Source: Streptomyces sp. I6 (lineage in GTDB: Bacteria; Actinomycetota; Actinomycetes; Streptomycetales; Streptomycetaceae). Taken from it: 64,000 nt of DNA. The position numbers and the translations under genes are program-made. This document shows positions 1-64,000 of the stretch, piece after piece (the stretch's first letter is position 1; every line of letters begins with the position of its first letter). The notes below the pieces were generated by a model. The model saw only the letters and a list, made by a program, of their open reading frames with translations, had not been told where the DNA came from and ran no database searches. The stretch spans positions 558,001 to 622,000 of the forward strand of contig RHDP01000001.1 of assembly GCA_003725745.1 (NCBI GenBank). The letters are read 5' to 3'.

Positions 1-73
1 GGCTCGGCGGGAGGCCCGGACGGTGTGGGCATGCCGGCGGATCCACGGGCCACAGCCGGAAGAGGGGTGCACG

Positions 74-1096
74 ATGACCGCCGTTCAGCTCCTCATCGGC
101 TTTCTGATGCTGGTCGCCAACGCCTTCTTCGTCGGCGCGGAATTCGCGATGATCTCCGTGCGCCGCAGCCAGATCGAACCCAGGGCGGATGCCGGGAACC
201 GGCGCGCCCGGAGCGTGATGTGGGGTCTGGAACACGTCTCGGCCCTGCTCGCCTCGGCCCAGCTCGGCATCACTCTCTCCACGCTGGTGCTCGGGGTGGT
301 CGCGGAACCGGCCATCGCCCATCTGCTGGAGCCGGTCCTCGACGCCGTCGGCGTGCCCCACGGGCTGATCCATCCGATCTCGTTCGTGATCGCCCTCTCG
401 GTGGCCACCTATCTGCACATGCTGGTCGGCGAGATGGTCCCCAAGAACATCTCCCTGGCGGAGCCCACCCGGGCCGCCCTGCTCCTCGGCCCTCCGCTCG
501 TCGGGCTCACCCGTGCTCTGCGGCCGGTGATCTTCACGATCAACTCCTTCGCCAACGCACTGCTGAAACTGCTGCGGGTGGAGACCAGGGACGAGGTCGC
601 GGCCAGCTTCTCGGACGACGAGCTCGCCCGGATGGTCAGTGACTCCGGAGCCGCGGGACTGCTCGACGACCGGGCCGCCGGGCGGCTGCAGGACGCCCTG
701 GAACTGGGCCGCCGCCCGGTCGTGGACGTGGTGACGCCCGTGGAGCGCGTGATCTACGCGCAGGTCGGCACGACGCCCGAGGAACTGGAAGGGCTCGCGT
801 CGGAGTCCGGGTTCTCCCGCTTCCCGGTCGTCGACAGCACCCGCAGGATCCTCGGCTACCTGCATGTGAAGGACGCCCTGGACCAGGCGCCCCGCAACAT
901 GCCGTTCCCGGTCTCGGCGCTGCGCCCGATCGCCCGGGTGCGGGCCGGGACGCCGCTCGACGACATACTGACCGCGATGCGGCGCAGCCGCACCCATCTG
1001 GCGGCGGTCCTCGACGAGCACGGGAAGCTGGCGGGCCTGGTCACCATGGAGGACGTGCTCCGCATCCTGGTGGGCCCTCCCGGGCAGACCCGCTGA
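74..1096 (+). CDS. CNNM/CBS-domain membrane protein (HlyC/CorC family)
   Basis: Integral membrane protein of the hemolysin C / CorC / CNNM family, members of which are linked to divalent cation transport or homeostasis. Residues about 1-180 form the transmembrane DUF21/CNNM region: a hydrophobic N-terminal helix (LLIGFLMLVANAFFVGAEFA) and the family motif GEMVPKNISL near residue 125. Residues about 200-335 contain a CBS pair, including the second-half motif GLVTMEDVLRILVG. The start at ATG 74 follows an AGAGG stretch about 8 bases upstream; the reading frame is open further upstream but that part has no domain character. It is intact, 340 residues. The family assignment is secure; the substrate cannot be read from the sequence. 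The typical C-terminal CorC_HlyC domain is absent, which is a common variant in Actinobacteria. Confidence 0.9.
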   Translation: MTAVQLLIGFLMLVANAFFVGAEFAMISVRRSQIEPRADAGNRRARSVMWGLEHVSALLASAQLGITLSTLVLGVVAEPAIAHLLEPVLDAVGVPHGLIHPISFVIALSVATYLHMLVGEMVPKNISLAEPTRAALLLGPPLVGLTRALRPVIFTINSFANALLKLLRVETRDEVAASFSDDELARMVSDSGAAGLLDDRAAGRLQDALELGRRPVVDVVTPVERVIYAQVGTTPEELEGLASESGFSRFPVVDSTRRILGYLHVKDALDQAPRNMPFPVSALRPIARVRAGTPLDDILTAMRRSRTHLAAVLDEHGKLAGLVTMEDVLRILVGPPGQTR

Positions 1097-1120
1097 GACC
1101 GCGACCGTGCCGGTGTGGGA

Positions 1121-1200
1121 CCTCGCGGGACCTCGCGGGACCTCGCGGGACCTCGCGGGACCTCGCGGGACCTCGTGGGACCTCGTGGGACCTCGTGGGC
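1121..1200. repeat. 8-copy 10-bp tandem repeat
   Basis: Eight consecutive 10-bp units of CCTCGCGGGA; the last three carry CCTCGTGGG(A/C). It lies between the CBS-protein stop and the SGNH hydrolase and is outside any supported gene. It is a microsatellite-like array likely to vary in copy number between strains. Confidence 0.9.
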
Positions 1201-1273
1201 GAGCCTGCCGGGAGTGCCCGAAGTGCCCGGAGTGCCGGCCGCAGCGACTCAGGGCCGCGGCAGGGGGTGCGAC

Positions 1274-1287
1274 TTACCGGGCGGTAG
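1274..1287. promoter_or_regulatory. 14-bp palindromic element upstream of SGNH hydrolase
   Basis: TTACCGGGCGGTAG contains the inverted repeat TACCG-GG-CGGTA, 12 bases before the ATG at 1300. The identical 14 bases occur at 13074-13087 in the promoter region of an Lrp gene. The position and symmetry suggest a repressor operator; which protein binds is unknown. Confidence 0.4.
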
Positions 1288-1299
1288 GATCACACCGCC

Positions 1300-2111
1300 A
1301 TGGAGATGAATGCCTCATACACCAGTTTCGTCGCGGTAGGCGACTCGTTCACCGAAGGCATGTCGGACCTGCTCCCCGACGGCACGTACCGGGCTGGGCA
1401 GATCTCCTCGCCGCCCGGCTGGCCACCCGCTCCCCCGGCTTCCGGTACGCGAACCTGGCGGTCCGGGGCAAGCTCATCGGCCAGATCGTCGAGGAGCAGG
1501 TCGGTCCCGCCGCCGCCATGCGGGCGGACGTGGTGACGATGGTCGGCGGCCTCAACGACGCACTGCGCCCCAGGTGCGACCTGGGGCGGGTACGGGACCG
1601 GCTCGAGGAGGCCGTGGAGCGCCTCGCGCCGAGCTGCCGCCGGCTGGTGCTGATGCGCAGCCCGGGACGGCGGGGCCCGGTCATGGAACGCTTCCGGCCC
1701 CGCATGGAGGCGCTGTTCGAGCACATCGACGGTCTGGCGGCCCGGCACGGCGCGCTGGTGGTCGACCTGTACGGGGCCGAGGCGCTCGGCGACCAGCGCA
1801 TGTGGGACGTGGACCGGCTGCATCTCACGGCCGAGGGACACCGGAGGGTCGCCGAAGCCGTCTGGCAGGGACTCGGTCTGGCCCCCGAGGACGACTGGCG
1901 GTCCCCCCTGCCCCCGTCGGTGCCCCTCGGCTGGACGGCCCGGCGGACCGCCGACGTCCGGTTCGCCCGGGAGCACCTGGCCCCGTGGATCGGCCGGCGC
2001 CTCACCGGCCGCTCGTCGGGCGACGGGCTGCGCCCCAAGCGGCCCGAGCTGCTGGCGTGGGACGCGGACGCAAGCGCGCGGGACGGCAGCCACGCGCCGG
2101 GGCTCTCGTAG
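1300..2111 (+). CDS. SGNH/GDSL-family hydrolase (one apparent frameshift)
   Basis: Predicted SGNH-fold esterase/lipase. The N-terminal block I is VAVGDSFTEGMSD with the catalytic serine; block III is GGLNDA; block V is DRLHLTAEGH, supplying the catalytic Asp and His. The frame changes near 1392: TACCGGGCTGGGCAGATC gives the expected residues YRGWADL only if one G is restored to the GGG run, so this looks like a base-calling loss rather than a dead gene. The length of about 270 residues with the base restored fits the family. No signal peptide is visible, so a cytoplasmic enzyme is likely. The C-terminal 60 residues are basic and Arg/Pro rich. Substrate unknown. Confidence 0.8.
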
Positions 2112-2169
2112 CAAGCCACAAACAGGGGCGGGGACCGGCCTGCGTGAACCGCCAGTAGAATCGGTCCAC

Positions 2170-3603
2170 GTGACTGCAAAGCCTCGCATCCCCAACGTCC
2201 TGGCCGGCCGCTACGCCTCCGCGGAGCTCGCCGAGCTGTGGTCTCCCGAGCACAAGGTGAAGCTGGAGCGCCGGCTCTGGCTCGCGGTGCTGCGTGCACA
2301 GCAGGACCTGGGGATCGAGGTGCCGGACGCCGCCCTCGCCGACTACGAGCGGGTCCTCGACGAGGTCGACCTGACGTCGATCGCCGAACGGGAGAAGGTC
2401 ACCCGGCACGACGTCAAGGCGCGGATCGAGGAGTTCAACGCCCTCGCCGGCCACGAGCACGTACACAAGGGCATGACGTCCCGCGACCTCACCGAGAACG
2501 TCGAGCAGCTGCAGATCCGGCTCTCGCTCGAGCTGATGCGGGACCGTGCGGTCGCCGTGCTGGCACGGCTCGGCAGGCTGTCCGCCGAGTACGCCGAGCT
2601 GGTGATGGCGGGCCGCTCCCACAATGTCGCGGCGCAGGCCACGACGCTGGGCAAGCGGTTCGCGACGGCGGCGGACGAGCTGCTGGTCGGCTACGCCAGG
2701 GTCGAGGAACTCCTCGCGCGGTACCCGCTGCGCGGCATCAAGGGCCCGGTCGGCACCGCCCAGGACATGCTGGACCTCCTCGGCGGGGACGCGGCGAAGC
2801 TCGAGGAGCTGGAGCAGCGCATCGCGGGCCATCTCGGCTTCGCCCATGCCTTCACCTCCGTGGGTCAGGTCTACCCGCGGTCGCTGGACTACGACGTGGT
2901 CACGGCGCTGGTGCAGCTGGCCGCCGCGCCGTCGTCGGTGGCGAAGACGATCCGGCTGATGGCCGGGCACGAACTCGTCACCGAGGGCTTCAAGCCGGGC
3001 CAGGTCGGCTCCTCCGCGATGCCGCACAAGATGAACACCCGCTCCTGCGAGCGTGTCAACGGCCTCATGGTCGTCCTGCGCGGCTACGCCTCGATGACCG
3101 GAGAGCTGGCGGGCGACCAGTGGAACGAGGGCGATGTCTCCTGCTCCGTCGTGCGCCGGGTCGCCCTCCCGGACGCGTTCTTCGCCTTCGACGGTCTGCT
3201 GGAGACCTTCCTGACCGTGCTCGACGAGTTCGGCGCCTTCCCCGCGGTGGTGGCCCGCGAACTCGACCGCTATCTGCCGTTCCTGGCCACCACCAAGGTG
3301 CTGATGGGCGCCGTGCGGGCCGGCGTCGGCCGCGAGGTCGCCCACGAGGCCATCAAGGAGAACGCGGTCGCCTCCGCCCTCGCCATGCGCGAGCAGGGTG
3401 CCGAGCGCAACGAGCTGCTGGACAGGCTCGCCGCCGACGACCGCGTGCCGCTGGACCGGGCCCAGCTGGACGCGCTGATGGCGGACAAGCTGTCCTTCAC
3501 CGGTGCGGCGAGCGGCCAGGTCGCCTCGGTGGTCGCCCGCATCGAGGAGATCGCCAAGCAGCATCCGGAGGCCGCCGCGTACACGCCGGGTTCCATCCTC
3601 TGA
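2170..3603 (+). CDS. purB: Adenylosuccinate lyase
   Basis: Purine biosynthesis enzyme that cleaves SAICAR to AICAR and adenylosuccinate to AMP, releasing fumarate. The 477-residue protein is intact and of normal length for actinobacterial PurB. The superfamily signature GSSAMPHKMNTRSCERVNGL is at about residue 280, preceded by the SxGQVYPRSLDY segment; TSRDLTEN near residue 98 holds catalytic-site residues. It starts at GTG 2170. The uracil glycosylase gene follows 17 bases after its stop in the same direction, so the two may be co-transcribed. Housekeeping gene; the family call is certain. Note that a second member of the same lyase superfamily, with a very different job, lies in the cluster at 43069. 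Confidence 0.97.
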   Translation: MTAKPRIPNVLAGRYASAELAELWSPEHKVKLERRLWLAVLRAQQDLGIEVPDAALADYERVLDEVDLTSIAEREKVTRHDVKARIEEFNALAGHEHVHKGMTSRDLTENVEQLQIRLSLELMRDRAVAVLARLGRLSAEYAELVMAGRSHNVAAQATTLGKRFATAADELLVGYARVEELLARYPLRGIKGPVGTAQDMLDLLGGDAAKLEELEQRIAGHLGFAHAFTSVGQVYPRSLDYDVVTALVQLAAAPSSVAKTIRLMAGHELVTEGFKPGQVGSSAMPHKMNTRSCERVNGLMVVLRGYASMTGELAGDQWNEGDVSCSVVRRVALPDAFFAFDGLLETFLTVLDEFGAFPAVVARELDRYLPFLATTKVLMGAVRAGVGREVAHEAIKENAVASALAMREQGAERNELLDRLAADDRVPLDRAQLDALMADKLSFTGAASGQVASVVARIEEIAKQHPEAAAYTPGSIL

Positions 3604-3620
3604 CCGGCGCCGCGTCCCGT

Positions 3621-4169
3621 ATGCGTCGCATCACCGCCGCGGAGCTGGAGGCCGCCCGCGATCGCCTCGTCCCCGATGTGATCGCGGACGGCCTGTCCGT
3701 CCTGTTCTGCGGTATCAATCCCGGGCTGACGTCCGCCGCCACCGGATACCACTTCGCCCGGCCCGGGAACCGCTTCTGGCCCGTGCTGCACGCGTCGGGC
3801 TTCACCCCGCGTCAGCTGGAGCCGTCCGAGCAGCAGGAACTGCCGGCGCACGGTCTGGGCATCACCAACGTCGCCGCCCGGGCCACCGCGCGGGCCGACG
3901 AACTCACCGACGAGGAACTCCGTGAGGGCGGCCGGATCCTGAGGGAGAAGGTGGAGCGCCATCGGCCCCGATGGCTGGCGGTCGCGGGAGTCACGGCGTA
4001 CCGCACGGCCTTCGGCGATCGCGGAGCCCGCATCGGCCGTCAGGCCGGCACGATCGGCGAGACCCGGATCTGGGCCCTGCCGAACCCCAGTGGGCTGAAC
4101 GCGCATTGGACACTCCAGACCATGGCGGAGGAGTACGGGCGGCTGCGAGCTGCCGCGTCGGCGTCCTGA
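3621..4169 (+). CDS. mug: Mug-type mismatch-specific uracil-DNA glycosylase
   Basis: Base-excision repair glycosylase that removes uracil or thymine mispaired with guanine. The 182-residue protein is intact. Near residue 33 it has the family motif GINPGLTSAATGYHFARPGN, with the catalytic-region GINPG, and near residue 155 it has NPSGLNAHWT, matching the Mug NPSGL(N/S) DNA-intercalation loop. ATG 3621 lies 18 bases after the purB stop. The high G+C genome makes deamination repair a reasonable housekeeping task. Confident assignment; the exact lesion preference cannot be read. Confidence 0.92.
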   Translation: MRRITAAELEAARDRLVPDVIADGLSVLFCGINPGLTSAATGYHFARPGNRFWPVLHASGFTPRQLEPSEQQELPAHGLGITNVAARATARADELTDEELREGGRILREKVERHRPRWLAVAGVTAYRTAFGDRGARIGRQAGTIGETRIWALPNPSGLNAHWTLQTMAEEYGRLRAAASAS

Positions 4170-4337
4170 GGGTGGGCCTGAGAGTGGGCGTCCTGAAGGT
4201 GGGCCTGGAGCGGGCGCGCTGAGGGCGGGCGTCCGGGGGCCGTGTGAGGGGGAGCCCTGACGGCGCCGCCGGCGTCCGGCCCCGGCCACCGCCCTTCCCT
4301 CGGGGCGGGGCGTGCATCGCCTCCGTCGGCGGAGCGG

Positions 4338-4771
4338 CTAGGGCGGATCGACCTCGGTGACGACGGCCAGCAGCTGGTACGGCAGTTCGGTGTCCCACTT
4401 GGAGACCCCAGCACCACCCACCGTCCGTCGGCCCGCCACAGGTGGACGTCCGGCACTGATGCGCTCAGCATGGCCCAGGGCTCGGGTATGTGCTCCTCCC
4501 CGACGGATCGGGCGAGCATCGAGCCCAGGCTGAAGACCTGGGGAGGGCCCCATCGTGTGCTGAGCACGCCGGCAAGGGCCTCCCGCTCCGCTTCGAACTG
4601 CTCCCCGACGGCCTCCATGTGCGATCGGTCGTCCCGGAACTCCTCGCTCGTGCTCAGCTCGGCCGTGTGGTAGCCCGGAGCGCTGCCGCCCACCTCCGAC
4701 CGGCCCGGCCGCACGGGGAACGGCCGGGAGCGCAGCAGTTCGATGGTCGCCAGGTGCCGTGCGGTGGTCAT
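4338..4771 (-). CDS. Hypothetical protein of about 145 residues (one apparent frameshift)
   Basis: Unrecognised. Reading from ATG 4771 the protein begins MTTARHLATIELLRSRPF and runs with coding character to about 4410 (ending LWRADGRWVVLG). It then continues in the next frame as SKWDTELPYQLLAVVTEVDPP to the stop at 4338-4340, so one base appears to be missing near 4405. It has no signal peptide or membrane helix and is acidic overall in the middle part. It stands alone between mug (plus) and the ROK regulator (plus). Confidence 0.6.
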
Positions 4772-4857
4772 GCATTCAGTAAACCTTTCCCCACTGACAT
4801 GTGGCGGACTGTCAGGTGACCCGGCGATGGATCGCCCGCCACCGGCGGTGCTCACCG

Positions 4858-4922
4858 CGCGCGGGTCCGGGACGGTCGCACCACCCGCTCCCGCGCGGGT
4901 CCGGGACGGTCGCACCACCCGC
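4858..4922. repeat. 31-bp direct repeat, two copies
   Basis: The 31 bases at 4858-4888 recur exactly at 4892-4922, separated by 3 bases (core GGTCCGGGACGGTCGCACC). The repeat is non-coding, between the small minus-strand gene and the ROK regulator. Confidence 0.85.
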
Positions 4923-5014
4923 CCCCGGTGTCCCGGCTCGGAGAGCGCTGCGGAGCCGTGGCTGGTGACGGCCGAGCCGCGTCCCGAGGATCGCGGCGGA
5001 GCCGCAGCCCCGGA

Positions 5015-5070
5015 ATCGCGGGATCGCGGGATCGCGGGATCGCGGGATCGCGGGATCGCGGGATCGCGGC
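5015..5070. repeat. Seven-copy 8-bp tandem repeat
   Basis: ATCGCGGG is repeated seven times, the last as ATCGCGGC. It lies about 75 bases upstream of the ROK regulator start, so copy number could influence its promoter region. Confidence 0.9.
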
Positions 5071-5144
5071 TCCGGGTGCTCGCAGCACCCCTCCGCCATT
5101 GAGTACGATCCGCCAGACACGTGTACGAGCTGGGAGGGCACACG

Positions 5145-6300
5145 GTGGGGCGGCTGACCGGAGGCGACCCGTCGCTGCTGCGGCGGATCAACTCCGCGGT
5201 GGTGCTCCGGGCGCTGCGGGGATCCGGCTCCCCGACACTGACCGATCTGACCCGGATCACGGGTCTGTCCCGGCCGACCGTCGAGGGGGTCGTGGAGGGC
5301 CTCGTCGCATCGGGGCTGGTGGTGGAGGCGGGGCCCGACGAGGGAGAGGCCCGCAGGCAGGGGCGGCCGGCGCGCCGCTTCCGGTTCCGCGCCGAGGCCG
5401 GGCATCTGCTGGGCGTGGAGATCGGGCCGCACCGGGTCGCCGTGCTGCTGTCGGGTCTGGACGGCCGGATCATCGGGACCGGCTCGCGCGAGGTCTCCGA
5501 GACGGCCTGCGCCGACGACCGCCTCGAACGGGCGCGCGGCGTCGTCGCCGACGTGCTGCGCAGGACCGGGGTGGCCAGGGCCAGCCTGCGTGCGGTCGGG
5601 GTGGGCACACCGGGCATCGTCGAGGCGGACGGCACGGTACGGCTGGGCACGGCACTGCCCGGCTGGACCGGGCTGGCCCTGGGCGAGCGGCTGAGGCGGT
5701 CGTTCCAGTGCCCGGTGCTCGTGGAGAACGACGCCAACGCGGCGGCCGTGGCCGAGCACTGGAAGGGTGCCGGGAGCGACTCCGACGACCTCGTCTTCGT
5801 CCTCGCGGGGCTCAGCCCCGGGGCGGGGTCCCTGATCGGCGGGCGGTTGCACCGGGCTACGGCGGCGCGGCCGGTGAGATCGGCGCGCTGCATCTGCTGG
5901 GCAGGGAGGCCACACCGGAGACGCTGCTGTCGACGACCGGCGAGCCGCTGCACCCGCTGGACGAGCGGGCGGTCGCCAGGGTGTTCGCCGAGGCGCGTGT
6001 GGGTGACGAGCGGGCCCTCGCGGCGGTCGAACGGTTCATCCAGCGGCTGGTGCACGACGTGGCGGCGCTGGTGCTCGCGCTCGACCCCGAACTGGTGGTG
6101 ATCGGGGCTGGGCTGCGGGGCTCGACGGGGTGCTCCCTCCGCTGCGGGACGAACTGTCCCGCTACTGCCTTCGGCCGCCCCGCGTGGCGCTGTCGCTGCT
6201 CGGCGAGGCGGCGGTGGCGACGGGGGCGTTGCGGCTGGCGCTCGACCATGTGGAGGAGCAGCTGTTCGCCGTCGAGTCGACGGCGACGGCCCGGGGCTGA
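5145..6300 (+). CDS. ROK-family transcriptional regulator / sugar kinase (two apparent frameshifts)
   Basis: N-terminal winged helix-turn-helix (about residues 12-70, containing LTRITGLSRPTVEGVV) followed by an actin-like ROK domain. The ROK domain has VGTPGIVEADG, VENDANAAAVAEHW near residue 195 and the late motif LDPELVVIGAGL. The frame steps near 5845 and near 6110, each consistent with loss of one base, and the third frame reaches the stop at 6298-6300. GTG 5145 is preferred over GTG 5121 because GGAGG at 5133-5137 precedes it by 7 bases. ROK regulators in Streptomyces sense sugars or sugar phosphates. The canonical CGCGC...C zinc-binding cysteine motif of ROK kinases is not seen, favouring a regulator without kinase activity. 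Target sugar unknown. Confidence 0.85.
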
Positions 6301-6336
6301 CCTCCGCCGGGTCCGGGTGGGTGCCGGGCGGACCGG

Positions 6337-7096
6337 TCAGGAGGCGCGGCGCCGGCTGTGGCCCCGGTCCTCGAGGTCGCCCGCGTCGCCGAAGGTCAGC
6401 CGGCAGGTGTCCGCCCGGTAGGTCGCGACGGACGCGGCGGCGGTGCGGCCCGCCGAGAAGTACCGGGTGGTGACGACGAGTACGGGCGCGCCGGGGAGGC
6501 GGTCCAGTTCCCTGGCGTCGTCGGCGCGTGCGGAGCCGAGTTCGACGGCGCGGTCCTGGCCGTCGAGCGGCAGGCGCCGCAGTTCACGCAGTACCCGTCG
6601 GGCGCGGGCCACACCGGAGGGGGCGTCGATCGCGGAGAGGTCGGGTACGGAGGGGCCGGGACGTAGAGGAGTTCGGCGGCGACCGGCCGGCCGTGCGTCC
6701 CGAGGAGTCTGCGCACGATGTGCACGCGCTCGTCACTCTCCGTGTCCAGTAGGCGCGCTACGGCCGCGGGCGGCGCCGCGAGGGCGCAGTCGGCGGCCTG
6801 CCAGGCGTCACCGCCGGCGCCGGGCCAGTCGTTCGGGAGGTGGAGACGTCCACACCCATACGGGGCGGGGCGACGGTGGTGCCGACGCCGCGGCGGCGCT
6901 GGAGCCTGCCCTCCAGCTCGAGTTGGTCGAGGGCCTGGCGGAGGGTGGCCCGTGCCACGCCGAAACGGGCGGCGAGTTCACGCTCGTTGGGCAGGATCTC
7001 GCCGACCGCGAACTCGGAGTCGAGCGCTTCGCCGATCACAGTCTTCAGGTGCCAGTACTTCGGCTCCGGCACCGTCGCCGGCTGCGTGGTCCCCAC
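6337..7096 (-). CDS. GntR/HutC-family (UTRA) transcriptional regulator, two apparent frameshifts
   Basis: Winged-helix GntR DNA-binding domain at residues about 12-78 (ILPNERELAARFGVARATLR) followed by a UTRA effector domain, as in the GlcNAc-responsive DasR and relatives. It starts at GTG 7096. The frame steps at about 6840 and again near 6655, after LGTHGRPVAAELLYVP; the end reads PGAPVLVVTTRYFSAGRTA, typical for a UTRA beta-core. Both steps are explained by single missing bases. It is convergent with the ROK regulator. Its own promoter carries an inverted repeat overlapping the -35 box (7196-7209), pointing to autoregulation. Effector unknown, possibly an amino sugar or other sugar phosphate by family analogy. 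Confidence 0.85.
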
Positions 7097-7454
7097 CCTG
7101 TCCTCCGCGATCGCCGTGGCCCCGGCGGCATTTACGCGCCCTTGTTTATGAAAGGTTCCTGCACTATCCCTGCGACCATAGGGCGACCCCCACCCTTGGT
7201 CAAGACCAATCCCGGGCCCGTTACGCAGGGGAACCAGCCGTTGCCGCAGCGCTGCGTCGTTCCCGCCGTGGTGGGGCGGTCCCGGCGGGAACGCACACCA
7301 CGCTGGTCAACGCGCCCCGCGGTGGGGTGCGCACGGAGCCGCCGGGCGATCGGGCCGGACCCGCGGGCGGGGAGGGCGGCACGAAAGGCCGCCGCCGCGG
7401 GACGCGGCGGGCACCGCGACCGGAGGGGCGCGGGCGGGTCGCGGCCGCGACCCG
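7097..7454. other. Intergenic region between the GntR start and the sigma-factor stop
   Basis: Holds the GntR promoter and operator (7175-7209). Nothing else recognisable was seen in the rest; it has no coding character on either strand. Confidence 0.6.
7175..7209 (-). promoter_or_regulatory. GntR promoter with palindromic operator over the -35
   Basis: Read on the minus strand: -35 TTGACC (plus 7198-7203), a 17-base spacer and -10 TATGGT (plus 7175-7180), pointing at the GntR start 79 bases away. The -35 is embedded in the inverted repeat TTGGTC-AA-GACCAA (7196-7209). This closely resembles the TGGTCTAGACCA core of DasR-type sites recognised by HutC-subfamily GntR proteins, so repression by its own product is likely. 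Confidence 0.6.
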
Positions 7455-8353
7455 CTACGCCGTGAAGGCCGTGAAGGCCGTGAAGGCCGTGAGCTTGTCG
7501 GGGTTGCGGACGATGTGCACGCAGGCCACGCGTCCGCCCCTGACCTCGATCTGGACCACGCTGTCCGGCTTCCCGCCGGCCAGCACCAGCACGCCCGGCG
7601 CGCCGTTGACGTCGAGGACGCGGAACTCGGTGCCGGGGAGGGGCCGCTGGGCCACCGCGCACAGGAACCGCCCGACCTTGCCGGCGGATCGCAGGACGCG
7701 CAGCGGTGCCTTCGCCTTCCCGCCGCTGTCGCCGACGAGCCGGACGTCGGGGGCGAGCAGTCGGAGCAGCGCGTCGAGGTCACCGCCGGACGCCGCGGCC
7801 AGGAACCGTTCGGTCAGGTCACGGCGCGCGGCGGGGTCGACGTCGTACCGCGGTCTGCGCTCGTCGACGTGGCGCCGGGCGCGTCCGGCGAGCTGCCGTA
7901 CGGCCGCCTCGCTGCGGTCGAGGGTGGTGGCGATCTCCCCGTACGGGAAGCCGAAGGCCTCGCGCAGCACGAAGACCGCGCGCTCCAGGGGGAGAGGGAC
8001 TCCAGTACCACGAGCACGGCGAGGGACACGGACTCCGCCAGTTCGGCGCGCTCGGCGGAGTCGGGGGCGGTGTGCCCGGAACGGGTGGCGACGGGCTCGG
8101 GGAGCCAGGGCCCCACGTAGGACTCACGGCGCGACTGCGCCTGCCGCAGCCGGTCGATGGCGAGCCGGGTGGTGATGCGCACGAGATACCCGCGGGGCTC
8201 GCGGACGTCGGAGCGGTCCTCGGCGGACCACCGGACCCAGGCGTCCTGCACCACGTCCTCGGCGTCGGCGAAGCGGCCGAGCATGCGGTAGGCCACCCCC
8301 GTCAGCACGGAGCGGTGGGCCTCGAAGGCCTCGGTCGCCGTATCGCCTGCCAC
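7455..8353 (-). CDS. SigJ-like ECF RNA polymerase sigma factor with SnoaL-like C-terminus (one apparent frameshift)
   Basis: ECF41/SigJ-type sigma factor: sigma region 2 (YRMLGRFADAEDVVQDAWVRW), region 4 (PYGEIATTLDRSEAAVRQLAGRARRH) and a C-terminal SnoaL/NTF2-like domain. In this group the C-terminal domain modulates the sigma factor in place of a separate anti-sigma. GTG 8353 gives the N-terminus VAGDTATEAFEAHR. The frame changes at 7988-7992: adding one base to the G5 run restores LESLSPLERAVFVLRE. About 300 residues. The extreme C-terminus repeats the triplet T-A-F from a 9-bp DNA repeat at 7463-7492. No adjacent carboxymuconolactone decarboxylase or oxidoreductase partner, common for ECF41, was recognised. 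Confidence 0.85.
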
Positions 8354-8605
8354 AGGCCCATCCCAGCCCACGGCCGGGGCCGATGTCCAGACGCTCCCGG
8401 TGCGTCGCCGGCCACATCCGGGCCGCGGCGCGAGGTCACGGGATGACGGCGGTGTGGTGGAGAGGCGCTGTTCACCGGGCCCAAGGCGTGCTTCCGCCGC
8501 ACGCGTTGGCAGCACCGCGGCCCCTGCCCCTCTTGCCCGCCGGTGCTACCGAAGGGTAGTTATTGCCGGCAAGGCGTGTATGAAGTCATCGTCAGGAGCG
8601 GCAGC

Positions 8606-9436
8606 ATGGTCTCGAGGGTCTCTTTCACGGTCGACTCCCCCGGCGGTCCCCGCACGCTGTCGGTCGCGTACGAGCGTCGCGGCACGGGTGAGCCGCTGCT
8701 ACTGCTGCACGGCATCGGCCACCACTGGCAGGCGTGGGAGCCGGTCCTTCCGCTGCTGGCGCCGGAACGCGAGGTGATCGCGATCGACCTGCCCGGTTTC
8801 GGCTCGTCCCCCGCGCTGCCGCACGGCATGTCGTACGGGCTTCCCGCCGTCGTCCCCGTGCTAGGCGCCCTGTGCGAGGCGCTCGGCGTCGAGCGGCCGC
8901 ATGTCGCCGGCAACTCGCTCGGCGGGCTGCTGGCGCTGGAACTCGGCCGGCAGAAGCTCGTACGGTCCGTCACCGCCCTGTCGCCCGCCGGGTTCTGGTC
9001 GGAGACCGAGCGCAGGTACGCGTTCGGGACGCTGCTCGCCATGCGCCGCGGCGCCCGGCTGGTGCCCGAGCCGGTGCTCGGCAGGCTGTCCCGTACCGCC
9101 GCCGGACGGGCGGCGCTGACGAGCACCATCTACGCCCGCCCCGGGCGCCGTTCACCGCAGGCGGTCGTGGCGGAGACCCTCGCCCTGCGCGACGCCACGG
9201 GCTTCCGTGAGACGCTCGACGCCGGCCGCGGGGTGCTGTTCACCTCCGACGTGCCCGGTGTACCCGTCACGGTCGCGTGGGGCGCCCGGGACCGGCTGCT
9301 GCTGCGCCGCCAGGGCATCAGGGCCAAGCAGGCCATCCCCGGTGCCCGGCTCGTCCGGCTGCCCGGCTGCGGCCATGTGCCGATGAACGACGATCCCGCG
9401 CTGGTCGCCCGCGTCATCCTGGACGGCAGCCGCTGA
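8606..9436 (+). CDS. Alpha/beta-fold hydrolase
   Basis: Intact 276-residue alpha/beta hydrolase. The oxyanion segment is LLLLHGIGHHWQAW, the nucleophile elbow is GNSLGG (Ser near residue 108), a late acid lies in TVAWGARDRLL, and the catalytic His is in GCGHVPMNDDP. ATG 8606 is preceded by AGGAG about 7 bases upstream. No signal peptide, so cytoplasmic. Candidates by family include an esterase, epoxide hydrolase or C-C bond hydrolase; the sequence does not decide. Confidence 0.85.
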   Translation: MVSRVSFTVDSPGGPRTLSVAYERRGTGEPLLLLHGIGHHWQAWEPVLPLLAPEREVIAIDLPGFGSSPALPHGMSYGLPAVVPVLGALCEALGVERPHVAGNSLGGLLALELGRQKLVRSVTALSPAGFWSETERRYAFGTLLAMRRGARLVPEPVLGRLSRTAAGRAALTSTIYARPGRRSPQAVVAETLALRDATGFRETLDAGRGVLFTSDVPGVPVTVAWGARDRLLLRRQGIRAKQAIPGARLVRLPGCGHVPMNDDPALVARVILDGSR

Positions 9437-10452
9437 CCCGCGCGGGGCGGGCGCGGTCCGCCACCGTGCGGGCATCCGCACACCGAGCGCCACCCCGCCG
9501 CCGGCCGGGGCGTTGCCGAGGACCCGTGCCGCGCCGTACGCCCCGGTGCCGACGAGTGGTGTCGCGGCGGGGCTCCATGTGATCGACCGCCTTCCGGCAC
9601 GGTGGGGCCCGGAGAGGCGCGTCCCGGACCGCGCGGCCCGCGCGGGGTGTCGGTCCGGGCGCCGGCGTCGTACGACGCCCGTGGTTCTGCCCGGACGCTG
9701 CACCCGGCGAAGCGCCAGACCGTCGCGAGAGGTCCGGCCGCCCCGGCTGCCAGCGGACTTCCGCCGAGTTCCCGGCCGTCGGCAGCCCATGCGGGCGCGC
9801 GACCCGTGCCCGGCACTCAGCCGGCGCCCCGCACGCCCCCGCACGCCCCCGCACGCCCCCGCACGCCGCCGCGGTCCGAAGCCGCACCTCGGAGCGACGA
9901 GGGCGGCGGCCAGGGGCCGGGGGCGGGGAGCCGGGGCGGTAGCCGCGCCGACGGCCCCGTCTTCCTGTGCGATGGGCGTTCCGCCCGCCGCGGGCCCGGC
10001 GCAGGTCGGCCGGGACATGACGTTGCCGGGCCCGTCGGCCTTGGTACGGTCGAGCCCAACCGGCCTGCGGACACGGCCCGATCGGCCTCCGCGACCGGTG
10101 CTCACGCGGCGACGTGATCGGTGCCCGGGACGGAGTCGCCCGCCGGCGGCGATCGTCCGCGGGCACGGAGGGAGACACCCTCCACGGCCGCCGACCGCGT
10201 GGAGCGGCGCGTGGCCGCCCCGTGGGCGGCCCGCTTCGAGCAGGCCCGCCGGCCTCCACGAGCCGGCCGTGCGGGGCGGCTCCGCCCCGCACATCGCCCG
10301 AGCGGGCCGGCTGCCGACCGCCTTGCGTCATCGCCGCGATCCTTCAACGACAAACTCGGGAGAATGCGGACCATAACATGCAAGAATCTGCTTTAACCCA
10401 TCAGTCACAAAGCGTTCGTGATCACGCAACACCACTCGGCCAGAGTGGCGCC
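9437..10452. other. About 1 kb with no supportable gene
   Basis: Long open frames exist on both strands but all are Arg/Pro/Gly-rich with no recognisable domain, as expected by chance at this G+C. It contains a four-copy 10-bp repeat of GCACGCCCCC (9831-9870) and, at the right end, an AT-richer stretch (10360-10440) that is probably the promoter of the acetyltransferase. A degraded gene cannot be excluded. Confidence 0.5.
9831..9870. repeat. Four-copy 10-bp tandem repeat
   Basis: GCACGCCCCC three times followed by GCACGCCGCC, in non-coding sequence. Confidence 0.85.
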
Positions 10453-11919
10453 ATGACCGATGTGAACTCCGCGACGCGCACCCGCCGCCACCACTGGCGG
10501 CGGGACCTCGTCGAACTGGCCGCACTGTTCACCGCCGTCGCCGTCGCCGACGCCATCGCGAACATGATCGTGCACGGCCCCGACGGCCCCTACCTGCTGG
10601 TCGCCTCGGCACTCACGCTCGTCGCCACGGCCGCGTTCCACACCTGGTGGGCACGCCGCCACAGCCATGCCCCGCCGGCCGCCGATACCGGCGGTCCCGG
10701 AGCCGACGGCTCCGGGACCGCCGGCACGTCCGGTGCCGCCGGCCCGGCCGGCGCGCGGGAGCCCGCTCCCCGCGAGACCGCGCTGTGGCGCATGCGGTCG
10801 ACCGTCCGGGACGAGCCGGGCAGCCTCGCCGCCCTGTGCGGGCCCTGGCACGCCACCGGGTGGACATCCTGACGCTGCAGACGCACCCGCTGGCGGACGG
10901 CACCGTCGACGAGTTCCTGCTGCGGGCACCCGCCGCCCTCCAGGCCGAGGAGATCACCCGGGCGGTCTCGTCCGCCGGCGGCGGCGGCACCTGGATCGAA
11001 CGCGCCGACGCCCACGACCTGGTCGACACCCCGACGAGGCTGCTTGGCCTCGCCACCCGGACCGCCCTGGATGCGGCAGAACTCCCCTTGGCCATACGGC
11101 AGTTGCTGGGCCGGTGCACCATCCGCTCGCGGCCCGCCGAGACCCTCGGGGCCGGCCGGGCGGCGAGCAGGTCCCCGAGGAAGGCGTGCTGGACGAGACG
11201 GTGATCCGGCTGCGCGACCCGAACGGCGGCACGATCACGGTCGAGCGCCCGTATCCGCCCTTCACCCCGACCGAGTTCGCCCGGGCCCGCGCCCTGGTCG
11301 AGCTCGACGCCCGCCTCGGCCCGCGCGTCCCGCGCGCCCAGGACGTGCTGACACTCCCGGAGGGAAACGAGATCACCGTCCGCCGCGCGGACCAGGGCGA
11401 CGTCGCCGCCGCCCGCGCGATGCACGACCGCTGCTCGGCCCGGACCCTGCGGATGCGCTACCACGGGCCGGTCGCCGACGCGGACCGCTATCTGAACCAT
11501 CTCCTCAGCCCCCGGTTCGGCCGCACCCTCGCCGTGGAGACGGCGTCCGGCCGGATCGTCGCCCTCGGCCATCTGCTCTGGGACGGCGACGAGACCGAGG
11601 TCGCGCTCCTCGTCGAGGACCAGTGGCAGCGGCGCGGCATCGGCGCCGGGCTGCTGGGCCGGCTGGTGGCGCTGGCCGTCGAGGCGGGGTGCGAGAACGT
11701 CTACGCCGTGACCCAGTCGTCCAACACCGGCATGGTCGCCGCCATGCGCGGGCTCGGCCTCCCGCTCGACTACCAGATCGAGGAGGGCACCCTCGTGATC
11801 ACCGCACGCCTCAACGCGGCTCCGGTGCGCCCACGGCTTCCGCAGGACGCACCGCGCGCACTGCCCGGGAGCGGGAGCCTGCGCCCGAGTGGTCCCGGCC
11901 GGGCCGGGCCGAGCGCTGA
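10453..11919 (+). CDS. Membrane-anchored ACT-GNAT acetyltransferase (two or three apparent frameshifts)
   Basis: Three parts in order. Residues about 18-70 hold two hydrophobic segments (LAALFTAVAVADAIANMIV, LLVASALTLVATAAFHTWW). Next is an ACT-like ligand-binding domain starting LWRMRSTVRDEPGSLAAL and continuing VDILTLQTHPL. Last is a GNAT domain with the acetyl-CoA loop QRRGIGAGLLGRL and partner VYAVTQSSNTGMVAAMRGLG. The frame steps near 10858 and near 11160, each by one base; a third step near 11850 would end the gene at the TGA 11917-11919, otherwise it runs to 12055 over the opposing gene. ACT-GNAT fusions elsewhere are amino-acid-regulated protein lysine acetyltransferases, so amino-acid-responsive acetylation is a reasonable inference; the membrane anchor is a notable addition. 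Confidence 0.75.
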
Positions 11920-13055
11920 GCGCCTCGCACAGGTCGGCCCAGAGGTCCTCGACGTCCTCCAGTCCGACCGACATCCGCAGCAGCCGGTCGCTGACGCCCG
12001 CGGCACGCCGGTCCCCTCGGCCACGATCCGGTGGCTGATGGAGGCCGGGTGCTGAATCAGCGTGTCGACGCTGCCGAGGCTGACGGCGGGCGTGATCAGC
12101 CGGACGGCGGCGATCACGTCGCGCGGGTCCCGTACACCTCGAAGGAGACCATCGCGCCGCCGACCGACGGATAGTGGACCCGGGCGACGCGCGGGTCGGC
12201 GGAGAGCCGGCGGGCGAGGTCGGCGGCGGTCGCCGACGCGGCCCGGACCCGAACCGGCAGCGTGGACAGCCCCCGCAGCAGCAGATAGCCGGCCATCGGG
12301 TGCAGCACTCCTCCGGTCGCGAAGCGCACCTGCCGCAGCGCGGCGGCGAACTCCTCGTCGCAGGCGACGACGCCGCCCATCACGTCGCCGTGGCCGCCGA
12401 GGTACTTGGTCGCGCTGTGCAGCACGAGCCGGGCGCCCTGCTCGGCGGGCCGCTGGAGCACCGGGGTGGCGAAGGTGTTGTCGACGAGCAGCGGGACCGA
12501 TCCGCAGGAGTGGGCGAGCGCGGCGATGTCGGCCTCGGACAGCGTCGGGTTTGCGGGGCTCTCGACCATCACGAGCCCGGTGTCGGGCCGGATCGCCGCG
12601 GCGACGCCCGCCGGGTCGGTCCAGGTCACCTCAGTGCCGAGCAGTCCGCCGTCCAGCAGGTGGTCGCTGCACCCGTACAGCGGCCGGACCGCCACCACAT
12701 GGCGCAGCCCCATCGAGGCCCGGACCAGCAGCACCGCGGTCAGGGCGGCCATCCCGCTGGCGAAGGCCACCGCGCTCTCCGTGCCCTCGAGCCGGGCCAG
12801 CGCGGTCTCGAAGCGGGCCGTCGTCGGGTTGTCCAGCCGGGCGTAGACGGGCGGACCGTCCAGCCGCCCGCCGGTGGAGGCGAAGGCGTCGATGCGCGCC
12901 GCCTCCCCCTCCACGTCGTAGGAGGGGTAGGTGGTGGACAGGTCGATCGGCGCGGCGTGCAGGCCGAGCTGCACGAGGTCCTCGCGTCCGGCGTGCACGG
13001 CTTCGGTGGCGAGCGCCCGGGTGGGTGCGGGGGCGTTCGAGGGGGCGAATTCCAT
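11920..13055 (-). CDS. PLP-dependent trans-sulfuration enzyme (cystathionine gamma-synthase / methionine gamma-lyase type), apparent frameshifts
   Basis: Cys/Met metabolism PLP family enzyme. The N-terminus is ALATEAVHAGR; the phosphate-binding loop is SAVAFASGMAAL; PLP contacts are VESPANPTL and DNTFATPVLQ; the Schiff-base lysine is in HSATKYLGGHGDV. It starts at ATG 13055, in frame with an AATTCC leader. The frame steps near 12118 and near 12010; the C-terminus continues VSLGSVDTLIQHPASISH then MSVGLEDVEDLWADLCEAL, which is typical for the family. The precise stop is uncertain, so the left coordinate is approximate. It is divergent from an Lrp/AsnC regulator 60 bases away, an arrangement usual for amino-acid catabolic lyases and their sensor. 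Synthase versus lyase cannot be told. Confidence 0.8.
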
Positions 13056-13066
13056 GGCGCGCACTC

Positions 13067-13095
13067 TGGACAATTACCGGGCGGTAGCGTGGTTA
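13067..13095 (+). promoter_or_regulatory. Divergent promoter/operator between PLP enzyme and Lrp
   Basis: TTACCGGGCGGTAG (13074-13087, inverted repeat TACCG-GG-CGGTA) sits between TGGACA (13067-13072) and TGGTTA (13090-13095), a weak -35/-10 pair with a 17-base spacer. The same 14-mer is at 1274. A repressor bound here would block this promoter. Confidence 0.4.
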
Positions 13096-13115
13096 CTCCG
13101 TGCTACGTTCGGGCC

Positions 13116-13678
13116 ATGGCTGAATCTGTCGTTCTGGACCCGGTCGATCTTCACATACTGCGCATCCTGCAGAACGACGCCCGGACCACCTACCGGGAGG
13201 TGGCCGCCGAAGTGGGTGTCGCCCCTCCACATGCCTGGACCGGGTGAGCAGGCTGCGCCGCAGCGGGGTCATCCTCGGGCACCAGCTGCGACTGGATCCG
13301 GCCAAACTCGGAAGAGGGCTCGAGGCACTCCTGATGGTCCAGGTCCGTCCGCACCGGAGGGAACTGATCGGCCCGTTCGTCGAACGGATCCGGGCCCTGC
13401 CGGAATCACGTGCGCTCTTCCATCTGACGGGGCCCGACGACTATCTGGTGCATGTCGCCGTGACCGACACGGCGGACCTGCAGCGGCTGGTGCTGGACGA
13501 GTTCACGTCACGGCGTGAAGTCGCCCGTGTGGAGACCCGCCTGATCTTCCAGCAGTGGGACTGCGGCCCCCTCCTCCCGCCCGCTCAGGACCCGGCCGGG
13601 CATGCTCATTTGTCAGCCGACCGGGGCCCGGCGCGATCGGCCGGTGATGACGCCGGCCACCCACGCGTATCAGGATGA
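13116..13678 (+). CDS. Lrp/AsnC-family transcriptional regulator (one apparent frameshift)
   Basis: N-terminal HTH begins LDPVDLHILRILQNDARTTYREVAAEVGVAP and resumes as TCLDRVSRLRRSGVI. The frame break is at 13214-13220, where GTCGCCCCTCCACATGC needs one more C to read V-A-P-S-T-C. A RAM effector-binding domain follows (LMVQVRPHRRE, HLTGPDDYLVHVAV). ATG 13116. It is transcribed away from the trans-sulfuration enzyme and probably controls it in response to an amino acid such as methionine or a branched-chain amino acid. The last 40 residues are low complexity. Confidence 0.88.
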
Positions 13679-13682
13679 GCGC

Positions 13683-15371
13683 ATGCCAGAGACACCGAGC
13701 AGCGTGCTGCCCCGCCAGGTCGCCGACGCCTATGTCGACGCCCTCGTCGCCCTCGACCCGATCATCGGTACCTACCTCGGAGTCCCGGAGAGCGCGGGCT
13801 TCCTGCCCGACTTCTCCCCGGCCGGCCGGGAGGCCGTGGCCGAGCTCGCCCGCGCGACGCTCGTCCGGCTCGACGAGGCCGAGAAGATGCCCGGCGCGGA
13901 CTCGGACGCCGAACGGCGCTGCGGCCGTCTGCTGCGGGAACGGCTCACCGCCGAACTCGCCGTGCACGACGCCGAGGAGGGCCTTCGCACCGTCAGCAAC
14001 CTGCGGTCCCCCGCACACAGCGTGCGCAACGTCTTCACCGTGATGCCGACGGCGTCCAAGGAGGACTGGACGGCGGTCGCCGAGCGCATGCGGGCGGTGC
14101 CGGACGCCCTCGCCGGCTACCGCGCCTCGCTGGCCCTCGGGCTGGAGCGCGGGCTTCCCGCCGGTCCGCGCGCCACGGCCGCCTTCGTCGCACAGCTCGA
14201 CCAGTGGACGGACGGGCCGGACGGCCGCGGCTGGTTCGAGGACTTCGCCGCCGCCGGCCCGGACGGGCTCCGCACCGAACTCGACGGCGCCGCGGCGGTC
14301 GCCACCTCCGCCTTCCGCTCACTGCGTGACTGGATGCGCGAGGTGTACGCCCCCGGGATCGAGGGTGCCCCCGACACGGTGGGCCGCGAGCGCTACGCCC
14401 GGTGGGTCCGCTTCTTCAACGGCACCGACATCGACCTCGACGAGGCCTACGCGTACGGCTGGTCCGAGTACCACCGGCTGCTCGGCGAGATGAAGTCCGA
14501 GGCGGACAAGATCCTTCCGGGTGCGGGCCCCTGGGAGGCGCTGGCCCACCTCGACGTGCACGGCACCCACATCGAGGGTGTGGAGGAGGTGCGCGAGTGG
14601 CTGCAGAAGCTCATGGACGAGGCCATCGAGGCCCTGGACGGCACGCACTTCGAACTCGCCGACCGGGTACGGGTGGTGGAGTCCCGGATCGCGCCCGCCG
14701 GCAGCGCGGCCGCTCCCTACTACACGGGCCCCTCCGAGGACTTCTCGCGCCCCGGCCGGACCTGGCTGCCGACCATGGGCGAGACCCGCTTCCCGGTGTA
14801 CGACCTGGTCTCCACCTGGTACCACGAGGGCGTACCGGGGCACCATCTGCAGATCGCGCAGTGGGTCCACGTCGCCGACCGGCTGTCGCGCTACCAGGCG
14901 ACCGTCGGCGGGGTGAGCGCCAACGCGGAGGGCTGGGCGCTGTACGCCGAGCGGCTCATGGACGAACTCGGCTTCCTGCCGGACGCCGAGCGCAGGCTGG
15001 GCTATCTGGACGCCCAGATGATGCGTGCCTGCCGGGTCATCGTCGACATCGGCATGCACCTGGAACTGGAGATCCCCGCGGAATCGCCCTTCCACCCCGG
15101 CGAGCGCTGGACGCCGGAGCTGGCGCAGGAGTTCTTCGGCGGGCACAGCGGACGTCCCGCCGACTTCGTCGAGAGCGAGCTGACCCGCTATCTGTCCATG
15201 CCCGCGCAGGCCATCGGCTACAAGCTGGGAGAACGGGCCTGGCTGCTGGGGAGGGAGCGTGCCCGGGAGGCGCACGGGGACGCCTTCGACGCGAAGGCGT
15301 GGCACATGGCGGCGCTGTCGCAGGGGCCGCTGGGCCTGGACGACCTGGTGGACGAGCTGTCGAGGTTGTGA
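13683..15371 (+). CDS. DUF885-family putative metallopeptidase
   Basis: Intact protein of 562 residues from ATG 13683. It matches the DUF885 family, predicted zinc-dependent carboxypeptidase-like enzymes. The zinc site is WYHEGVPGHHLQIAQ near residue 378, containing HExxxHH, and a later glutamate lies in SANAEGWALYAERL. No signal peptide, so cytoplasmic. The substrate is probably a peptide, by family analogy only. It starts 4 bases after the Lrp stop, so it may be co-transcribed with it. Confidence 0.85.
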   Translation: MPETPSSVLPRQVADAYVDALVALDPIIGTYLGVPESAGFLPDFSPAGREAVAELARATLVRLDEAEKMPGADSDAERRCGRLLRERLTAELAVHDAEEGLRTVSNLRSPAHSVRNVFTVMPTASKEDWTAVAERMRAVPDALAGYRASLALGLERGLPAGPRATAAFVAQLDQWTDGPDGRGWFEDFAAAGPDGLRTELDGAAAVATSAFRSLRDWMREVYAPGIEGAPDTVGRERYARWVRFFNGTDIDLDEAYAYGWSEYHRLLGEMKSEADKILPGAGPWEALAHLDVHGTHIEGVEEVREWLQKLMDEAIEALDGTHFELADRVRVVESRIAPAGSAAAPYYTGPSEDFSRPGRTWLPTMGETRFPVYDLVSTWYHEGVPGHHLQIAQWVHVADRLSRYQATVGGVSANAEGWALYAERLMDELGFLPDAERRLGYLDAQMMRACRVIVDIGMHLELEIPAESPFHPGERWTPELAQEFFGGHSGRPADFVESELTRYLSMPAQAIGYKLGERAWLLGRERAREAHGDAFDAKAWHMAALSQGPLGLDDLVDELSRL

Positions 15372-15751
15372 CGGCGGGAGTCGTGCCGCGAGGTCCGGAC
15401 GCCCGGGCCGCCGGGCGGTCCGCCCGTGCGTCCGGACCTCGCGGGATTCCGTGGTGCGGCGGCGCCGGATGACCGCCGCCCCACCGCTCGTCACCGGCGG
15501 AAGCCGCCCCCGGCTCGACGAGCCGCCCCGTGGTCCGCTCGGCGAGCCGCCCCGTGGTCCGCTCGGCCTCCTGCGCCGCAAGGCAGGCGATGGTGCCGGT
15601 GCCGTCCGGCCACGCGACGGCATACGGTCGCGGCGGTGTGCCGCCGCGACCGGCTGAGGACCGCGGGGCACGGCGGGCCCGTCCCGGCCGGGGGCCGCCC
15701 GGGCTGCCGGCCGTGTTCCGGGCCGTTCGGCCGCCCGGGGCCCGGTCCGTG
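15372..15751. other. Intergenic region with a short direct repeat
   Basis: No gene recognised. The 24-bp sequence beginning GAGCCGCCCCGTGGTCC occurs twice in tandem at about 15521-15568. Confidence 0.5.
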
Positions 15752-16010
15752 TCAGCAGCCGCAGTCCTCCGCTCCGACGGGTGCCGTCAGCGGGTCGGCG
15801 GCACGGTGCCGCGGGCCCTGCCAGGTCTCGTACGCGAGCCCCTCGCGCACCCAGTACTCGAAGCCGCCCGGCATCTCCTTGACCCGGAAGCCGAGTTCGG
15901 CGAGCGCCAGCGCGGCGCCGTCGCAGCCCGGGCCCCAGCAGTAGGTGACGACCGGCACCGATCTGTCCAGCAGCCGTTCGGTCCGGTCGTGCACGAGGGC
16001 GGTGGGCAGA
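15752..16010 (-). pseudogene. Rhodanese-like domain protein, 5' end deleted
   Basis: Only the C-terminal part of a rhodanese domain remains: HLPTALVHDRTERLLDRSVP, then VVTYCWGPGCDGAALALAEL with the active-site Cys loop, then EMPGGFEYWVREG and a terminal EDCGC. The open frame stops (TGA) directly before the histidine at 16010, where a normal protein would still have 50-70 residues including its first half-domain. The opposing AsnC remnant starts at the next base. A GTG at 15994 could start an 80-residue product, but it would lack half the fold. Confidence 0.75.
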
Positions 16011-16011
16011 T

Positions 16012-16161
16012 GTCACGGGCGACGACTGCTTCGTGCTGAAGGTCGCCGCCCGGTCCATGAGCCGTCTCGAGGAGATCTCGGGCCGGATCAGCGGACTCGG
16101 CGCGGTGACGACGAGCGTCGTGTACTCCTCGCCCCTCCCCCGGCGGTCGCTCAGCCGCTGA
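16012..16161 (+). pseudogene. Lrp/AsnC-family regulator, C-terminal remnant
   Basis: The plus strand encodes TGDDCFVLKVAARSMSRLEE and ISGLGAVTTSVVYSSP, ending at TGA 16159-16161. This is the end of an AsnC/Lrp RAM domain. The HTH and most of the sensor domain are missing: the sequence switches at 16011 into the opposing rhodanese remnant. The stop overlaps the end of sbcC. Confidence 0.75.
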
Positions 16162-19100
16162 CCGGGGCCGACCGCAGCCGCACGGCCGAACCGTCGCGTT
16201 CCTTGACGACCTCGAGCCGGGCGGGGATCCGTCGGCGCAGGTCGGCGACGTGGCTGACGATGCCCACGCTGCGGTCGCGTTCCCGCAGCGAGTCGAGGAC
16301 GTCGAGCACCTCGTCGAGGGTCTGGTCGTCGAGGCTGCCGAAGCCCTCGTCGATGAACAGGGTGTCCAGCCGCGCGCCGCCGGCCTCGTCGGTGACGACG
16401 TCGGCGAGGCCCAGGGCGAGGGCGAGGGAGACGAAGAAGGTCTCCCCGCCGGACAGCGTCGCCGTGTCCCGCTCCTTGCCGGTCCACGCGTCGACGACGT
16501 GCAGACCGAGTCCGGAGCGCTTGCCGCCGGAACGGGCGTCGGAGTGGACCAGCGTGTAGCGGCCCGCGGACATGCGCCGGAGCCGTACGGTGGCCGCCGC
16601 GGCGACCTGTTCCAGCCGGCCCGCCAGGACGTAGGACTCCAGGCGCATCCTGCGCTCGTTGTCGGCGGAGGTGCCCGCGGTGAGGCCGGCGAGCCGGGCG
16701 ACGCGCTCGTACTCGTCGCGCAGCGGGCCGAGGCGGCGTGCTTCGGCCGCGGCGAGACGCGACAGCCGGTCGAGTTCCGCACAGCGTTCCCGGGCGGAGC
16801 CGAGCGCCGAGACCGCGTCCCGCAGTGCGCTGTCGGCGGCGTCGAAGACGCGCAGCGCCGCCTCGGGCCTCGCGGGCGGCCGCGCGGCGGCGGCGCGGGG
16901 TTCCGGTTCGGCGAGGCGGTCGGCCACCGCCGCCTCCTCGGCCTGCCAGGCGTCGAGCCGCCGCTGAAGGTCGCGCTGTCCGACGTCGTCCAGCAGCGCG
17001 GTGGCCGCGTCGGCGGGGGTGCCGTATCCGGCCCGGAACGCCGCGTCGGAGAGCCGGTCGTCGGCCTCCTTCAGACGGCGCGCCGTGGTGTCCACCGCGC
17101 GGACGGCCTCCGCGGCCTCGTGGAGCAGGGCGATGCGCCGCTCCAGCAGCGCGGTCCGCTCGGCGACGGTTCCGCAGCCGCCGACGGCCCGCGCCACCTC
17201 CGCGTCCAGCACGGTCTGCTCGCTCTCGAGGGCCTCCCGCCGCGACGTCCGCGCGACGGCGCGCCGTTCGGCCTCCTGCCGCGCCGACAGCCGCTCGCCG
17301 TACTCCCGCTCGGCCCGGTCCAGTTCCTCGCGGGCGTCGTGCATCCCGGCCGCCAGCGCGTGGGCTTGCCGGTGCTCGCGCTCCAGCCGGGCCACGACCT
17401 CCTCCAGGGCCGTGACGGCGGGGTCGGCGGGCGCGGTGTCCGCCGTGCCGCCGCCTTCGTGGCCGGCGACGGCCACGGCACGGGGCGATCCCCCCGCCGC
17501 GGTGGGGGCAGGGGCGGCCGCGGTGTCCGGCCGGACGTCCACGCCGCCGCCGGCCGGCGACTGAGCGTGAGCGCCCGAGCCCGTCCTCTCACGGGAGCCG
17601 TTCGCCGCCTCTCCGCCGCGCAGGTCGTCGGGCGCCGCGGACGGTGACGGAATGCCCGGCCCTCCGCGGCGGACAGCGCCGCCCGCGGGCCTGCGCCGTC
17701 ACCCGGGCCCTCGGGGCCGCCTCGCGCGCCGCCTCCCTCGCGGCCGTGAACGCCCCCCGCAAAACGGCCAGTTGCCGTTCGGCCTCGGCGCGGGCCCGGT
17801 CGGCGGCGACGTACTCCTCGTACGCCGCGTCCTCCGCCGCGCGGTCGACATGGGCCTGCCCCGGCCTCGCCGGTGCGGGGTGCTCCGTGGAGCCGCAGAC
17901 GGCACAGGGTTCGCCGGGGGCGAGCCCGGCGGCGAGTTCGGCGGCGATGCCGAGGAGCCGGCGCTCCTTGAGGTCGAGCCATCGCTCACGGGCCGCGCCG
18001 GCCCGCTCGCGCGCGGTGCGGTGGTCGTCCTCGACGGCATCGGCCCTGGCGGCGAGGCGGTCGCGTTCACGGGCGGCGGCCACCCGGCGGCGGGCCGGTT
18101 CCAGCCGTCCCGCGAGGTGCTCGGCGCGGGTCGCGGCCTCCTGCGCGGCCTCGATCCGGTCCTGGAGCGAGCGGCGCACCCGGTCCCAGCCGGCGAGCCA
18201 GCCCTCGGCTTCCTGGAGGACCCCTTCGTCATGGCGGGCCTGGCGATCCAGTTCCCCGCGTTCGCGGGCGATGCCGGCGCTGCGCTGCTCGGCGCGGCGA
18301 GCGGCGTCCAGGCCGCCCCGTTCCCGCCGAAGCTCGTGCTCCACTTCGGAGAGCCGCTCCGCGCCCATGTCCGCCAGTGCCGCGGGGAGGGCGGCCCGGG
18401 CCCGCCCGGCGGCGGCGTCGGCGGACTCGTGCTCCCGCTCGGCGTCCTCGCGCAACCGCAGCGCCGGGCCGACCAGTTCGGCCCGGCGGGCCTGCTCCAG
18501 GCGTGCTCGTGCGCGTTCCATCGCGGGCCGCCGCTCCTCCAGTTCACCGGCCCGCCGTACGGCGTCGTCGTGGCGCCGCTGCAGTGCGGCCAGTTCCCGT
18601 TCCGCGTCCAGGGCCCGCCGGGCGGCGGATTGGCGGGCCTGGGCCGCGGACCGGGCCGAGGCGGCGACGGCGAGGGATTCCCGGGCGTCCGCCCGGGCCA
18701 CGGCGGCCCACTGCAGCACCGCGTCGGCGAGGCCGGGGTCTCCCGGCCGGTGGGCGGGGGCGGGCCAGTCGCCGGCCGCGTTCCCGGCCGCCTGGCCCAT
18801 TCGGTGGGCGAGGGCCAGCAGCCGGTCGTCGCCGTCCCGCACCTGCTGCTCGGCGGCGCGGCGCAGTTCGGCGAGGCGTTCCTCGACCAGGGCGAACCGG
18901 CGGGTGTCGAAGAGCCGGCCGAGCAGCTTTCCGCGTGCTTCCGCGTCCGCCCGCAGAAAGCGCGCGAAATCGCCCTGGGGCAGCAGGACGACCTGGCAGA
19001 ACTGCTCCCGGCTCATGCCGACGAGCTGCCCGATCTCGTCGCCGATCTCCTGGTGGGAGCGGCTGAGGGCGGTCCATTCGCCGCGCGCCGCGTCGTACTC

Positions 19101-19457
19101 CCGCAGCCGGCTCTGGGCCTTCTCGACGGTGACGCCCGTGCCCTTCTTCTTGGGGCGGGGCTGTGCGGGGCGCCGGGTGACCTCCAGCCGGCGGCCGCCC
19201 ACGGTCAGGTCCAGGCACACCTCGGTGTGGGTGCCGGCGTGGGCGTGGTCGCTGCGCAGCGATGCGCCGGGACTCTGCCGGGCGCCGGGCACCGCGCCGT
19301 ACAGGGCGTAGCAGACGGCGTCGAGGACGGACGTCTTGCCCGCACCCGTCGGTCCGTGCAGCAGGAACAGACCCGCGGCGGACAGCGTGTCGAAGTCGAT
19401 CTGCTGCCGTGTGGCGAAGGGCCCGAAGGCGGTGATCTCCAGCCGGTGCAGTCTCAC
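16151..19457 (-). CDS. sbcC: SbcC-type SMC exonuclease subunit (one apparent frameshift)
   Basis: ATPase subunit of the SbcCD (Mre11-Rad50-like) double-strand-break and hairpin nuclease. The N-terminal Walker A is LLHGPTGAGKTSVLDAVCYA; long coiled coils flank a zinc hook GEPCAVCGSTEH; the C-terminal ABC signature is ATLSGGETFFVSLALALG and Walker B is LDTLFIDEGFGSLDDQ. The frame changes once around 17640-17700, between the distal coiled coil (AAREAAPRARVTAQARG) and the stretch leading into VTALEEVVARLEREHRQ; one base restores continuity. About 1100 residues. ATG 19457 overlaps the sbcD stop by 4 bases, so the pair is translationally coupled. Confidence 0.92.
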
Positions 19458-20617
19458 CCGGCCACCTCGCGGACGGCCGTGTCCACCCGCACGTCGTCGA
19501 AGGCGCCGCGGAGCAGGGCCCGTTCGAGTTCGTCGGGGCTGCCGCCCCCGCGGACATGGGTCACGAAGTCCTCGGCGATCTGGTGGTCGTCACGGTCGCG
19601 CAGCCGCTCCGCGTAGCCGGCGGGCGCGTCCCCGCCGGTGCGCTCGGGGGCGAAGACGAGACTCAGGGTGTGCGGGAAGCGCCGGGTGAGCCGCGCCATG
19701 GGGTCGGCGGGCCGTACCGGGTCGGTGAGGGTGGCCTCGACCCAGGCCTCCTCGTGGCGTGCCAGCGCGGGGTCGGCCAGGAGGTCCTCGATCCGGCCCT
19801 CGACGCGGGCGAGCGGCCGGGGCACCGGGCAGTCCAGTCGCTCGGCGGTGATCTCCCCGGCCGGGCCGAGTTCCACGAGCCACATGGTCTTGCGGTGGTG
19901 GGTCTCGGAGAAGGAGTACGCGAGGGGGGAACCGGAGTACCGAACCCGCTCGCTGACGGTCTGGCAGCCATGCAGATGGCCGAGCGCCGTGTATTGGGCG
20001 CCGTCGAAGAGCGCGGCGGGGACGGCCGCGACACCGCCGACGGTGATGTCCCGCTCGCTGTCGCTCGGTTCGCCGCCCGCGACGAAGGCGTGTGCCAGGA
20101 CGACGGAGCGGGTGCCCGGCGCCCGCTCGGCGAGGTCCGCGCGCACCCGGTCCATCGCCGCGCCGAGCACCGCCTCGTGGCCCGCGGCCGTGCCGAACTC
20201 GTCCCGGACGAGGGCGGGTTCCAGATACGGCAGCCCGTAGAACGCTACGTCGCCGTGCCCGTCCCGCAGCACCACCGGGGTGGCGCAGCCCGCCGGGTCG
20301 GTACGCAGATGGATCCCGGCGCGCTCGATCAGCCCGGAGGCCACTCCGAGCCGGCGGGCCGAGTCGTGGTTTCCGGAGATCATCACGGTGGGCACACCCG
20401 CGTCTGCGAGCCGGTGCAGCACGTCGTCGAACAACTCCACGGCGGCCAGGGGTGGTACGGCCCTGTCGTAGACGTCCCCCGCCACCAGTACGGCGTCCAC
20501 CTCGTGTGTGTGCGCCGTGGCGACCAGGTGGTCGAGGAACGCCTGCTGTGCGCCGAGCAGGCTCACCCTGTGGAACGTACGCCCCAAATGCCAGTCCGAC
20601 GTGTGCAGAAATCTCAA
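19454..20617 (-). CDS. sbcD: SbcD nuclease subunit
   Basis: Mn-dependent calcineurin-like nuclease subunit of SbcCD. Metallophosphoesterase motifs in order: LHTSDWHLGRTFH, VLVAGDVYDRAVPP, MISGNHDSARRL, VVLAHAFVAGG and ALGHLHGCQTV. TTG 20617 is chosen as start because it places LRFLHTSDWH at the N-terminus as in the family; the frame remains open to 20707, adding 30 residues with no domain character. The stop overlaps the sbcC ATG. Intact, about 387 residues. Confidence 0.92.
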   Translation of the reverse strand: MRFLHTSDWHLGRTFHRVSLLGAQQAFLDHLVATAHTHEVDAVLVAGDVYDRAVPPLAAVELFDDVLHRLADAGVPTVMISGNHDSARRLGVASGLIERAGIHLRTDPAGCATPVVLRDGHGDVAFYGLPYLEPALVRDEFGTAAGHEAVLGAAMDRVRADLAERAPGTRSVVLAHAFVAGGEPSDSERDITVGGVAAVPAALFDGAQYTALGHLHGCQTVSERVRYSGSPLAYSFSETHHRKTMWLVELGPAGEITAERLDCPVPRPLARVEGRIEDLLADPALARHEEAWVEATLTDPVRPADPMARLTRRFPHTLSLVFAPERTGGDAPAGYAERLRDRDDHQIAEDFVTHVRGGGSPDELERALLRGAFDDVRVDTAVREVAG

Positions 20618-20806
20618 GAAAACGGCTCCGACCTGATCGTGTCCCCTCCCCGGCCCGGAGGCCGGCGCCCGGCCCGGGCGCGGGGCCCACCGGACGGCAT
20701 CGACCACGTTAGCGCCGTTGGTCGTCCGCTTCCCCCGGAGCCTCGGTTTTCACCCGATTCCGGGAGCGGTCCCCTCGGACCGGACCGGGCCGGGCCGTCC
20801 TGCTCT

Positions 20807-21433
20807 TCAGGCGTCTCCGTACGCCTCGCCACCGAGCTCCAGGCCGGCCGTGCCCGCGGTGGTGTCCGCGAGCCAGGCGCGGAAGGCGTCCACGTCGGAG
20901 TCCGGCAGGCCGATCTCGATCGCCACCGACTCCCCGTAGCGCACGTCCCGTACCTCCCGGCCGGTCGCGCGCAGATCGTTCTCGACCTTGCCGGCGCGCT
21001 GGTGGCCGACGGTGACGGTGGCGAGCCGGAAGCGCTGCCGGGTCACGGTGCCGAGCGCGTCCAGGGCCTCGCCGACGGCACCGCCGTAGGCGCGGATGAG
21101 CCCGCCCGCGCCGAGCTTCACCCCGCCGTAGTAGCGACTGACCACGGCGACGGCATAGCGGATGTCACGGCGGAGCAGCATCTGAAGCATCGGCACCCCG
21201 GCCGTGCCTCCGGGCTCGCCGTCGTCGCTCGCCTTCTGTACGGCGGCGTCGGCGCCGATGACGTACGCGAAGCAGTTGTGGGTGGCGGTCGGGTGCGTCC
21301 GGCGGACACGCGCGACGAAGTCCTGCGCGTCCCGCTCGGTCGCGGCCGGGGCGAGCGCGCAGACGAAGCGCGATCGGCTGATCTCGGTCTCGTGGACGCC
21401 CTCGCGGGCGACCGTCCGGTACTGCTCCTGCAT
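20807..21433 (-). CDS. YigZ/IMPACT-family protein
   Basis: Intact 208-residue protein. The N-terminal UPF0029/Impact domain includes THNCFAYVIG, SDDGEPGGTAGVPMLQML and VSRYYGGVKLGAGGLIRAYG; a C-terminal DUF1949 ferredoxin-like domain follows (HQRAGKVENDLRATG). Family members interact with the translation machinery (IMPACT inhibits Gcn2 in eukaryotes), but the bacterial role is undefined. Single gene in a backbone region. Confidence 0.9.
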   Translation of the reverse strand: MQEQYRTVAREGVHETEISRSRFVCALAPAATERDAQDFVARVRRTHPTATHNCFAYVIGADAAVQKASDDGEPGGTAGVPMLQMLLRRDIRYAVAVVSRYYGGVKLGAGGLIRAYGGAVGEALDALGTVTRQRFRLATVTVGHQRAGKVENDLRATGREVRDVRYGESVAIEIGLPDSDVDAFRAWLADTTAGTAGLELGGEAYGDA

Positions 21434-21798
21434 CCCGCCACCCTATGCCGCCGCGCGGTCCGCCCGGTCCGTCCAACCGGTGCGGGGGTGCGAGGGGTGC
21501 GGGGGTGCGAGGGGTGCGAGGGGTGCGAGGGTCGGTGCCCCGCCCGGGAACGGGGCACCGAGAGGGTGGGGGCGGTCGTCGCGGCTCGCGGGGACGGCCG
21601 CCGCGGGGCGCGGGCCCCTGTGCGGGACGGGGCCGTCGGCGGCCTCCCCGCGTCCACCGGGAATGCCGAGGGACCGCCGGCCGTTCCCCATTGCGGCGGG
21701 AGACCACCGCCGCAGCGGGAGACCACCGCCGCAGCGGGAGACCACCGCCGCAGCGGGAGACCGGCGCCGCAGCGAGCGAACGACCAGGGAGGCAGCAC
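21434..21798. other. Repeat-rich intergenic region
   Basis: No gene. It contains GTGCGAGGG-type repeats (21482-21531) and the 19-bp array at 21696-21771, directly ahead of the CoA-binding protein start. Confidence 0.6.
21696..21771. repeat. Four-copy 19-bp tandem repeat
   Basis: Unit GCGGGAGACCACCGCCGCA repeated four times; the last copy has GGC in place of ACC-A at its middle. It ends 27 bases before the CoA-binding protein start. Confidence 0.9.
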
Positions 21799-22206
21799 GT
21801 GCACAGCGAGACGGACAGCGTCCGCAGGATCCTCAACGATCTCGGCGACACGTGGGCGATCGTCGGCCTCTCCTCGAACGAGCGACGCGCCGCCTACGGG
21901 GTCGCGAAGGTGCTCCAGCGCTACGGCAAACGCATCGTACCGGTGCACCCGAAGGCCGAGAGGGTGCACGGGGAGCAGGGCTATCCGTCCCTCGACGCCG
22001 TTCCGTTCGACGTCGACGTCGTGGACGTCTTCGTCAACAGCGCCCTGGCCGGCGCGGTCGCCGACCAGGCCGTGGCCAAGGGCGCCGGGGCCGTGTGGTT
22101 CCAGTTGGGCGTCATCGACGAGGAGGCGTACGAGCGGACCCGCGCCGCGGGCCTCGAGATGGTCATGGACCGCTGCCCGGCGATCGAGATCCCGCTCCTC
22201 GACTGA
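21799..22206 (+). CDS. CoA-binding domain protein (YccU-like)
   Basis: 135-residue Rossmann-fold CoA-binding protein. The nucleotide-binding segment is WAIVGLSSNERRAAYGVAKV, followed by VPVHPKAERVHGEQGYPSL, DVDVVDVFVNS and the late AVWFQLGVIDEEA with VMDRCPAIE. GTG 21799 follows GGGAGGCAGCAC. This small stand-alone family resembles the N-terminus of succinyl-CoA synthetase alpha; the biological role is not established. Intact. Confidence 0.88.
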   Translation: MHSETDSVRRILNDLGDTWAIVGLSSNERRAAYGVAKVLQRYGKRIVPVHPKAERVHGEQGYPSLDAVPFDVDVVDVFVNSALAGAVADQAVAKGAGAVWFQLGVIDEEAYERTRAAGLEMVMDRCPAIEIPLLD

Positions 22207-22391
22207 GGCCGTCCCGCGAGGAGGACGGGCGCGGCCCCACCGGCAGCACGGGCGCGGCGGTACCACCGGCACCCGGGGGCGCCCCGCCGGGAGCACGCAC
22301 GGGCGAGGTCCGGCCCGGCGACACGGGCGGAAGCCGCGGCTCCGCTCCCCGCCGAACGCCGGCGCCTTCAGGCGGTCGGTCGGTCAGGCGG

Positions 22392-22949
22392 TCAGGCGGT
22401 GCCGAGACCTTCGGGCACCACGGCGCCGGGGAGCCCGGCGAAGACCTTCCCGGGCACGATCAGCTTGCCGCGGCGGCGGCCGCTGCCGACGAGCACCCAC
22501 TCGGTGCCGACGACCGCGGAGTCGACGAGCAGGGGCCAGCCGGCGGGCAGGCCGATCGGGGTGACCCCGCCGTACTCCGTGCCCGACTCGTCCGTCGCGG
22601 TCTCCATGGGGGCGAACGAAGCCATGCGGGCGCCGAGTTGCCTGCGCACCACGCCGTTGACGTCGACCCGGGTCCTGAACAGGACCAGGCACGCGGCAAG
22701 GGTCGACGCACCGCCGCGCCTGCCGGCCACCACGACGCAGTTGGCCGAGGCGGAGAGGAGGCCGGCGCCGTGGTGCTCGACGGGCACGGCGGTGTCGGCG
22801 ATGGCCGGGCCGGTGTCGACGTACAGCGGCTACCGGGCCGGGACGTCACCGCTCCAGGCCCTTACGGCGTCGGCGACCGGGGCGACCAGGAGGTCGAGGC
22901 ACTCCGGGGCCGGCCGTGCGTCGTCGAAGTCTCCGATGGGTGCGCGCAT
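22392..22949 (-). CDS. YbaK/ProX-type aminoacyl-tRNA deacylase, interrupted by an in-frame TAG
   Basis: YbaK/EbsC-like editing domain that hydrolyses mischarged aminoacyl-tRNA. From ATG 22949 the frame reads MRAPIGDFDDARPAPECLDL to DVPAR, then meets TAG at 22830-22832, then continues in the same frame as PLYVDTGPAIADTAVPVEHH and on through ANCVVVAGRR, ATDESGTEYGGVTPIGLP and a stop at 22392. The downstream part alone (from GTG 22787) would lack the first strand. Unlike the other broken genes here this is a stop without a net frame change, so either a true nonsense mutation or compensating base errors. Confidence 0.75.
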
Positions 22950-22962
22950 GGCGGGCACGCTA

Positions 22963-23066
22963 CAGCGGACGGGGTTCACCGGACCGGGCCCCTCAGCGGA
23001 CGGGGTTCACCGGACCGGGCCCCTCAGCGGACGGGGCCCCTCGGCCGGGCCCTTCAGCGGACGGGA
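22963..23066. repeat. 31-bp tandem repeat, two full and two partial copies
   Basis: A 31-bp unit beginning CAGCGGACGGGGTTCACC is at 22963-22993 and 22994-23024, followed by two shortened copies. The last runs into the 3' end of the XRE-cupin gene (stop at 23054), which may be the source of the duplicated segment. Confidence 0.85.
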
Positions 23067-23626
23067 GGGATGGAGACCGCCATGGTCATCTCGACCGTCC
23101 CGGCTCCCGCGTTGCGGTAGACGTGCGGCACGTTCGCCTCGTAGGTGGCCGAGGTTCCGGCCGGCACCGTGTACGGCTGCCCCTCGACGACGAGGGTGAG
23201 TTCCCCGGACGTGACGTGCAGGAGTTCGACGGTGCCGTCGGGGTGGGGGTCGGAGGCGCTCTCCTCGCCCGGCGCCAGCGTCCAGGCCCAGAGTTCCAGC
23301 GGGCCGCGGGCCTCGGCGCCGACGAGCAGCGTGTTCGAGCTGCCGCCGGGGGTGGACCACATGCGCACGGCCTGCTCCCGCGGGACGAGCTGGACCTGCG
23401 GTCCCTGGTCGTAGTCGAGGAGCGTGGTGATGCTGACTCCGAGGGCGTCGGCGAGTTTGACCGTGGTGCCCACGCTGGGATTGGTGCGCGCCTGCTCGAT
23501 CTGGATGATCATGCCGCGGCTGACGCCCGAGCGGGCGGCGAGGGCGTCGAGCGTGAAACCCCGCTCGCCGCGCCAGCGCTTCAGGTTGCGGGCGAGCGAC
23601 TGCGTGAGCTGTTCGAGGTCCGACAC
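23054..23626 (-). CDS. XRE-family regulator with C-terminal cupin domain
   Basis: HTH_3 domain at residues about 10-65 (GFTLDALAARSGVSRGMIIQ, IEQARTNPSVGTTVKLADALG) and a cupin at about 105-185 (HPDGTVELLHVTSGELTLVV). GTG 23626 gives VSDLEQLTQSLARNLKRWRG; TTG 23659 would add 11 residues, but the DNA there is AT-rich and promoter-like, so the shorter form is preferred. It is divergent from an EamA transporter with about 90 bases between them, so it most likely senses the transporter's substrate and controls both genes. Intact. Confidence 0.88.
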   Translation of the reverse strand: MSDLEQLTQSLARNLKRWRGERGFTLDALAARSGVSRGMIIQIEQARTNPSVGTTVKLADALGVSITTLLDYDQGPQVQLVPREQAVRMWSTPGGSSNTLLVGAEARGPLELWAWTLAPGEESASDPHPDGTVELLHVTSGELTLVVEGQPYTVPAGTSATYEANVPHVYRNAGAGTVEMTMAVSIPPVR

Positions 23627-23718
23627 ATTCCGTCCAATATTTTTGATAGACCAGTTCAACCGGCTGTACTACGGTGTGGTGCACCCGATCGTTCACCGAA
23701 CTGTACTGCGAGGCATCG

Positions 23719-24585
23719 ATGACAGCCCTGTTCGCCCTGGCCACCAGCCTTCTGTGGGGGCTGGCCGACTTCGGCGGCGGACTGCTGACGCGACGCACCC
23801 CCGCGTTGACGGTCGTGGTGGTCTCGCAGACGATCGCCGTGGCCGTCCTCGGCGTGATCGTCGCGCTCACCGGTGGGTGGAGCGAGGCGGGGCCCCTGCT
23901 CTGGTACGCGGTGGCGGCCGGTGCCGTCGGCCCGGTGGCGATGCTGAGCTTCTACAAGGCGCTGGCTCTCGGCCCCATGGGCGTCGTCTCCCCCCTGGGA
24001 TCGCTCGGGGTCGTGGTGCCCGTCTCGGTGGGTCTGCTCCTCGGCGAGCGGCCCGGGCTGCTCCAGTTCGCCGGCATCGGCGTCGCCGTCGCGGGCGTAC
24101 TGCTCGCGGGCGGCCCGGAACTGCGGGGCGCGCCCGTGCAGCGCCAGGCGATCCTGCTGACCCTGCTCGCCGCGTTCGGTTTCGGCTCCGTGATGGCGCT
24201 CATCGCCGAGGCGTCGACCACGCTCACCGGCCTGTTCCTGGCACTGTTCGTGCAGCGCGTCACCAACGTCCTGGTGGGCGGCGCGGCGCTGTACGTCTCG
24301 GTGAAGCGGGGCGGCCGCGCCCTCCCGGAGGACGGCGGGCCGGGCCTGATCGTCCGCTCGCTGCCGGCCCTCGCCTTCGTCGGCCTGGCGGACGTCGCCG
24401 CCAACGGCACGTACTCCATTGCCGCACAGCAGGGCCCGGTGGCGATCGCGGCGGTACTCGCCTCGCTCTACCCCGTGGTCACCGCCCTGGCCGCGCGCGG
24501 CGTGCTCAAGGAGCGGCTGCGCGCGGTGCAGGCCGCCGGCGCCGGGCTGGCGCTCGTCGGCACGGTCCTCCTGGCGACGGGCTGA
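23719..24585 (+). CDS. EamA/DMT-family transporter
   Basis: 288-residue membrane protein with about ten hydrophobic segments in two EamA halves. The start is MTALFALATSLLWGLADFGG; the first half includes YKALALGPMGVVSPLGSLGV and the second half AAQQGPVAIAAVLASLYPVV, both matching the EamA hallmark (A-l-xx-PlxASLYPVvT). Probably exports a small metabolite or amino acid. Paired divergently with the XRE-cupin regulator. Intact. Confidence 0.9.
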   Translation: MTALFALATSLLWGLADFGGGLLTRRTPALTVVVVSQTIAVAVLGVIVALTGGWSEAGPLLWYAVAAGAVGPVAMLSFYKALALGPMGVVSPLGSLGVVVPVSVGLLLGERPGLLQFAGIGVAVAGVLLAGGPELRGAPVQRQAILLTLLAAFGFGSVMALIAEASTTLTGLFLALFVQRVTNVLVGGAALYVSVKRGGRALPEDGGPGLIVRSLPALAFVGLADVAANGTYSIAAQQGPVAIAAVLASLYPVVTALAARGVLKERLRAVQAAGAGLALVGTVLLATG

Positions 24586-24633
24586 CCGCCGTCCGCGGTC
24601 CGCGGTCCGCGGTCCGGCCGGGCCATCGGCCGG

Positions 24634-25389
24634 TCAGCGTTCGTCGAGGTCGGCGAGATCGGCAAGGTCGGCGAGGGCGACCAGTTGCTCCGGTGTCACC
24701 CCCTCCGGGATCGGCAGCGGCGCGGGCGTCCGCATCGGCGGCCGCCAGCCCTCGGCCGGGTCCCAGCTGCGGACCACCCTTGCGGGCGCACCGGCGACCA
24801 CCGAGTGGTCGGGCACCTCGCCGCGGACGACGGCCCCCGCCGCGACCACGACGTTGCGGCCGAGGCGGGCCCCCGGCAGGATCACGGCGCCCGTGCCCAG
24901 CCAGCAGCCGGGCCCGATCTCCACGGGCTCGGCGCGCGGCCACTGCTTCCCGACCGGCGTGCACGGGTCGTCGTAGCTGTGGTTGGTCGAGGTGATGTAG
25001 ACGTACGGGCCGCAGTACGTGTCGGAGCCGATCCGCACCCTTGTGTCGGCGATGACGTGGCTGCCGCGCCCGAGGACCACGCCGTCGCCGAGGGTGAGGA
25101 TCGGGTCGGGTCCGAGGTCGAGGCCGGGCATCATGCCCGCGGTCAGCGTCACCTGCTCCGCGATGACGCAGTGCTCGCCGAGCTCGATCCACGCCTCCCC
25201 GAACACCGTTCCCTGCGGGAACGCCAGCCGGGTACCGGTACCGATGGCGCGGAAGCGCAGCGGGCCGGGCCGCTCCGCGGTCACCGCACCCGCCTCCCGC
25301 GCCCAGCGCCAGCCAGCGTGCACGGCCCGCGACACCAGACGCCGCCACCAGGAGGCCGGCGGGAGGAACGTGTTTCGGTTCTTCGGCAC
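24634..25389 (-). CDS. Left-handed beta-helix (hexapeptide) acyltransferase
   Basis: Intact 251-residue protein with hexapeptide repeats from about residue 60 to 200: IELGEHCVIAEQVTL, LGDGVVLGRGSHVIADTRVRIG, then ITSTNHSYDD with a candidate catalytic His, then IGPGCWLGTGAVILPGARLG and VVAAGAVVRGEVPDHSVVAG. This order is that of maltose/galactoside/polysaccharide O-acetyltransferases. Acceptor unknown. The last 60 residues are low complexity. Monocistronic. Confidence 0.85.
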   Translation of the reverse strand: MPKNRNTFLPPASWWRRLVSRAVHAGWRWAREAGAVTAERPGPLRFRAIGTGTRLAFPQGTVFGEAWIELGEHCVIAEQVTLTAGMMPGLDLGPDPILTLGDGVVLGRGSHVIADTRVRIGSDTYCGPYVYITSTNHSYDDPCTPVGKQWPRAEPVEIGPGCWLGTGAVILPGARLGRNVVVAAGAVVRGEVPDHSVVAGAPARVVRSWDPAEGWRPPMRTPAPLPIPEGVTPEQLVALADLADLADLDER

Positions 25390-25703
25390 CAGGCCACGGT
25401 AGTGGGCCCGGATGCGGGCAACCCGGGAGGTGCGCTGTGACCTTCACCCCACGCCGTGCGGCGCGTGGATTCGCGGGGGAAGCCCGGTGGAATTGCGAGG
25501 GGCGGCCCAGGCGGCAGTCTGGGGTGGAAGGACCCGAGTGCCCGCGACGAGCAGGACGAAGAGGGAGCCGAGGAGGCGGACGAACCGGACGGGAGGACGC
25601 GGGAACAAGGAGATGGACGAACCGGACGGGAGGACGCGCGAACGAGGAGACGAAGGGCCGGGAAGGGGACGGGGAGACGCGGACGCGACGAGAAGGGACC
25701 AGG
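25390..25703. other. Intergenic region with a 23-bp direct repeat
   Basis: No domain on any strand. GACGAACCGGACGGGAGGAC(GCG) occurs at 25579-25601 and 25616-25638, 37 bases apart. Purine-rich leader immediately before the FUSC gene. Confidence 0.5.
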
Positions 25704-26920
25704 GTGGCAGCAACCAGCGAACCCTTGCGTGATCTGGTACGGCGTCATCGGGAGCCGGCAGTCGTCCAGACGGTGCGGTCCACCGCCGCAGCGGTCGTCT
25801 CCTATGTCATCGCCCTCCGGTTGAGCGCCGAACCGGTCCCCCTGACCGCGCCGCTGACGGCGCTGCTCGTCGTCCAGGTCACGCTCTACTCGACTCTCAC
25901 CACCGGCATCCGGCGGGTGAACTCGGTCGTGGCCGGAGTGCTGATCGCGATCGGTTTCAGCGCCCTGGTGGGACTGAGCTGGTGGAGCCTCGGGCTGGTG
26001 ATCCTCGCCTCGCTGGTGATCGGGCGGTTCGTGAAGGTCGGCGAGTTCGTGCCCGAAGTGGCGATCAGCGCCATGCTCGTCCTCGGTGTGACGCAGGTGA
26101 CGGAGACGGCCTGGGACCGGGTCCTGGAGACCCTGATCGGTGCCGTGGTGGGACTGCTCTTCAACGTCCTCTTCGTACCGCCCGTCTGGGTGAGCGACGC
26201 CAGCGCGGCGATCAACGACCTGTCGGGGCGGATGCGCGGCCTGCTGGCGCACATCGCCGAGGAACTGGGCGAGCACACCCCGGTGGCACGGGCGGCTGCC
26301 CGGCTGCACGAGGCCCGCCGGCTCGACCACGACATCGTGCAGGTGGACGCCGCGCTGCGGCAGGCGGAGGAGAGCCTGCGGCTCAATCCACGGGTCAAGG
26401 AGCCGGAGCTCTCCCGGGTCGTGCTCAGGACCGGACTGGACACCCTGGAGATCTGTGCGGTGATCCTCCGGGTCTCCTGCCGGACGCTCACCGACCTGGC
26501 GAAGACCCAGCCCACCGGCATCATCTTCTCGCCTGCCGCGACCAGGGGCTGCAGGACCTGTTCGGTCATCTGTCCGATGCCATCGGGGCCTTCACCGCAC
26601 TGATCACCACCCAGATGTCCGTCGCCGGAGCGGACGCCGAGGCCCGCCTCTCCGAGGAACTCGCCGAGGGCCGCGCCTGCCGGGACCGCGTCGCCGCGAT
26701 GCTCCTCGACGACCTCCGCGAGGACCAGCGGAACTGGCAACTGCACGGGGCACTGCTGGCCGAGGCCGACCGGATCCTCGACGAGCTGGACGTCGAGAAG
26801 CGGTCCGAGCGCCTCATCGAAGAGCTCGACCGGCACGCCCGCGAGCGCCTGACGCGCCGCAGGTGGCTCGACGATGTCAGGGTCCGCGTCCGCCGCGGTC
26901 TGGGGCGGGACGGGGAATGA
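25704..26920 (+). CDS. FUSC/aromatic-acid-exporter family membrane protein (one apparent frameshift)
   Basis: Four to six hydrophobic helices in the first 170 residues (AAAVVSYVIALRLSAEPVPL, VVAGVLIAIGFSALVGLSWW, VLETLIGAVVGLLFNVLF) followed by a long charged helical cytoplasmic part. This is the FUSC/ArAE half-transporter layout. GTG 25704 is preceded by AGAAGGGA. The frame steps near 26540, where IIFSPAA is followed by DQGLQDLFGHLSDAIGAF in the next frame. Substrate unknown; relatives export aromatic acids. Confidence 0.82.
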
Positions 26921-26968
26921 GGTGGGGCGGGCGGGGACGCCGTTGGCGACCGCCCGTGCGGGGACGCA

Positions 26969-27013
26969 CCGGGGCGGCCGCACCGGCACCGGAGTGCGGT
27001 GCGGCCGCCCCGG
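26969..27013. terminator. Bidirectional terminator hairpin
   Basis: Perfect 16-bp stem: CCGGGGCGGCCGCACC at 26969-26984 pairs with 26998-27013, loop of 13. It lies between the convergent FUSC and CsbD genes. Confidence 0.85.
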
Positions 27014-27035
27014 GGATGAGCGGCGCGGGCCCGGC

Positions 27036-27210
27036 TCAGCGGCCGGACTTCCTCATCCGCTCGCCGGCGTCGTGCGCGGCCTCCTGGGCCTTGCCCGCCA
27101 TCTGCTCGCCACGGCCCTCGGCCTGCATCCCGCGGTCGCCCATGGCCTTGCCGGCGGATTCCTTCATCTTGCCCTTGGCCTGCTTCGCCTTGGCCTTTGC
27201 CTTGCCCATG
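27036..27210 (-). CDS. CsbD-like small stress protein
   Basis: 57-residue Lys/Ala-rich hydrophilic protein (MGKAKAKAKQAKGKMKESAG) with the CsbD-type KGKMKE-AGKAMGD pattern and a predicted amphipathic helix. In Bacillus CsbD is part of the general stress regulon; here the role is inferred. Intact; ends in KSGR. Confidence 0.75.
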
Positions 27211-27318
27211 TCGGTTGTCCCTTCGTTGTGGGGGGTGGACTGGCACATCCACCTTGCACTCCTCACGCAGGGTCCGCAATCGGTGACGCTCGGCACACGG
27301 TCGCCCGGGGGCCGGGCA

Positions 27319-27480
27319 TCAGTCCGGCGGCTCGGGCGCCGGACGGGTGCCCGGTTCGGGATCGACGGGCGGGGCCGGGCCGGGCGACGGTGCGGACGGC
27401 CGGGGATCGCGGGGTACGGGATCGGGGCCGCTCGGCACCGGTTCGGGACCGTCCGGGTGCGGTTTCTTCGGGGTGGTCAT
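27319..27480 (-). CDS. Small proline-rich hypothetical protein
   Basis: 53 residues from ATG 27480, with GGAAGG about 8 bases upstream. The sequence is a run of Pro-x-Pro units (MTTPKKPHPDGPEPVPSGPD and on), probably disordered. No family recognised; supported mainly by its ribosome binding site and the neighbouring small stress gene. Confidence 0.45.
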   Translation of the reverse strand: MTTPKKPHPDGPEPVPSGPDPVPRDPRPSAPSPGPAPPVDPEPGTRPAPEPPD

Positions 27481-27783
27481 GACTGCGCCTTCCGGGTCCT
27501 CAGGGGGCGTTCGCACAGCCGGGTACCCGCATGGAGCGGGAAGTACCGGGGGCCGGCCGTGCGGGCGCGGGCCGGCTGTGCGGGCGCCGACCGGCCGGAT
27601 CGCCGGCCCAGCAAAATCCCCGAGTCCGGCGGTAGCGACGGCGCAACGTCCTGTGGCGCAGCGGGCACCACACGCCGAACGGCCCCGCCGCCCGCGGTCC
27701 GGACGCCCGGCCCGACACTCCGGGGGCGGGCCGGCCGCACCGCCGCACCAGTCGAACGGACCGGCTGCCCGGCCGCCGGTGTG
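27481..27783. other. Intergenic region
   Basis: Nothing recognised beyond short G+C-rich repeats; no supported gene on either strand. Confidence 0.5.
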
Positions 27784-28320
27784 TCAGCCCTCGGCCGCCG
27801 CCCGGTGGTTCTTCACCAGCTCCAGGTACATCGCGGCGTTGAGTCTGACGCCCTCGCGCTCCTCGTCCGTCAGCTCCCGCTTGACCCTGGCCGGGACGCC
27901 GGCGACGAGGGAACCCGGCGGCACGCGCATGCCCTGCGGCACGAGTGCCTGCGCCGCCACGAGGGACCCGGCGCCGATGCGGGCGCCGTTGAGGACGGTC
28001 GCACCCATGCCGACGAGGACGTCGTCCTCCACGGTGCAGCCGTGGAGCACGGCGTTGTGGCCCACGGAGACGCGTTCACCGATGGTCACGGGGAAGCCGG
28101 GGTCGACGTGGACGGTGCAGTTGTCCTGGATGTTGCTGTCGGCACCGAGGACGATCGGGCCGCAGTCGGCGCGCAGCACGGTGTGGTACCAGACGCTCGC
28201 GCCGGCCGCCATGGTGACGTCGCCGATCACCACGGACGTGGGCGCGGTGAACGCCTCCGGTGAGATCCGCGGGGCCTTGCCGCCGACCGCCGAGACCAGT
28301 GCCCGCTCACGCTCCGCCAT
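27784..28320 (-). CDS. Gamma-class carbonic anhydrase-like hexapeptide protein
   Basis: 178-residue left-handed beta-helix protein of the gamma-carbonic anhydrase/YrdA family. Metal-ligand histidines lie in DNCTVHVD and VGHNAVLHGC; repeats include VGMGATVLNGARIGAGSLVA and a C-terminal helix NAAMYLELVKNHR. It starts at ATG 28320. Many bacterial members bind zinc without strong anhydrase activity, so the activity is uncertain. Intact. Confidence 0.87.
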   Translation of the reverse strand: MAERERALVSAVGGKAPRISPEAFTAPTSVVIGDVTMAAGASVWYHTVLRADCGPIVLGADSNIQDNCTVHVDPGFPVTIGERVSVGHNAVLHGCTVEDDVLVGMGATVLNGARIGAGSLVAAQALVPQGMRVPPGSLVAGVPARVKRELTDEEREGVRLNAAMYLELVKNHRAAAEG

Positions 28321-28633
28321 CGCCCTCTCCTCACCCCGGCCGCCGTGCCGCCCTCCTATGCACCGTAGGCGATGCCGCGGCCGGCCCGGCCGCCGGGGCG
28401 TCACCTGCGCCGCGACGGGGCGGCACTCGCGCCTCCCGCCGTCCCGTACTCGGGGTACTCGTGTCCCTGCCCGTGCCCGTGAAGCACCGCTCGGGCCCGT
28501 CCGTGGCCGAGCCCGGTCTGCCCGGCGTGCGTCCCCCAGCGGCGCACGCCGGGCAGACCCCGCCTCCGGGGCGAGAGCCGCCCCCGGTCGTGGGCGCGGG
28601 GACGTTCCGGGGTTCCGGCACCCGGAGGGAGGG
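28321..28633. other. Intergenic region
   Basis: Contains the thioesterase terminator at 28515-28559. No gene recognised. Confidence 0.5.
28515..28559 (-). terminator. Terminator of the thioesterase gene
   Basis: Perfect 17-bp stem (GGTCTGCCCGGCGTGCG at 28515-28531 with 28543-28559), 11-base loop, 75 bases after the minus-strand stop at 28634. Confidence 0.8.
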
Positions 28634-29089
28634 TCAGCCGTTCGGGCGCAGGGTCCAGACGACCGTCATCTCACCGGTCACCGCGTCGTCGGACTCACGC
28701 GTGATGTGGACGGCCACGGGGAACTCGGGGCGCCCCCCGGCGTCCAGCTCCGCGACGACCTCCGCCGCGGGGCGCCCGAGGGTCGCGGTGGCGGTGACGA
28801 CGCCCTTGGCGAGCTTCCGGTAGGCGATCTCGGCCTTCACCGCGAGCGGAACGGCCCGGGACAGCTGCTCGCCGAAGGCGGCGAGCACGATCGCGCCACT
28901 GGCGGACTCGGCCAGCGTGAACATCGCACCGGCATGCGGCCCGCCCACGTGGTTGTGGAAGTCGGCCTGGTCCGGCAACCGGACGACGGCGCGCTCGGGG
29001 GAGGTCTCCAGGAACTCCAGGTTCAGGGTCCTGGCCATCGGGACCGTGGCGGCGAGCAGCTCACCCACGGACATCTGGTCTGCACTCAT
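28634..29089 (-). CDS. PaaI/DUF4442-like hotdog thioesterase
   Basis: 151-residue hotdog-fold protein from ATG 29089. It has DFHNHVGGPHAGAMFTLAES, the usual HxHxGGPxAGA...E pattern of PaaI-like thioesterases, followed by a beta-sheet region (VPLAVKAEIAYRKLAKGVVT). Likely acyl-CoA thioesterase; substrate unknown. Intact. Confidence 0.82.
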   Translation of the reverse strand: MSADQMSVGELLAATVPMARTLNLEFLETSPERAVVRLPDQADFHNHVGGPHAGAMFTLAESASGAIVLAAFGEQLSRAVPLAVKAEIAYRKLAKGVVTATATLGRPAAEVVAELDAGGRPEFPVAVHITRESDDAVTGEMTVVWTLRPNG

Positions 29090-29187
29090 GGGACCGGATG
29101 TTACCCATGAGTAGCACAACTTGGCCATCCCCCTCGTCAGGGGCGGACGGACCGCCGCGCACCCGCACCTCTATGGTTGCTCGCCTG

Positions 29188-29459
29188 TGCCCAGGACGGT
29201 CAAGACCACCGAGGCGCGGCCGTACACGACCGGGTCGGGGCTCAGCGGCCATGTCCCGACGGCGACCGCGGTCGGGGTGGAGAAGGACGGCAGGTGCGAC
29301 AGCGACGGCAAGGCGATCGCCTTCTCCTCCAAGAACGCCAAGGGTGACTTCGCCTCCTGGGTCCTCTACGCCGCCAAGGGCGTCGACGGCGACATCCCGG
29401 ACGCGACGATCCGGCGGATCCTGGGCACCGTGCGGCTGGCGGAGGTCCCGTCGTCCTGA
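29188..29459 (+). pseudogene. Orphan C-terminal fragment of an unrecognised protein
   Basis: A coding-like frame ends AKGVDGDIPDATIRRILGTV-RLAEVPSS at 29459. The conserved-looking part begins TTEARPYTTGSGLSGH with no start or signal sequence upstream; the nearest start is GTG 29188. The unusual run of Lys, Ser and Thr codons looks genuine, so I read it as the tail of an extracytoplasmic or lipoprotein-like protein whose beginning has been lost. No family recognised. Confidence 0.35.
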
Positions 29460-29531
29460 ACCGGTCCGGCGGGCGGGGGCGGCGGCGAAACCGGTTTGGC
29501 AGGCGGGGACGGCGGCGGCGATAGTCCCGGA

Positions 29532-30839
29532 GTGAACACCCGTACGCCGCTCCTCGGCCGCCGTCCCGAATGGGCCGGCCGCAACTACACGCTGCTGACC
29601 GCCGCCGCGGTCGTCACCAATCTGGGCTCGCACGGCGCGCTGATCGCCGCGGCGTTCGCGGTGCTGGAGTCCGGCGGCGACGGCGGCGACGTCGGACTCG
29701 TCGCGGCTGCCCGCACCCTCCCCCTGGTGCTCTTCCTGCTCATCGGAGGGGCGATCGCCGACCGGCTGCCGCGGCACCGCGTGATGGTGGCCGCCAACGC
29801 CCTCAACTGCGTGTCCCAGGCCGCCTTCGCCGCGCTGGTGCTGGCGGGCGATCCGCAACTGTGGCAGATGATGCTGCTCACCGCGCTCTGCGGCACCGGG
29901 CAGGCGTTCTTCAACCCCGCCGCCGAGGGCATGCTGATCTCCAGCGTCGACGGGGAGCAGGCCGGCCGGGCGTTCGCGCTCTTCCGGATGGCGATGCACG
30001 GGGCGGGCATCGGCGGCGCGGCGCTCGGCGGAGCCATGATCGCCGCCGTCGGCCCCGGCTGGGTGCTCGCCGTCGATGCCGCCGCCTTCGCGGTCGCCGG
30101 TGCGCTCCGGGCGTTCCTCGACGTCGGTCACATTCCGGCGCGGCTCCCGGGCGGCGGGCTGCTCGCCGATCTGCGGGACGGCTGGAAGGAGGTCACGGGC
30201 CGCCCCTGGCTGTGGTCGATCGTGGCGCAGTTCTCGGTGGTGGTCGCGGTCGTCGGTGCCGCCGACGCCGTGTACGGGCCGCTGGTCGCCGAGGAGTCGC
30301 TGGGCGGAGCCCGCCCGTGGGGCCTGGCCCTCGCGGCGTTCGGCGCCGGCACCCTGGTCGGGGCGCTGCTGATGATGCGCTGGAAGCCCCGGCGGATGCT
30401 GCTCGTCGGCACGCTGTGCGTGTTCCCGCTGGCGCTGCCGTCGGCGGCGCTCGCCGTACCGGTGCAGATCGGCGCCCTGATCGCGGTGATGTTCGTCAGC
30501 GGAGTCGCGATCGAGGTGTTCGGGGTGGCCTGGATGACCGCGCTGCACCAGGAGATCCCGGAGGAGAAGCTGTCCAGGGTCTCCGCGTACGACTGGTTCG
30601 GTTCGACCGCGATGCTGCCGCTGTCGACGGCCCTGGCCGGCCCCGCGGAGAGCCTCTTCGGCCGGGAGACGGCACTGTGGGGTTGCGCGGCGCTGATCGT
30701 CGTGGTGACGGCGCTGGTGCTGCTGGTCCCGGATGTACGGAATCTGACGCGCCGTACGAGGCAGGTGGCTGCGCACGGTCCCGTGCCGGCCCCGGCCGCC
30801 GGAGCGGCGGCCGAACTCCAGCCGCGGGAGACGACCTGA
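29532..30839 (+). CDS. MFS transporter (drug-exporter type)
   Basis: 435 residues, about twelve hydrophobic helices. The loop 2-3 motif is GGAIADRLPRHRVMVAAN, corresponding to MFS motif A, and the opening is LLTAAAVVTNLGSHGALIAA. It resembles the MFS_3/enterobactin-exporter-like group of Actinobacteria. GTG 29532. Probably exports a lipophilic compound; substrate unknown. Intact. No regulator gene adjoins it. Confidence 0.88.
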   Translation: MNTRTPLLGRRPEWAGRNYTLLTAAAVVTNLGSHGALIAAAFAVLESGGDGGDVGLVAAARTLPLVLFLLIGGAIADRLPRHRVMVAANALNCVSQAAFAALVLAGDPQLWQMMLLTALCGTGQAFFNPAAEGMLISSVDGEQAGRAFALFRMAMHGAGIGGAALGGAMIAAVGPGWVLAVDAAAFAVAGALRAFLDVGHIPARLPGGGLLADLRDGWKEVTGRPWLWSIVAQFSVVVAVVGAADAVYGPLVAEESLGGARPWGLALAAFGAGTLVGALLMMRWKPRRMLLVGTLCVFPLALPSAALAVPVQIGALIAVMFVSGVAIEVFGVAWMTALHQEIPEEKLSRVSAYDWFGSTAMLPLSTALAGPAESLFGRETALWGCAALIVVVTALVLLVPDVRNLTRRTRQVAAHGPVPAPAAGAAAELQPRETT

Positions 30840-30943
30840 CCCCCGTGATTCTGCGCCCGTCCCGGCCTCTCGGGGCGTCCGGGCGCGGGACCCGGCCGCA
30901 CAGACCGGCCGCGGCCCGGCCCCGGCTCCGGCCCCGGCTCCGG

Positions 30944-31798
30944 TCAGCCGATGCCGAACGACCCCTCCGGCGGCTCGGGGGATCCGGTCGCGTCCTCGTC
31001 GCCCACGGGCCGGGCGTCGCCGATGAAGCGCCGCAGGCCGTCGCCGTGCTCCACCCGGGCCGGGAAGACGTCGGACGCCGTCCGGCGGGCCAGGCCGGCG
31101 ACGTCGATCGCCGCGTGCGAGGCCAGCAGAACGGCGTTGCCGAAGCGGCGTCCGCGCAGCACACCCGGCTCGGCGATCAGGGCGAGCTCCCGGAAGACGG
31201 CCGCGAAGGTGGCCAGTTGTGAGCGGAGGAAGCCGAACGGGGCGCTGTCGGCGAGGTTCGCCGCATAGACGCCGCCGGGGCGGAGGGCACGGTCGGCGGC
31301 CCCGGCGTACTCCCGGGAGGTGAGGTGCGCCGGGACGCGCGAGCCTCCGAAGACATCGGCGATCAGGACATCGGCCGAGTCCTCGGGCGCCCGCTCCAGC
31401 CACGTGCGCGCGTCCGCCGCGTGCACGGCTATCCCCGAGCCGGACGGCAGCGGCAGCCGCTCGGCGACGAGCGACAGCAGCGCGCGGTCCGCCTCCACCA
31501 CGTCCTGCCGTGAGCCGGGGCGGGTGGCGGCGACGTAGCGGGGCAGGGTGAGGGCCCCGCCGCCGAGGTGCACGACGTCGAGCGGTGCGCTCTCCTCCGC
31601 CGTGGCGTCGAGGACGTGGGCGAGGCGCCGGGCGTACTCGAACTCCAGATGCGTGGGGTCGTCCAGGTCGACGTAGGACTGCGGCGCTCCCTCCACGGTG
31701 AGCAGCCAGGCCCGGGGCCTGTCGATGTCCGGCAGCAGTCTGGCGGTTCCGTGGTCCACGGCCCGCTCGACGGGAATCGGTTCGTCCACCCTGCCCAT
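30944..31798 (-). CDS. Spermidine-synthase-like methyltransferase-fold protein
   Basis: 284-residue Rossmann-fold protein related to spermidine synthase. The glycine-rich segment is VVHLGGGALTLPRY, the acidic cosubstrate-binding residue is in QDVVEADRALL and the following segment is DSADVLIADVFGGSRVP. It lacks a clear Asp pair for the polyamine amine as in true SpeE, so catalytic identity as a spermidine synthase is doubtful; these actinobacterial relatives are generally annotated as spermidine synthase-like or fused-MFS. Intact. Confidence 0.78.
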   Translation of the reverse strand: MGRVDEPIPVERAVDHGTARLLPDIDRPRAWLLTVEGAPQSYVDLDDPTHLEFEYARRLAHVLDATAEESAPLDVVHLGGGALTLPRYVAATRPGSRQDVVEADRALLSLVAERLPLPSGSGIAVHAADARTWLERAPEDSADVLIADVFGGSRVPAHLTSREYAGAADRALRPGGVYAANLADSAPFGFLRSQLATFAAVFRELALIAEPGVLRGRRFGNAVLLASHAAIDVAGLARRTASDVFPARVEHGDGLRRFIGDARPVGDEDATGSPEPPEGSFGIG

Positions 31799-31954
31799 TG
31801 TCCGCCCCCCGGCGTCTCTGCGAACGGCGGGGAGGCCCAGGGCCCGGGCGGGGCCTTGACGGGGCGGGAGGCGGGACGGGATCCGGAGCCGTGACGGGAG
31901 CGGGACGGAAACCCGAGCCAGGCTCCCGAGTCCGGAATCCGGCGGCGCCCGGGC

Positions 31955-32859
31955 TCAGACCGGCAGTACCGCCCGTACCGCGTCCGCGTGGGCTACCGCC
32001 TGGGCGCGCCCGGCGCGGGCGGAGGGCGCCCGGCGCGCGGGATCGAGGACGTTGCGCCCGAACGCCCTCCGGGCCGCGCGGTCCGGGGTGATCAGCACGA
32101 CCCTGGCCCCGGCGGCGGCGAGCCGGGACGCCTGGGCGCGGGCCGACGGCACGGGTCCCCCACCGACCGAGATGGGCGCGACGATGACGACCGTGCCGTA
32201 TCCGGCCGCGAGGTCCGCGTTCGTGGACGAGCGCACCCCGCCGTCGATGAAGCGGCGCCCGCCGATGGTGACGGGCGGCCAGACTCCGGGAACGGCGCAA
32301 CTGGCGCCGACGGCGTCCAGCAGCCCCACCCCGCTGCTCCGGTCGAACGCACGGAGCTGCCCGGTGAGGGCGTCCACCGCGGTGACGACGAGGCGGCGCG
32401 CCGAGGGCCATTCGTGGGTGAGGAGCCGTGCGGCGAACACGGCGCGGCGGGCCTCCTCCGGCTCGGTGCGGGCGGACAGCGCGAGCCGTCCCATGCGCGC
32501 GCCGTACGCCTCGGTGTCACGGGAACGGAGCACCCCCAGACATAGCGTGCGAGCACGGTGGGGCCCATTCCGGCGGGTACCTCGCCCTCGGGATCCGCGA
32601 GCTGACGGTCATACAGCTCCGGAAGGGTGAGCAGCCCCGAGGAGAGCTGGGCACCGACCACGGATCCCGCCGACGTGCCGACGATGAGATCGGCCCCGGA
32701 GACGTCCGCTCCGGCCTCGGCGAGGCCGTGCAGGATGCCGACCTCCCAGCCGATGCCGGCGAGCCCCCCGCCCCCGAGCACCAGGGCGGTTCCCCGGCGC
32801 CCTGACGGCCCGTCCCCGTCCGTTCCCATGTCCGCGCCCGCGTGATCCATGTCCGCCAT
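31955..32859 (-). CDS. Patatin-like phospholipase (one apparent frameshift)
   Basis: Patatin fold: oxyanion glycine loop VLGGGGLAGIGWEVGIL, nucleophile motif IVGTSAGSVVG and catalytic DGGVRSSTNADL. It starts at ATG 32859. The frame changes near 32535 (VLARYVWG continues as VLRSRDTEAYGARMG), consistent with one missing base. About 300 residues, no signal peptide; likely an intracellular lipid acyl hydrolase. It lies downstream of tuf3 on the same strand, separated from it by the tuf3 terminator. Confidence 0.85.
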
Positions 32860-32884
32860 GGATGCAGTGTGACGTGTACGGGAC

Positions 32885-32919
32885 GGTTCCGCCGCCCGCA
32901 GTGGGCGGGCGGCGGAACC
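32885..32919 (-). terminator. tuf3 terminator hairpin
   Basis: Perfect 15-bp stem (GGTTCCGCCGCCCGC at 32885-32899 with 32905-32919), 5-base loop, 6 bases past the tuf stop. Confidence 0.88.
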
Positions 32920-32924
32920 CCGGT

Positions 32925-34094
32925 TCAGAGCAGAGCGGTGACGGTACCCGCTCCCACGGTCCGGCCGCCCTCGCGGATCGCGAAGCCCAGCCCGGGCTCC
33001 AACGGCACGTCCCGGCCCAGTTCGACGGTCATGTGGACCGTGTCGCCGGGCCGGGCGACCGCCGTCCCGCCCAGGTCCACGTCCCCGACCACATCCGCCG
33101 TCCGGATGTAGAACTGCGGCCGGTAGCCGGTGCTGATCGCCGTCGTCCGCCCTCCCTCACGGCCCGAGAGCACATACACCTGTGCGGTGAACCGGCGGCT
33201 CGGCGTCACACTGCCGGGCGCGGCCACCACATGGCCGCGGCGGACCGCGTCGCGCGGCACGCCCCGCAGCAGCAGGGCCACGTTGTCCCCGGCCTCGGCG
33301 GAGTCCATCGGCTTGCCGAACGTCTCCAGACCGGTGACGACCGTGGTCGTGCCGGCCCCGAGCAGCTCCACGCGGTCGCCGACGCGCACGGTGCCCCGTT
33401 CGACCGCTCCGGTGACGACCGTGCCCCGGCCGGTGATGGTGAGGACGTTCTCCACCGGAAGCAGGAACGCCGCGTCCGTGTAGCGCACCGGCATCGGCAC
33501 ATAGGTGTCGACGGCGTCGAGCAGCGCCTCCACGGCGGCCGTCCAGCGGGGGTCGCCCTCGAGGGCCCGGAGACCGGAGACCCGCACGACCGGCACCGAG
33601 TCCCCGCCGTATCCGTGCGCGGTGAGCAGTTCGCGCACCTCCAGCTCGACGAGGTCGGTCAGCTCGGGGTCGCCCGCGTCGGCCTTGTTGAGGGCGACGA
33701 CGATGTGGTCGACGCCGACCTGGCGGGCCAGCAGGACGTGCTCGGCGGTCTGCGGCATGATCCCGTCCAGCGCGGAGACCACGAGGATCGCCCCGTCGAG
33801 CTGGGCGGCCCCGGTGACCATGTTCTTGACGTAGTCGGCGTGCCCGGGCATGTCGATGTGGGCGTAGTGGCGGGTGTCGGTCTCGTACTCGACGTGCGAG
33901 ATGTTGATGGTGATGCCGCGGGCGGCCTCCTCGGGCGCGCGGTCGATCCTGTCGAAGGGCACGAAGGTGCCGGTCCCGCGCTCGCTGAGGACCTTGGTGA
34001 TGGCCGCGGTCAGGGTGGTCTTCCCGTGGTCGACATGGCCCATGGTGCCGATGTTGAGGTGCGGCTTGGTGCGCACGTATGCCGTCTTGGGCAT
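32925..34094 (-). CDS. tuf3: Divergent elongation factor Tu (tuf3 type)
   Basis: EF-Tu, the GTPase delivering aminoacyl-tRNA to the ribosome. GTPase motifs: [14 protein letters not shown] (G1), RGITIN (G2), DMPGHADY (G3, Met in place of the usual Cys) and NKAD (G4). Domains 2 and 3 follow, with [13 protein letters not shown] and [12 protein letters not shown]. It has 389 residues versus about 397 for the major EF-Tu and many substitutions at normally invariant places. Streptomyces species are known to carry a minor, divergent tuf3 besides tuf1; this matches it and is not in a str operon context. Start ATG 34094. Role: alternative EF-Tu, reported in other Streptomyces to be linked to stress or stringent response. 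Confidence 0.92.
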
Positions 34095-34204
34095 GGCTGT
34101 GACGGTTCCTTCCCGGAACTCGTAAGGTGACTCCGTTCGCGGAGGGGGACCCCTGGGCCGTACCGACCCTCCCCTGCGGGGTCCGCCGGACGATCCGGGG
34201 AGGG

Positions 34205-34441
34205 TCAGCTTCGGGCGCCGCCGGCGAGCGCCGCTGCGGCAGCCGGGGCGACGGCGGCCTGCGCAGCCTCGACGGCGGCCGCCGCGGCCGTTGCGTCGAC
34301 GAGGCCCGCGGGGACGCCCGTGGAACCCGTGGAATTCGTGAAGGCCCGGAGAGCCGGGGAGGCCGCGAAGGCGGGGAAGCGGGCAGCCTTCGGCGCGTCC
34401 GCGACTGCGGACGGCGCTGCGGGGAAGGCCTGCCGGAACAT
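34205..34441 (-). CDS. Ala-rich small hypothetical protein
   Basis: 78 residues, strongly Ala-rich ([20 protein letters not shown]), from ATG 34441. No Shine-Dalgarno is convincing and no family is recognised. It lies 110 bases upstream of tuf3 on the same strand. May be spurious. Confidence 0.3.
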
Positions 34442-34526
34442 GCGTCGATACTCGCCGACGGCGGGCGCGGACGTCGAGTGGTTTTCGGCGGGCCGGAGTC
34501 GGCGCGGGGCCGGGGAACGGCCTGCG

Positions 34527-35225
34527 TCAGAGATGCTTCAGCGCTTCCCGCACGGACAGCGGCGCGAGCCGGTCTCGGGCCGACTCGACGAAGCCCCGCA
34601 CGGCCTCAGGGTCGGTCCTGGCGTACTCGCGCAGGCTCCAGCCGATCGCCTTGCGGATGAAGAAGTGCGGGTGTGCGGACTGGCGAAGGCAGTACCGGAA
34701 GAGCCGTTCCGCGTCCGTGGTCTCCTTGCGGCGCAGCTGGTGGAGCAGGGCCGTCCGTACCACCCAGAGGTCGTCGTCCTCGATCCAGCGGTCCATCACG
34801 CGGGCCGGCCCGGGATCGGCGGCGACGAGCGGGCCCACGACATGCGCGGCGAGGGGGTCCACGGTGTCCCACCAGGAGACGGTGGTGATCAGACGGTGGG
34901 CGACCGGCACGAACCCGGAGGAGCAGCGTCCGACGTGGCGCCTCAGGTAGTCGGCGGCGAAGTGGTGGTACTCCCGCTCGGGCAGCTCCCAGCAGCGCAG
35001 GGCGATCGCCGTGCAGTCGGCCTCCGTGGGCGGCGGTGTGCCGTCGAGGACCGTCCGGGACAGCGCACGGCGCTCCGGGGTGCGGATCCCGAGGAAGGGC
35101 GCGACGCCCTTCATGTACGCGGCGGCCTCCGCGGCCCGGACCGGGTCGGCCGCGGGCGGGTAGACCGCGGTGAGCCGTTCGAGCACCGTGTCGGCCAGGG
35201 CGCTGCGCGGTACGGGGAGCGTCAT
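34527..35225 (-). CDS. AlkD-like DNA alkylation repair protein
   Basis: 232-residue HEAT-repeat DNA glycosylase of the AlkC/AlkD family, removing bulky or cationic alkyl bases. Typical segments are AAYMKGVAPFLGIRTPERRA near residue 38, WWDTVDPLAAHVVGPLV, WVVRTALLHQLRRKETTD and the C-terminal FIRKAIGWSLREYARTDPEA. Start ATG 35225. Intact; transcribed alone. Confidence 0.9.
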   Translation of the reverse strand: MTLPVPRSALADTVLERLTAVYPPAADPVRAAEAAAYMKGVAPFLGIRTPERRALSRTVLDGTPPPTEADCTAIALRCWELPEREYHHFAADYLRRHVGRCSSGFVPVAHRLITTVSWWDTVDPLAAHVVGPLVAADPGPARVMDRWIEDDDLWVVRTALLHQLRRKETTDAERLFRYCLRQSAHPHFFIRKAIGWSLREYARTDPEAVRGFVESARDRLAPLSVREALKHL

Positions 35226-35274
35226 GTGCCTCACCTTACGGCGATCACATGGCAGGGTCGGTTAGTCTCCCCGG

Positions 35275-35981
35275 ATGCTCGACCCCGTCCCCGGGCCGCG
35301 CGACGGCCTCGCTCTCCGCGCCGGCCGCGTCCTCCTCTCCCCCGGTCACGTCTGGCCCTGCTCGTCGCCGTCCTGGCGTCCGCGGCGTCGGCGGTCGTGG
35401 TGTACGAGCCGCAGCGGCTGCTGTCGGCGGGCTGGCCGCCGCAGGTCGGCGGCGCCACGGCGGTGGCGCTCTTCGCCCTGGCGTACGGGCTGTGCACCGC
35501 GGCCTTCGTCCCGCGCCCCCTGCTGAACCTGGCGGCCGGCGCGCTCTTCGGCTCGCACGCGGGTCTGGCGGCGGCGATCGCCGGCACCGTGCTGGGCGCG
35601 GGGCTCTCCTTCACCCTGGGGCGGTACCTGGGCCAGGAGGCACTGCGTCCGCTGCTGCGCGGACGCTGGCTCAAGGCCGCTGACGGCCAGTTGAGCCGGC
35701 ACGGATTCCGCTCGGTACTCGCGCTGCGGCTGTTCCCCGGCATCCCGTTCGCCGCCTCCAACTACTGCGCGGCGGTGTCCCGGATGGGGTACCTCCCCTT
35801 CCTGCTGGGCACCGGCCTCGGCTCGGTCCCGAACACCGCGGCGTATGTCATCGCCGGGAGCAGCGCGGCGTCGCCGACGTCGCCGGTCTTCCTCGCCTCG
35901 GCGGGCTTTATCGCCGTCTCGGCGCTGATCGGGGCCGCCGTCGCCTGGTGCAAGCGCCACCGGCTCACCCGCGGCTCCTGA
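35275..35981 (+). CDS. TVP38/TMEM64 (VTT-domain) membrane protein, one apparent frameshift
   Basis: Inner-membrane protein with helices [41 protein letters not shown] and a C-terminal pair; the VTT hallmark is [20 protein letters not shown] followed by [23 protein letters not shown] 35275 begins [17 protein letters not shown]; the frame steps near 35345 before the first helix. The DedA/TVP38 superfamily includes lipid scramblases and flippases; the substrate here is unknown. About 235 residues. Confidence 0.83.
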
Positions 35982-36246
35982 GCGGCGGGGGCCGGGCCGT
36001 GGCTCCACTCGGAGACGACTCAGCGCCAGTCCGGGGCGCCTCGGGGACGGCCCAGGGGCGGTCCGGGACGCCTCGGGGCGGCCTCGGTGCAGCTCCGGAA
36101 CGGCTACGGAACGTGCGCCGCCGCCACCGGGGCAACCCGCCCGACAGCCCGAAACCCGCTGGCGCTACGCTGCCACGCGATGGGCGCATGATCGCGGCCC
36201 GTACCGTACGTTCCGACCTGACCAGTGCTTGGACGGCTTAGCTTTC

Positions 36247-37119
36247 ATGTCGTGGTTCGAATCACTCATCCTCGGGCTCGTCCAGGGGCTGACGGAGTTC
36301 CTCCCCATCTCCTCCAGCGCGCATCTGCGGCTGACGGCCGCCTTCGCCGGCTGGCAAGACCCGGGTGCGGCGTTCACCGCGATCACCCAGATCGGCACCG
36401 AGGCGGCGGTACTCATCTACTTCCGCAAGGACATCGTCCGCATCGTCAGCGCCTGGTTCCGGTCGCTGACGGACAAGGCGATGCGGCGGGACCACGACGC
36501 CCAGATGGGCTGGCTGGTGATCGTCGGGTCGATCCCGATCGGGCTGCTCGGCGTCACCCTCAAGGACCAGATCGAGGGACCGTTCCGCGATCTGCGCCTG
36601 ACCGCCACCATGCTCATCGTCATGGGCATCGTCCTCGGCGTGGCGGACCGCCTGGCGGCCCGCGACGAGACGGGCGGCAAGCACCGGGTCGTGCGGGAGC
36701 GGAAGTCGCTGCGGGACCTGTCCGTCAAGGACGGCCTGATCTACGGCATGTGCCAGGCCATGGCCCTGATCCCGGGTGTCTCCCGGTCCGGCGCCACCAT
36801 CAGCGGCGGTCTGCTGATGGGCTACACCCGCGAGGCGGCGGCCCGCTACTCGTTCCTGCTGGCGATCCCGGCCGTGCTCGCCTCGGGCGTCTTCGAGCTG
36901 AAGGAGGCGGGCGAGGGCCACGTCTCCTGGGGGCCGACCGTCTTCGCGACGGTCATCGCCTTCGCCGTCGGCTACGCGGTCATCGCCTGGTTCATGAAGT
37001 TCATCACGACCAAGAGCTTCATGCCCTTCGTCGTGTACCGGATCATCCTCGGTATCGTGATCTTCGTCCTGGTCGGCACCGATGTGCTGAGCCCGCACGC
37101 GGGAGAGTCCGGCGGCTGA
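36247..37119 (+). CDS. uppP: Undecaprenyl-diphosphatase
   Basis: Membrane phosphatase (BacA/UppP) that recycles undecaprenyl diphosphate to the monophosphate for cell-wall synthesis; overexpression in bacteria gives bacitracin resistance. The 290-residue protein is intact with the two family motifs: [13 protein letters not shown] near residue 16 and [17 protein letters not shown] near residue 178. Several helices end with [17 protein letters not shown] 36247. It is the last clear backbone gene before the mobile-element fragment and the cluster. Confidence 0.95.
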
Positions 37120-37502
37120 ACCAGGGCCGCACAGGTAGCGCGATCTGGCATTTCCCCGCGCCTGGCTGCGGCAGCACGCCGTGATCATCTCGCACTTGTC
37201 TCCCACTCATCTCCCACCGGGGAGGTGGGACACGCCCCACCAGGACGGGTGCGTCCGCAAAGTAACGGGTACGTCCGCAAAGTAGGGGACGATAGCGAGG
37301 GGCCCGGAAGTGCGGGCCCTTCCGCGGGGAGTATGGAGCGGGTCGGCGAGGTTCATGTCCGGCCTGGTTCTGCAACCGCATCCGGGGTGACGATCGGGCT
37401 GAGCCGTCGTTGATGTGACCGTGTGCTGATGCGCTGACGGTTGCACAGGTTGAGTCGCGGCCGGAGGGGATTGTCGGGCTACATGCCCGGTTTGCCCACC
37501 TT
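37120..37502. other. Non-coding boundary region with direct repeats
   Basis: CGTCCGCAAAGTA occurs at 37252-37264 and 37272-37284. A short inverted repeat TCCCACC...GGTGGGA lies at about 37212-37230 and may terminate uppP. The G+C content is visibly lower than in the flanks. No gene was recognised before the IS fragment. Confidence 0.5.
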
Positions 37503-37733
37503 TTGGCAGGTCCGATCCGCGCGATCGGACGCTGGAAGAACGCGGTCCGCCGCGACGTCCGTGACATCGCCGTGGAAACCATCGGCACCCGCGGGGCCGC
37601 CCGGGCCGGCGTTTTCCGCTACGTCGAGGTCGAGTACCACCGCATCCGGCTCCGTCGGCACCCCGGCCACGGGCACGTCACCCCACTCGAAACGAGATCC
37701 TTGCCCAGGCAGAACCTCGTCCCGGCAGAGTAG
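37503..37733 (+). mobile_element. Decayed C-terminal fragment of an IS3-family transposase
   Basis: The frame ending at TAG 37731-37733 contains GTRGAARAGVFRYVEVEYHR then HVTPLETRSLPRQNLVPAE, which matches the end of the integrase (rve_3) domain of IS3-type transposases (T-R-A-A-A-x(n)-YIExxYNrxRlHSxLG...TPxE). The catalytic DDE core is absent and the conserved R-L-H-S-x-L-G is degraded to RLRRHPGHG. It marks the left border of the biosynthetic cluster. Confidence 0.6.
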
Positions 37734-37882
37734 ACACCCGCTGTCCGGTTCGCGGGGAACTTCACCGACGGGGCGCCTGCGCGCAGGCGCCGCGCGGGCC
37801 GCACGGCCCGGGATCAACCGACCTGACAGAGAGTCCTTCCAGGTGGTGACGAGGCCGCCCGCCGCTGCCAGACTCCGGCGCC

Positions 37883-38875
37883 ATGCTCGCCGCTTACATC
37901 GAACAGCTCGGCTCCCCCGACACCATCCGGTACGGCGAACTCCCCAGCCTGCGGCACAGGCGGGCGAGGTCCTGGTCGACGTGAGTGTCGCCTCCGTCAA
38001 CCACGTCGACACCTTCGTCCGGTCCGGGGCTTGGCGTACGCCCGTGACCTTCCCCTTCGTGATCGGCCGCGACCTGGCCGGCACCGTCGCCACCGCCGCG
38101 CCCGGCACCGGCTTCAAGGTCGGCGAACGCGTCTGGTGCAACAGCATGGGCCACGCGGGCCGGCAGGGTGCCGCCGCCGAGCGCGTCGCCGTCCCCGCCG
38201 ACCGGCTCTACCGGCTGCCCGACGGAGTAGACCCCGAGGACGCCGTCGCCCTGGCGCACCCCGCCGCCACCGCCTACCTGGCCCTGCACCCGCACGGCCG
38301 GCTGCAGGCCGGTGAGACCGTCGTCGTCCTGGGCGGCGGCGGCAACGTGGGCAGCGCCCTCGTCGTCCTCGCCGTACACGCGGGGCACGGGTCGTCGCCA
38401 CCGCTTCGGCCCGGGACATCGAACGGCTCCGGGGCCTCGGCGCCGACGAGGTCATCGACTACCGCGACCCCGACGTGGTGGGACGAATCAGAGCGGCCTG
38501 CCCCCAGGGGGTCGACGTGTGGATCGACACCTCGGCCCGCAACGACCTGGAGACGGCCGTCGACCTGCTCGCCTGGCGCGGGCGGGTGGTGGTGCTCGCC
38601 GGACTCGCCACCCGGCCGGTGCTGCCCGCGGGACCGCTCTACCTCAAGGACTGCTCCGTCGTGGGCTTCGCCATCTCCCAGGCCACCACCGCCGAACTCG
38701 CCGCCGCGGCGCAGACCATTGGCGCCCTGCTGGCCGCCGGGAAGCTGCTGCCCCGGCGACGGTGTCGATGCCGCTGAGCGCCGCAGCCGACGCGCACGGC
38801 CGTCTGGAGCGCGGCGAGGTCCGCGGGAAGATCCTGCTCAGGGTGGAAGCGGAAGTCGCGCCGAAGAGGACTTGA
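37883..38875 (+). CDS. Zinc-type alcohol dehydrogenase / quinone oxidoreductase family (three apparent frameshifts)
   Basis: MDR-superfamily NADPH oxidoreductase. The N-terminus is MLAAYIEQLGSPDTIRYGEL; the substrate domain has VSVASVNHVDTFVRSG; the NADP-binding loop is VVVLGGGGNVGSALV; the C-terminal half is VIDYRDPDVV, GVDVWIDTSARND and PLSAAADAHGRLERGEVRGK. Successive frames 2, 1, 0, 2 (position modulo 3) show three one-base losses at about 37945, 38390 and 38752. It lacks zinc-site cysteines, so it is a zeta-crystallin/quinone oxidoreductase type. It lies between the IS fragment and the first clear cluster gene; membership in the cluster is possible but unproven. Confidence 0.75.
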
Positions 38876-38930
38876 CGGACCATCGCGGGATTCGTTGACC
38901 CGCGTTCGGCGCACTACCAGAGTTCTCCCT

Positions 38931-39473
38931 ATGGGCGAATCAATCATCGACAATTCTCCACTGTTCGAACTGCGCGCGGACATTGTGGTTTCCGCAACCC
39001 CTAAAGAGGTCTACGCGGTCGTCAGCGATTTGCCGCGCAGCGCTGAATGGAGCCCCGAATGCCGGGGCGGTGAATGGATCGGCGGAGAGCCCGCGGCAGT
39101 GGGCACGATCTTCCGCGGCGAGAACCTCCGCAGCGAGGAGGTCGTGGCCTGGGCCCCGCTCGTGCGCGGGACCTGGTACACCGAGGCCCGCGTCACGGCG
39201 GCCGAGCCGGGGGTGACCTTCCGCTGGATGATGCTCTCGCACGCCCAGGACGACCAGGAATCCGTCTGGGGCTTCGACATCGAGCCGCTCGCCGAAGGCA
39301 GCCGGCTGGTCCACCATTTCCGCATGGGAAAGGCGACCGCCGGAATCCACAAGATCGTCTCCGAACTCGACGAGGATGCTCGTAAGCGATTCGTCGCGGA
39401 CTGGACCGCCAAGCTGGAGCGGGACCTCGACGACACCCTCAAGCGAATCAAGGACGTCATCGAATCCGCATGA
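38931..39473 (+). CDS. SRPBCC-family (START/Bet v1-like) protein
   Basis: 180-residue helix-grip protein. The N-terminal beta strand and helix are LRADIVVSATPKEVYAVVSD with LPRSAEWSPECRGGEWIGG, typical of polyketide cyclase/dehydrase-like SRPBCC proteins. The core continues TFRWMMLSHAQDDQESVWGF and ends in a long C-terminal helix (ADWTAKLERDLDDTLKRIKD). The codon use at the start is less G+C-biased than its neighbours. It precedes the ligase by 38 bases on the same strand and is likely the first gene of the N-N-bond operon. Function unknown: ligand binding or cyclase/aromatase-like role are possible. Confidence 0.75.
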   Translation: MGESIIDNSPLFELRADIVVSATPKEVYAVVSDLPRSAEWSPECRGGEWIGGEPAAVGTIFRGENLRSEEVVAWAPLVRGTWYTEARVTAAEPGVTFRWMMLSHAQDDQESVWGFDIEPLAEGSRLVHHFRMGKATAGIHKIVSELDEDARKRFVADWTAKLERDLDDTLKRIKDVIESA

Positions 39474-39511
39474 CGGGTTCCTTCCCGCGTACGTGAAACG
39501 GAGTGGGCGAG

Positions 39512-41089
39512 ATGTTTCTGCAACGAATAGGGAACAAGGGCATCCGGCTCGGGACGCTCTTCGACCGGGCGGCCGCCCGGCACCCCGGCAACATGGTGGT
39601 CCTGGACCACGACCTGGACGTCGCGCCCGAACTGGGCCGGCGCCTGGCCCTGCCCGAGGTGGCCGAGCTGGTCGCCGAACTGGCATCGCGGCTGTGGGCC
39701 GCCGGGGTCCGCACCGGTGAGCGGATCGTCGTCCACAAGACCGACGGCTTCGACATTTCGCTGATGGCCTGCGCCGCCGCGCGGATCGGTGCCGTGCCGG
39801 TGCTGCTCTCCCCCAAGCTGGACGGCGAGACCGTCGTCGAGCTGGTGCGCCGGGCTCAGGAACCCTACCTGGTCACCGACGAGGCCAAGCTCACCGACAG
39901 CCTTCCGGCCGAGGTCTTCGAGGCGGCCAAGAAGGTCCTGCTCACCTCCGGCACCTTCGAGGGCGCCACCCGCTGGCCTCGTACGCCGGCACCGCACGGG
40001 TCGATCCGATCACCATGCCGCCGGACCACCCGACGCTGATCACGCACACCTCGGGCACCACGGGCACCCCGAAGCTGGCCGTCCACACGGGCCACACCTT
40101 CCAGGCCCGCTACCGCCCCAGGCCACCGTGGTCTCGGCGGTCCGCAGCCGCGAACCGATCGCCGTCCACGTATCGTTCGTGCACTCACGGATGTTCACCG
40201 CCATGCCTATCGCGATCCTCCAGGGCCACCCGCTGATCATCCTGAAGGACGACGATCCGGAGTCGGTCGCCAACCTCTTCTCGCAGGTGCCGCCGGGACT
40301 CATCGAGGCCCACCCCAACACCTTCCTGCGCTGGGAGGTGCTGGCGAAGGACCCGCGCGGCCCGCTGAGCAACGTCAAGTACTTCAGCTCCACCTTCGAC
40401 GCCATCCACCCGCGCACCGTCCACACGCTGCTGGGTGCCTCGCGGCGGAAGCTGCCCCTGTTCGCCCAGGCGTACGGGCAGAGCGAGGTCGGCCCGATCG
40501 CCGCCCGCACGTACTCCCGCAAGCGCGGCACCGAGGCGGACGGCCGCTGCGTCGGCTCGCCGTTCCACGGGATGACCAACGTCCGAGTGGTCAGCCGCGA
40601 CGGCCGCCCGCCGACGAAGTCCTCGCCGGGCTTCATCGAGGTCCGCAGCGACGGCCGGATCGTCACCTACCTCGGCGAGCACCATCGGTGGGAGAAGCAG
40701 CTCAACGACGGCTGGTGGCGGATGGGCGACGTCGGCTACCGCACCAAGTGGGGCTGTCTGCACCTGCTGGACCGCGAGGTCGACGAGATCCCCGGCGTGG
40801 GGTCCACCCTGGAGATCGAGGACAAGCTCTTCGCCCGGATCGAGGACCTGATCGAGGTCATCATCATCCCCGGCCCCGACGGCCGCCCCGTCCCCGTGGT
40901 CTCCACCCGCGACGACAAGCCGCTGGACGAGCGGGTCTGGAAGGACGCCGTGGTCGGTCTGCCCCGATGGCGGACCCGGTCCGGTGGAAGCTGGAGGACC
41001 TCCCACAGACCGCCACCACCAAGATCAAGCGACTCGAACTGGCCCGGCTGCTGGCGGCCGGCTCCAACGGGAACGGCGAACTGCCATGA
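39512..41089 (+). CDS. CreM-like AMP-dependent ligase, putative ATP-dependent diazotase (three apparent frameshifts)
   Basis: ANL-superfamily adenylating enzyme: P-loop-like motif HTSGTTGTPKLAVH, AMP site QAYGQSEVGPIA and the late motif GDVGYRTKWGCLHLLDREVDEI; C-terminal A10 lysine region TATTKIKRLELARLLA. It is fused to no carrier domain. ATG 39512 has GGAG 8 bases upstream. Frames step by one base at about 39972, 40118 and 40967; adding one C to the local C-run restores each join. Its stop overlaps the ATG of the monooxygenase (ATGA). In cremeomycin biosynthesis the homologous CreM uses ATP and nitrite to diazotise an arylamine. The neighbourhood here strongly supports that role, but a plain aryl-CoA/AMP ligase remains possible. 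Confidence 0.8.
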
Positions 41090-43072
41090 CCAAACCCCCC
41101 TTGAGATCTGTGTCGTGGGCGCCGGTCCCCGCGGCCTGTCGGTGATCGAGCGGCTCTGCGCCAACGAGCGGGCCACCCCCGGCCACGCCGGGGTCACCAT
41201 CCATGTGGTGGACCCCTCCCCGCCGGGGGCCGGCACGGTCTGGCGGCCCGAACAGTCCCGCCACCTGCTGATGAACACGGTGGCCTCGCAGATCACTGTC
41301 TTCACCGACGACAGCGCCCGGCTGGAGGGCCCCATCGAGGCGGGGCCCAGCCTGTACGAGTGGGCCCGCGACCTGGTCGCGCGGGTCGAGGCGGGCCACG
41401 GCGAGGCCGAGAAGGAGGTGCTGTCCGAGGCCCGCCTCCTCGGCCCGGACTCCTACCCCACCCGCTCCTTCTACGGCAGCTACCTGCGCAGCTGCTTCCA
41501 GGAGGTGGTGGACCGCGCCCCGGCGCACGTGGCGGTCAAAGTGCACCGCTCCCGCGCGGTGGCCATCGCCGATGTGCACGGGGTCACCGAAGGAACCCAG
41601 GGCGTCCGGCTGGAGGACGGCACCCGGCTCAACGAACTGGACGCCGTCATCCTGGCCCAGGGCCACCTACCGACCCGGCTGACCCCGCGTGAGGCGCGGA
41701 CGGCGGGCCTCGCCCGTATCCACCACCTCACCTACGTGGCCCCGGCCAACCCGGCCGACCTGGACCTCAGCGACATCAAGCCCGGCCAGCCGGTGCTGCT
41801 GCGCGGCCTGGGGCTCAACTTCTTCGACCACATGGCCCTGTTCAGCGCGGGTCGGGGTGGCACGTTCGAGCACGGCGAGGACGGCAGGCTCGTCTACCGC
41901 GCCTCGGGCCGCGAGCCGAAGATGTACGCCTTCTCCCGGCGCGGGGTGCCCTACCACTCCCGCGGCGAGAACCAGAAGGGCGCCTACGGCCGCTACTTCC
42001 CCGGCTGCTCACCGTGGAGTACATCGAGAAGCTGCGCGCCCGCTCCGCCGACGGCCAGCGGATCCGGTTCAAGACCGATCTGTGGCCGCTGATCTCCCGG
42101 GAGGTGGAGAGCGTCTACTACGAGACCCTGCTCACTGCCCGGGACCGCGCGGCGGACGGCGCGGAGCTGGCCGAGCGCTTCCTGAAGCGGCCGGCCGACG
42201 ACGACGGGGTGCAGCTGCTCACGGAGTTCGGCATCCAGCCGGAGGACCACTGGTCCTGGGATCGGCTCTCCAGGCCGTACGAGAGCCGGGAGTTCACCAG
42301 CCGGGAGAACTTCCGGTCCTGGCTGCTGGAGTACCTGGCCGCCGACGTGAAAGCCGCCCGCAGCGGCAACGTCAGCGGTCCGGTCAAGGCCGCGCTGGAC
42401 GTGCTGCGCGACCTGCGCAACGAGATCCGGCTGGCGGTCGACCACGGCGGACTGGCCGGTGACTCCTACCGGGACGAGCTGGAGGGCTGGTACACCCCGC
42501 TCAACGCCTTCCTCTCCATCGGCCCGCCGGCCTCCCGCATCGAGGAGATGATCGCCCTCATCGAGTGCGGTCTGCTGGAGGTGACCGGGCCGGGCACGAG
42601 GATCGCCGTGGACACCGCCGCACCGCAGTTCGTCGCGGTCTCCACCGATGTCCCCGGGCCGCCGATCCACTCCACGGTCCTGATCGAGGCCCGGCTGCCC
42701 GAGCCCGATCTGCGGCGCACCGACGACCCGCTGATGCGCCATCTGCTGGACACCGGGCAGGCCCAGCCGTACTCCATGGCCGCCTCGCAGGGCAGCAGCT
42801 ACCAGACCGGCGGGCTCGCCGTCACCGAGAGGCCCTACCGGCTGCTGGACGGCAACGGGCAGGCGCACCCCCGGCGCTTCGCCTACGGCGTGCCGACCGA
42901 GTCGGTGCACTGGGTCACGGCCGCGGGCATCCGGCCGGGCGTCGACTCGGTGACGCTCGGCGACTCGGACGCCATCGCCCGGGCGGCCCTGGCGGTGGCC
43001 CCCGTCGCCCACCGCCCCTGGCCGGCGCAGTCCCGGACCCCGGAAGAGGGCCTCGTCGGGGTGATCGTGTGA
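41086..43072 (+). CDS. CreE/FzmM-like flavin monooxygenase, putative nitrosuccinate-forming (two apparent frameshifts)
   Basis: Large flavoprotein of the FAD-NAD(P)-binding (PF13454-like) family. The dinucleotide motif is ICVVGAGPRGLSVIERL at residue about 8; RHLLMNTVASQITVFTDDSA follows, then LNELDAVILAQGHLPTRLTP and PGQPVLLRGLGLNFFDHMAL; the C-terminal half (from LLTVEYIEKLRARSADG) is helical. CreE and FzmM of this family oxidise L-aspartate through N-hydroxyaspartate to nitrosuccinate. One C is missing in the C-run at 41094-41100 and another near 42007. The start ATG 41086 overlaps the ligase stop. It pairs directly with the downstream lyase, as in known nitrous-acid clusters. Confidence 0.85.
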
Positions 43073-44545
43073 GCGCCGGGGCCACCGGCATCGGGGCCCC
43101 GGCGCCGCCGCCCCCGGTGCCGGAGCGCCGGGGGCGGCGGCCCGTCCGGCCGGCGCGGGATCGACTCCGGGCTGCTCTCCCCGGTGCGCGCGGGCACGCC
43201 CGGTGAGGCGGCGACCGCCGACGATGCCTGGCTGCAGGCCATGCTGGACGCCGAAGCGGCGCTGACCCGGGCCCAGGCCGGGATCGGCACCGTACCGAAG
43301 GAGGCCGCCGAGGCCGTCACCCGTATCGCGCGGGCGGAGGCGCTGGACCTGCGCGCGCTCGCGGTCGCCTCACGGGAGACGGCCAACCCGGTGGTCTCCC
43401 TGGTCGCCGCGCTGACCCGGGCCGTGGCGGAGGTGTCGCCGGAGGCCGCCGAGTACGTCCACCGCGGCTCGACCAGCCAGGACATCCTGGACACCGGGGC
43501 GATGCTCGTCGCCGCCCGGACCCTGGGGCTGATCGCGGCCGACCTGGCCGCGGCGGCCGAGTCGCTGGCGGGGCTGGCCCGGAAACACCGGGACACCGTG
43601 CTGCCCGGCCGCACCCTCGCCCTCCAGGCCGTACCGACCACCTTCGGGCTGAAGGCGGCCGGATGGCGGCGGCTGCTGCTCGACGCCCACCGGCGGATCA
43701 CCGCCGTGCTCGACGGCGGGCTGCCCGTCTCGCTCGGCGGGGCGGCCGGAACGCTCGCCGGCTACCTGGAGTACGCACGGGTCGACGGCGACGCACGCGC
43801 CGTGGACGTCGACGGCTATCTGGAACTGCTGCTCGACGGGTTCGCCGCCGAGACCGGGCTCGCCCGGCCGCCGCTGCCCTGGCACTCCCTGCGGACCCCC
43901 GTCGCGGATCTGGGTGCCGCTCTCGCCTTCACCACCGGCGCGCTCGGCAAGATCGCCATCGATGTGCAGTCGCTCACCCGGACCGAAGTCGGCGAGGTGG
44001 CCGAGCCGTCGGTGGCGGGGCGCGGGGCCTCCTCCGCCATGCCGCACAAGCGCAACCCGGTGCTCGCCACGCTCATCCGCAGCGCGTCACTCCAAGTGCC
44101 GCTGCTGGCATCCGGTTTGGCGCAGTGCCTGGTCTCCGAGGACGAGCGGTCGGCCGGCGTCTGGCACGCCGAGTGGTCCCCGCTGCGGGAGTGCCTACGG
44201 CTGACCGCCGGGGCGGCGCACACGGCCGTCGAACTGTGCGCGGGCCTGGAGGTGCGCCCGGACCGGATGCGGGAGAACCTGGGGCTCACGGGCGACCAGG
44301 TGGTGACCGAGCGGATCGCCGCCCATCTGGCCCCGCACCTGGGCCGTGCACAGGCCAAGCGGCTGCTGGGCGAGGCGGCGGACGAGGTACGGATGAGCCG
44401 CCGCTCACTGGCCCAGGTGCTGGCATCCCTCCCGCAGGCGGCGGAGCTGCTGCCGGCGGGTGCGGAACTGGAGCGGCTGTGCGACCCGGCCGGCTACACG
44501 GGGGCCGCGGGCGCCCTGGTCGACCGGGAGGTGGGGCGGGAGTAG
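43069..44545 (+). CDS. CreD-like nitrosuccinate lyase (aspartase/fumarase superfamily), N-terminal frame disturbed
   Basis: Member of the adenylosuccinate lyase / carboxymuconate cycloisomerase superfamily. The signature GRGASSAMPHKRNPVLATL is near residue 290, and the earlier motif YVHRGSTSQDILDT carries active-site residues. In the nitrous-acid pathway CreD splits nitrosuccinate into fumarate and nitrous acid. The conserved N-terminal sequence IDSGLLSPVRAGTP lies upstream of the first start in the main frame. The likely start is GTG 43069, overlapping the monooxygenase stop, with two missing bases (or one insertion) before about 43155. It follows the CreE-like gene directly, so the job is inferred from context; a cycloisomerase-type lyase is the alternative. 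Confidence 0.85.
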
Positions 44546-44679
44546 CGCTGGCCGTATCCGCTGCCGCGGGCACCTCTGCCGTCGCTGTCGCCGGCGGAAG
44601 CCCGATGGCGCGTCTGGGCGACGCCCGCTCGTGAGGCCTGTCTTCATGCCCGTCGAGGCCGGGGCGGGCTGAACGTGGC

Positions 44680-44742
44680 GGACCGAACACGGGGGGTGCG
44701 GCGGCGGCCGAGGACCGTCGCCGCACGCCCCGTGTTCGGTCC
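44680..44742. terminator. Bidirectional terminator between convergent operons
   Basis: Left arm 44680-44703 (GGACCGAACACGGGGGGTGCGGCG is 24 bases; core GAACACGGGG) and right arm 44719-44742 pair with one mismatch; 15-base loop. It separates the plus-strand nitrous-acid operon from the minus-strand 3-hydroxyanthranilate operon. Confidence 0.88.
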
Positions 44743-44749
44743 ACGCCGC

Positions 44750-45475
44750 TCAGCCCGCGCCGTGCAGCCGACGCAGCAGCTCCTCCGCCCAGCCGTCCTC
44801 GTACGCCTCGAAGAGCGGGAAGCCGCCGTTCTCCGGGGAGTCCGTCCAGCGGCAGGTCACCCCCGGGTTGTGCAGCGCGTACCCGCCCGGCGCGAACAGG
44901 TGCGGGCTGCCCTGCACGTGCGGTCCCCGGGCGATGTCCCACTGGCCGTACACCTCCAACCGGCCCTCGCCCGCCCGCAGCGCCTTCGCCAGCGCGTCCG
45001 CGTCCAGGTGCTCGCACCCCTCGGCCAGCTCCAGGATCACTGCGTGCACGCTCACCGAGCGGCTCTCGGTGTAGAAGGCGCGGCGCAGCGCGATGTCCAG
45101 CTCGTCCGAGGCCCGCAGTCCGCCCACCGCCGGGGACTTGGCGGCCTGGACGGCCTCCAGGGCGGGCAGCATGCTGGAGGGGTAGGCCCAGTCCGGCGCC
45201 GACCAGCGCCGCCACCCCACCTCGGGGCGGCGGGCGGCGATGGCCGACAGCTCCACGTCCACGATGAACTTCGGCGTGGGCTCGCGGTTGAACAGCTCCA
45301 GGGGGAAGGCCCGGTGGTCGATGAGGACCGGCAGTTCCAGCCGGGCGGAGGTGGCCCGCAGGGTGTGCAGGGCCAGCGCCGCCCAGGGGCAGCCGATGTC
45401 CGACCAGACCGTGACGACCGGCCAGCCCCTCTCCCTGTGATCGATGTTGACCAGTACCGGATCGTCGCTCGTCAT
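44750..45475 (-). CDS. DsbA-fold (FrnE / 2-hydroxychromene isomerase-like) protein with a single-Cys motif
   Basis: 241-residue thioredoxin-fold protein of the DsbA/FrnE group. The position of the usual CxxC reads VWSDIGCPWAALALHTLRA, so the second cysteine is replaced by Ala, which argues against a dithiol oxidase. A FrnE-like region follows (DHRAFPLELFNREPTPK). The C-terminal VQGSPHLFAPGGYALHNPGV includes the cis-Pro segment (GSPHLF). Its ATG 45475 overlaps the stop of the ADIC synthase (ATGA), so it is translationally coupled and almost certainly acts in the same pathway, possibly as an isomerase or glutathione/mycothiol-type transferase. Intact. Confidence 0.78.
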   Translation of the reverse strand: MTSDDPVLVNIDHRERGWPVVTVWSDIGCPWAALALHTLRATSARLELPVLIDHRAFPLELFNREPTPKFIVDVELSAIAARRPEVGWRRWSAPDWAYPSSMLPALEAVQAAKSPAVGGLRASDELDIALRRAFYTESRSVSVHAVILELAEGCEHLDADALAKALRAGEGRLEVYGQWDIARGPHVQGSPHLFAPGGYALHNPGVTCRWTDSPENGGFPLFEAYEDGWAEELLRRLHGAG

Positions 45476-47355
45476 CGGACCGCTCCCTCGGTGCGCCGCA
45501 GCAGTTCGGTCAGCAGGTTACGGGTGATGTGCACCCCGTCACGGGTGAGGACCGACTCCGCGTGGAACTGGGTGGAGGCGAACCAGGGGCCGCGCAGCCC
45601 GTGCACCTCGCCGGTCTCGGGCGACCGGCTCACCTCGACGGGCCCAATCCCCGGGCAGTCGGTCTTGGCCTCGTCGCAGACGGCGGCGAAGGTGTTGTAG
45701 AAGCCCACCCGCTCGCGTCGGCCGAAGAGATCGATCTCGCGCTGCACCCCCTGGTTGGGCACCTCGCGGCGGACCAGCGGGAACCCCAGCCGTCTGCTCA
45801 GCACCTGGTGGCTGAGGCAGACGGCGAGGAACGGGGTGCGGGTCTCCAGTAACCGGACGACCGCCGCGTCGAGATGGGCGATCTTCGGGTGGGCGAGGTC
45901 GCGCGGATCGCCGGGGCCCGGGCCCATGACGATCAGGTCGTGGCCCTCCGGGTCGTACGGCTCGTCGAACCGGCTCACCGTCACCGACAGTCCGATGGCG
46001 CCGAGTTGCTGGGCGATCATCGAGGTGAAGGTGTCCTCGGCGTCGACCACCAGCACCCGCCGCCCGGCGAGATAGGGATCCGGGGCGTGCCGGTCCCCGG
46101 CGTTGGCGAGCCAGAAGTCCGCAAGCGAGGAGTTGCGTTCCGCCAGCGCGGCCCTGACCTCGGGGTTGGCGGAGAGCCGGCCCTGACCGCCGGATTCCAG
46201 GGCCGCCAGCAGCCCGGCCACCTTGGCCCGGGTCTCGGCCGCCTCGGACATCGGGTCGGAGTGGCGTACGAGGGTGGCGCCGACGCCGATCCGCAGCCGC
46301 CCGCCCGCGTCGATGTCGGCGGTGCGGATGAGGATCGAGGAGTCCAGGGCGTGGCCCCCCTCCTCGTCGCGGCCGAGCAGGGCCACCACCCCGCTGTAGT
46401 AGCCGCGCCCCTCGGGCTCGTACTGGTTGATCACCCGGCAGGCGCTCTCCAGCGGGCTGCCGGTGACGGTCGGGGCGAACATCGTCTCGCGCAGGATGTC
46501 GCGCGGGTCGCGGTCGCTGTGCCCCTCGATGAAGTACTCGGTGTGGGCGAGCCGTGCCATCTCCTTGAGGAACGGTCCGATGACCCGCCCGCCCTCCGGG
46601 CAGATCCGGGACATCATCTTCAGCTCCTCGTCGACGACCATGTACAGTTCGTCGATCTCCTTGGGGTCCGCGAGGAACTCCATCATGGCGGGCAGGCTCG
46701 GGCCGCTCGGCGCGTACCGGTAGGTGCCGCTGATGGGGTTCATCACGGCGAGGCCGCGGGTGAGGCTGACATGCCGCTCGGGGGTGGCGCCGACGAAGGT
46801 GCGCTCGCCGGTGTGGACGACGAACGTCCAGTAGGCGCCCGACTCCCGCTCCAGCAGCCGCCGGAAGAAGGTGAGCGCGGCCCCGGGGGTGTAGCCCGTG
46901 ATGTCGGCCGAGTAGGAGCGCTTGATGACGAAGTTGGCGCCCTTGCCGGTGCCGATGTCGTCGGTGACGACCCGGCGCACGGTCTCGGCGTACGTCTCGT
47001 CGTCGGTCTCGAAGCCGCCGCCGGTCAGCGTGATCGCGGTGTCCGCGATGCGGCGCAGCGCCTCCGCGACCGTGCAGACCTCCTGGTCGGTGACGGTCAT
47101 CGCGAGCAGCGGGGAGCCGTCCTCGGCGCCGACGAAGCCGCGCTCGGAGATCTGCCGGTAGGGGACGAGGACCAGGGCGTCGTGCCGGGCCTCGCCGTGG
47201 GGGCCCGGGGTGAGCGGGATGTCGGACAGGGTGTCGTACGCGCGCACGTCCCCGACCAGCACGTCGAGCGTGCCCTCGCCGGTGGACTCCGGGCGGTACA
47301 GCAGGGCGAAGGGCGGCGGGTCGGCCCCGAGTATCCGCCCGAGCAGATCCGTCAT
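45472..47355 (-). CDS. PhzE-type 2-amino-2-deoxyisochorismate (ADIC) synthase
   Basis: 627-residue fusion of a chorismate-binding TrpE-like domain (about 1-430) and a TrpG glutamine amidotransferase domain (about 440-627). Chorismate domain: NPISGTYRYAPSG, DEELKMMSRICPEGGRVIGP, APTVTGSPLESACRVI. Amidotransferase: MGPGPGDPRDL, nucleophile FLAVCLSHQVLSRRLG, and the His/Glu of FHAESVLTRDG. Size and domain order match PhzE, which makes ADIC from chorismate and glutamine without releasing pyruvate, rather than anthranilate synthase. It overlaps the PhzD-type gene (TGATG at 47353-47357), which fixes ADIC as the product used. Intact. Confidence 0.93.
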   Translation of the reverse strand: MTDLLGRILGADPPPFALLYRPESTGEGTLDVLVGDVRAYDTLSDIPLTPGPHGEARHDALVLVPYRQISERGFVGAEDGSPLLAMTVTDQEVCTVAEALRRIADTAITLTGGGFETDDETYAETVRRVVTDDIGTGKGANFVIKRSYSADITGYTPGAALTFFRRLLERESGAYWTFVVHTGERTFVGATPERHVSLTRGLAVMNPISGTYRYAPSGPSLPAMMEFLADPKEIDELYMVVDEELKMMSRICPEGGRVIGPFLKEMARLAHTEYFIEGHSDRDPRDILRETMFAPTVTGSPLESACRVINQYEPEGRGYYSGVVALLGRDEEGGHALDSSILIRTADIDAGGRLRIGVGATLVRHSDPMSEAAETRAKVAGLLAALESGGQGRLSANPEVRAALAERNSSLADFWLANAGDRHAPDPYLAGRRVLVVDAEDTFTSMIAQQLGAIGLSVTVSRFDEPYDPEGHDLIVMGPGPGDPRDLAHPKIAHLDAAVVRLLETRTPFLAVCLSHQVLSRRLGFPLVRREVPNQGVQREIDLFGRRERVGFYNTFAAVCDEAKTDCPGIGPVEVSRSPETGEVHGLRGPWFASTQFHAESVLTRDGVHITRNLLTELLRRTEGAVR

Positions 47356-47978
47356 CAGCCGACCGCCTCTTTGGTCGTGAGCACGACGGCGCAGCGGTGC
47401 GCGGCGTACTCCATGGTCATCCGGTGCCGCTCCGGGGAGAAGTCCCCGACTGCGTCCGCGATCAGGAAGGTCTCGATGTCCTGGGTGAAGGACTCGACGG
47501 CGGTGGCCAGGATGCCGACGTGCCCGTACACACCGCAGATCACGAGCTGGTCCCGGCCGGCCGCGCGCATCCGCTCCAGCAGGTCGGTGCGGAAGAAGGC
47601 GCTGTAGCGCCATTTGGTCAGCATCCAGGAGCCGGGCGCGGGCGTCAGCTCGTCGACGACCTCACGGTCGGCCGCCTCGGCGCGCATGCCCGGCCCCCAG
47701 AAGTCCTTGAGCAGCCCGCGCTCCTCGGGGGTCATGCTGCCGGGCTGGGCGGTGTACGCCACCGGCATCCCGGCCTCCAGCGCGTGGGCGCGCAGCCGGG
47801 CGGCGTTGGCGAGCAGCGGGTCGCGCAGCTCGGGGCCGAACGGCTGGAGGAAGTAGCGCTGCATGTCGTGGACGAGCAGGACGACCCGGTCGGGGTCGAT
47901 GCTCCAACGGGCGGTGTTGTCGGGAAGGTCGCCGCGCTCGGGGAGCGGGTACGGCGGGATGGGGGCGATGCCGGCCAT
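47355..47978 (-). CDS. PhzD-type isochorismatase
   Basis: 207-residue isochorismatase-like hydrolase converting ADIC to trans-2,3-dihydro-3-hydroxyanthranilate plus pyruvate. The sequence is PhzD-like throughout: [20 protein letters not shown], catalytic-Asp segment [53 protein letters not shown] with the key Lys, and [14 protein letters not shown]. It starts at ATG 47978 after a spacer from the dehydrogenase. Coupled to the ADIC synthase. Very secure. Without phzF, phzA/B or phzG nearby, the dihydro compound must go to the dehydrogenase instead of phenazine. Confidence 0.95.
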
Positions 47979-48244
47979 GGGTGGTCCTGTTTCCTTTCGC
48001 GGGTGGTTCCGATCCGGTCGTCGGACACCGCCCCGGGGCTTTCGTTCGGATCGGGCCGGACCAGGGAGCCTGGTCCGGTGCGGGCGGCTGCGGGGCGGAG
48101 GATCGAGGCAACGCGACGGGGTCCCCTGCTCAAGCGAGACCGGGAGCTTGGGGAGGACGGTGATGGACGACGGCGTCGCGGATGTGCGTGCCGGGGCACG
48201 AGCCCGGCCTGATCCGAACGGGAGGCCCCGGGGGTGCCCTGAGG

Positions 48245-49013
48245 TCAGGCCCCAGGGAGGCGCCGCCGTCCACGGTCAGGTCGTGCAGGGTGATCTGGGC
48301 GGCCCGGTCGGAGAGCAGGAACGCCACCGCCTCCGCGACGTCGTCGGGGCGGCCGATCCGGCGCAGCGGGATGCCGACGCGGTACGCGGAGGGCGAGCCG
48401 TCCAGGGTGTGCTGCTCGGCCTCGCGGTCGTGCCACATGGAACGGAGCATCGGGGTGTCGGTGGAGCCGGGGGCCACGGTGTTGCACCGGATGCCGTACT
48501 GGGCGACTTCCAGGCCGAGCGACTTGATCAGCTGGGTCGCGGCGGCCTTGGAGGCGGCGTAGGCGGCCATCCCCGCCCGGGGGTGACGGCCGCGTTGGAG
48601 GTGACGGTGACGATCGCGCCCCGGGCACGCGGGATCATCCGGTTGACCACCGCGCGCGCCACGTTCAGCACCCCGGTGACGTTGACGTCGAACATGGCCC
48701 GCCAGTCCTGGTCGGTGATGTCGCTGACCGGGCCCAGGCGCAGTACCCCGGCGGCGTTGACCAGCTGGTCGATGGGGCCGACCTGCTCCTCGGCGGCCTC
48801 GACCATGGCCTCCACCGCCGCACTGTCGGACACGTCGGCCGGGAAGTCCGTCACCTGGAGGGACTCCGTGCGGAGCTTGGCGACCTCCTCTGCCAGCCGG
48901 GCGGCGTCGCGGTCGACCGCGATCACCGTGGCGCCCTGCTCGGCGAGCAGCCGGACCACGGCCGCGCCGATACCGCCGGCGGCGCCGGTGACCAGCGCTG
49001 TGTGCTCTTCCAC
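48245..49013 (-). CDS. EntA/DhbA-type SDR, putative dihydro-3-hydroxyanthranilate dehydrogenase (apparent frameshifts)
   Basis: Short-chain dehydrogenase: Rossmann motif [23 protein letters not shown] motif [11 protein letters not shown], catalytic Ser in [12 protein letters not shown] and YxxxK in [17 protein letters not shown]. It then ends like DhbA/EntA ([31 protein letters not shown]). By analogy with 2,3-dihydro-2,3-dihydroxybenzoate dehydrogenase it should aromatise 2,3-dihydro-3-hydroxyanthranilate to 3-hydroxyanthranilate using NAD+. One step lies between the Ser and Tyr motifs (near 48585). A second missing G near 48250 hides the natural stop: adding one base reads S-L-G-A-stop at 48245, otherwise the frame runs to 48130. 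Confidence 0.88.
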
Positions 49014-49091
49014 CTGAACTCTCCTTCGTACGACGGTGGTACGGGTGTGCTCACGGGGTGCTGCCGGGGGCGGGGCCCGGTGCCCCGCCGG

Positions 49092-50269
49092 TCAGCCGCG
49101 CCAGGCGGCGATGACCGAGACCGCCTGGGAGGCGGTGAGGCGGGGGTCGCAGAAGCTGGTGTACTTCTCCCCGACCTGGTGGGCCCGCGTCTCGTTGCGC
49201 ACGCACTCGGTCACGTCGTCGGGAGTGGTCTCCAGGTGGATGCCCCGGCGATGCCGCCGGCGCAGCGAACGGCGGTGAGGAAGCCCCGCACCTCCCGCTC
49301 GATCTGGTCCAGGTAGCGGGTCTTGAGCCCCTCGGCGGTGGTCACCGTGTTGCCGTGCATCGGGTCGCAGAGCCAGCTCACCGGGTGCCCGGCCTCCCGT
49401 ACGGCCGTCACCAGCGCGGGCAGCCGCTCCCCGACGGTGTCCGCGCCCATCCGGGAGATGAGGGTGAGGCGGCCGGGCGAGCGGGTGGGGTCCAGCCGCT
49501 CGCAGAGCGTGAGCAGGTCCGGCACGGTCATGGAGGGGCCGACCTTGCAGGCCACCGGGTTGGCGATGGAGGCGAACAGCTCCACGTGGGCCCCGTCCAG
49601 CGAACGGGTGCGTTCGCCGATCCACGGCAGGTGGGTGGAGGAGAGCCAGAGGGCGCCCGATCCGTCGCGGCGGAGCATCGGCAGCTCGTAGTCGAGCAGC
49701 AGCGCCTCGTGGCTCGTCCACACCAGGGGGTCGATGGCGCGGGCCTGCTCGCGCGGGGCGCCGTCCCAGCCGAGGTGGCCCATCATCTCGTCGGCCGCGT
49801 CGTAGCCGGTCAGCAGCCGAGCCGGGTCGGGTATGCGGCCCTTGGGGGCCGGTTCGGGACTGTTGACCATGTGGCCGCGGTAGACGGGGAGTTCGACCCC
49901 GTTCACCAGCTCGGTCGGGTTGGAGCGGGGCTTGGCGAACTGGCCGGCGATGCGGCCGATCCGGACGACGGGGCGGTGCGAGGCCAGCTTCATGGCCCCG
50001 GCCATCAGGTCGAGCACGGCCGCCTTGCGGGCGACGTACCCCGCGCTGGACTCCATGGGGTCCTCGGCGCAGTCGCCCGCCTGAACCACCTGGGCCTCGC
50101 CCCGGGCCACCTGGGCGAGGACCGTCCGTAAGGCCTGGACGTCCTCGAACCGGACGAGGGCCCGGCGGCCGTTCAGCTCTCGGCGCACGGTCTCCAGGTG
50201 TTCGGCATCGGGCCACTCCGGCTGCTGGAGCGCGGGCCTGACTCGGAACTCGGACACGACGTTGTCCAC
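49092..50269 (-). CDS. Class II (plant-type) DAHP synthase (one apparent frameshift)
   Basis: First enzyme of the shikimate pathway, condensing PEP and erythrose-4-phosphate; a cluster copy boosts chorismate supply. Class II features: QAGDCAEDPMESSAGYVARK with the metal-binding Cys, GQFAKPRSNPTELV, SSTHLPWIGERTR, VGPSMTVPDLLTL and WLCDPMHGNTVTT. GTG 50269. The last part changes frame near 49245: RCAGGIAG continues as GGIHLETTPDDVTECV, ending KYTSFCDPRLTASQAV. About 393 residues, slightly shorter than the housekeeping enzyme, as in phenazine PhzC-type copies. It is the first gene of the 3-hydroxyanthranilate operon. Confidence 0.92.
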
Positions 50270-50846
50270 TGGTGCCTCCACGGTCGCATGGAGCGAGCGG
50301 GGAACGCTCGCTGTCGGGTGTGAGTCGGTGCGGCGTCGGCGAACCCGTCGCGGGCGTCGTCCGGCGACGAGGCGGCGTACGGGACGTCCCGCGCCACTCG
50401 GTTCCGTTGTGACCCGAGCCCGCGGGTCGGAGGGGGGCGGCCGTCCCGCCCTGGTCCGGCTGCCGATCCTGGGCCGGATCCGGTAAGGAGCCAACCAACG
50501 CGCCAGCAGTTCGTCAGGTGACGCGGATTCCATCAGGTCTGCCCGCGTCCAGCGGCCCGGACCTGACGGACTACCCGGGCCGAACTGGGCCACCAGGGCG
50601 GAAACGTTGCACCATGAGCCCGCTCCCGACCCCTGCTCTGCGCCCGTTTCGGCGCGAGGGAGTGCCTTGCCGACCAGGGCCGGACGGGCCCGTGCACCCG
50701 GTGCGGTGCGCCGCGAGGCACCGCCGCGCTCCACGTCGCCCGAAGCGACGCGCGGGCGCGGCACCACCGCGAGGCGCCCGGCCGGGGGCCCTGGATCCCG
50801 GCCCTGACCGGCACGTCACCCTCTAGGCCCCTGGAGATCTCCCGTC
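50270..50846. promoter_or_regulatory. 577-bp divergent intergenic region in the cluster
   Basis: Lies between the DAHP synthase start (minus) and the esterase start (plus), so it should hold the promoters of both operons. An inverted repeat GACCCG-AGCCCG-CGGGTC lies at about 50411-50428. No -10/-35 pair was clear to me, and no gene is supported despite open frames on both strands. Confidence 0.45.
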
Positions 50847-52526
50847 ATGACATCACGCAACAGCTCCGGCCTCCCGCGGCGGACGTTCGTCGTCACGGCG
50901 GCCGCCGCCGCGGCGGCCGTCGGCCCGGTGGGACCAGCCGCTGCCGCCGCCCCCGCCCACCGGGCGTCCCGGCCCCGCAGCGGATCGGTGGTCGTGCGCA
51001 CCACCGAGGGCCGCATCGCCGGTCAGCGCCTCGACGACGTCACCGTCTTCCGCGGTGTCCCCTACGCTGCCCCGCCGGTGGGCCCGCTCCGCTTCGCCTC
51101 CCCTCGTCCGGCCGAGCCGTGGAACGGGGTGCGGGACGCCACCGCCTTCGGCGCGCCCGCTCTCCAGACCGACTACCTGCCCGACAGCAGCGAGGACTGT
51201 CTGTACGCCAACGTCTGGACCCCGGGCACCACCGGGCGCCGCCCGGTGGTGGTCTACATCCACGGCGGCGGCTGGTTCCTCGGGGCGGGCAGCGAGCCCG
51301 ACTACGACGGCGCCAAGCCGGCCGTGCGCGGCGACATGGTCGTCATCAACTTCAACTACCGTCTGGGGCTGCTCGGCTGGGGGCTGCACGAGGAGTTCAC
51401 CGACCCCCGCACACGGTCGTTCGCCAACTGGGGGCTCCAAGACCAGGCAGCGCTGCTGCACTGGGTCCAGGCCAACGCGGCGGCCTTCGGCGGCGACCCG
51501 GGCAACATCACCCTGGCCGGCACCTCGGCCGGCGGATCGAGCACCTGGCAGCTGAGCCTGCTGCCGCAGCTGCGCGGGGTCATCAGACGAGCGGTGCCGA
51601 TCAGCGTCAAGCACGTCTGGAACCCGGCCAGTTCGACCACCCCCCGGGAGTCGCGCGAGGTCTACGCGCTGCTCGCCTCCCGCCTCGGTGCGACAGTCGC
51701 AGGACTGCGCACGGTACCGGGACCGGACCTCAAGGCCGCCTGGGAGGAGCTGTACTCCGGCGACCCCGCCGACCGGCCGGTGACCGGCTGGCGCGAGTAC
51801 CGGGGGCCGGTGCCCGACGGGCAGTGGATGCGCGGCTTCGACCACGAGCTGCCAACCCCGCGGATACCGGTCATGCCGATATACGCCCGGACCGAGGGCT
51901 CCTTCTTCACCGGCGGACCCGGCTACCCCTACCCCGGCCCCCACCCCACCGACGACGCCGAGCTGCGCGAGGCGGTCTTCATGGTGCTGCGCAAGGGCGG
52001 CGCCCGGGTCGGCTACCGCGACGTGGACCAGGCCGTCGCCTTCTACCGCAGGGCGGCCGTCCGGGGCGGGCTGCCGCAGGACCCGATGTCGATCTGGACC
52101 GAGATCTGGGGCGACGGCCTCTTCCGCTACCAGATCATCCGGCTGGCCGAGCGCCACGCCCGCGAGGGCCGCTCCCCGCAGTACCTCATGGAGTTCGCCC
52201 ACCCGGTGCGCGCCCCCTACTCCGGCACCCCGCACGAGGCCACGTCGAAGTTCCTCTTCGGCTCGCACGCGCTGCCCGTCAACGAGCCCGCCTACGGCGA
52301 CGGCCCGCTGGAGCGCCAGGTCTCCGACACCCTGATCGATCTGGTCGCCTCCTTCGCCCGCGACGGCCGCCCGGCCTCCCCGCACGCCCCCGCGTGGCCG
52401 GAGTTCGCCCCCATGCGGCCCACCACGATGGTGGTCGGCGGCCCGGACGTCGCCCGTCTCTCCACCACCTTCAAGGCGGACCAGCTCCGCTACTGGGACC
52501 GGGCCGGCTGGGTACCCCGTACCTGA
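50847..52526 (+). CDS. Secreted type-B carboxylesterase with Tat signal
   Basis: 559 residues. A twin-arginine signal peptide (LPRRTFVVTAAAAAAAVGPV, cleavage after about AAAAPA) sends it out of the cell folded. The mature enzyme is a type-B carboxylesterase: SEDCLYANVWTPG, oxyanion HGGGWFLGAG, nucleophile elbow NITLAGTSAGGSSTWQLS and a His in MEFAHPVRAPYSG or later. It begins the plus-strand operon with the amidotransferase. Possible role: cleaving an ester or amide from an exported precursor to unmask it, or hydrolysing the product; neither is shown by the sequence. Intact. Confidence 0.85.
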   Translation: MTSRNSSGLPRRTFVVTAAAAAAAVGPVGPAAAAAPAHRASRPRSGSVVVRTTEGRIAGQRLDDVTVFRGVPYAAPPVGPLRFASPRPAEPWNGVRDATAFGAPALQTDYLPDSSEDCLYANVWTPGTTGRRPVVVYIHGGGWFLGAGSEPDYDGAKPAVRGDMVVINFNYRLGLLGWGLHEEFTDPRTRSFANWGLQDQAALLHWVQANAAAFGGDPGNITLAGTSAGGSSTWQLSLLPQLRGVIRRAVPISVKHVWNPASSTTPRESREVYALLASRLGATVAGLRTVPGPDLKAAWEELYSGDPADRPVTGWREYRGPVPDGQWMRGFDHELPTPRIPVMPIYARTEGSFFTGGPGYPYPGPHPTDDAELREAVFMVLRKGGARVGYRDVDQAVAFYRRAAVRGGLPQDPMSIWTEIWGDGLFRYQIIRLAERHAREGRSPQYLMEFAHPVRAPYSGTPHEATSKFLFGSHALPVNEPAYGDGPLERQVSDTLIDLVASFARDGRPASPHAPAWPEFAPMRPTTMVVGGPDVARLSTTFKADQLRYWDRAGWVPRT

Positions 52527-52591
52527 TGCGCGGCCCCACTTCCCCGCAGCGCTGTTGACACGGCTGAACACGAGAAAGGAACCGAGGCACT

Positions 52592-54448
52592 ATGTGTGGA
52601 CTCGCAGGCTGGGTCGGCTACGACCGTGATCTCTCCCGACTGGGCGCCACCGCCCAGGCCATGACCGCCACGATGGCCTGCCGGGGCCCGGACGACGACG
52701 GGGTGTGGACCGACCCGCACGTGGCGCTCGGCCACTGCCGGCTCTCGGTCATCGACCTGGAGGGCGGCCGGCAGCCGATGCACGTGACCGCGCCGGACGA
52801 CGGCCTGCCGACCGTCGTCTACACCGGCGAGGTCTACAACTTCGTCGAACTCAAGGAGGAGCTGAGCGCTCTCGGCCACGAGTTCCGCACCTCCAGCGAC
52901 ACCGAGGTGGTGCTCCACGCCTACCTCCAGTGGGGCCAGGAGTTCGCGGAGCGGCTCAACGGCATGTACGCACTGGCCGTCTGGGACCCGCGCACCGAGG
53001 AACTCCTCCTGGTTCGGGACCGGATGGGCGTCAAGCCGCTCTTCTACTACCCGACCCGCGACGGGGTGCTCTTCGGCTCCGAGGCCAAGGCGATCCTGGC
53101 ACACCCCGAGGCCGAGGCGGTCGTCGACCGGGAGGGTCTGGCCGAGATCTTCGCCATCATCAACACCCCCGGGCACGCCGTCTTCAAGGGCATGCACGAG
53201 GTGGTCCCCGGCACGGTCGTCCGCTTCACCAGGGACGGCCACTCGGTCCGTACCTACTGGGAGCTGACCGCCCACCCGCACGGCGACGACCTGGACACCA
53301 CCATCACCCGGGTCCGGGAGCTGCTGGACGACATCGTCCGCCGCCAGCTGATCGCGGACGTTCCCGTGGGCACCCTGCTCTCCGGCGGACTGGACTCCAG
53401 CGCGCTGACCGCCCTGGCCGCCAAGGCCTTCCGGGACCAGGGGCGCACCGAGCGCGTCAAGGCGTTCTCGATCGACTTCAAGGGCAACGACGAGGCCTTC
53501 GCCGGCAACGGCATCTGGCAGGACCCCGACACCCCGTACGCGGTCGAGGTCGCCGAGAAGTGCGGCGCCGAGCACATCATCGTCGAGCTGGAGAATGCGG
53601 ACGTCCTGGACGAGTCCATCCGCTCCCGGGTGCTGCGCTGCCAGGACCTGCCCGTCTCCACCGGCGACATGGAGCACTCTCTGCTCCACCTGTGCACCGC
53701 GCTGAAGCGCCAGGTGACCGTCGCCCTCTCCGGGGAGACCGCCGACGAACTCTTCGGCGGCTACAACTGGTTCTTCGACCAGGAGGCCGTGGAGGGCGAC
53801 ACCTTCCCCTGGTACGACGCCTGGCGGCGGCTCGGCGGCCTGGACACCATGAAGGAGATCGGCCTCTGGGACCGGCTCGGCCTGGAGGAGTACGTCAAGG
53901 CGCGCTACGCCGAGGCACTGGCCGAGGTGCCCCGGCTGGAGGGCGAGTCCGGCCGCGAGGAGCGGATGCGGGAGCTTCTCTACCTCAACATCTCCCGCTG
54001 GGAGAACTTCCTGCTCGACCGCAAGGACCGGATCAGCATGGCCGCCAGCCTGGAGGTCCGGGTCCCCTTCACCGACCACCGGCTCGTGGAGTACGTCTTC
54101 AACGTACCGTGGGAGATGAAGACCTTCGACGGCCGGGAGAAGAGCCTGCTGCGCGCCGCGGCCGCCGACGTGCTCCCGGAGTCGGTGCTGACCCGGAAGA
54201 AGAGCCCGTACCCCTCCACCCAGGACCACGAGTACGTCCGGGCGCTGCGCGACAAGGTCGCCGCCCTGCTCCACGAGGGATCACCGGTGCTGGAGCTGGT
54301 GCCGGCCGAGGGCATCCAGCGGCTGCTGGACAAGCCGCTGGAGTCGTACGCCGGGCTCGGCGGACTCTGGGGGACGCGGGCGGTGATGGAACGGCTCGTC
54401 GAGTTCAACGCCTGGGTCACCGAGTACGGGGTCAGGGTCGAGGCCTGA
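52592..54448 (+). CDS. Asparagine synthetase B-like amidotransferase
   Basis: 618 residues, two domains. The N-terminal Ntn glutaminase starts MCGLAGWVGYDRDLSR with Cys2 as nucleophile and continues MACRGPDDDGVW, GHCRLSVIDLEGGRQPM and YTGEVYNFVELKEEL. The C-terminal ATP-pyrophosphatase has LLSGGLDSSALTALAAK, the SGGxDSS PP-loop, and VALSGETADELFGGYNWFF. GAAAGGA precedes ATG 52592. Such enzymes in secondary-metabolite clusters activate a carboxylate with ATP and transfer glutamine-derived ammonia to give a primary amide. Here the carboxylate may be 3-hydroxyanthranilate or a derivative; plain asparagine production for the pathway's aspartate supply is less likely. Intact. Confidence 0.87.
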   Translation: MCGLAGWVGYDRDLSRLGATAQAMTATMACRGPDDDGVWTDPHVALGHCRLSVIDLEGGRQPMHVTAPDDGLPTVVYTGEVYNFVELKEELSALGHEFRTSSDTEVVLHAYLQWGQEFAERLNGMYALAVWDPRTEELLLVRDRMGVKPLFYYPTRDGVLFGSEAKAILAHPEAEAVVDREGLAEIFAIINTPGHAVFKGMHEVVPGTVVRFTRDGHSVRTYWELTAHPHGDDLDTTITRVRELLDDIVRRQLIADVPVGTLLSGGLDSSALTALAAKAFRDQGRTERVKAFSIDFKGNDEAFAGNGIWQDPDTPYAVEVAEKCGAEHIIVELENADVLDESIRSRVLRCQDLPVSTGDMEHSLLHLCTALKRQVTVALSGETADELFGGYNWFFDQEAVEGDTFPWYDAWRRLGGLDTMKEIGLWDRLGLEEYVKARYAEALAEVPRLEGESGREERMRELLYLNISRWENFLLDRKDRISMAASLEVRVPFTDHRLVEYVFNVPWEMKTFDGREKSLLRAAAADVLPESVLTRKKSPYPSTQDHEYVRALRDKVAALLHEGSPVLELVPAEGIQRLLDKPLESYAGLGGLWGTRAVMERLVEFNAWVTEYGVRVEA

Positions 54449-54499
54449 CATGTCCCCCATCCCGATGCTGTCCGTGCCCCCGGAAGGAGTGCCGACCTG

Positions 54500-55384
54500 A
54501 TGTACACCATCGCACCGACGTTCGATATCGACCACTCGCCCGAGTGGGGCTCGGAGAGGCTCGATCTGGACGCCTATCTGCGGCGGATCGGCTACGAAGG
54601 GGCCCGGGACAACTCGCTGAAGACCCTTCAGCAGGTACACCGGGCCCATATGAGCACCATCTCCTTCGAGAACGTCGACATCGCGGTCGGCCGGACGGTC
54701 TCGCTGGACATCGCCGAACTGGAGCGCAAACTGGTCCGCTCCGGACGCGGCGGTTACTGCTACGAGACCAACCTGCTCTTCGCCGCCGCGCTGGACCGCC
54801 TCGGCTTCCCGGTGATGCGGATGCTCTCCCGCATCCGGGAGGGAGACACCAGGCGCCGGTTCCGCTCGCACACCTCCCTGCTGGTCAGGACGGCGGACGA
54901 ACCGGACACGGTGTGGCTGGCCGACCCCGGCTACGGCTACGCCGGGCTCATCGAGCCGATGCCGCTGCGCGACGGAGCCCGCGCGACCGTGGGGGCCTGG
55001 AGCTGGGAGCTGGGCGTGGACGACGGCCACTGGGTGCTGCGATCCCAGGACGGCGAGGGGCGCTGGAGCGACCTCTACGTCTTCCGGCCCGAGCGCCAGT
55101 ACGAGGTCGACTACCGGGCGGCGCACTACGTCAGCTCCACCAGGCCGGGCTCCCCGTTCGTCAACCGGCTGGTGGCACAGCGCGGTTCGGAGACCGTGCG
55201 GTACCGGCTGCGCAACGACGTCCTGGTCACCGACCACCCCGACGGGCGCACCGAGCGCGCCGTGCTCACCCCGGACGAGGTGGTGGCCGCCCTGCGGGAG
55301 AAGTTCGGTCTCACCCTGACCGACGAGGACGTCTCGCTGCTCTCGGGGTTCCTGCACCGCGGGGAGAGCACCGCCGCCTGCTGA
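54500..55384 (+). CDS. Arylamine N-acetyltransferase-family protein
   Basis: 294-residue NAT fold. The catalytic triad is visible: Cys in SGRGGYCYETNLLFAAAL (RGGxCxExN), His in FRSHTSLLV and Asp in WLADPGYGYAGLI. ATG 54500 with GGAAGGAG 8-14 bases upstream. The family includes N-acetyltransferases of aromatic amines and amide synthases such as RifF that close macrolactams. In this cluster an acetyl or acyl transfer to the amino (or hydroxy) group of 3-hydroxyanthranilate, as masking or self-protection, is plausible. Follows the amidotransferase by 51 bases. Intact. Confidence 0.87.
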   Translation: MYTIAPTFDIDHSPEWGSERLDLDAYLRRIGYEGARDNSLKTLQQVHRAHMSTISFENVDIAVGRTVSLDIAELERKLVRSGRGGYCYETNLLFAAALDRLGFPVMRMLSRIREGDTRRRFRSHTSLLVRTADEPDTVWLADPGYGYAGLIEPMPLRDGARATVGAWSWELGVDDGHWVLRSQDGEGRWSDLYVFRPERQYEVDYRAAHYVSSTRPGSPFVNRLVAQRGSETVRYRLRNDVLVTDHPDGRTERAVLTPDEVVAALREKFGLTLTDEDVSLLSGFLHRGESTAAC

Positions 55385-55401
55385 CGCACCCCGCACACCA
55401 G

Positions 55402-55432
55402 GAGAGCCCCGGCACCAGGTGCCGGGGCTCTC
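55402..55432. terminator. Terminator between NAT and MFS genes
   Basis: Perfect 14-bp stem (GAGAGCCCCGGCAC, 55402-55415 with 55419-55432) and 3-base loop CAG between convergent genes. Confidence 0.9.
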
Positions 55433-55459
55433 GCCGTACCCGCCGACGTACCGGACGGG

Positions 55460-56683
55460 CTAGAGGAGCGAGACGACCGCCGGCCCGAAGGCCGCGCCGA
55501 GCAGGTAGCAGAGGTTGAACAGACCGATGGCGGCGGGCCGCTCCTCGTCGGGCACCGCCTTGGTGGAGTGCACCGCGAAGACCCCCTGGCCGGAGGCGGC
55601 CGCGATCGAGGCGAGGGCCTGCGCGAGCAGCAGCAGGATCGCGACGGTGCTCACCGAGGCCAGCACCACCCCGACGGCGCTGAGGGCGACCAGGGTGAAG
55701 ATGACCGGCTGCCGGCCCACCTTCGCCGAGAGCGCGACCACCAGCCAGCTGAGCGCGCCACCGAGCAGCAGCGGCCACACCATGGCCCCGCCGATCGTGC
55801 CGCTCGACCACGAGGTGTGGTCCGAGAGGGAGTTGGGCACCGCGAACATCAGCCCGAAGTTGACCGCCGCGAGGAGGAAGGCCAGCACCGAGGAGATCAG
55901 GAAGACGGGGCTGCGGACCACCGCCGCCGGGACGAACCCCTGCGGCTTGACCCGCAGGTGCCGCACCAGGACGGCGATCGTCAGCACCGAGAGCACCCCG
56001 GCGACCGCCGGGTAGTGCGGGACGAAGACCAGGGCCGTGACCACGGCGGTGAGCAGCACCGCGCCCAGCCCGTCGAAGGCGGCGGTGGAGGTCGGCCGGG
56101 TTGAGACCCGTCCGATGACGACGAGCAGACCGATCAGGCTGATCGCGGGCAGGGCGAGCGTCGCCTGCCAGTTGATCGCGTCGTTGACCAGCGAACCGAC
56201 CAGGGGCGCGGTGGAGCCGACCACCGCCAGCGAGGCGGTGACGAAGCCCATGGAGCGGGCGGAGTTCGTCAGGCTCATCGCGATGGAGGTGAGACCGGCG
56301 GTGCCGAGCGCCTGGAGCGCGCAGCCGATGATGACGGCCGGGAGCGCCGGGACGGCGAGGACCAGGAGGGCCCCCAGCAGGACCAGCGCCCCGCAGCCGG
56401 CGAGCGCGGCGCGCGCACCACGGTGCCGCAGCAGCCCGGTCATCAGGGGGGTGCCCACCGCGATGCCCCAGCCGAAGGCGGTCACGCCCCAGGTGACGGT
56501 TCCGGTGGTGGTGGACAAGTCGCGGGCGATGTCGTCCAGGACCAGCGCCGGCCCGGCGATGCCGAACGAGAGCGGTCCGGCCATCAGCCCCAGCCAGTAG
56601 GTGGGGATGCGGGGGGTGTCGGGTGCCGGGTGGTCCGCGCCCTCGGGGCGCGCGGTGCCCGGACCCGCGAGAGATTCACTCAC
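55460..56683 (-). CDS. MFS transporter, putative product exporter
   Basis: 407 residues with about twelve hydrophobic segments (YWLGLMAGPLSFGIAGPALV at the start, WPLLLGGALSWLVVALSAKV in the middle, LLLLAQALASIAAASGQGVF later). MFS drug-exporter-like. It lies at the heart of the cluster between the NAT and OYE genes and is transcribed with the OYE from the LuxR side. Likely exports the product and gives self-resistance; this is inference from position. The N-terminal 25 residues are hydrophilic. Intact. Confidence 0.85.
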   Translation of the reverse strand: MSESLAGPGTARPEGADHPAPDTPRIPTYWLGLMAGPLSFGIAGPALVLDDIARDLSTTTGTVTWGVTAFGWGIAVGTPLMTGLLRHRGARAALAGCGALVLLGALLVLAVPALPAVIIGCALQALGTAGLTSIAMSLTNSARSMGFVTASLAVVGSTAPLVGSLVNDAINWQATLALPAISLIGLLVVIGRVSTRPTSTAAFDGLGAVLLTAVVTALVFVPHYPAVAGVLSVLTIAVLVRHLRVKPQGFVPAAVVRSPVFLISSVLAFLLAAVNFGLMFAVPNSLSDHTSWSSGTIGGAMVWPLLLGGALSWLVVALSAKVGRQPVIFTLVALSAVGVVLASVSTVAILLLLAQALASIAAASGQGVFAVHSTKAVPDEERPAAIGLFNLCYLLGAAFGPAVVSLL

Positions 56684-56901
56684 GGTTCCTCCAGGGGTGA
56701 GGTGTGGGGCGTCGGTTCCGCCTGCGCGGGACCCGGCACCGGAACCGCCCGGCGGGCCGGGCGTCGTACGGTCGAGCGGTCACGTGGCCGGGCTCTCGCC
56801 CGGCCACGGGGTCGTTCGGTATGGGGTCGTTCGGTTCGGGGGTGTTCGGTTCCGTGTCGTACGGCCGGGGTCGTATCGACCGGCGTCGTATCGGCCGTCC
56901 C

Positions 56902-57975
56902 TCAGACGTCGAGCATCGGGTAGTCCGTGTAGCCGCGGTGGTCGCCGCCGTAGAAGGTGGCGGCGTCCGGCGAGTTGAACGGGCCGCCGACCCGGATGCG
57001 GCGCTGGAGGTCGGGGTTGGCGAGCCAGAGCGAGCCGAGGCTGACCGCGTCGGCGAGGTCGTCCTGGAGGACCTCCAGCGCGATCTCCGGGCTCACGTAG
57101 GCCTCGGTGCCGGTCTTGTGCGGGTTGAGGATCAGCGTGCCCGGCCACTCGGCCCGGACCAGCTCGGTCACCGCGCGGTGGCCGAACTCCATGATGTGGA
57201 CGTAGGCGAGGTTGTACGGGGCCAGCGTGCGGATCAACGTGCGGTACAGCTCGGCCGGGTCGCTCTCGCTGATGCCCTCGCTGGTGGAGCCGGGCGAGAT
57301 GCGGATGCCCACGCGTTCGGGGCCGATGGCGTCGCTGACGGCCCGCGCGACCTCGTCGGCGAAACGGACCCGGTTCTCCACGGAACCGCCGTAGACGTCG
57401 GTGCGCTGGTTGGAGCCGTCGGCCAGGAACTGGTGGATCAGGTAGCCGTTGGCGCCGTGCAGCTCCACCCCGTCGAACCCGGCGTCCACCGCGTGCTTGG
57501 CGGCGGAGACGAAGTCCTCCACGGTCTGCGCGATGTCCTCCAGGGTCATTTCGCGCGGCACGGGGTGGTCGACCATGCCGTCGGGGGTGTACATCTGGCC
57601 GCCGGTGGCGATGGGCGAGGGTGCGACCGGTAGGGCACCGTCCGGGTAGAGGCTGGAGTGGCCGACCCGGCCCGAGTGCATGAGCTGGACGAAGATCCGG
57701 CCGCCGGCGGCGTGCACCGCGTCGGTCACCCGGCGCCAGTCCTCGGCCTGCTCGGCGGAGTGCAGCCCCGGGGTGTCGATGTAGCCCTGGCCGATCACGC
57801 TCGGCTGGGTGCCCTCGGTGATGATCAACCCGGCCCCGGCGCGCTGGGCGTAGTAGTCGGCGGTCAGGGCGTTCACGGAACGGTCAACGGAACGGCTGCG
57901 GGTCATCGGAGCCATCACCAGGCGGTTCGGCAGGGTCATCTTGCCCACGCGCAGGGGGGCGAACAGCTCTTCCAT
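56902..57975 (-). CDS. Old yellow enzyme-family flavin reductase
   Basis: 357 residues from ATG 57975, preceded by GGAGGA at 4-5 bases. FMN TIM barrel: LRVGKMTLPNRLVMAPMTRS, IITEGTQPSVIGQGYIDTPG, GVELHGANGYLIHQFLADGS with the H-N/H pair, and GIRISPGSTSEG. OYEs reduce activated alkenes and can reduce nitro, azo and related groups with NAD(P)H. In a nitrous-acid cluster a role in reducing a conjugated ring, nitro or diazo intermediate is possible; detoxification is the alternative. 219 bases separate it from the exporter. Intact. Confidence 0.87.
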   Translation of the reverse strand: MEELFAPLRVGKMTLPNRLVMAPMTRSRSVDRSVNALTADYYAQRAGAGLIITEGTQPSVIGQGYIDTPGLHSAEQAEDWRRVTDAVHAAGGRIFVQLMHSGRVGHSSLYPDGALPVAPSPIATGGQMYTPDGMVDHPVPREMTLEDIAQTVEDFVSAAKHAVDAGFDGVELHGANGYLIHQFLADGSNQRTDVYGGSVENRVRFADEVARAVSDAIGPERVGIRISPGSTSEGISESDPAELYRTLIRTLAPYNLAYVHIMEFGHRAVTELVRAEWPGTLILNPHKTGTEAYVSPEIALEVLQDDLADAVSLGSLWLANPDLQRRIRVGGPFNSPDAATFYGGDHRGYTDYPMLDV

Positions 57976-58152
57976 GCTCTCCTCCATCGGGTTGTGATCA
58001 TCGGGGGATATCCTGGTCACAACGGTAGGAGCGGCCTCCGAGCACGGAATCCGTAGTCCCTACTGATCCCGGTACGTATTCACGGGTAAGTAACATGGGA
58101 CCGTATACCGATGGCATGGGGCGGGTCTGGTAGCGGGTGGAGGGGGACGTCG

Positions 58153-60846
58153 ATGCTGTACGGGCGAACCATCGAACAGGAGCGGCTGACACAACTGGTC
58201 GCCGCGGCACGTGCCGGGTGCAGCGGTGCGCTCCTGGTACGCGGCGAGGCGGGGATCGGCAAGACGGCACTGCTCGACTGGCTCGCCGCGACCGCGGCCC
58301 GGCCGGACCCCGAGCACGGGGACGGCGGACGAGAGCTGCGTACCTTACGGGTCACCGGCATCGAGCCGGAAGCGGATCTGGCCTTCGGGGGCCTCGTCCA
58401 GTTGCTGTGGCCCGTGCAGGGGCGCCTGGACGCCCTCCCCGAGCCGCAGGCGGCGGCCCTGCGGGCGGTCCTGGGCAACGGGGCCGAGCAGCGCGGCCCC
58501 GACCGCTTCCTGACCGGTCTGGCGGTCCTCACCGTCCTGGCGGATCTCGCCGAGGACGGCCCCGTACTCTGTCTGGTCGACGACGCCCAGTGGCTTGACC
58601 AGGCCACCGCGGAGGCCCTGCTCTTCGCCGCCCGTCGGCTGGCCGCCGAGGGTGTGGCGATGGTGCTGGCCAGCCGGGACGACGGTTTCTCCGCTCCGGG
58701 CATCCCCGAGCTGCGGCTGGCCCGGCTGGGCTTCGAGGACTCCTCGCGGCTGCTGGCCGACCGGGGCCGGGCCCCCGCCCTGCGCTCCCAGATCATCACC
58801 GAATCCGGGGGCAACCCGCTCGCCCTCATCGAGTTCGACTCCGCGCGGCGTGACCAGCCGCACCAGCACGCCCCGCTGCCCGTCGCGGACCGCGTGTTCT
58901 CGGCCTTTCGGTCACAGATCGGCAAACTGCCCGAGCGCACCCGGCTGATGATGCTCATCGCAGCCGCCGAGGCGCGCGGCGACCTGCCCCTGCTGCTGCG
59001 CGCCTCGGAGCTGCTGGGCGTGGACCTCGGCGATCTGGAGGAGGCCGAGCGGTCCGGGCTGATGTACGTCATGGACGGCACGGTCACCTTCCGGCACCCG
59101 CTGATCGCCTCCGCGACGTACCAGGGTTCCGTGCTCGCCCGCCGGATCGCGGTGCACCGGGCCCTGGCCGAAGCCGCCGTCGACCCGGACTGCCGGGCCC
59201 GCCATCTGCTGGCGATCACCACCGCACCCGACCAGGACGTGGCGCTGGAGCTGGCCGAAGCTGCCGGGCGTGCCCGGGGCCGTACGGCGTACGCGGCGGC
59301 CTCCGGCCTCTTCCGGCACGCCGCCCGCATCGCCACGGACCAGGAGCAGCGGGCCGCCTGGCTGACCGAGTCGGCCGCGCTCGCGCTCGCCGGCGGCCAT
59401 GCCGCACAGGCGGACCGGCTGGCCGAGGAGGCCGACCCGCTCCACGACGACCCGGCCGTCGGGGCCACGATCGCCCTGGTGCGCGCGGCCGTCGTCTTCG
59501 AGCTGGGCGACCAGGCCGAGGCCGCCCACGGGCTGCTGGCCCGTGTGGGGGACACCGCCACCCCCAGACCTCCGGCATGCTCCGTACGGCCGCTGCCTAC
59601 GGCTGGCTGGCCGGTGACGGGGACACCGTGAGCGCCGCCGGGGCCCGGCTCGCGGCGGGCGGCTGCACGGACCCGCTGGTGGAGGGGCTGGGGCGGCTCT
59701 GCGAGGACGACGCCGAGCACGGACTGCCGCTGCTCGCCCGGTTCCTGGAGCAGCGGCTCGACGCTCCCGACACTCGGGACGTGGACGAGCAGGCCGTTCG
59801 GATGCTGGCGCTCAATTGCGGCACGATCCTCGGTGACGACGAGGCGGCGCTGGACCTGGCCTCGACGGAGGTGCGGTGGTGCCGCTCCCAGGGGTTCATC
59901 GGTGAACTCCCGTACGCCCTCGACGTCCTGGCCCAGAACCAGGTCCTGGCGGGCCGCCACCGGGACGCCGAGGCGACGGTGACGGAGGCGGAGGAGATCG
60001 CCCGGGACACCGGGATGCGCCAGCGGCTGGCCCGGCTGGCGGCGGTGCGCGCGCGGATCGCGGCCATCGAAGGGGACGCCCAGCGGGTACGGGAACTGGC
60101 CGAGGACACCCCCGGGGCGCTGTGCACCGGGGTGGACTGTGCGGGCGTCCTGCTCGACCTGGGACTCGGCGACTTCGACTCGGCCCTGAACCGGCTGACC
60201 CCGCCGCCGCCCGGCCCCGACCGGTACATCTGGCTCTCCCTGTCCACCGCCGCCGACCAGGTGGAGGCGGCGGTGCGGCTCGGGCAGCCGGAGCGCGCCG
60301 AGGAGGCGCTGCGCCACTTCGAGGACTGGGCCCGCGCCGGGGCCCGGACCTCCGCCACCACCACGCCCTGGGCGCAGGCGGTGGTCCTGCGGTGCAAGGC
60401 GCTCCTCACCGACCAGCCGGAGCACTACGCCCAGGCGCTGCACCTGCACGAGAAGGGGGTCGCCCCTTCGAGCGCGCCCGTACCGAGCTGCTCTACGGGA
60501 GTGGCTGCGCCGGGCCCGCCGGCGCAACGAAGCCCGGGAGATGCTGTGTTCGGCGCTGACCACCTTCGAGCGACTCCAGGCGGAGCCCTGGATGCGCCGG
60601 GCCCGGGCCGAGCTCCAGGCGTCCGGGGACCACCTGGTGACGGCACGGATGCTGGCGGACAACCTGATCGACCGGCTGACCCCGCAGGAACTGCAGGTCG
60701 TGCGGCTCGCCAAGGACGGCAGCAGCAGCCGGGAGATCGCCGCGCAGCTGTTCCTGAGCCCGCGCACCGTGGAGCACCACCTCTACAAGGCGTACCCGAA
60801 GCTGGGTGTGGGCTCGCGCCAGGAGCTCGTGCTCCTCGACCTCTGA
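58153..60846 (+). CDS. LAL (large ATP-binding LuxR-type) pathway regulator with a TTA codon (apparent frameshifts)
   Basis: About 898 residues when repaired. Walker A LLVRGEAGIGKTALLDWLAA at residue about 30, Walker B VLCLVDDAQWLD, TPR-like middle, and a C-terminal LuxR HTH: RLTPQELQVVRLAKDGSSSR with AQLFLSPRTVEHHLYKAYPK. Frames step by one base near 59570, 60470 and 60500-60510. ATG 58153 (MLYGRTIEQERLT) is preferred over 58111. Codon 65 is TTA (58345-58347), the rare leucine codon read by bldA tRNA. LAL regulators activate clusters; this one is divergent from the OYE/MFS operon with 177 bases between, so that shared promoter is a likely target. Confidence 0.88.
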
Positions 60847-61240
60847 GCCTCCTCGCGGTCGCGCTCACAGCCGGGCTCACGGTCGCGGTCGGTCCCAGGG
60901 CCGCCGGCATGGTCGTGGGGCGGCCGCGAGCCCGACGCACCCGCGGTGGGAACGGACGGAAGATGTTCACCTTCCCGTCCGTTTCCGTCGCTGAACGCTG
61001 CTCCGGCCCCTGACGCACGCTCCGCACGGGTGTCGGGCCACCTTGTGCACCGCCGCCCGACACAGCGAAAAGTGCGCTCCCTACCGCCCTAGCCGTTTCT
61101 ACGGTGCCCGGACCACCTCCCCTGAAGATCAAGGCATATTACGCTTCCAAGCGGTGCCGGTGGCGGAGTGGCGACGCGACCGCGTGGGCTCCACCGGCCC
61201 GCTGACCAGAGATTCGGCCGGGCCGCACGACGGGGATCAC
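60847..61240. other. Intergenic region between the two regulators
   Basis: Contains the LAL terminator at 60949-60986 and the presumed promoter of the PucR-type regulator. No gene recognised; the frame open from 61043 up to the GTG at 61241 has no domain. Confidence 0.5.
60949..60986 (+). terminator. Terminator hairpin after LAL regulator
   Basis: Left arm GGAACGGACGGAAG (60949-60962) pairs with CTTCCCGTCCGTTTCC (60971-60986) except for two single-base bulges. The bulges are where a base would have been lost from AAA and GGG runs, matching the base-loss pattern elsewhere. Confidence 0.7.
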
Positions 61241-63187
61241 GTGTTAAGAAACGAAGCCGGGGCGAACGTCGACGCTGTGGCCATATTGGAGCTGCTGGCC
61301 TCCGACGCACCGCCCGACCGATTCGAATCGCTCCTGACCCGGGCCCGTTCGTCGGGAATGTCCGGTCCGCAGCTGGACCGCCTGGAGAACGCCCGCAAAC
61401 TCGGCCTGCACATCTACTCCCAGCTCGACCGCCGCCAGCAGCGCGAGGCCAGTCTGTTGGCCCTGGTGGACACCGCCCGCGAGCTGTCGGCTCCGAACGA
61501 CCTGAAGACCCTGCTCAAGGTGGTCACCCGCCGGGCCCGGATGCTGCTCGGCGCGGACATCTCCTACATCACCCTGCTCACTTCGGAGAAGGGAACGGCC
61601 CGGGTCGAGGCGAGCGACGGGCACGTCTCGTCGTTCCATGTGGGGATGCGGATCCCGCACGGCGCCGGCAGCAGCGACGTCCTGACCACCTCAGCGCCCT
61701 TCTGGAGCGCGGACTATCTCGACGACGCCCGGTTCCCCCACCACGAGCGGCTGGACGAGATGGTGCGGGCCGAGGAGCTGCGCGGCATCATGGCGGTCCC
61801 GCTCAGCCACGGCAGCGGCCCGTACGGCGTGCTGCACGTCGCGGATCGCGAGCCGCGCCACTTCTCGGCGGACGAGGTGTCCCTGATGAGTTCGCTGGGC
61901 GATCTCGCGGGGCCGTCATCGAGAAGGCCCGGCTGATGGACCGGACCGCAGCCGAGGTGGAGATGCTCCAGAAGCGCACCGAGGAGGCCGAGACCAGCCA
62001 CCGCCAGTGGCAGGAGGTCGGTGACCTCCATGAGTTCCTGATGTCCCAGGTCCTCTCCGGGTGCGACCTGCAGAACCTGGCCGAGGCGGCGGCCGACGGC
62101 CTCGGGGGCACCCTGACCGTCTGCGGGGGCGACGGCACCGTGCTGGCCTCCACCGCCGGGGCGCAGCCCGACGACGAGCTGATGATCCCCCGGGCGATGA
62201 TGGACGCCCACGCCGCGGGCAAGGCGGTCCGGGTCAAGAACAGCCTGTGGGCGGCCCCGGTCCTGATGGGCGAGGAGAACCTGGGCGCGGTGCTGCTGCG
62301 CACCGAGCGGCCCCTGCGGGACTCGGGCGTCCGGCTGCTGGGCCTGGTGGCGCAGGCCACCGCCGTCCAGCTGCTCCGGCAGAACTGCTGCATCGTGATG
62401 GAGAGCCAGGCCCGCGACGGTTTCCTGGACGACCTGGTCAACCGCACCCGTCCCACCCGGGAGTTGGACCGGCGGGCCCGCAAGCTGGGTGTCGCGCTGG
62501 AGGAGTCGTACGTCGTCGTGGTGGCCAGCCCGGTCGGCGACGCCCGGCGCAAGGCGATGATCTGGGCCTCCTCCTACGCTCACCGCAACGACGGGCTCAA
62601 GTCGGAGCAGGGGGCCGGGTGATCTTACTGCTCCCCGGCACCGACGCGGCGGAGGTCGCCCGCGAGGTGCACAACGACCTGTCCCCGCTGCTCCGGCACC
62701 TGGTCACGGTCAGCGCGGCCGGCCCTGTGTCCGGCGCGGGCCCATCCACCGCAGCTATCTGGAGGCACTGCGCTGCCTGGAGGTGATGGGTGCGCTGGGG
62801 CTCTCCGGCCGGTCGGCCGCCGCCTCCGAGCTGGGCTTCCTCGGGCTGCTGGTCTCCGACGGCCACGACGTGGACGGCTTCATCGAGTCGGTGATCGGCC
62901 CGGTGGCCCGCTACGACGACCAGCGGCTCACCCAGCTCACCGACACGCTGGAGGCCTTCTTCCACGCCTCCGGCTCGCCCACCCACGCGGCCAAGGCCCT
63001 TCATGTGCACCCCAACACGGTCGCGCGCCGGCTGGAACGGGTCAGTGAGCTGCTGGGCGAGGGCTGGCACCGGCCCGACCGTGCCCTGGAGGTTCAACTT
63101 GCCCTGAAACTGCGGCGGATGAGGTCGGCTCTGATGGGGCTGGACCCACTCGCCGGCGGCCACCGCACCGGCGCCGACGGGGAGTGA
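61241..63187 (+). CDS. GAF-PucR-type (CdaR-like) pathway regulator, TTA as second codon (apparent frameshifts)
   Basis: About 649 residues when repaired. A GAF domain at about 80-230 (LLALVDTARELSAPNDLKTL, ADISYITLLTSEKGTARVEA, GIMAVPLSHGSGPYGVLHVA), a central region with coiled coil (EKARLMDRTAAEVEMLQKRT), and a C-terminal PucR/HTH_30 domain (AKALHVHPNTVARRLERVSE). The frame steps by one base near 61915, 62620 and 62745. GTG 61241 starts ML(R)N with codon 2 TTA (61244-61246), a bldA dependence. No ATG in frame gives an alternative before residue 40. Pathway regulator; ligand unknown. Confidence 0.85.
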
Positions 63188-63220
63188 GCCGGAGGGCCTG
63201 CCGTCCGGACCGTGCCGCCC

Positions 63221-64000
63221 TCAGCGCAGGGCGCGGACCTCGTCGCCCACCCGGCTGAGGGCGACCACGGTGTGTGCGGCCGAGGCGAGGGTGACGTGCC
63301 GGTGCCAGCCGGCGAAGGAGCGGCCCGTGTAGTCACGGATGCCCACGCGCTCGGCGACCTCGCGGAAGTCATGGTCCACCCGGTCCACGAGCCTGGTGAG
63401 CCGCAGGAGTTCGGCGGCCGGGGTGTCCGTCATGTTGGTCAGCCACAGCTCACCGGGCCAGCCCCGCCCGTGCTCGCTCACCCCGAGCAGCACCAGGTCC
63501 CCCCGTCGGCGCGCCACCCGAACGGGGCTGGGCATCTGGGTCCGGACCGCCGCGACCAGGCTCCTGCGGGCCGGTCGGCCGGGCCGGTGGGCGCGCCAGG
63601 CCACCGGCCGGCGCAGGTCCCGGGCGGCTGCCATGATCTGGTGCGCCGTCGATGTACCGCTGCGGCCCCGCAGCAGCGGGTCGGTGACCTCCAGCCGGGT
63701 GTTGCCCGGCACCCGGGCCAGCACCTGCACGCCCGCCGCGTGGTACGAGCGCACGGTGGCCGCCGCGTCCGCCGCGTCGGTGGCGTACCCGTCGAGCACC
63801 ACCGGTCGGTCCGGCAGCCCCCAGGACCGCATCATGCCCAGGTACGCCTCGTGGGCGCAGTCGGCGAGCGACTCCGATGCCACGGTGTCCGGTATCGATG
63901 CCTGCAGACGGCGGGCGCCGTCCTTCAGCCAGGCGTCCGAGAGGTGCAGCCGCCAGTTGACGGGAAAGCTGCCGGTCTCGGAGGCGGCCCATACGCCCAC
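63221..64000 (-). mobile_element. IS701-like DDE transposase, 5' end outside the window
   Basis: Minus-strand frame of 259 residues cut by the window end. It resembles the C-terminal two thirds of DDE (IS701-family) transposases: RPVVLDGYATDAADAAATV with an Asp, VQVLARVPGNTRLEV, an RRSLVAAVRT region, ELWLTNMTDTPAAELLRL, and the ending GRSFAGWHRHVTLASAAHTV. It closes the right side of the cluster. No terminal inverted repeat was identified. Such transposase-like genes are frequent at cluster edges in Streptomyces. Confidence 0.8.

Follow-up and report, generated by a model that had tools for sequence, protein, structure and literature searches.

The penzonemycin cluster pzm of Streptomyces sp. 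SCSIO 40020 (2022; GenBank ON345781) joins, by its published annotation, genes for 3-hydroxyanthranilate (3-HAA) supply with CreE, CreD and CreM homologues (PMC9323291). L-Alanosine clusters are described with or without the genes of the aspartate–nitrosuccinate (ANS) route, nitrate/nitrite reductases replacing that route (Wang and Ryan 2023, as cited in the review PMC11705231). Among ava-type clusters, 72 of 134 are reported to lack CreE and CreD, and the source of their nitrite is posed in print as an open question (PMC10777205). Here we describe a cluster in a 64,000-nucleotide stretch of the Streptomyces sp. I6 genome, referred to as the window. A first-pass annotation had recognized no named product behind its combination of genes; given pzm, the pairing of a 3-HAA supply with a nitrous-acid route is not new. 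We consider it likely (about 70%) that the product of the cluster is an aryl compound derived from 3-HAA and diazotised with nitrite of enzymatic origin, and that the nitrite supply is modular across related clusters.

Homology to a sister genome (G005), whose syntenic copy is ~87–92% identical, delimits the cluster as one discrete unit from 37,819 to ~64,780, with its right edge just beyond the window end. The first-pass extent of 38931..63187 held the core genes and fell short of this wider block. Because they lie inside it, we count as members an upstream Zn-type, PIG3-like quinone reductase read in several frames (37862..38845, plus strand; 85–97% in pieces by tblastn with the G005 orthologue, which scores 173 bits against NCBIfam quinone_pig3, below the cut-off of 297), a 192-amino-acid SRPBCC/polyketide-cyclase-like protein (38895..39473, plus strand; 94% to G005, whose copy matches Pfam Polyketide_cyc2) and, at the right end, a DDE_5 transposase-like gene (Pfam DDE_5; 63221..64000, minus strand, running beyond the window to ~64,441) that is convergent with the adjoining regulator. 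Seven window genes, for the quinone reductase, ligase, monooxygenase, short-chain dehydrogenase (SDR), DAHP synthase, and LuxR-type and GAF–HTH_30 regulators, are each split across at least two frames, and all are read through in G005. Since lyase, NasC and NarK genes elsewhere in the window genome are likewise split and the completeness of that genome is 87%, the breaks are probably assembly indels rather than decay, and we take the intactness of these genes from the G005 copy. The old yellow enzyme-type (OYE) gene shows the opposite pattern, being intact in the window and split in G005.

Pfam and NCBIfam models detect all four families that the first-pass annotation had assigned to aryl supply. 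These are a class-II DAHP synthase (49092..50270, minus strand; Pfam DAHP_synth_2; frame change near 49,244, the open reading frame (ORF) extending to 50767 and the start approximate), a PhzE-type 2-amino-2-deoxyisochorismate synthase (45472..47358, minus strand; Pfam Chorismate_bind and GATase; ORF open to 47613, start inferred) with best-segment identity of up to 70% to named relatives, a PhzD-type isochorismatase (47355..47978, minus strand; Pfam Isochorismatase, 139 bits) and an EntA/DhbA-type SDR (48243..49013, minus strand; frame shifting near 48,582 and the end approximate), assigned by family profile and G005 orthologue; the scanned half of this split gene scores 156 bits against a cut-off of 300. 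No PhzF, PhzG or PhzA/B family occurs among the ORFs scanned from 36 to 64 kb, in agreement with the earlier reading; at the level of families, the locus thus has the composition of a phenazine-type 3-HAA supply. The PhzE/PhzD/EntA-type route to 3-HAA is established family chemistry. The additional DAHP synthase would feed chorismate, PhzE would form 2-amino-2-deoxyisochorismate, PhzD would release pyruvate and the SDR would aromatise the dihydro acid to 3-HAA.

Nitrite would come from aspartate. The monooxygenase (41085..43072, plus strand, with one change of frame near 42,006 and an inferred start) carries the CreE-type Pfam domain NAD_binding_9, and the sole PDB match of its G005 orthologue up to E 1e-10 is 8cp2, at 688 bits. 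The entry 8cp2 is listed only as an FAD-binding protein; in line with the abstract of PMC10404684, we take it to be the Streptomyces aspartate N-hydroxylase. The lyase (43184..44545, plus strand) scores 734 bits against the NCBIfam nitrosuccinate lyase model NtrsucLyaStm, above the curated cut-off of 650, and also just passes the cycloisomerase model TIGR02426 (356.1 against 355.75). In the PDB it lies closer to CreD (5xny, 546 bits) than to carboxymuconate cycloisomerases (261 bits). This ranking, together with the 8cp2 match, argues against grouping the lyase with cycloisomerases or the monooxygenase with unrelated FAD-NAD(P)-binding proteins, and upholds their first-pass assignment as CreD-like and CreE-like. 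By family, the monooxygenase would convert aspartate to nitrosuccinate, and the lyase would cleave nitrosuccinate to nitrite and fumarate.

Immediately upstream lies an AMP-binding ligase, a putative ATP-dependent diazotase (39503..41088, plus strand; multi-frame, end approximate; G005 orthologue of 545 amino acids, matched in pieces at 70–96%). The reported order of ligase, monooxygenase and lyase and their overlaps hold on one strand in G005, where, as worked out by hand, the stop of the ligase and the ATG of the monooxygenase share ATGA, and a GTG in frame with the lyase overlaps the monooxygenase stop (GTGTGA); the window also has GTGTGA, but in its present sequence this GTG and the lyase ORF as called differ in frame by one base. 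The G005 ligase scores 119 bits against Pfam AMP-binding. Against the curated model of AvaA6-type ATP-dependent diazotases (NF058622) it reaches 75.6 bits, far under the cut-off of 975, and it is 23–27% identical to 12 AvaA6-family proteins, 3 of which exceed the family cut-off. These comparisons, all with the AvaA6 family, give no warrant for calling the ligase CreM; from its operon context, it may catalyse the ATP-dependent diazotisation of an aryl amine with the nitrite. Its top-scoring models are those of general acyl-CoA ligases (PRK06187, 119 bits, itself below cut-off), as would befit an ordinary aryl-acid ligase beside nitrite that acts non-enzymatically or nitrosates carbon rather than nitrogen, and the cremeomycin diazo group is described as forming spontaneously in some media (review PMC11705231). 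We nevertheless think this unlikely, because in 36 of 42 loci of the window-ligase clade CreE or NarK comes after the ligase on the same strand, and the ligase co-varies with both.

These 42 loci, five of them from named genomes chosen through PhzE matches, point to diazotisation with a variable source of nitrite. The aspartate route occurs alone in 15 and the nitrate module alone in five, and both stand together in 13, so that a complete aspartate route, a nitrate module or both adjoin the ligase in 33. The nitrate module, present in related clusters and not in the window cluster, comprises a NarK-like transporter, a NasC-type reductase and FAD reductases; it occupies one fixed place, after the ligase or CreD, in 18 of 18 loci, and in the dual loci it is placed after the aspartate route. 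Distances correlate between ligase and NasC (r 0.64, n=17), ligase and CreD (0.46, n=27), NasC and CreD (0.88, n=12) and ligase and CreE (0.69, n=31), each matched by 0 of 2000 permutations. Seven clusters combine ligase, AsnB, esterase and acyltransferase (the window and G005 counted as one); four are nitrate only, two have both supplies and one, that of the window, is aspartate only. As a counterweight to diazotisation, six loci have no nitrite source and three have the monooxygenase only; three of those six (G390, G164 and G348_C78) are on short stretches with less than 8 kb downstream.

Ligase and reductase trees have six groups in common, and lyase remnants stand at the expected spot in the ligase–NarK interval, clearly in nitrate-only locus G069 and weakly in G009. 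Taken with the clade counts, these observations make the aspartate and nitrate supplies look interchangeable. Counting against this reading, CreE homologues at 58% occur elsewhere in the genomes of nitrate-only G298 and G009, and a CreD homologue elsewhere in that of G069. In the Streptomyces werraensis JCM 4860 genome, a search at E 1e-60 returned nothing matching CreD, and relatives of CreE did not exceed 39%. We lean slightly towards an ancestor of the ligase clade that had both supplies and underwent reciprocal losses, the window cluster being an aspartate-only survivor whose AsnB/acyltransferase/esterase kin depend for the most part on nitrate. On this view, enzymatic diazotisation would have in nitrate reduction a nitrite source of its own, dedicated to it and interchangeable with the aspartate route. 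A single dual-supply ancestor is made less sure by the reductases of four nitrate-only loci, which also group with alanosine-like NasC (G415 and G069 with three of these at 99/95, beside G451 and G298) and so permit exchange of the module.

The same grouping fits a module that moves between cluster types and that, instead of supplying nitrite for diazotisation, forms NO (a role reported for alanosine) or assimilates nitrogen. NarK and NasC with FAD reductases are also found in alanosine-like loci, close NasC relatives lie in two loci that by eye look unrelated to biosynthesis (G047 and G276), and the review states that alanosine nitrogen may come from nitrate and nitrite reductases, citing work on NO-producing reductases (PMC11705231). 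The fixed position of the module and the FAD proteins tested (two, and three of the other kind), none of which has a siroheme nitrite reductase domain, make this doubtful. A further point against the main reading is that the NasC-type protein has its nearest PDB matches in formate dehydrogenases, at 407 bits, with periplasmic nitrate reductase at 279; the NasC model scores best, at 745 bits, below its cut-off of 1100, and NarK (278 against 312) and a NirB-like model are also under theirs.

Around this core, the first-pass 'asparagine-synthetase-like' enzyme (52592..54448, plus strand) does belong to the AsnB-type glutamine amidotransferase/amide ligase family by Pfam, but the solved structure nearest to it is a hydroxyamidotransferase, 7ylz, at 597 bits, whereas E. 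coli AsnB (1ct9) reaches 145 bits. We take 7ylz to be a member of the SaHAT/TsnB9 hydroxyamidotransferase group. Enzymes of that group, which share the AsnB-type family with the window enzyme, are described as using free benzoic acid (SaHAT) with ATP and as pairing with amidooxygenases (PMC13418202); we noticed none of the latter by annotation in the window cluster. The window enzyme may amidate the ring carboxyl with glutamine nitrogen, a plain amide being a guess. AsnB stands at only eight of the 42 ligase loci, many on stretches of only 20 kb, which suggests that amidation is dispensable for diazotisation.

Flanking it are a type-B carboxylesterase (50847..52526, plus strand; Pfam COesterase, 269 bits), with a twin-arginine-like leader seen by eye in the window copy and not in the G298 and G451 copies, and an arylamine N-acetyltransferase-family protein (54500..55384, plus strand; Pfam Acetyltransf_2, 178 bits) whose G005 copy matches the Cys, His and Asp motifs. 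Beyond these lie an MFS protein (55460..56683, minus strand; Pfam MFS_1) and the OYE reductase (56902..58020, minus strand; Pfam Oxidored_FMN, 268 bits). Acyltransferase, esterase, OYE, quinone reductase and SRPBCC proteins would tailor the product, and the MFS protein would export it. A DsbA-superfamily protein with a CPWA motif (44750..45475, minus strand) reaches 23 bits against Pfam DSBA, below cut-off, and its AlphaFold2 model (mean pLDDT 82) resembles FrnE and GST-kappa in Foldseek (TM ~0.6). Two frameshift-split regulators complete the cluster: a large LuxR-type (LAL) protein (58111..60843, plus strand; AAA_16; G005 orthologue of 897 amino acids) and a PucR/CdaR-like GAF–GGDEF_2–HTH_30 protein (61220..63187, plus strand; domains on the G005 copy).

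Ortho-aminobenzamides close to benzotriazinones with nitrous acid. The AsnB-type enzyme, nearest a carboxylate hydroxyamidotransferase, might therefore yield 3-hydroxyanthranilamide, whose diazotised amine the amide would close upon to give 8-hydroxy-1,2,3-benzotriazin-4(3H)-one. This product is quite improbable: the proposal is purely inferential, a benzotriazin literature search returned no match, acyltransferase and esterase would be left unexplained, and acylation would block the amine. The AsnB-type gene still hints at aryl amides or nitrogen-rich rings, a link to diazotisation of which we found no instance in the portions of the literature consulted. Nature appears to have exchanged one nitrite source for another at a single fixed position next to orthologous ligases, which opens the nitrite-source question to testing in culturable strains such as S. 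werraensis JCM 4860; our literature search found a comparable swap for alanosine and none for diazotising clusters.

The cremeomycin ANS route is matched here by sequence in its CreE and CreD types, with a ligase adjacent, but its aryl precursor is of the 3,4-AHBA type and that of the window cluster of the 3-HAA type. With pzm, compared by annotation, the window cluster shares DAHP synthase, PhzE, PhzD, EntA-type dehydrogenase, CreD, CreE, quinone reductase, SRPBCC (pzm19), MFS and transposase genes, and pzm has a CreM homologue (PMC9323291). These likenesses, and the presence of an acyltransferase, allow for a penzonemycin-type product, in which nitrogen at ring C-4 of N-acyl 3-HAA is diazotised and coupled to an active methylene in a Japp–Klingemann reaction to give a hydrazone. 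We hold this as a tentative possibility with the odds against it: the window acyltransferase is of another annotated type, the published pzm table has no AsnB-type, arylamine-acyltransferase-type, OYE, esterase or DsbA-like gene, and pzm has acetolactate synthase (pzm16), an F420 oxidoreductase (pzm4) and a second acyl-CoA ligase (PMC9323291), the first two families being absent among the ORFs scanned from 36 to 64 kb. The hydroxyamidotransferase-like enzyme, arylamine acyltransferase and esterase thus set the window cluster apart from pzm. Calcimycin, limazepine and paulomycin clusters are described with the same DAHP synthase, PhzE, PhzD and EntA-type dehydrogenase supply (PMC9323291, PMC4802897, PMC4425429). 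Alanosine-like loci carry NarK and NasC homologous to the module of the related clusters, with no ligase of the window clade beside them; L-alanosine is a non-aromatic amino acid. In the ligase clade, 13 of the 42 loci carry the two routes to nitrite next to each other.

Coding-potential ORF calling combined with family scans recovered the genes listed by the first-pass annotation. The genes proposed to supply 3-hydroxyanthranilate (3-HAA), encoding DAHP synthase, PhzE, PhzD and an EntA-type SDR, were all found, and the later phenazine families, said to be absent, had no member among the ORFs scanned. The monooxygenase is CreE-like, with the copy from the sister genome G005 matching PDB 8cp2 at 688 bits; the lyase scores above the nitrosuccinate-lyase cut-off and has CreD as its nearest relative. 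The stop–start overlaps, ATGA and GTGTGA, were found in G005. The annotation had recognized no named product for this combination together with an asparagine-synthetase-like enzyme; for the two pathways themselves penzonemycins provide a precedent, as both are paired in a published cluster (PMC9323291), and the joining of 3-HAA supply with the aspartate nitrite route is therefore not new. Motif counts across homologues were as follows: ligase A3, A5 and A7 in 43–44 of 44, monooxygenase motifs in 30/33 and 33/33, AsnB motifs in 9/9, acyltransferase motifs in 5–8 of 8 and NasC motifs in 25/28 and 28/28. The ligase A10 pattern (1/44) and lyase signature (18/29, window copy unmatched) are faulty patterns applied to segments that end early, so these two counts carry no inference. 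The reaction of the ligase, a putative ATP-dependent diazotase, and the product of the cluster are inferred.

When 150 related genomes were queried with the lyase, G005 gave a match at 91%. This genome belongs to the same genus and consists of one contig, and the gene content and order around the match equal those of the window cluster. DNA identity is 87–92% from 37,819 to about 64,780, and a comparison with 60 kb of G005 at E 1e-20 gave no match outside that block. Because homology is confined in this way, the cluster is a discrete block in two settings. Seven window genes are frame-split, which might be taken for gene decay; we rejected decay as the main reading because G005 reads through all seven and further genes of the window's genome are split too. 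Conversely, it is the G005 copy of the OYE gene that is split.

The window cluster is distinguished by a trio of carboxylesterase, AsnB-type and arylamine acyltransferase genes, which are also close neighbours in S. werraensis, S. lateritius and the genomes G298, G415, G069 and G444. The solved structure nearest to the AsnB-type enzyme is the hydroxyamidotransferase 7ylz, presumably a member of the SaHAT/TsnB9 group. SaHAT, a TsnB9-type hydroxyamidotransferase, uses a free benzoic acid (PMC13418202). On the strength of these two points, our guess is that the AsnB-type enzyme would form an amide on 3-HAA or a derivative. Paulomycin was considered as the origin of the AsnB-type gene and rejected, as neither "asparagine" nor "amidotransferase" occurs in the main texts of two paulomycin papers. 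Two further loci, L268 (G204) and L267 (G060), carry a ligase resembling AvaA6, from another ligase family, near an AsnB-type gene 51–52% identical to the window's; L268 additionally holds PhzE/PhzD and a regulator–transposase pair. These loci may represent another type of 3-HAA/AsnB cluster. For the DsbA-like protein, a sequence search of solved structures gave no relative, and a fold search returned FrnE and GST-kappa at a TM of about 0.6.

At its 3′ end the cluster carries a GAF-HTH_30 regulator (61220–63187, plus strand) convergent with a DDE_5 transposase-like gene (63221–64000, minus strand); a further location is L033:13663–14889. In the set of loci examined, wherever the two genes lie within 1.5 kb they are convergent (11 of 11 loci), counting the window and G005 as one case, with nearest gaps of 43–278 bp. 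The DDE_5 gene is present in 24 of 80 PhzE loci and in 14 of the 15 that have the regulator. Of 12 genomes, 11 have their best DDE_5 copy at a cluster of this kind; the exception is G444, where the best copy is some 30 kb away from a different ligase locus and the second-best is the one at the cluster. More distant copies (33–40%) occur elsewhere in some genomes. Since D46, E191 and D372 are the only acidic residues at least 95% conserved among 22 copies, the transposase-like protein may have been domesticated, perhaps for a regulatory role.

In G298, G415, G069 and S. werraensis, the genes that follow the ligase are not CreE–CreD: they encode a NarK-like transporter, a molybdopterin reductase of NasC type and a pair of FAD-NADH reductases. 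In the S. werraensis genome a search for CreD at E 1e-60 gave no match and CreE relatives do not exceed 39%, and G298 and G009 each encode a 58% CreE homologue elsewhere in the genome. No nitrite reductase domain was found in the FAD-NADH reductases tested. The NasC-type protein scores 745 bits against the NasC model (cut-off 1100) and 520 against a formate dehydrogenase model; among solved structures, formate dehydrogenases are nearest (407 bits) and periplasmic nitrate reductase reaches 279. The NarK-like neighbour favours nitrate. A search of 392 genomes of the genus at E 1e-215, a threshold below which the window's own split ligase falls, placed the ligase clade in 33 genomes at 38 places, one pair being a terminal-repeat duplicate. 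In a set of 42 ligase loci, which includes five named genomes chosen from PhzE hits and five loci with less than 8 kb of sequence 3′ of the ligase (G390, G017, G205, G164 and G348_C78), 15 have the aspartate route only, 13 both, 5 the nitrate module only, 3 a monooxygenase without lyase and 6 neither. S. lateritius JCM 4389 carries both supplies, and S. werraensis JCM 4860 the nitrate module only. All 18 module loci share one order on one strand (ligase, CreE and CreD if present, NarK, NasC, FAD protein), and 16 have two FAD proteins. A CreE-like gene beside the ligase, with no CreD match in the fetched stretch, was seen at L195 (G444, 3.24 Mb), L223 (G318, 6.8 Mb) and L098/L189 (Actinokineospora).

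We read these arrangements as an older double nitrite supply with losses on both sides, in at least part of the ligase clade, because of shared tree groups, the nesting of G009 and lyase remnants. Ligase and NasC trees have in common the groups G451+G298, G415+G069, G453+G444, G426+G167, G009+(G232+G226) and G380+(G452, G071, G193), not all of which are starred, and in both trees the nitrate-only G009 is nested with dual loci. G069 retains a lyase remnant between ligase and NarK (49% over 255 residues, plus a short N-terminal piece), which together with the shared groups favours CreE–CreD loss there; G009 has a weak remnant (E 8.5e-4, 38% over 63 residues), and the equivalent gaps tested in G298, G451 and G415 yielded no remnant. 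Counting against a single simple history, the G415+G069 NasC proteins cluster with three alanosine-like NasC, adjoining G451+G298. Parsimony over 33 loci requires six changes for the nitrate module and three for the aspartate route, counts that cannot separate gain from loss; the permutation tests of distance correlations among ligase, NasC, CreD and CreE ignored shared ancestry. The NasC tree does not show a dedicated biosynthetic clade: ligase-linked, alanosine-like and other loci are intermixed in it, and its 17 ligase-linked rows require five changes.

Of 134 published ava-type clusters, 72 are without CreE/CreD (PMC10777205). The nitrate module fails to explain this gap, because NarK/NasC was found in none of seven AvaA6 stretches of 17–20 kb (L254–L259, L273) inspected among nine places above the cut-off. 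L254, L257 and L258 had no CreE/CreD match and L255 a CreE piece only. The window's genome has a second CreE–CreD pair at 4.708–4.722 Mb of G000:C1 (L034, L193, L251), with a ligase of the AvaA6 family lying about 9 kb away that scores 351 bits and so stays under the cut-off, and a third CreE homologue (58%) at 1.78 Mb. Among the papers listed by the literature searches, none describes an aryl diazotase cluster that contains a nitrate reductase module. At G000:C1:6.898–6.911 Mb (L182, L183) lie SbnA- and SbnB-like genes, an adenylation domain, a split NarK, NasC and FAD reductases; this locus was called alanosine-like by eye, as were the SbnA/SbnB names, and by homology to loci in G189, G165 and G023. 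Its NarK/NasC/FAD-reductase module is homologous to that of the ligase loci, and replacement of the nitrite route in alanosine clusters has already been published, according to a review (PMC11705231).
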